From positions 1 through 25,459 of IMG/VR virus record IMGVR_UViG_3300009285_001165: DNA of 25,459 bases; one strand, given 5' to 3'. Shown one piece after another: positions 1 to 25,459 of this stretch (its first letter is position 1; each line of letters starts with the position of its first letter). The notes beneath the pieces were generated by a model, which was not told the origin of the DNA, did no database searches, and was given only the letters and a program-made list of their open reading frames with translations. Made by a program: the position numbers and the translations under genes. This stretch comes from a virus.

Positions 1-153
1 GGGGTTAAGGGCCCCAGCGGTATGCACTCGAGCAACACTTCGCTTCAGAAGGCACAAGCCCAGATGCGGCTGCTGCGAGGGATAGAGCATGGCTGGAAGC
101 CTACCGGGAAGAAGCCGCGGAAGAAGCGGACCATGGGAATGGGGTTGATGTAG
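1..153 (+). CDS. C-terminal fragment of an unidentified protein upstream of the terminase
   Basis: The reading frame is open from the first base of the window to TAG at 151-153, which overlaps the GTG start of the terminase gene by one base (TAGTG). The visible 50 residues end in a strongly basic tail rich in Lys and Arg (KKPRKKR near the end) followed by GMGLM. The position directly before the large terminase is where a small terminase subunit usually lies, and a basic tail would suit a DNA-binding protein. No helix-turn-helix or family motif is visible in this fragment, so that identity is inference from position only. The tight overlap supports a real, translationally coupled gene rather than a chance open frame. 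Confidence 0.5.
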   Translation, partial: GVKGPSGMHSSNTSLQKAQAQMRLLRGIEHGWKPTGKKPRKKRTMGMGLM

Positions 154-1799
154 TGATAAAGATCAACGGCATCGACTTCACGCCGCACCCGAAGATCGGG
201 TTTGATGAGCCGTTTGAGCTGCAATACAAGCACAATTACCTGAAAATCTCCCAGGACATCGCGGACGGCAATCTCGACGAATATGCGGCGTACCGCTACC
301 TGGTGCTGAATGATCTGTGGTTTATCGTCTATTTCATCTTGAAGCCGTGGTCGGATCCCATTGGGAAAGACCGCACGAATAGCCCCTTTACCGTGATGGC
401 GTGTCGTGAGATCGAGGACGGCCCGCAGGACTTCACGCTGGACGTTTGGGCGAGAGAGCATTTCAAGAGTACCATCATCACAGTCGCGGAGACGATCCAG
501 TACACCCTACGCAATCCGGACCACTCTACCGGCATCTTCTCCGCAAAGCGCGAGCTGGCGAAAGCCTTCCTGTCCAGCATCAAGACCATATTCGAGACCG
601 ACAAGTTTCTCCAGGCGCTATTCCCGGACGTTATTTGGAAGGACTGTGAGAAGGAGGCTCCGCGCTGGTCCCTGGACGAAGGGATCATCCTGAAGCGCGC
701 TACCACGCGACCGGACGCTACGGTCGCCGCGTGGGGGCTGATCGAAGGAATGCCGACCGGCCGGCACTATGAGCGCCGAATCTACGACGACATCACCACA
801 AAGGACTTGGCCGATTCCCCTGAAATGATGGAGAAGGTCAAGGACAAATACGACTCGAGCCAGAACCTTGGGAAAGACGGCGGGCATCATCGGGTGATCG
901 GTACTTTCTATCACCACAACGACCCGCTGGTATACGTCCGCGGGAAGCAGGACGGGGAGGGTCGGCCAAAGTATCTCGCCCGGATCAAGCCGGCTACCGA
1001 CGACGGGACGGCGCAGGGGAAAACGGTCTCTATCTCACAAAAACGCCTGAACGACCTGATGGGGGACCGGGATTTCAACGCCCAGCAGCTTTGTAACCCC
1101 ACGCCGGAAGCGGACCGGAAACTGAATTCAGCCTTCCTGATGCCGATCGAGCGGAAGTTCATGCCGAAGGGTTTGTACCGCTTCATGCTGGTCGACCAAG
1201 CGGGCGATCAGGAAAGCGCGCTGAGGAAGACCGGCGGAGACCCGTGGACGGTAGGATTGTTCAATGTGGAGCCGTTTTCCGACGATATCGGCCAGAGTCG
1301 GGTGTTCATCGAGAAGTTGTGGGTATCGCCGGCCAGCGAATCGGAAGCGATCGAGCAGATCGTCCGGATGTACCTGCAATCCGGTATTGTCATGCGCCTG
1401 GGAATCGAGAAGGTCGGTATCTCCACCACGCATGTCCACGTCCAAGCCGCGCTACGCGCCTCCGGCCGCTGGGTAACATTCGAGAAGGGCGGGAACGGGA
1501 TCCTACTGAGACCGGCGGGACGGAACAAGAAGAAATTCATAGGCGCCGCGCTGGAATGGCCGCTCAATAACGGGAAGATCCACTACTGCACGGATATCCC
1601 GCTGGAGTACATCGAACGGCTGAAGACCGAATTCGAGAAGTTCCCTTTCTGGCACGACGATATCTCCAACATCCTCGCCTACCTGTACTCGGACGTGCTC
1701 AAGGACTATATCTTCGGGAGTGTCGAGGATGAGCAGATGCGGAAGAAGGAGCGCTACGGAATCCGGAAGGAGCAAAAGAATTCATGGATGAGCGTGTAG
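153..1799 (+). CDS. Terminase large subunit (DNA packaging ATPase and nuclease)
   Basis: This 548-residue protein is the packaging motor: it hydrolyses ATP to translocate DNA through the portal and cuts the concatemer with an RNase H-fold nuclease. A phage-type Walker A with REHFKST is at about residues 101-107 and a Walker B ending in YDD at 211-213. The nuclease acidic residues are probably the Asp in LVDQAGD (about 348), the Glu in GIEKVG (about 419) and the HDD at 501-503 in the C-terminal HDDISNILAY segment. Length is near that of T7 gp19. The start is GTG, set by the TAGTG overlap with the upstream frame. The 3' end overlaps the portal gene by 16 bases. Family assignment is confident; the exact catalytic residues are inferred by motif. 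Confidence 0.95.
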   Translation: MIKINGIDFTPHPKIGFDEPFELQYKHNYLKISQDIADGNLDEYAAYRYLVLNDLWFIVYFILKPWSDPIGKDRTNSPFTVMACREIEDGPQDFTLDVWAREHFKSTIITVAETIQYTLRNPDHSTGIFSAKRELAKAFLSSIKTIFETDKFLQALFPDVIWKDCEKEAPRWSLDEGIILKRATTRPDATVAAWGLIEGMPTGRHYERRIYDDITTKDLADSPEMMEKVKDKYDSSQNLGKDGGHHRVIGTFYHHNDPLVYVRGKQDGEGRPKYLARIKPATDDGTAQGKTVSISQKRLNDLMGDRDFNAQQLCNPTPEADRKLNSAFLMPIERKFMPKGLYRFMLVDQAGDQESALRKTGGDPWTVGLFNVEPFSDDIGQSRVFIEKLWVSPASESEAIEQIVRMYLQSGIVMRLGIEKVGISTTHVHVQAALRASGRWVTFEKGGNGILLRPAGRNKKKFIGAALEWPLNNGKIHYCTDIPLEYIERLKTEFEKFPFWHDDISNILAYLYSDVLKDYIFGSVEDEQMRKKERYGIRKEQKNSWMSV

Positions 1800-3817
1800 C
1801 CGCTTACGCCGGCGAAGAGCTGCCTTCCACGCAGGACGTCAACAACGGGGCCGCGAAGCCAGCCGGTGCCTCGACCGCGAAATACAAGAAGTGGTACCAG
1901 GAATCATGTGAATGCCTCGGCGATTGGCGGGAGACGGCGAAGGAGAGCTTCGGTTTCTACCACGGCGGCAAGAGGCAGTGGCGGCAGGAAGACATCGACA
2001 CCCTCGAAAAAGAGAAGCGCCCCGTCCTTTCCATCAACCGGATCAAACCAACGATCGACTTGCAGAAGGGGATCGAGATCCGGTCCCGTACGGATATCGA
2101 CGCGAAGCCTCGAGGCGCAACTGACGGCCCGACGGCGGACGCGATAACGGCCGGCTTCAAGTACATCCAAGACCAGAACCAGGCTGACCATCTCGTCTCC
2201 GACGTGTTTTTTGACGGTCTCGGCGGCGGGATCGGTTGGATCGAGATCGGAGAGAATCAGGATCCCACGGCGGAGGAAGTTCAGATACGGTACGCCGACT
2301 GGCGAAATGTCGGATGGGATCCGCACGCCCGACACATGCTACTTGACGACTCCCGTTATATGTACATCGACCGCTGGCTCGACCTCGATGTGGCGAAAGC
2401 CACCTGGCCTGAAAAAGCCAACGAGCTGCAGACGCAGTACGACGAACAGCGCCAGAAGACTCCCCATATCAACGTCAAAGGAGATCAGTACAAGAGCAAC
2501 GTCGGCTGGGTCGACTCCGCGCGCGCCCGCGTGCTGGTTATACAGATGTACTTCAAGAAATGCGAGCCGTCGGTTTTCCTGAGATATCGTGACGGTTCCG
2601 TTAAGGAAACGACGAAGGAATCGCTGGCACTCAACACGTCACTGGTGTCCGATCCAAACGTCTACAAGGTAATTCAACGACTGGTCGACCGAATTTACAG
2701 CGTGATCTTCACGTGCGACACAATCCTTGAGCCGGAAAGCAAGATCCAGTCGGGCCACAACTATTACCCGCTTATCCCGTTCATTTGCTACATGGACGAC
2801 GACGGGAAACCTTACGGCATGGTCGAAAACATGAAGGACCCGCAGCGGGAGATCAACAAGAACCGGAGCCAGTTTTCGCACATCCTTTCCACCCGCCGCG
2901 TCTTTTGGGAGACTGGATCCATAACGAATCCACAAGATGCGAAGGAACAGATCAGCCGCCCGGATGCGTGGATCCAACTGAACGCCGGCGCCTTGCAGTA
3001 TAAGAAATTCCAGTTTTCTCAAGATTCGGTCGTCGCCGCGGAGCACTTCAAGATCATGCAGGAGGCGAAGCGGGAGCTTCAGGAGATATCTGGCGCCGTC
3101 GAAGAGCAGATGGGTCAGCAGACGAACGCTCGCTCCGGGGTGGCGATTGAGGCACGGCAGCGACAGGGAGCGACGATCAACACAGAGCCCTTCGATAACC
3201 TCCGGCTGATGAAGCACCGGATGGGAGAGCTTATGCTGGCGGAGATGCGCCGGCTATGGACGTACGAGAAGGTAATCCGGATCACGGAGGATACCACCGG
3301 CTCCGACAAGTGGGTCACGTTCAACAAGGATGGAGTAAACGTCGTCACGCAAGGACGCTATGACATCGTGGTCTCTGAGCACGCCGAGACCGAGACGACC
3401 AGGAATTGGGTCAGCCGTACAATGATGGAATTTGCCACCCGCATGACGCCGGATATCGCGCTGCCGGTGCTCCAGGCGTCCTTCGAGGCGTCCGATCTGC
3501 CGAACAAAGAGAAGATCCTCGAAAAGCTGAAGGCTGCGGAGGAGAAGCAGGACCGCCTTACGCAACAGAAGCTCTTCAACGAGGCAGCCGGGAATGTTAC
3601 ACCAGCCGCCGCGCCGGCGAAGGAAGAACCGAAGCCGATGGGGCCACCGCAGCCAGGCATTACCGCGGATGAAGTCCTGAAGAAGATCATGGCCGGGGAG
3701 ACGTGGGGTGGCATTACGGTGATTAAGGACACCACGGCAGAAAAGGCCGCTGAATTCGTGAAAGCTCCAAAACCGCCGACCGGGGGCGTCACCCCGGGAT
3801 CGCCTACCAAGGCGTAA
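1784..3817 (+). CDS. Portal protein, P22-like
   Basis: This 677-residue protein should form the dodecameric portal ring at one capsid vertex, through which DNA enters and leaves. The N-terminal part carries the P22-portal family signature EKEKRPVLSINRIKP at about residues 75-89, followed by DLQKGIEIRSRTDI and by the GIGWIEIG and DWRNVGWDPHAR segments typical of that family (P22 gp1 is 725 residues). A Gln-rich helical stretch around 440-470 (EISGAVEEQMGQQTNARSG) is also typical. The C-terminus is a Pro/Ala/Lys-rich tail of about 70 residues and probably flexible. The ATG start lies inside the terminase gene, suggesting translational coupling. The gene sits between terminase and scaffold as expected. 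A P22-type portal next to an N4-type capsid protein is a mixed pairing. Confidence 0.93.
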   Translation: MDERVAAYAGEELPSTQDVNNGAAKPAGASTAKYKKWYQESCECLGDWRETAKESFGFYHGGKRQWRQEDIDTLEKEKRPVLSINRIKPTIDLQKGIEIRSRTDIDAKPRGATDGPTADAITAGFKYIQDQNQADHLVSDVFFDGLGGGIGWIEIGENQDPTAEEVQIRYADWRNVGWDPHARHMLLDDSRYMYIDRWLDLDVAKATWPEKANELQTQYDEQRQKTPHINVKGDQYKSNVGWVDSARARVLVIQMYFKKCEPSVFLRYRDGSVKETTKESLALNTSLVSDPNVYKVIQRLVDRIYSVIFTCDTILEPESKIQSGHNYYPLIPFICYMDDDGKPYGMVENMKDPQREINKNRSQFSHILSTRRVFWETGSITNPQDAKEQISRPDAWIQLNAGALQYKKFQFSQDSVVAAEHFKIMQEAKRELQEISGAVEEQMGQQTNARSGVAIEARQRQGATINTEPFDNLRLMKHRMGELMLAEMRRLWTYEKVIRITEDTTGSDKWVTFNKDGVNVVTQGRYDIVVSEHAETETTRNWVSRTMMEFATRMTPDIALPVLQASFEASDLPNKEKILEKLKAAEEKQDRLTQQKLFNEAAGNVTPAAAPAKEEPKPMGPPQPGITADEVLKKIMAGETWGGITVIKDTTAEKAAEFVKAPKPPTGGVTPGSPTKA

Positions 3818-3831
3818 AAAGGGAGGGATTC

Positions 3832-4662
3832 ATGGCTGGAGAAGTGGTCGAGCAGATTTTCACAGAGGCGGAACTGACAGGCGAAGACGTCACTCCTCCG
3901 GTGGTAACTCCGGATCCGGCCGTGACGCCCGTTGTTCCTTCCGTGGTGCCACCTGTGGTGGTCACACCCGTCGTTACTCCGGTGAAAGAGGGCGAAGCCG
4001 ATCCGGGGAAAGTAACGCCCCCCCCGGTAGTTACTCCGGAGAAGAAAGACGATCGGACCGTACCGCTGGCCGCGCTGCATGAGGAAAGAGCCCGCAACCG
4101 TCAGTTGAGGGAACGCCTCGAAGCGTTGGAGCGGACGAAAGCGGAAGTCGTCAAGTCCCCCGAGGAGCTGATGCTCGAGGGAGACGCGGACGGCGCCGTG
4201 GCGAGCCTCACACAGCAGATCGCCGAACTGCGGGCGGAGCTCGACCGTCGGGACATCAAGCACAGTATCGACCTTGAAGTGCCTGATTTCCTCGACAAAG
4301 CTCCGCTCATGGAGGAACTGCTGTTGAACAACGGCATTTCCGAGGACTCCGTGCTGAATATCATCGGCGCTTCCGGCAAGGACGCTCCGAAACTCTTCAA
4401 GATCCTTTCGAAGCTGGTGGATGCACCAGACGCGACGAAGCTCCGCACTGCGATCGAGGCGGAACTGAGGCCGAAGATCGTTGCGGAGGAGACCACGCGG
4501 ATCACGAAGGAACTGATGGAGAAATTCAAGATCACGGAGCCGGCGAAGTCGCTCAACACCATCCCTGGAACCGTCCCGGATGGGAAACTGAAGGTGAACA
4601 CCGAAGCGGAATACGAAAAACTCACCCCCGAACAGCGAGAAGCCTGGCTGAACGGGGAATAA
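3832..4662 (+). CDS. Scaffold-like head assembly protein, Pro-Val-Thr-rich N-terminus and coiled coil
   Basis: The protein has 276 residues. Residues about 18-66 are a low-complexity tract of repeated VTP, VVTP and PPVV units. Residues about 76-140 are charged heptad-like helices (ALHEERARNRQLRERLEALE, then LTQQIAELRAELDRRD), as in scaffolding proteins. The C-terminal third is helical and acidic, ending NTEAEYEKLTPEQREAWLNG, a form common at the end of phage scaffolds. Position between portal and major capsid protein, size and coiled coil together support a scaffold role; there is no direct sequence proof. A strong ribosome-binding site, GGGAGGG, precedes the ATG. Scaffolds assemble inside the procapsid and leave on maturation. 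No protease motif is visible. Confidence 0.75.
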   Translation: MAGEVVEQIFTEAELTGEDVTPPVVTPDPAVTPVVPSVVPPVVVTPVVTPVKEGEADPGKVTPPPVVTPEKKDDRTVPLAALHEERARNRQLRERLEALERTKAEVVKSPEELMLEGDADGAVASLTQQIAELRAELDRRDIKHSIDLEVPDFLDKAPLMEELLLNNGISEDSVLNIIGASGKDAPKLFKILSKLVDAPDATKLRTAIEAELRPKIVAEETTRITKELMEKFKITEPAKSLNTIPGTVPDGKLKVNTEAEYEKLTPEQREAWLNGE

Positions 4663-4683
4663 AAAAACGAGAGGTAACGAACC

Positions 4684-5763
4684 ATGGCCCAGACGGAGTT
4701 TGGAGTAAACCATGCTCTCGCAGTCAAGCGGTGGTCGACATCGCTGGCCGTCGAGGCGGAAAAGAAGATGTACTGGAACAAGTTCACGGGCACCGGGCCC
4801 GAGAACGTCATCGTACGCAAAACGGAGCTGGAGAAGAACGCGGGCGACAAAGTGACGGTCGGCTTGGAGATGAAGCTCCGGGGTGCGGGCATCACGGGAG
4901 ATGCCACGCTCGAAGGCAACGAAGAGTCCCTGACGTACTACGACGATGCCGTCCTTATCGACCAGCTGCGTCATGCGGTCCGGTCGAAGGGCAAGGCGTC
5001 CGAACAGCGCGTGCCGTACAACATGCGGGCACGCGGCCGTGGCGCTCTCTCGACCTGGTGGGCGGAGCGGTACGACGAGCTGGTGTTCGTCTACCTGTCC
5101 GGCGCACGGGGTGTGGACACCACGTACACCCTGCCGGTCGGCTTCACGGCGTTCGCCGGCAATGCGCTTTCCGCGCCGGACGCGGCACACATCCGGTACG
5201 CGAACGGGCTGACGAAGGCCACCATCACCACGGCCGATATCCTCACGCTGAGTGAGATCGACGTGCTGACGGAGCGGGCCCAGACCGTCGACCCGATGAT
5301 CCAGCCGATCATGGTCAACGGCGAGAAGCATTTCGTCCTCCTGATCCACCCGTACCAGGCCACCGACCTCCGGACCAACACGGCCGCAGGGCAGTGGCTC
5401 GACATCCAGAAAGCCGCCGCGTCGGCGCAGGGGCAGAAGAACCCCATCTTTACCGGCGCGCTCGGCGTCTACAACAACGTGGTGATCCATGTGCACCGGA
5501 ACGTGGTCCGCTTCAGCGACTACGGCTCCGGAACAAACCTCCCCGCGGCTCGCGCGCTGTTCCTCGGCGCCCAGGCCGGCATCATCGCTCACGGCAACGG
5601 CAGTGGCACCGGCGAGGCCCGGTACAGCTGGAAGGAAGAGCTGTTCGATTACGGGAACCAGCTCGGCGTGGCGGCGGGCGCGATCTTCGGCATCAAGAAG
5701 AGCGTTTACAACAGCGCGGACTTCGGTGTCATGGCTCTTGACACCTACGCGATCGCGCATTAA
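4684..5763 (+). CDS. Major capsid protein, N4-gp56 family
   Basis: This 359-residue protein is the shell subunit. It matches the N4-gp56 (DUF4043) family throughout its first 140 residues: QTEFGVNHALAVKRWS at 3-18, AGDKVTVGLEMKLRGAGI at 53-70, the LEGNEESLTYYDDAV segment at 76-90, LIDQLRHAVRSKGKASEQR from residue 91, and the WWAERYDELVF segment shortly after. These match the family core closely, so the assignment is strong. In phage N4 and relatives this protein has the HK97 fold. It follows the scaffold-like gene by 21 bases, with GAGAGG as a likely ribosome-binding site, and is followed by a small gene that may encode a capsid decoration protein. Codon use is strongly GC-biased, as expected for a highly expressed gene of this genome. 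Confidence 0.95.
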   Translation: MAQTEFGVNHALAVKRWSTSLAVEAEKKMYWNKFTGTGPENVIVRKTELEKNAGDKVTVGLEMKLRGAGITGDATLEGNEESLTYYDDAVLIDQLRHAVRSKGKASEQRVPYNMRARGRGALSTWWAERYDELVFVYLSGARGVDTTYTLPVGFTAFAGNALSAPDAAHIRYANGLTKATITTADILTLSEIDVLTERAQTVDPMIQPIMVNGEKHFVLLIHPYQATDLRTNTAAGQWLDIQKAAASAQGQKNPIFTGALGVYNNVVIHVHRNVVRFSDYGSGTNLPAARALFLGAQAGIIAHGNGSGTGEARYSWKEELFDYGNQLGVAAGAIFGIKKSVYNSADFGVMALDTYAIAH

Positions 5764-5777
5764 GGGGGCGATGAAAA

Positions 5778-6212
5778 ATGACCACTCCTTTCTACAGCGA
5801 CCAGACCAAATCCGGAGGGGGCATACAGCCCAGGGCGGGACTCGGGTTGTGCTCCATCTCCGGCTCCTACACCATGCTCGCCGCGTTTCTTGACGAGGAT
5901 ATCGTTCATCTCGTCAAGATCCCCGCAGGTGCGACTATCCTTGAACTGATCCTCGACGTTCCTCCCCTCACGGACCAGGCCGACGTCACCTGGGACCTGG
6001 GAGACGGAACCGACAGCGGCCGGTTTATCTCCGGTGGAACTGCAGGCCGGTCCAGCGCGGGAGCGATTGTGCGGACCACGGTGGTCGGAAGCTCGCAGTA
6101 CAAATACACCGCGGAAAACACGATCCAGTTCAAGATCAAGACCGTTCCCGGCGTGACGGCCGTGACGGACGGCACGATCAAGCTGACGGCGCTCTACACG
6201 ATGGACCCGTAG
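5778..6212 (+). CDS. Small capsid-associated protein (possible head decoration protein)
   Basis: This is a 144-residue protein with no signal peptide or membrane segment. It is rich in Thr, Gly, Val and Ile and looks all-beta (IPAGATILELILDVPP, then VTWDLGDGTDSGRF and TIKLTALYTMDP). Position directly after the major capsid gene is where many phages encode a decoration or cement protein, or a stabiliser of the capsid. I do not recognise a named family, so the role is inference from context. The ATG at 5778 is preferred over the ATG at 5771, which opens the wrong frame; the GGGGGCGA upstream is the likely ribosome-binding site. The next gene is separated by a 61-base spacer holding a strong stem-loop. 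Confidence 0.7.
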   Translation: MTTPFYSDQTKSGGGIQPRAGLGLCSISGSYTMLAAFLDEDIVHLVKIPAGATILELILDVPPLTDQADVTWDLGDGTDSGRFISGGTAGRSSAGAIVRTTVVGSSQYKYTAENTIQFKIKTVPGVTAVTDGTIKLTALYTMDP

Positions 6213-6229
6213 GCGGCAAACAACCCGAC

Positions 6230-6253
6230 GGGGAGGGGGATCAGCCCCTCCCC
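6230..6253 (+). promoter_or_regulatory. Intercistronic stem-loop in the leader of the secreted fibre-like gene
   Basis: A perfect 9-bp stem, GGGGAGGGG at 6230-6238 paired with CCCCTCCCC at 6245-6253, closes a six-base loop GATCAG. It lies 17 bases after the stop of the previous gene. It is followed by CTCGAAGGGGG, which holds the ribosome-binding site, and ATG at 6274. There is no T-tract after the stem, so it is not a classical Rho-independent terminator. It could block 3' exonucleases, separate expression of capsid and downstream genes, or tune translation. A related element occurs twice downstream at 7197-7350. Confidence 0.7.
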
Positions 6254-6273
6254 ACCCTCGAAGGGGGAATTCG

Positions 6274-7194
6274 ATGAGAAAAACGCTTTTCATTCTTGCT
6301 CTGATGCTGTCGCTGATTGCGGGACCACTCATCCCCGCGCCGGCCTTCTCCGCGGTGACGGCGGCCGGTTCTTTGCCGGCCAATATCACGGCGATCGCCA
6401 CAGACGGGACGTATAATTTTATAGGAACGGGAACCGGCAAAATCTACAAACAGACGGTTGCCGATTCAACCATCTCGACCACGCTGGTCGGTCAGGTTAC
6501 AGGGAAGATCACGTCCCTTACGATCGTCGGCACGTCCTTGTACGTCACCACCAGCGCGGGAAAAATCTACTATGTCGCTTCGGCGACTACGGGCGTCACG
6601 TTCACGCTGGGAGCGATTACGGACAACCTCATCGTCAACGCGGACATTAATTCCGCTGCGGCGATCGATGCTTCGAAAATCGGCGGGGGCGGGGTTTCGA
6701 CCACGGAATTCGATTACCTCGGCACGGTCACTTCCGATGTGCAAACGCAGATCGACTCGAAACAGGCGACGGTCACGGAAGGCTCTTTGACCGACTCCGT
6801 GATCGTCTCCGCGGATATCAAAGACAACACGATTGCAAAAGCAGACCTTCTTGAAAGCGCGTTTGCCGTGACAGTTCTCGACAACGTAGCTGGCCCTACG
6901 GCGGCACAAAGCTATGGAAGCCGGAACGTGGTCAACGCCGCCATCACTGTGACACTTCCAACAGCGGTAGCGGGAATGTCCATGTGCGTCGTCGATGTTA
7001 GTGGATCAGCCGATGACGTGATTATCGACGTTCAGGGAACCGATACCATCGCCTTGCTTGGCGCCGAAGATACGGCGGGAGACGGCATCACGAACGCCAG
7101 CGGAGCCTCTCTGGGGGATTTTGCTTGTGTGTTTGCTCGTACAGCGAACAAGTGGGTTGTTATGCAGCGACAAGGAACATGGGCTCAACAGTAA
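6274..7194 (+). CDS. Fibre-like phage protein with a Sec signal peptide
   Basis: The protein has 306 residues. It begins with a clear signal peptide: basic RK, then the hydrophobic LFILALMLSLIAGPLI, then a likely cleavage site after PAFSA near residue 27. Residues about 30-105 look like repeated beta strands (NITAIATDGTYNFIGTGTG, then SLTIVGTSLYVTTSAGKIYY), resembling propeller or beta-helix blades. Residues about 118-170 carry phrases common in phage tail fibres: NADINSAAAIDASKIGGG and STTEFDYLGTVTSDVQTQID. The C-terminal 100 residues resemble a domain seen in many phage fibre or head-fibre proteins, ending ANKWVVMQRQGTWAQQ. A signal peptide on a fibre-type protein is odd, because virions assemble in the cytoplasm. 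It could instead be an exported surface-modifying or exclusion protein. The family resemblance is from memory of such proteins, not a search. Confidence 0.85.
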   Translation: MRKTLFILALMLSLIAGPLIPAPAFSAVTAAGSLPANITAIATDGTYNFIGTGTGKIYKQTVADSTISTTLVGQVTGKITSLTIVGTSLYVTTSAGKIYYVASATTGVTFTLGAITDNLIVNADINSAAAIDASKIGGGGVSTTEFDYLGTVTSDVQTQIDSKQATVTEGSLTDSVIVSADIKDNTIAKADLLESAFAVTVLDNVAGPTAAQSYGSRNVVNAAITVTLPTAVAGMSMCVVDVSGSADDVIIDVQGTDTIALLGAEDTAGDGITNASGASLGDFACVFARTANKWVVMQRQGTWAQQ

Positions 7195-7200
7195 CGGAAA

Positions 7201-7225
7201 GGGAAGGGGGAGCAATCCCCCTCCC
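7201..7225 (+). promoter_or_regulatory. Stem-loop in repeat copy 1
   Basis: AGGGGGA at 7205-7211 pairs with TCCCCCT at 7216-7222 around a GCAA loop, a GNRA-type tetraloop. GGG at 7201-7203 can extend the stem with CCC at 7223-7225 across one bulged A. It starts six bases after the stop of the secreted fibre-like gene. The nearest T run lies about 40 bases further, so this is not a typical intrinsic terminator. Confidence 0.65.
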
Positions 7226-7277
7226 GCTTCGAAAAGGGGCATGCAAGGGAGAAAAAAGTGAGAAAGTTTTTTTGAAA

Positions 7278-7302
7278 GGGAAGGGGGAGCAATCCCCCTC
7301 CC
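7278..7302 (+). promoter_or_regulatory. Stem-loop in repeat copy 2
   Basis: This is an exact second copy of the upstream stem-loop: AGGGGGA, GCAA loop, TCCCCCT, with the same possible three-pair extension. It precedes the ribosome-binding site and GTG of the 37-residue gene and so lies in that gene's leader. Confidence 0.65.
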
Positions 7303-7334
7303 GCTTCGAAAAGGGGCATGCAAGGGAGAAAAAA

Positions 7335-7448
7335 GTGAGAAAGTTTTTTTGCAGAACAGGAATTCACCGCTGGCACTCGAAACACACTCATCTTGGAACC
7401 GCCTGGTGGTGTTCCTGGTGCGGAAAAATAGAAGAAACAGGAAGGTAA
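7335..7448 (+). CDS. 37-residue Cys/His/Trp-rich small protein (putative zinc-binding)
   Basis: The gene reads from GTG at 7335 to TAA at 7446-7448. The product is MRKFFC, then RTGIHRWHSKHTH, then a short stretch to WWCSWCGKIEETGR. The pattern C, GIHRW, then CxxC followed by GK is one I associate with small phage zinc-ribbon-like proteins, where one Cys or His near the start and the CxxC bind metal. GGGAG at 7324-7328 with six bases to the GTG is a good ribosome-binding site, and the next gene starts four bases after the stop. The start codon and first five codons lie within the second copy of the 77-bp repeat. Function is unknown. Main doubt: it is short and begins with GTG. Confidence 0.6.
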   Translation: MRKFFCRTGIHRWHSKHTHLGTAWWCSWCGKIEETGR

Positions 7449-7451
7449 TTC

Positions 7452-8099
7452 ATGAATTACGCGGAGCTGGCACAAGCGATCTGTGATTGGTCGAATAAAA
7501 GCTCGATCGACAAAGTTCTGCCGACGGTCATCCGGTTCGGCCAGAGGGACCTGGAGGACGATCTTAGGATCCGTCCAATGGAGTATCACCCCACAACGGC
7601 GAATGTCGCGGCAGCGGCCGCCTTGCTGGCACTCCCGTCGGATTACCTCGAGATGATCTACCTCCTTCTCATCAAGGATGGTGTTCGCTACCCGATCACG
7701 GTCCGGTCTTCTCCCGTGGAAATGTACTCGACGCAAATTTCCACCACGGAGACGGGGACCCCCTGCAGAGCGTCCAGGATAGCCGATGATCTGGTGTTCG
7801 ACGTTCTGCTGGACACCGCATACACCCGCGATTGGTGCTATTACCGGCGCCTTCCCGTGCTGACGGCCTCTACCACCGGGACGCCGATACCGAACACGAA
7901 TTGGTGGAGCGAGAATGCGGAGGAAGCGCTTCTCATGTCCTGCCTGAACAAGCTCTCCATGTACGTTTCCGGGATCCCGGAGGGCGACAAGAAGAAGTGG
8001 GCCGATGCTGCGCTCGAGACGCGAGAAAAGCTGAAGTTTAAGGAAGCTCGTGAAACGACGGGCGGCAACGTCCTTCGATCAACACCATTTTCGTTGTGA
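7452..8099 (+). CDS. Head-tail adaptor protein, SU10-adaptor-like
   Basis: The protein has 215 residues. The order of features fits the phage adaptor family typified by SU10: an N-terminal helical part with LPTVIRFGQRDLEDDLRIRPM at about 24-44, then ALPSDYLEMIYLLL, then SPVEMYSTQ, a central beta part with YTRDWCYYRRLPVL, then WWSENAEEALLMSCLNKLSMYV, and a charged C-terminal helix. These adaptors dock below the portal and link it to the tail nozzle, and bind with the portal's lower ring. No symbol is assigned. GGAAGG just upstream serves as ribosome-binding site. Position several genes after the capsid gene but ahead of the adhesin block is consistent. The assignment rests on motif pattern; a structure-based search would settle it. 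Confidence 0.78.
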   Translation: MNYAELAQAICDWSNKSSIDKVLPTVIRFGQRDLEDDLRIRPMEYHPTTANVAAAAALLALPSDYLEMIYLLLIKDGVRYPITVRSSPVEMYSTQISTTETGTPCRASRIADDLVFDVLLDTAYTRDWCYYRRLPVLTASTTGTPIPNTNWWSENAEEALLMSCLNKLSMYVSGIPEGDKKKWADAALETREKLKFKEARETTGGNVLRSTPFSL

Positions 8100-8110
8100 G
8101 GGGGAAGGTG

Positions 8111-8509
8111 ATGAAGAAGATCGTTCTCGCAGTTTTGGCTTTGACGCTGCTGGCGGCTTCGGCTTTTGGCTTCGACACTTACCGGCAATCGGCAACTCTC
8201 ACGGGCGGGGTCGTGACCGACAACACGACCGTCACCTTCACCCTTCGGCAAGGGGTCCCAAAGACGATGTACCTGTACGTTCCGACGATCGACTCCGCGG
8301 CGATCGCGCTTTCTTGCAGCGTGGACGGGACAAACTTCGGGACGATGGCCACGAATTACAGCGCGACGGCGCTCATTGATTTTACCTATGCGGCGACCAC
8401 GGGCGAGAAGGTTTTACGGCTACCGGATATCAGCCCGTGCCGGCTTTTGAAGATCACAGTCGGCGCTGCACAAGCGGCAAATCGAACTTTCGTCGTGTTC
8501 GGAAATTAA
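8111..8509 (+). CDS. Small secreted protein of unknown function (Sec signal peptide)
   Basis: The product has 132 residues from ATG at 8111. An in-frame GTG at 8096 would add five residues, but the GAGGGGAAG motif upstream fits the ATG better. The N-terminus MKKIVLAVLALTLLAASAFG is a textbook signal peptide, probably cleaved after ASA near residue 18. The mature part, about 110 residues, is Thr/Val/Ala-rich and probably all-beta, with TVTFTLRQGVPKTMYLYVP and DISPCRLLKITVGAAQ; two Cys (in SCSV and SPCR) could form a disulphide if it reaches the periplasm. It resembles small phage structural proteins that read per-subunit beta domains, but carrying an export signal. No named family recognised. 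Confidence 0.8.
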   Translation: MKKIVLAVLALTLLAASAFGFDTYRQSATLTGGVVTDNTTVTFTLRQGVPKTMYLYVPTIDSAAIALSCSVDGTNFGTMATNYSATALIDFTYAATTGEKVLRLPDISPCRLLKITVGAAQAANRTFVVFGN

Positions 8510-8520
8510 GGAGTTCAATC

Positions 8521-9549
8521 ATGGCATTCCTCTCCGGATGGCTGTACCGCAAGCCCGTCACCCTTTCGAGGGCCTCCGGAGCTGTCACCAACTACCAGAT
8601 GAAATTGAAAGTAGGGGAGAGCGCCGGCGCCACAGGTGAAGATGTCGACTGTGGCGGGAAGTGCAAGGCTGATTTCTCGGACCTCCGGTTTACGGCCGCA
8701 GACGGCACGACACTTCTCGACTACTACATCGAGGACGTCTCCGGCGCCACGCCGAACCAGCTTGCGACCATCTGGATAGAATTCGACTCCATCGGCACGG
8801 GCGACACGACTTTTTATATGTACTACGGGAACGCCGGCGCCTCGGCCGTGAGCAACGGGCCGAATACCTTCATCCTGTTCGAGGATTTCAACGCCCTCAC
8901 GAATGGGGATCTCAACGGACAAAATGGGTGGTCGGGACACGTTTATTTTGACGTGGAATCCACGACGAAATATGAGGGCGCGAAAGCAGTTGCGACAGCC
9001 GCTGGTGGAAGCACTGTAAATGCTTGGAAGACATTTGCGGCCGCCTCATCGTGGAGGGTATTCATACAGGCAAGGCTTCGATCTTCCTCAGCCGGTTCCG
9101 CTTCCGAGGCACAGATAAACATCAACGAAGGGACAAATGCGATTACAGCCGTGCAGATCGCCGCCGGTCAATTCAAGGCGTTGGTTTCTCCCCCGTCGTG
9201 GGTCAACATCGGAAAGGCCGCATCGAGCAATATTTGGTACAAGATAATGATAGCTTTGGATTCAACGACCACACATAAAACTTGGGTTGACGACACCCTT
9301 TATACCCCGGCGAATGTTTCAAATGTGAATACGGTTTCATCTGTCGCCGACAGGAGCCAACTGGAACATTATGCGGCTGGTGGAACTGACTTTTTCGACC
9401 AAATAATGGTTGGGTATTATCTCCCTACCGGCCCCGCCTGGGGCGTCTGGGGAGGCGAGGAAGAATCTTCCTTTGCCGGGCCTTTTCAATTTTTTTCGAT
9501 AGAGCAGCCGTTGGCGTTTCTTCACAAGAAGCAAATCGTGGGCTACTAA
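8521..9549 (+). CDS. DUF2341 and lectin-like adhesin (putative tail fibre or receptor-binding protein)
   Basis: The protein has 342 residues from ATG at 8521, with AAGGAG just before; the longer open frame upstream is not used. Residues about 7-115 are a recognisable DUF2341 domain: WLYRKPVTL, then YQMKLKVG, DFSDLRFTAADGTTLLDYYI, IWIEFDSI, TFYMYYGNAGAS and SNGPNTFILFEDFN. Residues about 120-310 look like a concanavalin A-type (LamG-like) beta sandwich, with WKTFAAASSWRVFIQARL and WYKIMIALDSTTTHKTWVD. The end, ALFLHKK-like, is short and basic. DUF2341 commonly occurs in extracellular bacterial and archaeal proteins that bind sugars or surfaces. In this block the protein is a strong candidate for host-surface recognition. 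Sugar specificity cannot be inferred. Confidence 0.85.
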   Translation: MAFLSGWLYRKPVTLSRASGAVTNYQMKLKVGESAGATGEDVDCGGKCKADFSDLRFTAADGTTLLDYYIEDVSGATPNQLATIWIEFDSIGTGDTTFYMYYGNAGASAVSNGPNTFILFEDFNALTNGDLNGQNGWSGHVYFDVESTTKYEGAKAVATAAGGSTVNAWKTFAAASSWRVFIQARLRSSSAGSASEAQININEGTNAITAVQIAAGQFKALVSPPSWVNIGKAASSNIWYKIMIALDSTTTHKTWVDDTLYTPANVSNVNTVSSVADRSQLEHYAAGGTDFFDQIMVGYYLPTGPAWGVWGGEEESSFAGPFQFFSIEQPLAFLHKKQIVGY

Positions 9550-9568
9550 CCCAAAGGGGGAAAGCGCA

Positions 9569-10024
9569 ATGGCAAGAAGCTATGGAATTGGTGGAAGTGC
9601 GGCGGTCGGAAGTGCCTCGTATCCACAGTTGATGATCTACATGGCGACGGCCGCGGGAATCCGGCCGAAGATTTACGAATTTCTTGTGAGCTCGTCGGCA
9701 TCGCCAGCCGACAATGCCTCGCAGTTCCAGATCGCTCGGACCACGACCGCAGCGCCGACGGGAGGATCAAATCCAGCGATCGCTCCGCTGGACCCCGCGG
9801 ATCCCGCTTCCCTGGCGACCTCGTACCTGTCGGCCACGGGCGGGTTGACCCTCTCGACGATTCTGATGATCGTTGCCGTCAACCTTCGGGCGACCTTCCG
9901 GTGGGTGGCAGCGCCGACGAAGGAATTTGTGATTCCCAATACGCAGTACGCTGGCGCCGGGATCCAGTCGGCGGCGCAGACGGCCGCGTACAACGTCGAT
10001 ACCTCCCTCTATTGGGAGGAATGA
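9569..10024 (+). CDS. Conserved phage virion protein of unknown function
   Basis: The product has 151 residues with no signal peptide. The phrase SSSASPADNASQFQIARTT, followed by PLDPADPASLATSYL, is a pattern I recall from small proteins in virion gene clusters of diverse tailed phages, probably subunits of tail or head surface structures. The fold is likely beta-rich with a mobile N-terminus rich in Gly and Ser. AAGGGGG precedes the ATG. Its stop overlaps the next start (ATGA), so the two genes are coupled. Exact location in the virion is unknown. Confidence 0.75.
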   Translation: MARSYGIGGSAAVGSASYPQLMIYMATAAGIRPKIYEFLVSSSASPADNASQFQIARTTTAAPTGGSNPAIAPLDPADPASLATSYLSATGGLTLSTILMIVAVNLRATFRWVAAPTKEFVIPNTQYAGAGIQSAAQTAAYNVDTSLYWEE

Positions 10025-10275
10025 TGTTCAACGCAACCGCGCGGAAGCCGGCCGGGAACGTCCTCATCACCGAACCGGGGATGCCGGCAAAGGAATTCGA
10101 CACGCTTCAATGTGTCCATTGTGGCGGTCAATGGCAAGTCGTTCCCGGTTCGGGGATCCTTCGGGGTTTCTGCACCCGCTGTCACGGACCTTTCTGTGGG
10201 CCTCAATGCTCGAAGTGCATCCCGCATGAGAAGTGGCTTGAGCAAATGGAGCGCCAAGGGGTGAAGCGGCCGTAA
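10021..10275 (+). CDS. Cys-rich zinc-binding small protein
   Basis: The gene starts at ATG 10021 by ATGA overlap with the previous stop and encodes 84 residues. Eight cysteines are arranged as CVHC at 31-34, CTRC at 51-54, C59 and CSKC at 63-66, with His at 33, 55 and 69 nearby. This can make two zinc sites: C31, C34, C51, C54 and C59, C63, C66, H69. The PGSG loop between the first CxxC pairs and the CGPQCSKCIPHE end are a pattern I recall from a small conserved phage protein. It sits among virion genes, so a structural zinc-stabilised virion component is more likely than a transcription factor, but this is inference. The stop overlaps the next start as TAATG. Confidence 0.8.
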   Translation: MMFNATARKPAGNVLITEPGMPAKEFDTLQCVHCGGQWQVVPGSGILRGFCTRCHGPFCGPQCSKCIPHEKWLEQMERQGVKRP

Positions 10276-10745
10276 TGCCTCTCATGTGGCAATATCAGAT
10301 TCTCGCAGAGCTTCCTCCGGCCAACAGCCTGACCGGAGGATGGGAAGAAAACATTACGCTCGACAAATGGGTACCCAGGCTCCCCGATATCCGGTTCCAG
10401 CTGAAATATCTCTCGGAAGCGATCATGCCGGATATTTCGACGGAACCCCGGATGGTTTCGTGGCTCGAGAGAATGACGCCGGACAAGTGGGAGCCCTGTC
10501 TTCCGGCAAGGCGTTACGAGAGGGCATACCTTCCAGCCCCGAATCAGCCGTATTTTACCGTGGCCCCGCTTCTGTCGTGGGTGCCGTTCATCGACAAGTG
10601 GGGGCCGGCTCTCCCGGCGAGGCACTACGAAAAAGCATACCTGACGGCGGCGATCATGCCACAGGGGGCGCACCTGGAAAAGCCTTGGTACGACGGGAAT
10701 GCAGCACTGAGGTTCATCCTTGACAAGGAAAAGACCCGATTTTAG
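10275..10745 (+). CDS. Repeat protein with three 37-40-residue DKW units
   Basis: The product is 156 residues, starting at the TAATG overlap. Three internal repeats are visible, each with a Trp, about eight residues, then DKW, then xPxLP, an Arg or similar, an aromatic and a second YL or AYL. DKW lies at 30-32, 70-72 and 107-109. Units 2 and 3 are closest: DKWEPCLPARRYERAYL and DKWGPALPARHYEKAYL. Unit 1 has diverged to DKWVPRLPDIRFQLKYL. The spacing of about 37-40 residues suggests tandem duplication of a small motif. The family is unknown to me. A virion surface or host-contact role is inferred only from the neighbours. Confidence 0.8.
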   Translation: MPLMWQYQILAELPPANSLTGGWEENITLDKWVPRLPDIRFQLKYLSEAIMPDISTEPRMVSWLERMTPDKWEPCLPARRYERAYLPAPNQPYFTVAPLLSWVPFIDKWGPALPARHYEKAYLTAAIMPQGAHLEKPWYDGNAALRFILDKEKTRF

Positions 10746-10766
10746 ATGTATCGGAGGGAATCCGGA

Positions 10767-11147
10767 ATGAAATATAAAATCCTCATCACATCCTGCATAT
10801 TTCTCCTGCTGGCGACTCTTGCCTACGCCCTGAATTCCACATTGAAGCGGGATTCGTTCGGTGTGTCGATTCAGGGCGCCTTGCGACCGGCCGTCGCGCA
10901 GAAACTTGGTTTCTACACCACGACGGACAACGCCGTGAACTCCGCGGATTTCCAGTATCCCGTGATCGAAATCACAGCGACGAAGGATTGCTTCTACAAA
11001 CTCGGCGACAATACCGTGATCGCTACGGACAACGATTATTTCTTGCCGGCGAATCAGCCGAAATGGGTCATCGTTGGTACGAACGTGCGGATCGGGGCTC
11101 TTGGAGCTACGGACAATGGAGTGCTTTACATCATGGAATTGTACTGA
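10767..11147 (+). CDS. Small secreted virion-cluster protein (Sec signal peptide)
   Basis: The product has 126 residues from ATG 10767. The in-frame ATG at 10746 would add seven residues ahead of the signal sequence and lacks a ribosome-binding site, whereas CGGAGGGA at 10752-10759 sits properly before 10767. The N-terminus MKYKILITSCIFLLLATLAY is hydrophobic after two Lys, with probable cleavage after AYA near residue 21. The mature part is beta-rich: YPVIEITATKDCFYKLGDN, then FLPANQPKWVIVGTNVRIG, ending GVLYIMELY. Similar short proteins without a signal peptide occur in phage structural clusters. The export signal is therefore the odd part. Confidence 0.8.
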   Translation: MKYKILITSCIFLLLATLAYALNSTLKRDSFGVSIQGALRPAVAQKLGFYTTTDNAVNSADFQYPVIEITATKDCFYKLGDNTVIATDNDYFLPANQPKWVIVGTNVRIGALGATDNGVLYIMELY

Positions 11148-11159
11148 TCGGGGGGCGAG

Positions 11160-11738
11160 ATGGCGAACGTAAAGAAACTCGGTACGTCGAAGATCGTCCC
11201 GGGGAATACCGTCTACTGCATCATACGGAGGGAGCTCGATGATTTCCGGCTGGACGACGCTGACGGCCTGACGTTCGCTGCGGCTCCTGCGGATCCGTAC
11301 GTTTCCCTGACAGAAGATTCCGCCATCAAGGGGCTGTATGAGGTTTCCGAATCTCGTGTCGCGTGGAACGACGGTCGGTACAGGGCATTCATCTACATCC
11401 AGTCAGGGGCTTCTCCGGCTCCGGTAGATGACGCCCTTGTGGATCAGATGGACTTCTGGGTGCTTGGGGATCTGATTGTCAACGCCGTCCCTTGGGAAAC
11501 CGGCACAGTGCAAACCGACGCCGCGAATTCGACGATCTCCTTCAAGACCGACCTTGCCTCTACAACCGACGGATATTGCAACGGCTCTTTCGTCAAGTTC
11601 ACCAGCGGCGCGCTCATCAACCAGACCAAGAAGATCGCCACACCCGGATACGGGGGAACGTCGAAGCTTTTGCAGGTGACTTCCGGCTTCACGGAGATCC
11701 CCGCGGTGGGGGATCGGTTCATCATCATCAATCAGTAG
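11160..11738 (+). CDS. Two-domain phage virion protein (possible fibre or collar component)
   Basis: The product has 192 residues. The N-terminal domain (about 1-105) reads KIVPGNTVYCIIRRELDDF then LSLTEDSAIKGLYEVSES-like strands ending FIYIQSGASPAPVDD, a pattern I recall from phage structural clusters. The C-terminal domain (about 115-192) contains TVQTDAANSTISFKTDL, FVKFTSGALINQTKKI and GFTEIPAVGDRFIIIN; the FTSGAL phrase followed by a PAxGD turn is widespread in phage fibre and tail-surface proteins. No signal peptide. GGGGGGCGAG precedes the ATG. The two-domain layout suggests a virion-anchoring N-terminus and an exposed beta module. Exact role is unknown. Confidence 0.78.
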   Translation: MANVKKLGTSKIVPGNTVYCIIRRELDDFRLDDADGLTFAAAPADPYVSLTEDSAIKGLYEVSESRVAWNDGRYRAFIYIQSGASPAPVDDALVDQMDFWVLGDLIVNAVPWETGTVQTDAANSTISFKTDLASTTDGYCNGSFVKFTSGALINQTKKIATPGYGGTSKLLQVTSGFTEIPAVGDRFIIINQ

Positions 11739-11748
11739 GGGGGGCGAC

Positions 11749-12240
11749 ATGGCGATCATCGCGGCGAACCTGGCTTTCTACCTGACCGGGGGGGCTGGGA
11801 ACGCTCTCCCCGCCGCGTCCCTCGGGGGGGATATCTCGAATACGGCCTTCACGGACAACACCCTTCAAAACCTGTTTGCCAACGTCACGCCGGCCGAAGC
11901 CCTTGCGGGAAGCGTGAAGTACAGGGCCCTGTCGTTCAAGAACCTCGCCGCGGAGACGGCGTACGCCGTGGTGATCTATATTTCACAAGAAACAACCTCG
12001 GCCGACACGACTGTGGCGATCGCCTTCGATTCGACCGGGACACAGAGCGTAGTTGATGAAGATACAGCGCCGGTCGGCCTTTCCTTCTCGACGCCCCTTT
12101 CCTTGGCCGCAGGGATCGCCCTTGGGGATGTCGCCGCCTCGGGGGTGGCACGGGTGTGGTTCCGAAGAACAACAAGCGCTGGCGCGGCCCAGGCAAGTGA
12201 CACGGGCAAATTTGCCGTGACCGCGGGATCGGCACCATAA
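11749..12240 (+). CDS. Conserved phage virion protein (beta-sandwich, possible decoration protein)
   Basis: The product has 163 residues with no signal peptide. Phrases such as NLAFYLTGGAGNALPAASLG near the N-terminus, then FANVTPAEALAGSVKYRALS, then AYAVVIYISQETTSADTTVA, and near the end RVWFRRTTSAGAAQASDTGK match a small virion protein pattern I recall from many tailed phages, where it is probably a beta-sandwich on the capsid or tail surface. GGGGGGGCGAC precedes the ATG, nearly the same initiation region as the previous gene. It is the last GC-rich gene before the AT-rich island. Function beyond virion association is inference. Confidence 0.78.
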   Translation: MAIIAANLAFYLTGGAGNALPAASLGGDISNTAFTDNTLQNLFANVTPAEALAGSVKYRALSFKNLAAETAYAVVIYISQETTSADTTVAIAFDSTGTQSVVDEDTAPVGLSFSTPLSLAAGIALGDVAASGVARVWFRRTTSAGAAQASDTGKFAVTAGSAP

Positions 12241-12561
12241 ATGTCATTCTATCTGCTTCGTGATGAATACCAGATTTTGCAGGAGAAAACTGCGAAGTGG
12301 AATATATGGGGTGTAGTTTCCAAAGAATTCACGTTCCTTGAAAGCATATATAGCGCGGTTAGCAACAACTTCACGCTCAGATATAATATCATGTTCTATG
12401 TTTCCCGTGAATTTACGTATCTGTGGGATATATGGATATACGTTGCGAGAGAGTTTACTTATCTGTATCGGATCGCGATAGATTACAGCGCACGGGTTAA
12501 ATATAATTTCTCGAAATCTGGCGTTGTAACACGGTTTTTCAGGAGAAATCGCGTTGGCTGA
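12241..12561 (+). CDS. Phage protein built of 14-residue repeats
   Basis: The gene begins immediately after the previous stop (TAAATG) and encodes 106 residues. From residue 21 to 90 it is five consecutive 14-residue units, for example NIMFYVSREFTYLW and DIWIYVAREFTYLY. Each has an I or aromatic near the start, a V at about position 6 and F-T at about 10-11. Such short repeats occur in small proteins of phage tail clusters and could make a stacked beta structure. It is very rich in Tyr, Phe, Trp and Ile. No good ribosome-binding site precedes it, so it is probably translated by coupling. Base composition drops sharply here compared with the preceding gene. Function unknown; tail or fibre role inferred from position. 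Confidence 0.75.
   Translation: MSFYLLRDEYQILQEKTAKWNIWGVVSKEFTFLESIYSAVSNNFTLRYNIMFYVSREFTYLWDIWIYVAREFTYLYRIAIDYSARVKYNFSKSGVVTRFFRRNRVG
12301..12510 (+). repeat. Five in-frame 42-base coding repeats
   Basis: Units begin at 12301, 12343, 12385, 12427 and 12469 and encode the 14-residue repeats of the gene above. Units 3 and 4 are the most alike at the protein level. The last unit (RIAIDYSARVKYNF) is degenerate. Nucleotide identity between units is only moderate, so the array is old or under protein-level selection. Confidence 0.75.
12541..12545 (+). promoter_or_regulatory. Ribosome-binding site deciding a TTG start
   Basis: AGGAG lies eight bases before TTG at 12554, inside the end of the previous gene. 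No ATG or GTG occurs at a suitable place in this frame, so TTG is the likely start of the FN3 protein gene. Confidence 0.65.
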
Positions 12562-13297
12562 TCCCGTTCTTTCGGCGGTGTTGTCCGGGCAAAGGGCGAT
12601 AGCCTTGTCGTGGACGTTTGATAGCAACGCTGATTTTCAGGTGTTCTGGAAATCGAATGTTCCGGCAGGGCAGGAGTACGTCCTCCTTGCAACGACAAAT
12701 GCTTTTTCGTATACAACCCCGGACCTTGAGGCGTCGAAAACATATACCTTCTATGTCCGAGCAAATACAATAAATTCATTCTTTTACAGTAACGTTGTGG
12801 AGTTATTCGTGTCGTGTGGAAAAGGAGTTGTACTTACAGCAGACCCACCGACAAGCCCTAACCCGCAAATTAAAACGGTCCCGACAAACGCAGTTGGATT
12901 CAATAATCCGGTATCGGGTCAAAATATCCCTCCTTTTTATGAAGGAGCAAATGGAGGCGAAAACCTGGTTTTTCCCGGGTTTACTTTTCCATTAATAGCT
13001 CAAATACATGATAGTAATGCAAGCGGAATCCAATTATTAGTTACACCAGAAGATGCTGTATACGAATTAATGGGCACAACATCAATAAAAATAACATTCT
13101 ACGTACAAGCGAGAGGGCAAGGCCTTGTTTCACAAAGTGCTGGATATGATTTCAGGTTCCGCTATGAACACGCAGACTTGACGAATGATTACTCTAATTG
13201 GCTTGTTCAGCCAGCCATGGCCGGGAATAATTTTTATAGAGAATTTTCAATGGAAATTACCCTGACAGACGTTGATTTAGTATTATTGGGGGCATAA
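12554..13297 (+). CDS. FN3-domain protein in the AT-rich island (putative adhesin)
   Basis: The product has 247 residues from TTG 12554, overlapping the previous gene by eight bases. Residues about 5-88 are an FN3 domain: AIALSWTFDSNADFQVFWKS, then YTTPDLEASKTYTFYVRANT. The C-terminal 150 residues are unrecognised but beta-like, with a Pro/Asn-rich linker (ADPPTSPNPQIKT) and a sequence running through FRFRYEHADLTNDYSNWL to a hydrophobic end. Codon use is AT-rich with many A- or T-ending codons, unlike all flanking genes. Fibronectin type III domains are common in phage tail and fibre proteins and often bind carbohydrate or protein surfaces. This looks like a swapped host-range gene, which is inference. 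Confidence 0.78.
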   Translation: MADPVLSAVLSGQRAIALSWTFDSNADFQVFWKSNVPAGQEYVLLATTNAFSYTTPDLEASKTYTFYVRANTINSFFYSNVVELFVSCGKGVVLTADPPTSPNPQIKTVPTNAVGFNNPVSGQNIPPFYEGANGGENLVFPGFTFPLIAQIHDSNASGIQLLVTPEDAVYELMGTTSIKITFYVQARGQGLVSQSAGYDFRFRYEHADLTNDYSNWLVQPAMAGNNFYREFSMEITLTDVDLVLLGA

Positions 13298-13888
13298 TTG
13301 GACACCATAACCAAATCCCCGATCGAGAAATTCCCGGTACATTTCAATTTCTCCACCGACTTCCTCGATGGGGAAATCATCTCTTATAAAACGCTGACCT
13401 GTGTTAATTCAGCAACCGGCGTCTCGTCCGTGGCCTCCATCATCGACAGCGAGACGATCAATTCCCCGGATGTGGATGTGGTCCTGAAAGGTGGGATCGA
13501 AGGGGAAGAACATTCGATCCAATGCGTCATTACGTCAAACCTCGGGAACGTCTACCAGCGGGACCTTCTCCTGATGATCGCCACGGTCGTTACGGACGGT
13601 TTCAACAAGCAGCCGGCCGACCGTCTCCTGTTCGATGTGGATTACTCAAGACGTCTCGAGGCGGGAGACGCGGTTTCCTCGGGGGCGGTCCTCGCCACGA
13701 AGGAATCGGACGGGACGGACGTTTCAGCGACGATCGTAGTCCTCATCGAGACGATCACCCCCAAGGTGGGGGTCCATGTCGCGGAGGGATCGGACGGCGA
13801 AACGTATCTTCTCGGGGTCCGGGCGACCACGACTGCGGGGTACGTCTACGAGAAGAGCCTAAGAATGAATGTCCAGGAGATTCCATAA
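13298..13888 (+). CDS. Tandem Ig-like domain phage structural protein
   Basis: The product has 196 residues. It probably starts with TTG at 13298, directly after the previous stop, with a G-run (TTGGGGGGC) as ribosome-binding site. Two halves look homologous: residues about 12-95 (FNFSTDFLDGEIISYKTL through VYQRDLLLMI) and about 105-194 (FDVDYSRRLEAGDAVSSGA through GYVYEKSLRMNV). Each has an acidic start, a central TGVSS or DGTDVS region, and a final strand of the Y-x-(R/K)-x-L-x-M type. Such domains occur in phage neck and fibre-base proteins. Base composition has returned to the GC-rich norm. Role in the virion surface or tail base is inferred. Confidence 0.75.
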   Translation: MDTITKSPIEKFPVHFNFSTDFLDGEIISYKTLTCVNSATGVSSVASIIDSETINSPDVDVVLKGGIEGEEHSIQCVITSNLGNVYQRDLLLMIATVVTDGFNKQPADRLLFDVDYSRRLEAGDAVSSGAVLATKESDGTDVSATIVVLIETITPKVGVHVAEGSDGETYLLGVRATTTAGYVYEKSLRMNVQEIP

Positions 13889-13889
13889 A

Positions 13890-15359
13890 ATGGCGGTCAA
13901 ATATTTTTCTGCAAAAGCCATCGACAAGGGGATCAACAGCCAGCTCCCTGGGTCGCTCGTCCTGTGGGCGATCGGGAGAAACGTGCGGTTTACGCCCGGG
14001 TACGTCTCGAAAACCCTCGGCGTGGCGTACCTCGCCTCGACGTTCGGGCACGTTGCGGTCCGGGCATCCTTCACGTTCATCGGTACGGATGGGGCGGTCC
14101 GGACGATCGTATGCTGCGACACGGTGATCTACGCTTTCAACGCGGATTTTTCCTCGTACACCGATATCACGCCCTCGCCAGCGCCCACGGGCGGAGCCTC
14201 GGACGTGTGGCAATTCGAGCTCGTCGCCGGTCTGCCGATTGTGTCGAACGGGAAGGACGCAATCTGGAAATGGCCGGTCTACGCCTCGGCGCTGACGGCC
14301 CTTTCGGGGGCTCCCACCTGGGCGAAACGTATTTCAACCTGTATGCACCGGCTCGTTGTGTCGAACATCCTCGAGGGCGGATACACCTACCCGGGGCGCG
14401 TACGGTGGACGGAGCCCGGGAACCCGGAGAATTGGACGATCGACACGACGGGGAAAGCCGGCCGGTTCGATATCATGGATTACAACACCGACATTGAGGC
14501 GCTGGCGAACATCAAGGCGCAGATCGCCAACGGCCAGAAGATGTTCTTCTTCGCGGAACGCGGGATGTGGACTTCGGACTTCGCCCAGGCGACGAAGCAG
14601 TTTGTGGAGACAGACCCCGACGCGGAGATCCTTTCCTCGAAATGCGTCTGCCGGCTTGGAAACTATATTTTCTACCTCGGGAAACAGGACGTTTTCAAGA
14701 CGGCAGGGGTGATGCCGGACGCGATCGGGCTTCCGATCCGTGACGAGCTGTTCGACAACCTCAACGAGAACGCCCTCGAGACGGCTTTCTGCTTTCCGGT
14801 CCGGGCCGCGTCCGAAGTATGGTTCTGCGTGGCGACGGGCGCGAACACGGTCCCGGACACGGCGTTTATCTACAACGACGAGCTGAAAATATGGACGATT
14901 CAAGGTATCTCCTTCTCCTGCCACGGGGAAAAAACCCTTACAGGGATTACGCGGGAGATCATCGGAACGGCCGCCGGGGATCTCCTGCAGCTCGACAGCG
15001 GGAACAACGGATACTCGGCTACGATCTACAACGCGATCGACGGGTATATAGAGACGGGCGATCTGAATTTCGACCTTCCGGACCACATGAAGCGGATCGC
15101 CGAAGTGATCCCGGATCTGAAAGTGCAGACTGAAGTTTCAGAAATAATGATCCGGGTAGGAGTCCGGAACCGCTTGGGCGAGGATATCAAGTGGTCGGAT
15201 CCCGCCCCGTTCACGATCGGCGTATCGGAGAAATGCGATTTTGACGATTTCCGGAAGGAAGGGAAGTGGGTGCGGATCCGTTTCTATTCCGACCAAATGG
15301 ATTCCCCGTGGTCCCTTGCGGGATTCACAGTAAAATACGAGGTAGCGGGAACCCGCTGA
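13890..15359 (+). CDS. Tail nozzle or hub-like protein (beta-propeller)
   Basis: The product has 489 residues from ATG 13890; AGGAG at 13874-13878 makes this start better than the in-frame ATG at 13869. The N-terminus reads SAKAIDKGINSQLPGSLVL. Repeated beta blades follow, each with phrases like DTVIYAFNADF, GKDAIWKWPVYA, VRWTEPGNPENWTIDTTG (near residue 170), MFFFAERGMWTSDF and YIFYLGKQDVFKTAG. The family resembles tail nozzle or tail hub proteins (P22 gp10-type), which form the channel below the adaptor. It is the largest protein before the ejection genes and is in the right place. I am confident of a virion tail-tube role, less so of the exact homologue. Confidence 0.72.
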   Translation: MAVKYFSAKAIDKGINSQLPGSLVLWAIGRNVRFTPGYVSKTLGVAYLASTFGHVAVRASFTFIGTDGAVRTIVCCDTVIYAFNADFSSYTDITPSPAPTGGASDVWQFELVAGLPIVSNGKDAIWKWPVYASALTALSGAPTWAKRISTCMHRLVVSNILEGGYTYPGRVRWTEPGNPENWTIDTTGKAGRFDIMDYNTDIEALANIKAQIANGQKMFFFAERGMWTSDFAQATKQFVETDPDAEILSSKCVCRLGNYIFYLGKQDVFKTAGVMPDAIGLPIRDELFDNLNENALETAFCFPVRAASEVWFCVATGANTVPDTAFIYNDELKIWTIQGISFSCHGEKTLTGITREIIGTAAGDLLQLDSGNNGYSATIYNAIDGYIETGDLNFDLPDHMKRIAEVIPDLKVQTEVSEIMIRVGVRNRLGEDIKWSDPAPFTIGVSEKCDFDDFRKEGKWVRIRFYSDQMDSPWSLAGFTVKYEVAGTR

Positions 15360-15371
15360 AGGAGGAACACG

Positions 15372-15920
15372 ATGAACAGCTCCAACGTGATCGAAATGGC
15401 ACCGAAGCTCGACCCGGGCAGGGCGCAGCTTCTCATGGGGTTGCTCCCCTGTATGAATCAGTTTCTTCTGAACGCCGTGGCCCCCGTCATCCTTCCGGGG
15501 ATCAGGGAGCTTGCGGAGGCTTCCATGGGTGAATTCACGGCCTACCAAGTGATGAACGATATCCTGTTCGGTGGGAAGCAGCTCCACATGGCTTACGCCG
15601 ACCATACAGGGATTACTCCGGAGCAGTTCCAGGAGACGTTTGCCAAGAAGCTGCAGGAGCCGGCGAAGGATTTCGTGGGCTTCTCCGTCATCGAACCCCT
15701 GCGGAACGCGGGATTTCATATCTTCGCGGTCTACATCATGCCCGAATTCAGGGACTCGAACATGATGCGGAATGGCCTTGCGTATCTCGAGGGGGAGGCG
15801 AAAAAGATGGGATCGCCGTTCATCTCCATGGCGATGCGGCATGACGCTTCGGGGGCCCTGTCTCGCCTTGGGTACGTCGAAACGACCTCGAATTACAGGA
15901 AACAGCTCTCCAAGGAGTAA
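15372..15920 (+). CDS. GNAT-fold acetyltransferase-like virion protein
   Basis: The product has 182 residues after an excellent ribosome-binding site, AAGGAGG. The second half looks like a GNAT fold: DFVGFSVIEPLRNAGFHIFA, then VYIMPEFRDSNMMRNGLAYL, then the EAKKMGSPFISMAMRHDASG segment, and SRLGYVETTSNYRKQL, which resembles the last strand. The acetyl-CoA loop (Q/RxxGxG/A) is not intact, so activity is uncertain. In T7-like and related phages a GNAT-like protein lies near the internal virion genes (as noted for T7 gp13). Here it precedes two ejection-type proteins. It could be an assembly factor that has lost activity, or an acetyltransferase acting on a host or virion protein. Confidence 0.65.
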   Translation: MNSSNVIEMAPKLDPGRAQLLMGLLPCMNQFLLNAVAPVILPGIRELAEASMGEFTAYQVMNDILFGGKQLHMAYADHTGITPEQFQETFAKKLQEPAKDFVGFSVIEPLRNAGFHIFAVYIMPEFRDSNMMRNGLAYLEGEAKKMGSPFISMAMRHDASGALSRLGYVETTSNYRKQLSKE

Positions 15921-15923
15921 GCC

Positions 15924-16946
15924 ATGTTCCTGAACGAATCGCACCGAAAGCTTTTTGCTTTCCTCAAGGAAGGCCCCGCGAGGCGTGAGCGGTTCGAGGA
16001 TCGATTCGAGTGCGATGGCGGCGGCGGTGGTGGCGGTTCGCAGGATATGGTCAGCTACACGAACCTCCTGCCGACGTACATCACCGGGATCCAGACTTGG
16101 GCGACCTCGTACCTGTCGGCGGCCATGTCCATGATGGAATCCCCGGGGAACTTCACGGCGTATCCCGACCCAACCTATGCGGCACAGAACGCGAACGAGC
16201 TGGCCGGGATCGCGGCACTCGCCGCGCGCGGGACTTCGGGAGCGCTTGTCGAAGCTGACGGCAAGGAATACCTTCGCAATCTGTACGACGGATTGCTCAT
16301 CAACACGAATTCCAAGATCGCGGCGTTTTACACGAAGAAGATCGAGGCGCTTCTCGAGGAATTCGATGATTCCGTTATGCCGATGATCCAGAACCAGCAC
16401 GTTTTTTCTTTTGGGGGAAGCGACCACAACGTAGCGGAAGCCTTGGCGGCCAAGTTGATGATGGCGAAGATCAACGAGATCGCCAAGATGTTCTACGACG
16501 ATTATATTGTGGAGCGGCAGTTGCAGCATCAGGGCATGGCTCACGCGACCCCGTACGGGCTTCAATGCATCCGTGACGGGGAAATGCTGCGGCAGGCCGG
16601 CGCGTACGAGCGGGAGTACAGCCAGGGATCCCTGCAGGACGCCTGGGACCGCTACAACGAGGCACAGATCCTCTCGGTCCGAAATCTCGATATCGCCGGC
16701 AACGCGGTTCGCACCATCCTTTCAACCTCAAGGACGCAGACCACGCAGTATCATAAACCCTCCACGCTTTCGCAGATCGCTGGCGTGGCGATGGTTGGAC
16801 TGAGCATCTACTCGATGTTCTCCGGGACCTCTTTGAATCCGTACATGAAAGGAGTGACGGCTGCGGGAGCCGAAGCCGGGGCGAAAGCATATTCGGAAAA
16901 CAATATGGGATTCGACAGGCAAAATCCCGAAATGATAGGACAATAA
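15924..16946 (+). CDS. Ejection-type internal virion protein, first paralogue
   Basis: The product has 340 residues. The start is ATG 15924 with AAGGAG over the previous stop. Residues about 31-40 form a Gly tract (seven Gly, then Ser) that separates a basic N-terminal helix from the rest. It shares a core with the next gene: ANELAGIAALAARGTSGALV, then ERQLQHQGMAHATPYGLQCI, LRQAGAYEREYSQGSLQDA and LDIAGNAVRTILSTSRTQTT. The C-terminus has a possible hydrophobic segment, LSQIAGVAMVGLSIYSMFSG. Such proteins are packaged in the virion and injected to form part of a channel through the envelope, as T7 gp14 to gp16 do. The pairing with a paralogue and the membrane-type tail favour this; it is inference from position and motifs. 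Confidence 0.7.
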   Translation: MFLNESHRKLFAFLKEGPARRERFEDRFECDGGGGGGGSQDMVSYTNLLPTYITGIQTWATSYLSAAMSMMESPGNFTAYPDPTYAAQNANELAGIAALAARGTSGALVEADGKEYLRNLYDGLLINTNSKIAAFYTKKIEALLEEFDDSVMPMIQNQHVFSFGGSDHNVAEALAAKLMMAKINEIAKMFYDDYIVERQLQHQGMAHATPYGLQCIRDGEMLRQAGAYEREYSQGSLQDAWDRYNEAQILSVRNLDIAGNAVRTILSTSRTQTTQYHKPSTLSQIAGVAMVGLSIYSMFSGTSLNPYMKGVTAAGAEAGAKAYSENNMGFDRQNPEMIGQ

Positions 16947-17777
16947 ATGTCCACCAACACCGTCATCACCGTTCCATCGTGGGCGCAGGACTATGTTAGA
17001 CAGTACGGCCAACGAGCTTACGATCTCTGGAATCTTCCTGCTTTCGTGGCCTACACGGGGCAGATCGTCGCCTCTCAGGCGCAAAACGAAGCCGACGGGA
17101 TCGCCGCGCTTGCAACCCGCGGGGAGACGGGCGACCTTGTGATCTCCAAGGCGACGGCTTTCATTCTCGACGTGATCCAAGGGAACCGCCTCGCCGGGAC
17201 GAAACAGGAATTCATCGACGCTCTCGCCCTCGTCACAGGGAACTCCACAACGGACTTCGCCTCGGTGAATTCGAGAATCGGGAAGAAGGCGCGGTACGTC
17301 GGCGATCCGGATTCCACCTTTCTCGCGCAAGCCCTGGCCACGGGGTATCCCGCCACGTTCAACGCCCGGATCAGCGCGGCGATCCATGCCGATAATTACT
17401 CGAAAGAGCGGGTTTTCCGCGACCACGCCCTCGCTTACGGAGTGGAAATGGGGAAGCATCCCGTCATCGACGCAGAGACGCTGCGCAAAGCGGGATTGGC
17501 GAACCGGGATTATCTACAAAACTCATATGTCCTGAACCATAAGTATTTCATCGAGGGCCAGGAAATGGCCGTGGCGAACCTCGAGATTTTCGGGAATATG
17601 CTGCGGGCTCTGACGGGCAGCCAGCAGACGACAACCTCCACTGATCCGAAGGGAAACAAGCTGATGGGTGCGGTCGGTGGTGCGATCGCGGGAGCCGCAA
17701 TCGGATCCATCATCCCGGGAGTAGGTACACTGATCGGAGCATTTGTCGGTGGAGTCATCGGGTTCTTAGGTTCATAG
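16947..17777 (+). CDS. Ejection-type internal virion protein, second paralogue with glycine-zipper tail
   Basis: The product has 276 residues, starting directly after the previous stop (TAAATG). Its core parallels the preceding protein: NEADGIAALATRGETGDLVI, then ERVFRDHALAYGVEMGKHPV, LRKAGLANRDYLQNSYVL and LEIFGNMLRALTGSQQTTTS. It ends in a long glycine-zipper, GAVGGAIAGAAIGSIIPGVG followed by TLIGAFVGGVIGFLGS. Such zippers pack helices in membranes and are expected in a pore-forming ejection protein. Unlike the first paralogue it lacks the basic N-terminus and Gly tract. It fits T7 gp14-like function (outer or inner membrane channel) by analogy. The identity between paralogues is modest and judged by eye. 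Confidence 0.72.
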   Translation: MSTNTVITVPSWAQDYVRQYGQRAYDLWNLPAFVAYTGQIVASQAQNEADGIAALATRGETGDLVISKATAFILDVIQGNRLAGTKQEFIDALALVTGNSTTDFASVNSRIGKKARYVGDPDSTFLAQALATGYPATFNARISAAIHADNYSKERVFRDHALAYGVEMGKHPVIDAETLRKAGLANRDYLQNSYVLNHKYFIEGQEMAVANLEIFGNMLRALTGSQQTTTSTDPKGNKLMGAVGGAIAGAAIGSIIPGVGTLIGAFVGGVIGFLGS

Positions 17778-17790
17778 GGGGAGGGAAATC

Positions 17791-18873
17791 ATGGCAGAAC
17801 TCGAAGGAACAATGTCGAGTGGAAGAATTTTAAAGGAGTGGTGGGAACGATTCGGTAAAAGACCGGAACTCGAACGGACTTCTCCCCCGCTGAGCTCCGG
17901 TATTCTGGATACTACAGCGCCAGCACCGTCAGTTCCGACACCCACGGAAGCATCTCCCGTCGTCCCGCCAGAGGCACCTGACGTCATGCCCCCCACGGAA
18001 GAGAGAAATGTTGGAAGCAAGTGGACCGATCGTTTAGCCGCCGGACTGCAAGATCCCTCAAAGGTCGGATTGCTGACAGCTGGCCTGTCGATAATGGCGA
18101 CTCCGCCGCGTGAAACCCGGTACAGCAACACGGAAGTGCTCGGCCGCGGAGGGCTGGCCGGAATTCAGGCATTCCAGAATGCCGTGAAGTCTTCACGCGA
18201 GGCGAAGGCGCTGGATCTGAAGCAGGAGGAGAATAAGCTCACGCGCGAAGGCCTGAGTGCGTATCGCAAAGCGCAGATTACAAACATGCAGGACCAGCGG
18301 AGGCTCGAAGAGGAGCGGATCAATACGCTGGGCGAGCTGCGCGCCGACAGGCAAGCGGAGATACAGGCGCTCACGGCGAACGCAAGGGCGCTGGACGAAC
18401 AGGTCCCCCCGGAGATTCTTTCGAAGGTCGGCCTGGCAGAATTCACGGGGAAGATGACGTACCGGCAGCTCAAGGAGGCTCAGGGAGCCCTCACGGCAGC
18501 CATGAGACCGGCCCCGATGACGGTGACGACAGACAAGGATGGCACGGTGCACGTCATTCCGAAGGTGGCTGGCGAATATCCCGGCGCTGGCAAGCCCAAA
18601 CGTCCACCGGCGGGGGCCAAGGGGGCACGCCCCACGACTCCGCAGTGGCAGGAACAGCGCGCGGAGCAATCGCTGAAGGAGCAGGGTATCTTGAAGCCAA
18701 CGGTGGCACAGATCGCGGCGGAGAGGACAAAGTTGTTCCCGAAAGGAGCGGGGAAAGCCGCATCTGTCAGCCCGAGGGCCGCGCTCCGCGGAGGATCTAC
18801 CGCGGCCGGAGAAGAAAAAGTGGTGAACGGGAAAACGTATGTGAAGAAGGACGGGCAGTGGTATGAGAAATGA
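17791..18873 (+). CDS. Coiled-coil internal virion protein
   Basis: The product has 360 residues. After a Pro/Ser/Thr-rich linker (about 30-70) comes LLTAGLSIMATPP at about 94-106 and LGRGGLAGIQAFQNAVK at about 117-133, a phrase common in phage internal virion and transglycosylase-type proteins. A charged helical region follows (about 135-205, e.g. REAKALDLKQEENKLTREGL and QRRLEEERINTLGELRADRQ). A C-terminal part ends NGKTYVKKDGQWYEK, a small motif often at the end of such proteins. No catalytic motif is seen. GGGGGAGGG precedes the ATG. The stop overlaps the start of the 1828-residue gene (ATGA). It is likely injected or lines the internal core with its neighbours; that is inference. Confidence 0.7.
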   Translation: MAELEGTMSSGRILKEWWERFGKRPELERTSPPLSSGILDTTAPAPSVPTPTEASPVVPPEAPDVMPPTEERNVGSKWTDRLAAGLQDPSKVGLLTAGLSIMATPPRETRYSNTEVLGRGGLAGIQAFQNAVKSSREAKALDLKQEENKLTREGLSAYRKAQITNMQDQRRLEEERINTLGELRADRQAEIQALTANARALDEQVPPEILSKVGLAEFTGKMTYRQLKEAQGALTAAMRPAPMTVTTDKDGTVHVIPKVAGEYPGAGKPKRPPAGAKGARPTTPQWQEQRAEQSLKEQGILKPTVAQIAAERTKLFPKGAGKAASVSPRAALRGGSTAAGEEKVVNGKTYVKKDGQWYEK

Positions 18874-21800
18874 ACCTGGTAACTGACCCCGAGATCCTGA
18901 GACAGCTCGACGCGGCGCCAGCTCTCCGACCGGTGACGGATCCTTCCGTCCTCGAGGAGCTGAATTCCCCGATCACGTCTAAGCTGAAGCGGGCCGGTGG
19001 ATTCCTTCGGGACTATTACGAATACCTCCATCAGCCCACGGAACCCCCAAAGATGCTGCCTCTACAGCCGGGCGAGGAGGATTTGGATCCTCGATCTGTC
19101 GGTAACATGGACGTCCCCTCGTCAGACTTCCTGGGGAGGGTGTTGCCTGAGAGCGTCAGCAAAACCGCCGTGGGGCTCGCGGAATTCCCGCTCATCGCCG
19201 GGCACGACATTGGAACGGTCATCCAGAGGAAGCTCATCGAGCAAGGCAAACCGTCGGAAACGGTCTCCGCGATCAGCTCCAAGCTGGGGGACATGATAAC
19301 CGGCGTCCTCGACAAGACCCTCGCGTCGACCGGGCTCATGGGGAAGGAACGGCTGAAGGAGGAGTGGTCGACCGACCCGGCCGGATCGGCGCTCTTTGCT
19401 GCTGCGCCGGTTGCAGGTGCGGTCGGGAAAGGTGGAACTCTTGTCAAGCGGGGACTCGAGCGCGCAGCGGAGCGGAAAATGGCCGCCGCCCGGGAGAAAA
19501 TGGCCGCCCCGAAGTGGGATCTGGCCCCAGGAGAGGGAAAGGGCCCATGGGAGGGAGCCGCACCTGCGCCTGTCGTCGAACCACCCCGCCCCGCTGAAGC
19601 TGCGGCACCCCCTGTCGAGGCGCCCCCGCCGGCGAGGGCTGAGGTATCCCCCACACCCCCTGCGGCCGTTGTAGAGGCTCCTGCTGCGCCGGAAGCCAGC
19701 GTAACCCGTCGGCGGGTACGTCCGGACCGCTCCTCGTTCGCGGAAGGCCAGGTCCCCGACATGGCAACCCTTGAGAACGACCTGAAAGCCGTAAGGGATA
19801 ATCTTTCTGAAATGGAGACGGAGTACGCGAAAGGGGACGTGGGAAAGACCCAATTCGACCAGATGGCCCTGTCCGACCGGATCAAGGCGTATCGTGAGTC
19901 GGAATCGGCGCTACTGGAGCGGCAGAAGCAGCTCGAGGCCGGTATCCCCGCTCCGGAAGTGAAGATCGAGCCCGCCAAGCCGGCCAGGGAAAAGACCGAG
20001 GCTGAGATCAGCTTCGAGAGGGCCAGGGAGGAGCGGGGCCCGGTCCCAAGGTCCGGAGAGGCGCCGGCACTTGGTACGCCTGACTTCTATAAAGCCGAAG
20101 CGGCAAAACTGCCAGGAGATGTGAAGTATATCGGGGACATGGCTGGCCACCCCATGTTCGAGAGCGGGGATTATGCCAAAGGTGGAGTCGGAAACTTCAT
20201 GGCGAAGCCCGGGGAGAGCGTCGAACAAGCGTACGCTCGCGCGAAATCGAAGTACGACGCGGCAACGGCTCCTACAGAGGCGCCGGCACCCATAGAGCTG
20301 CCGAAGAAGAAGTCTCGCCCTCCGTTCAAGGGAAAGAAGGAGCAATCCCTGCAACAGCGTATCCTGAAGGCCGGGGGGATCAAGATCGACCCGGCCATGC
20401 GCGGAGAATTCGCGCAGTATGGTCTCCGCCAGGGGGGAGGAGCCCTTGCCCGTCTGTATCGTAGCGAGCGGCATCCCGGCTACAAGAAGGCGATGGGCTG
20501 GGATCAATGGGTCGAGGCGCTGATCGAGGACGGCACCCTGCAACCCGGCGCCGGCATATCCGATCTGTTCGAGGCGATCAAGAAGAATCGACGCCCTGGA
20601 AGCTTCAGCGAGGATGAAATCGCGGCTGCCGGAGAGGAGTACCTGCGTAAACAGGCTGAAGGAGAAGGCCCGCGGCCGATCACGGACCCAGAGATCCTGA
20701 AACAGCTCGAAGCACCGGCGGAGGGGCCACAGTTGGTACCCGCGAATCGTGTGGACGGGGAAGTATACAAGGCTCCGCCAGGCACCACGACACACGCCGG
20801 CGTCGACATGCCGGACGAAGCCTGGGGCAAGGTGGGGACCGGAGCGAAGATAGAGACCGGATGGTACGACTACAAGACCGACAAGTTTATGACCGCCAAC
20901 GAAGGGAAGGCGCTCCTCGAGGATCATTCCTTCAAGCTGGCAGAGGAGCCAGTGCCCGAGGGGGCTCCCAGGGGGGAGTACCAGCCTCCCGCCGCTGCCG
21001 ATCAGGCAATCTTCCCGGGGATGGAACAGGCACGGCAGCAGTACCGCGAACCCGGCGTGAAAGCTCCGCCGGAGCCTCCGCCGGAAGGCGGGCTGTTCGG
21101 AAAATCTCCGCCGGCAGCGGGAAAGGATACCTCCGCGGAGTGGAAGAAGGCGGGGCTTGACATCCCAAGGGGCGAGATCCCGATCCCCGACTCGAAAACG
21201 GGACTGCTTGGGAACGAGTCCGGGCAGCTCAACGTCTCCGCGCTGCTGCCGGCGATCGAGATGGGGCGGGACATTAAGGAGGGCGCGCAGTCGCTCCTCA
21301 TGCCGTCGTCGCTGTCTCCAGAGCACAAGGCCGTCGCTGAGATCCTGGGGGCTAAGATCGGCACGATGCACCGTGCGCTCGAAAGTTCCGCACGGCTACT
21401 CAAGGAAGATAGCCGGATGTTCGACAAAGCCGGGGTTTTCGATGCGAAGGTCCCGCTGAAAGACAACATGGGCGTGAAGTTTATGTCGGATATGTCCGCC
21501 GGACGGAAGATGAGCCCGGAGCTGCAGAAGATCGCCGACAAGATCCGCGGGCAATTCGACGAGAGGATACGCCGTCTATCCGAAGCTGGAGCTCCGCTGA
21601 GTAAGGTGCGTGAAAACTACTTTCCTGGCATGTGGAAGGATAAGACCGCCGCGGAGCGGTTCCTGTCACGCCGTCCGTTCAAGGGAGGGGAGTCGTTCCG
21701 GAAGCCCAAGGTGTTCGACGACACCATGGAGGGGATCGAAGCCGGCCTGGAGCCCATTTCCCCAAATCCGATCGACCTGGTGATGTTGAAATTCGCGGAG

Positions 21801-24356
21801 ATCGACCGTTCCATCATGGCGAACGAAGCGCTGCGGGAATTTCGTGGCACCGGGCGGGAGAAGTTCCTCAGCGTGTTCAAGAAAATGCCGGAGGGTTGGG
21901 AGAAGGTCAACGATAAATACGGCACGGTCTACGGGCCCCCGGAGATCCTGATGCGGGAGTACGTCGACAAGGCCGTGTACGACGGGCTGCTGAAGGTTGC
22001 CGACAACCTCGGCGTCACGCATGAGCGGAAGATGAACGCCGGCCGTGGGAAGTTGGGCTGGTCGAGTCCAGGTGGTCAGATGGTCACGCAGTTCGCCACC
22101 GACACGCAAGTCCTGGCGCATGAGATCGGGCACCAACTTGATTTCAAATACAAGCTGTGGGATCGGATCGTCACCCAAGCGGAGGGGATCGGCGCGAAGG
22201 GCACCGTGACGAAGACAGCATCGGCCCAGCAGCGGGGCCTGGTCCAGAAGGAGCTGCGCGCCTTGGCCGACATGAGCTTCGAGGGCGAGACTCCTTCTGC
22301 CTACTACAAATCGAAGGTCCGCAAGAAAGCGGAGAAGATGGCGCACATGCTCGAGGCGTACATCCACGCGCCGGAGATGTTCAGGGAAGTGGCGCCGAAC
22401 GTCTATGATTCGTTTGACGCATTCGTACGGTCGAAGCCGGGCGCTGCCGGAACGCTGCCGTTCGCCAAGCCGCTGCCAGAGATCGCCGGCCTGGCCGACA
22501 TCAAGCCGCGCCTGGCGCTAAAGGAACTGCAGAACAAAATGCCCGTGGGCGGGTTCCCGGTCGTCGGGCACCGTATCGTAACGCACGCGACGGCCGACGT
22601 TCTGAATAATTACCTGTCCAGCAGCCTGTACAACAATCGGTACGTGGGGACCGCCTTCAAGGCGTGGATGGGCACCGCGAACGCCCTCAACCAGACGCAG
22701 CTGGGCGTCTTCAGCATGTTCCATGGCGGGTTCACCGAATTCGAAGTGCAAGTATCCGCTGGCGCGAACGTGCTCCATGACGTGTACGGAGTAGCTAAGG
22801 GAAATCGCACCTTCGGGGACCTCGGACGCTCGATCGCGCATGTTCCCCAGGCGATGATCCGTACTCCCATCAACGGCGCTAAGATTCTGAACGAGTGGCA
22901 ACGTCCGACGATGCACGTACCGACGAATGTGTCTATCGGTTCCCTGCCTCAGACGCCGGCCGCGAGGGTGTCCATGATCGCCAAGGCAGCGGAGATCGCC
23001 GGCGGAGGGTTCGAGATGGAGAGGGGACTTCGGACTCACCAGATCGATAAGCTGGTCCGCGATTGGTACGGCGGGAAGAAGCTCAAAGCGGCGCTCCGCT
23101 CGCCTATCGCGCTCACGGAGCTGGGGGCGAAGCCGATCATGGAGTGGCTGGTCCCTCGCCAGAAGGCGGGGATCTTCGGGGAGATGGCCGGCCGGATCAT
23201 CGAGCAAAACCCCGGTAAATCGCTCGAAGAGCTGCGGCCTCAGCTACGGAAGACGTGGAACGATGTGGACGCGCGGCTCGGACAGGTGCGGTATGACCGG
23301 CTGTTCATCAACAACGTGGCGAAGAACGCGCTGCAGGGGCTCGTCCGGGCTCCGGGGTGGACTGGCGGCACGATCGCGCAGATCGGCGGCGCGATCCCCG
23401 ACACGGCCCGCTTCTTCAAAGAGTGGGCGAAGACCGGGAAGGCGCCTGAGAACATCCCGCCTCGAGTCGCGTACACCATCTCCTTGGCCGTCACCACGGC
23501 AGCGATCAATGGGATCCTGACCTACGCCTTCACCGGGCAACGTCCGCAGGGGATGGATTTCTGGGCCTTCAGGGACGGCAGCACGGATGAGGCTGGCCGG
23601 CCTGGCCGGTTCCTGCTGCCAACGTACGCGAAAGACGTGTATGCCTGGTACAAGAAGCCAGGGCACACGGCGCTCGCCAAGACGCATCCGGCGCTTTCCG
23701 TCGTAGGCGACCTGATCCGGAACACGGACTATTACGGCACAGTTATTGCAAACCCTGACGACCCCTTTCCTCAGCGTCAAGGCGAGAGGGCGAAATACGT
23801 GGTGAAGTCGTTCGTCCCGTTCTGGATGCGCGGTGCCGGTAAAGTGATCGAGCGGGAAGGTGGCGCAGCATCGGCTATGACGAAGGCTCCGGAGAAGGTT
23901 CTGGCTCCGCTGGTCGGTATCATGCCGGCGACGTCGGCCTATACCCGCACGCCGGCGGAGAAGAAGATGTCGGATATCATACGGAGCCATGCACAGATCG
24001 GGGGACGCACAAAGGAAGCCGCGGAATACAGCCAGCTTCGGTTCTCAGCGCTCAAGCATCTCCGTTCCGGGAAGACCTGGGAGGACATGCCGGGCCCGAT
24101 GGCGGACAAGCTGCTGAAGCTGTCGGACGCCAAACTGCGGAAGATCGCCACGGATGCTCAGAGCACGGCGCTCCAGACATCCTTCTCCAGACTTACGGCA
24201 AACGAGGCGCTGAAGGTCTGGAAGCTGATGGAAGATAAGGAGCGAGCTGAAGTGGAGGACGTATACAATAAAAAGCTGGAGAACCACGCGAAGGATATGA
24301 CCGACGAGGAGCATGCGGATTTTAAGAAACTTGTCGAAAGGGCGGAGGCGAAATGA
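18870..24356 (+). CDS. Giant virion-associated protein with embedded HEIGH metallopeptidase domain
   Basis: The product has 1828 residues, occupying over a fifth of the window. The N-terminus holds two TDP repeats (LVTDPEILRQLD, PVTDPSVLEELN) and a third copy near 600 (PITDPEILKQLE). A Pro/Ala-rich linker lies at about 215-282 and a charged helical part around 285-370. The middle, around 790-1010, reads like large polyvalent phage proteins, with NYFPGMW near 916-922 and LEPISPNPIDLVMLKFAEID. A zinc peptidase motif HEIGH is at 1084-1088, with Glu about 1162 in MLEAYIHAPEMF as probable third ligand (gluzincin type). A hydrophobic helix lies near 1535-1555. By position it is the T7 gp16 equivalent, probably injected; the peptidase may cut envelope or virion proteins. 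Function is inference. Confidence 0.85.
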   Translation: MNLVTDPEILRQLDAAPALRPVTDPSVLEELNSPITSKLKRAGGFLRDYYEYLHQPTEPPKMLPLQPGEEDLDPRSVGNMDVPSSDFLGRVLPESVSKTAVGLAEFPLIAGHDIGTVIQRKLIEQGKPSETVSAISSKLGDMITGVLDKTLASTGLMGKERLKEEWSTDPAGSALFAAAPVAGAVGKGGTLVKRGLERAAERKMAAAREKMAAPKWDLAPGEGKGPWEGAAPAPVVEPPRPAEAAAPPVEAPPPARAEVSPTPPAAVVEAPAAPEASVTRRRVRPDRSSFAEGQVPDMATLENDLKAVRDNLSEMETEYAKGDVGKTQFDQMALSDRIKAYRESESALLERQKQLEAGIPAPEVKIEPAKPAREKTEAEISFERAREERGPVPRSGEAPALGTPDFYKAEAAKLPGDVKYIGDMAGHPMFESGDYAKGGVGNFMAKPGESVEQAYARAKSKYDAATAPTEAPAPIELPKKKSRPPFKGKKEQSLQQRILKAGGIKIDPAMRGEFAQYGLRQGGGALARLYRSERHPGYKKAMGWDQWVEALIEDGTLQPGAGISDLFEAIKKNRRPGSFSEDEIAAAGEEYLRKQAEGEGPRPITDPEILKQLEAPAEGPQLVPANRVDGEVYKAPPGTTTHAGVDMPDEAWGKVGTGAKIETGWYDYKTDKFMTANEGKALLEDHSFKLAEEPVPEGAPRGEYQPPAAADQAIFPGMEQARQQYREPGVKAPPEPPPEGGLFGKSPPAAGKDTSAEWKKAGLDIPRGEIPIPDSKTGLLGNESGQLNVSALLPAIEMGRDIKEGAQSLLMPSSLSPEHKAVAEILGAKIGTMHRALESSARLLKEDSRMFDKAGVFDAKVPLKDNMGVKFMSDMSAGRKMSPELQKIADKIRGQFDERIRRLSEAGAPLSKVRENYFPGMWKDKTAAERFLSRRPFKGGESFRKPKVFDDTMEGIEAGLEPISPNPIDLVMLKFAEIDRSIMANEALREFRGTGREKFLSVFKKMPEGWEKVNDKYGTVYGPPEILMREYVDKAVYDGLLKVADNLGVTHERKMNAGRGKLGWSSPGGQMVTQFATDTQVLAHEIGHQLDFKYKLWDRIVTQAEGIGAKGTVTKTASAQQRGLVQKELRALADMSFEGETPSAYYKSKVRKKAEKMAHMLEAYIHAPEMFREVAPNVYDSFDAFVRSKPGAAGTLPFAKPLPEIAGLADIKPRLALKELQNKMPVGGFPVVGHRIVTHATADVLNNYLSSSLYNNRYVGTAFKAWMGTANALNQTQLGVFSMFHGGFTEFEVQVSAGANVLHDVYGVAKGNRTFGDLGRSIAHVPQAMIRTPINGAKILNEWQRPTMHVPTNVSIGSLPQTPAARVSMIAKAAEIAGGGFEMERGLRTHQIDKLVRDWYGGKKLKAALRSPIALTELGAKPIMEWLVPRQKAGIFGEMAGRIIEQNPGKSLEELRPQLRKTWNDVDARLGQVRYDRLFINNVAKNALQGLVRAPGWTGGTIAQIGGAIPDTARFFKEWAKTGKAPENIPPRVAYTISLAVTTAAINGILTYAFTGQRPQGMDFWAFRDGSTDEAGRPGRFLLPTYAKDVYAWYKKPGHTALAKTHPALSVVGDLIRNTDYYGTVIANPDDPFPQRQGERAKYVVKSFVPFWMRGAGKVIEREGGAASAMTKAPEKVLAPLVGIMPATSAYTRTPAEKKMSDIIRSHAQIGGRTKEAAEYSQLRFSALKHLRSGKTWEDMPGPMADKLLKLSDAKLRKIATDAQSTALQTSFSRLTANEALKVWKLMEDKERAEVEDVYNKKLENHAKDMTDEEHADFKKLVERAEAK

Positions 24357-24391
24357 AAATAGCAACAGAGCTTGGGTGTATTGATTAATGC

Positions 24392-24397
24392 GAAGGG
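24392..24397 (+). promoter_or_regulatory. Ribosome-binding site deciding the endolysin start
   Basis: GAAGGG lies seven bases before ATG 24405. It supports this start over the in-frame TTG at 24372, which has no such site and would add eleven residues ahead of the GH108 domain. Confidence 0.55.
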
Positions 24398-24404
24398 ACA
24401 TGTT

Positions 24405-24875
24405 ATGCGAGAAAATTTCAATACTTTTATAATTAATTTAAGGGAATTTGAGGGATTCAAGAGCAATGACCCCGACGATCCTGGTAAGCGTACAATATAC
24501 GGGATCTCGGAATATTATCACCCGGAGATGTATCCCGGGGGGAAAGAGCCGACCTGGGCGCAAGCGGAAGCCTTCTATCTTCGTCTGTGGATCGCCAACG
24601 GCTGTGACGATCTCCTTTCTCCCGTTGATTGGATTCATGGCGATTCCTGCGTCAACCCGGGCCCAGGGGCGGCCAAGGGCTTCCGGATGTGGAGCGCGGA
24701 GCATAAAGACCCAACGAGACAATCGGTGGAGTACGCGGTGTTGCGGCTCCGTTATTACCTAAAAGTGGTCAGGCAGCGGCCGGTGTCATTGAAGTACCTG
24801 GCCGGCTGGATGGACCGAACCCTTGATTTCCTCGAACGCGGGGTGATCACAACCTGGGACATGGAGGTTTTATGA
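24405..24875 (+). CDS. GH108-type endolysin (muramidase, ZliS-like)
   Basis: The product has 156 residues. It should cleave peptidoglycan glycan strands at the end of infection. The N-terminus carries LREFEGFKSNDPDDPGKRTI followed by YGIS, matching the GH108 start in which the Glu of EGG-Y is catalytic; here the second Gly is Phe (E16, G17, F18). The middle AFYLRLWIANGCDDLLSPVD is the YW-type segment, and DSCVNPGPGAAKGF matches the VNxG helix. The C-terminus carries a helical domain (RLRYYLKVVRQRPVSLKYLA) as in this family. No signal peptide is seen, so it should need a holin. Its stop overlaps the next start (ATGA). Activity depends on how the EGF change is tolerated. Confidence 0.87.
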   Translation: MRENFNTFIINLREFEGFKSNDPDDPGKRTIYGISEYYHPEMYPGGKEPTWAQAEAFYLRLWIANGCDDLLSPVDWIHGDSCVNPGPGAAKGFRMWSAEHKDPTRQSVEYAVLRLRYYLKVVRQRPVSLKYLAGWMDRTLDFLERGVITTWDMEVL

Positions 24876-25210
24876 AAAAGCTGATCGTTCTTCTCGCGCT
24901 GTTCGTCGCAACAACGTCGTTCGCCTGGACGGTCTCCTGGGACCCGACCACCACGTACACGGACAACACGGCAATCGAATCAACGAAACTCCCGGTCAAG
25001 TATGAGATCAAGAAGGACGGGGCGATCCTCGTAACAGGAACGACCGCAACCTCCTTTGCGTTCACGGACACCGGCCACGGGCTGACCCGCTCTTTCACGG
25101 CGACGGCCACGCTGCAGACCGGAGAGGCATCGGCGGAGTCGCCGGCCTACTCGTGGACCGTCCCTTTGGGGGCGCCCCGGACCCCGGGAAATCTCCGGGT
25201 TGCTCCGTAA
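24872..25210 (+). CDS. Secreted FN3-like small protein in the lysis cassette
   Basis: The product has 112 residues from ATG overlapping the endolysin stop. The signal peptide MKKLIVLLALFVATTSFA is clear, with cleavage probably after SFA. The mature 94 residues look like one FN3 or Ig-like domain: WTVSWDPTTTYTDNTAIEST, then VKYEIKKDGAILVTGTTA, then FAFTDTGHGLTRSFTATATL, then SAESPAYSWTVP, ending GAPRTPGNLRVAP, which resembles the start of a second FN3 unit or a linker. No Cys or lipobox and no transmembrane helix after the signal, so it is unlikely to be a classic spanin. It could act in the periplasm. Function unknown. Confidence 0.8.
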   Translation: MKKLIVLLALFVATTSFAWTVSWDPTTTYTDNTAIESTKLPVKYEIKKDGAILVTGTTATSFAFTDTGHGLTRSFTATATLQTGEASAESPAYSWTVPLGAPRTPGNLRVAP

Positions 25211-25222
25211 TTAAACGATCAT

Positions 25223-25228
25223 AGGAGG
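25223..25228 (+). promoter_or_regulatory. Strong ribosome-binding site of the holin candidate
   Basis: AGGAGG lies five bases before ATG 25234. It is a full anti-Shine-Dalgarno match, unlike the G-run sites used by many other genes in this window. Confidence 0.6.
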
Positions 25229-25233
25229 TTTGA

Positions 25234-25459
25234 ATGGAAGAGATCCTGAAACTGCTCGTTAACGCGGACACGGCGATGGTGGCCGTCACCTTCGCGCTTT
25301 GCCAAGTGGCGAAGCGGATGCTCCCCTCCCCGCCCCCGGAGGTCCCCGGCGCTCCGTATAGTCCGTGGGCGGTTATTGAGCGGCTGGCGTGGGTCCCCTT
25401 CGCGCTGGCGTTCGTCGTCGGCGTGGGTCTGTCGATGGCGTTCGACCAGCACGTGGGGC
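25234..25459 (+). CDS. Two-helix membrane protein, holin candidate (cut by the window end)
   Basis: Seventy-five codons are visible with no stop before the window ends. The translation starts MEEILKLLVNADTAMVAVTF and has two hydrophobic stretches: about 12-26 (AMVAVTFALCQVA) and about 51-69 (AWVPFALAFVVGVGLSMAF). A Pro-rich loop, LPSPPPEVPGAPYSPW, separates them. Location right after the endolysin and the secreted FN3-like gene makes a holin likely, since the endolysin lacks its own export signal. Length and charge pattern at the C-terminus cannot be judged because the gene is truncated. Alternatives are an antiholin or an unrelated small membrane protein. Confidence 0.6.
   Translation, partial: MEEILKLLVNADTAMVAVTFALCQVAKRMLPSPPPEVPGAPYSPWAVIERLAWVPFALAFVVGVGLSMAFDQHVG

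Follow-up and report, generated by a model that had tools for sequence, protein, structure and literature searches.

Four genes of an environmental phage encode products that, judged from their sequences, are very likely exported by the Sec pathway and cleaved by signal peptidase I, and the way in which these export signals are conserved indicates that they are under selection. The genes lie in a single IMG/VR virus record of 25,459 bases (the window, meaning the whole stretch of DNA analyzed). They probably represent two things: SP1, SP2 and SP3 (starting at positions 6274, 8111 and 10767) belong to the fibre region, and SP4 (24872) belongs to the lysis cassette. The first-pass annotation had placed all four in one virion and lysis gene cluster; this location is confirmed, but within it SP4 is separated from SP1–SP3. 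The standard view is that assembly of tailed-phage virions is completed in the cytoplasm, and in our literature searches we found no account of tailed-phage fibres that bear signal peptides, in agreement with the earlier view that this set is a candidate undescribed system.

The window encodes terminase, portal, major capsid, adaptor and nozzle-type proteins. The major capsid protein (4684–5763, + strand as for all window features given here; phrog_334) is the N4-gp56-type of Bcep22-like podoviruses and is 46% identical to that of Burkholderia phages. Since the gene order also matches that of BcepIL02, we conclude that the window is a fragment of a Bcep22-like podovirus; the capsid type, the portal and the synteny all agree with this assignment. 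As in the cultured members of this group (Lessievirus BcepIL02 and JC1; Skulduggery, Pavtok and POI1126), the order is terminase, portal, major capsid protein, decoration gene, adaptor, fibre region, nozzle, acetyltransferase and internal proteins. Unlike the window, six cultured relatives have no strong signals on virion genes. A host search found capsid relatives in bacterial and archaeal genome contigs that are only 29–48% identical.

Signal peptides were called with our own rule-based scorer (not SignalP), which requires a positive n-region, a hydrophobic h-region and small residues at -3 and -1. Run on the 27 window products, it flagged exactly the four genes for which clear signal peptides had been claimed, with scores of 4.89–5.50; one further CDS had any signal score at all (2.17). 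The four predicted products each combine a positive n-region, a hydrophobic core and small -3/-1 residues with no lipobox, as for Sec/signal peptidase I substrates, and each gene has an ATG start and a purine-rich ribosome-binding site. The signal-coding regions are 6274–6345 in SP1 (MRKTLFILALMLSLIAGPLIPAPA followed by FSAVT, with predicted cleavage after residue 24–27), 8111–8170 in SP2 (20 aa, predicted cleavage between AFG and FD), 10767–10829 in SP3 (21 aa, between AYA and LN) and 24872–24925 in SP4 (18 aa, between SFA and WT).

At a threshold of ≥4.8 the scorer gave positives for 1 of 4,400 shuffled N-termini and for none of 6,373 internal windows. Among real genes, signals were found on 14 of 263 in the window clade, compared to 1 of 730 in unrelated IMG/VR fibre loci, 6 of 542 in proviral relatives from bacterial genomes (several of the bacterial-genome relatives are MAG contigs) and 1 of 224 in the six cultured relatives. 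Clear scores in the cultured relatives were limited to SAR endolysin, Rz/Rz1 and annotated gp40, with fibre gp62 borderline at 3.97. These low rates rule out the signals being an ordinary trait of Bcep22-like phages. Among 5'-complete homologues, a signal was present at 22/22 SP1 loci, 25/25 for SP2, 10/10 for SP3x (a second family at the SP3 position, described below) and 8/8 for SP4, in a sample of relatives that are not independent, with many fragmentary contigs and simple ORF calling. Good ribosome-binding sites and conserved starts rule out start-site error as the source of the signals. A dual-start cytoplasmic form is also ruled out, as none of the genes tested contains an internal start codon accompanied by a ribosome-binding site.

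SP2 provides the clearest view of how a signal is retained. Across the family, signal peptides average 45% identity and vary in length from 20 to 26 aa, compared to 76% identity in the mature part, where dN/dS relative to the window is ~0.1–0.25. The cleavage motif nevertheless stays in register before the conserved mature start, with A or G at -1 and A, S or C at -3 in 23/23 distinct proteins. When drift to 40–60% identity was simulated under neutrality, a scored signal survived in 5–27% of cases.

The SP2 gene (8111–8509) encodes, after its scored signal, a 112-aa domain with paired cysteines that is predicted by AF2 to be a beta-sandwich (pLDDT 79). Both cysteines are present in 18 of the 23 proteins, neither in four and one in a single protein. 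Structure searches with the model gave weak PDB matches, with CBM32/discoidin-like folds among the top ones (best E 2.7e-3); BFVD matches were mostly uncharacterized phage proteins of ~100–130 aa (best E 7e-5). The SP2 sequence had no convincing match in the PDB, Pfam and PHROG searches found no family for SP2, SP3 or SP4, and no SP2 homologue was found among 84,980 bacterial and archaeal species genomes. SP2 occurs with two capsid families, phrog_334 and phrog_283, suggesting that it faces the host rather than docking to the capsid.

SP1 (6274–7194, score 4.89) consists of a signal peptide (~24–27 aa), a partial beta-propeller (aa ~27–105), a fibre-shaft module (aa ~115–182) and a C-terminal domain. 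For the small SP1 relatives (144–153 aa) the structural model shows three propeller blades (pLDDT 85), and a cysteine pair is invariant in 13/13 of them. The best PDB match of this model is the designed protein Ika4 (E 9.5e-7), which we take to be a half-propeller, suggesting that the small SP1 family forms oligomers. The shaft module occurs at about 79 unrelated viral loci, almost none of them with a signal, and a weak signal score was found for 1 of 80 complete shaft-module ORFs elsewhere, which rules out the signal being an ordinary property of shaft modules. SP1 is the only one of the four with a fibre or spike module recognizable in its sequence. Of the beta-rich structural or FN3-like character that had been attributed to the mature parts, the beta-rich or fibre-like side is supported, with a fibre module in SP1 and a predicted beta-sandwich in SP2; SP4 had no Pfam FN3 match and its likeness to FN3 is weak.

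SP3 (10767–11147, score 5.07) has a mature part of ~105 aa and is known solely from the near-identical contigs L006 and L007. This position holds SP3 in the closest relatives of the window and the unrelated, signal-bearing SP3x (~183 aa) in many others.

The arrangement is fixed: decoration gene, SP1, adaptor and SP2 in one region, and endolysin, SP4 and holin in the other. SP1 fills the gap between the decoration and adaptor genes in 17 of the 18 loci that cover it (the exception is G005), and SP2 follows the adaptor throughout the window clade. In the window, SP1 and SP2 are separated by an adaptor-type virion protein (7452–8099) that matches phrog_2941. Co-occurrence in relatives, which had been proposed as a check, is conserved, and it extends to a P22-like genome, G011 (capsid phrog_283, gp10-type nozzle phrog_578), in which an SP1-type signal-bearing fibre, SP2 and SP4 recur. 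As G011 has a P22-type capsid, the set is not bound to one capsid family. Fibre-type genes with no signal are also present in the window, namely an FN3-like gene at 12554 and a DUF2341-domain protein adjoining SP2 (8521–9549; PF10102, E 2.3e-18); the latter shows that non-exported fibre-type genes stand alongside exported ones.

Two other features of this region were observed. A 77-nt unit is perfectly duplicated in tandem between SP1 and the adaptor (7197–7350), with a hairpin-like core GGGGGAG...CCCCCTCC; it may represent a terminator-like element or an artefact of assembly. An 83-aa protein with seven cysteines, zinc-ribbon-like (10024–10275), lies in the fibre region and has ~90% identity to its counterparts in G005, G007 and L023.

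Signals also occur on canonical fibre and spike genes of other phages. The G011 spike combines a signal, an intact anchor domain (phrog_26190) and a pectate-lyase domain (PF12708). It is the sole anchor-domain spike of G011 and lies, as in P22-like phages, after an internal protein and before the endolysin. Contig L031 has a second signal-plus-anchor arrangement. The anchor domain is the same as in P22-like spikes and fibres (Rhodoferax phage P26218, Xanthomonas phage PBR31 and Vibrio phages). However, the unsignalled homologues begin at or near the anchor, whereas in the G011 and L031 proteins a signal of ~30 aa precedes it. None of 94 other anchor proteins (10 cultured, 84 IMG/VR) carries a signal, and the 0/84 among IMG/VR ORFs rules out an ordinary trait of anchor modules. 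The signal trait is systematic in the window clade and nearly absent from large samples of shaft and anchor modules. It was too strong to assume that fibre-like proteins, if exported, cannot belong to the virion, given signalled genes in canonical fibre and spike loci, one of which keeps a virion-anchor domain.

Further examples come from other groups, two of them contigs that may be incomplete (G012 and G013). The fibre and lysis region of G003 encodes four proteins with signals, two of which give weak beta-helix or CBM-like matches. G012 (L300, 13443–18822) has a contractile-tail baseplate operon encoding gp25, Baseplate_J (gpJ), a 928-aa signalled protein, Tail_P2_I (gpI) and a 359-aa signalled protein whose match to a Gp53-like fibre C-terminus falls just below threshold; no fibre gene besides these two is evident in this possibly incomplete contig. 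G013 (L302/L303, record positions 33808–45484 of a 58.5-kb virus contig) has a cluster of five Cys-rich signalled proteins (1,988, 244, 577, 290 and 544 aa). Pooled over 20 signal-bearing proteins, cysteine content is 1.52 per 100 aa, compared to 0.44 and 0.40 in other virion proteins of the window and G013, 0.12 in unsignalled fibres and 0.71 in unsignalled spikes. This is ~3.5 times the content of other virion proteins in a pool dominated by one genome, G013, and fits folding in an oxidizing compartment. A search of the cultured-phage collection found no homologue of SP1, SP3x, SP4 or the 522-aa G003 spike. We also observed, in L278 (3038–3418), a signalled version of a small protein whose G003 and G011 forms have an N-terminal hydrophobic segment (ADWxQTR motif).

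If particles are built inside the cell and the export signals are real, the fibre-like proteins must work outside the cytoplasm. The explanation that we place first, while rating it somewhat short of probable, is that exported and cleaved SP1–SP3 appendages fold in the periplasm and join or act with virions at lysis, and that SP4 is a separate periplasmic lysis protein. Host Sec machinery would export all four products, with cleavage by signal peptidase I, a step for which the sequences argue strongly. SP1–SP3 would be appendage-type proteins of the fibre region, presumably expressed late with the virion genes, and would fold in the periplasm, partly with disulphide bonds. When lysis opens up the inner membrane, their most likely fate would be to bind virions or to work jointly with them, which is the least certain step, and part of the appendage set would thus mature outside the cytoplasm. 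We lean towards late joining because the genes that carry signals include canonical ones for spikes and fibres, and in one of these the anchor is intact. The use of the SP1 shaft module by unsignalled fibres elsewhere is consistent with virion joining, while the unsignalled fibre-type genes in the same window, and the little time that lysis leaves for assembly, count against it.

Receptor masking or superinfection exclusion is a close second, as SP2 crosses capsid families and precedents exist, although we still rate it unlikely. Here the exported domains would bind or strip the phage's own envelope receptor, shielding progeny from debris and blocking re-infection. The SP2 sequence is kept across capsid families, the SP3 position is variable, and the modelled CBM-like (SP2) and propeller (SP1) folds would suit binding. 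A signalled pectate-lyase spike could also trim surface polysaccharide from inside. Exported phage proteins with such a role, though of a different fold, include T5 Llp, a periplasmic, disulphide-bonded protein that blocks FhuA (PMC9586334), and T1-type Cor, with a similar exclusion role (PMC13164509). Like the SP proteins, Llp and Cor are small, phage-encoded and exported. However, they are lipoproteins that target FhuA, whereas SP1–SP4 have no sequence link to them and no lipobox cysteine; neither the window proteins nor the SP2 homologues have a cysteine at +1 of their predicted cleavage sites, which argues against Llp/Cor-type anchoring. Furthermore, exclusion proteins are described as early-expressed (PMC9586334) and the SP genes lie in a late virion cluster, and masking leaves the retained anchor domain in G011 and L031 unexplained.

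It is improbable that the proteins are free secreted effectors, that is, adhesins or polysaccharide-binding or -degrading proteins freed at lysis to act on matrix or neighbouring cells. Signalled proteins with carbohydrate-active or -binding domain matches in G003 and G011, and the weakly CBM32-like SP2 fold, are in keeping with such a role, but the window proteins have no catalytic domain, and fibre modules and fixed sites beside virion genes point to a virion or receptor role. Decidedly improbable is that the genes are lysogenic-conversion morons, expressed from a prophage and altering the host surface like lambda lom and bor. Lom and Bor are also phage-encoded exported proteins, and Lom is encoded beside tail genes; however, Lom is an outer-membrane barrel and Bor a lipoprotein, whereas the SP proteins are fibre or lectin-like beta domains. 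Related Bcep22-like phages do carry a recombinase gene and one that resembles a repressor (PMC9144972), but no separate promoter/terminator unit was established, the SP genes are packed within the late cluster, and the genome search that found no SP2 homologue also speaks against prophage carriage. Finally, that the hydrophobic N-termini are virion anchors or tolerated relics is highly improbable: the scorer is home-made and export is predicted from sequence, but in-register cleavage motifs, signal drift with features kept, cysteine pairs and cysteine enrichment all oppose it.

Returning to late joining as the preferred reading, a broader version is that several unrelated tailed-phage lineages route fibres or spikes via Sec, with periplasmic disulphide folding and addition to virions only at lysis. 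We consider this doubtful at present. At least four environmental groups that are unrelated to one another keep signals on fibre or spike genes. This would mean either that assembly includes an extracytoplasmic step or that it is common for phages to export copies of their receptor-binding domains as a way of controlling the host surface, and either meaning bears on how fibres are annotated and host range is predicted for uncultured phages.

SP4 (24872–25210, score 5.50) has a ~94-aa mature domain, possibly FN3-like, and looks like a lysis-cassette protein separate from SP1–SP3; its position suggests a small periplasmic protein. It lies between the endolysin (GH108; 24372–24875; PF05838, E 4e-9; phrog_315) and a holin-position ORF that is cut by the window end (25234–25458), assigned by position and with no PHROG match. 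SP4 relatives lie close to endolysin or holin genes in G001, G002/G003, G007 and G011, and the G005 copy is in a lysis-type gene group; these carriers are different phage groups. One variant among the signalled relatives scores low, at 4.08. SP4 has no cysteines. A Pfam search found no fn3 match above cut-off, and an SP4 profile gave weak PDB and genome matches and nothing stronger, including just two weak domain matches among 277 genomes from the class to which a Geobacter MAG belongs. A cultured phage, Rhodoferax phage P26218, also has a small protein with a signal-like N-terminus (4.38) between its spike and lysis genes (gp24; L184, 13739–14248), for which no relative in other phage records and no sequence relation to SP4 were found. 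The internal virion protein adjoining the lysis cassette (18870–24356) is 1,828 aa long, and its relatives in G005 and G007 are 1,904 and 2,943 aa. SP4 was considered as a spanin and ruled out: its sequence has neither an Rz/Rz1 pair nor a lipobox plus C-terminal TM segment, and an Rz-like gene is present separately in G007 and G011. In both of these genomes the Rz-like gene is followed by a coiled-coil protein with a signal-like N-terminus (G007, 28028–28438; G011, 10939–11373), which is possibly an unusual outer spanin.
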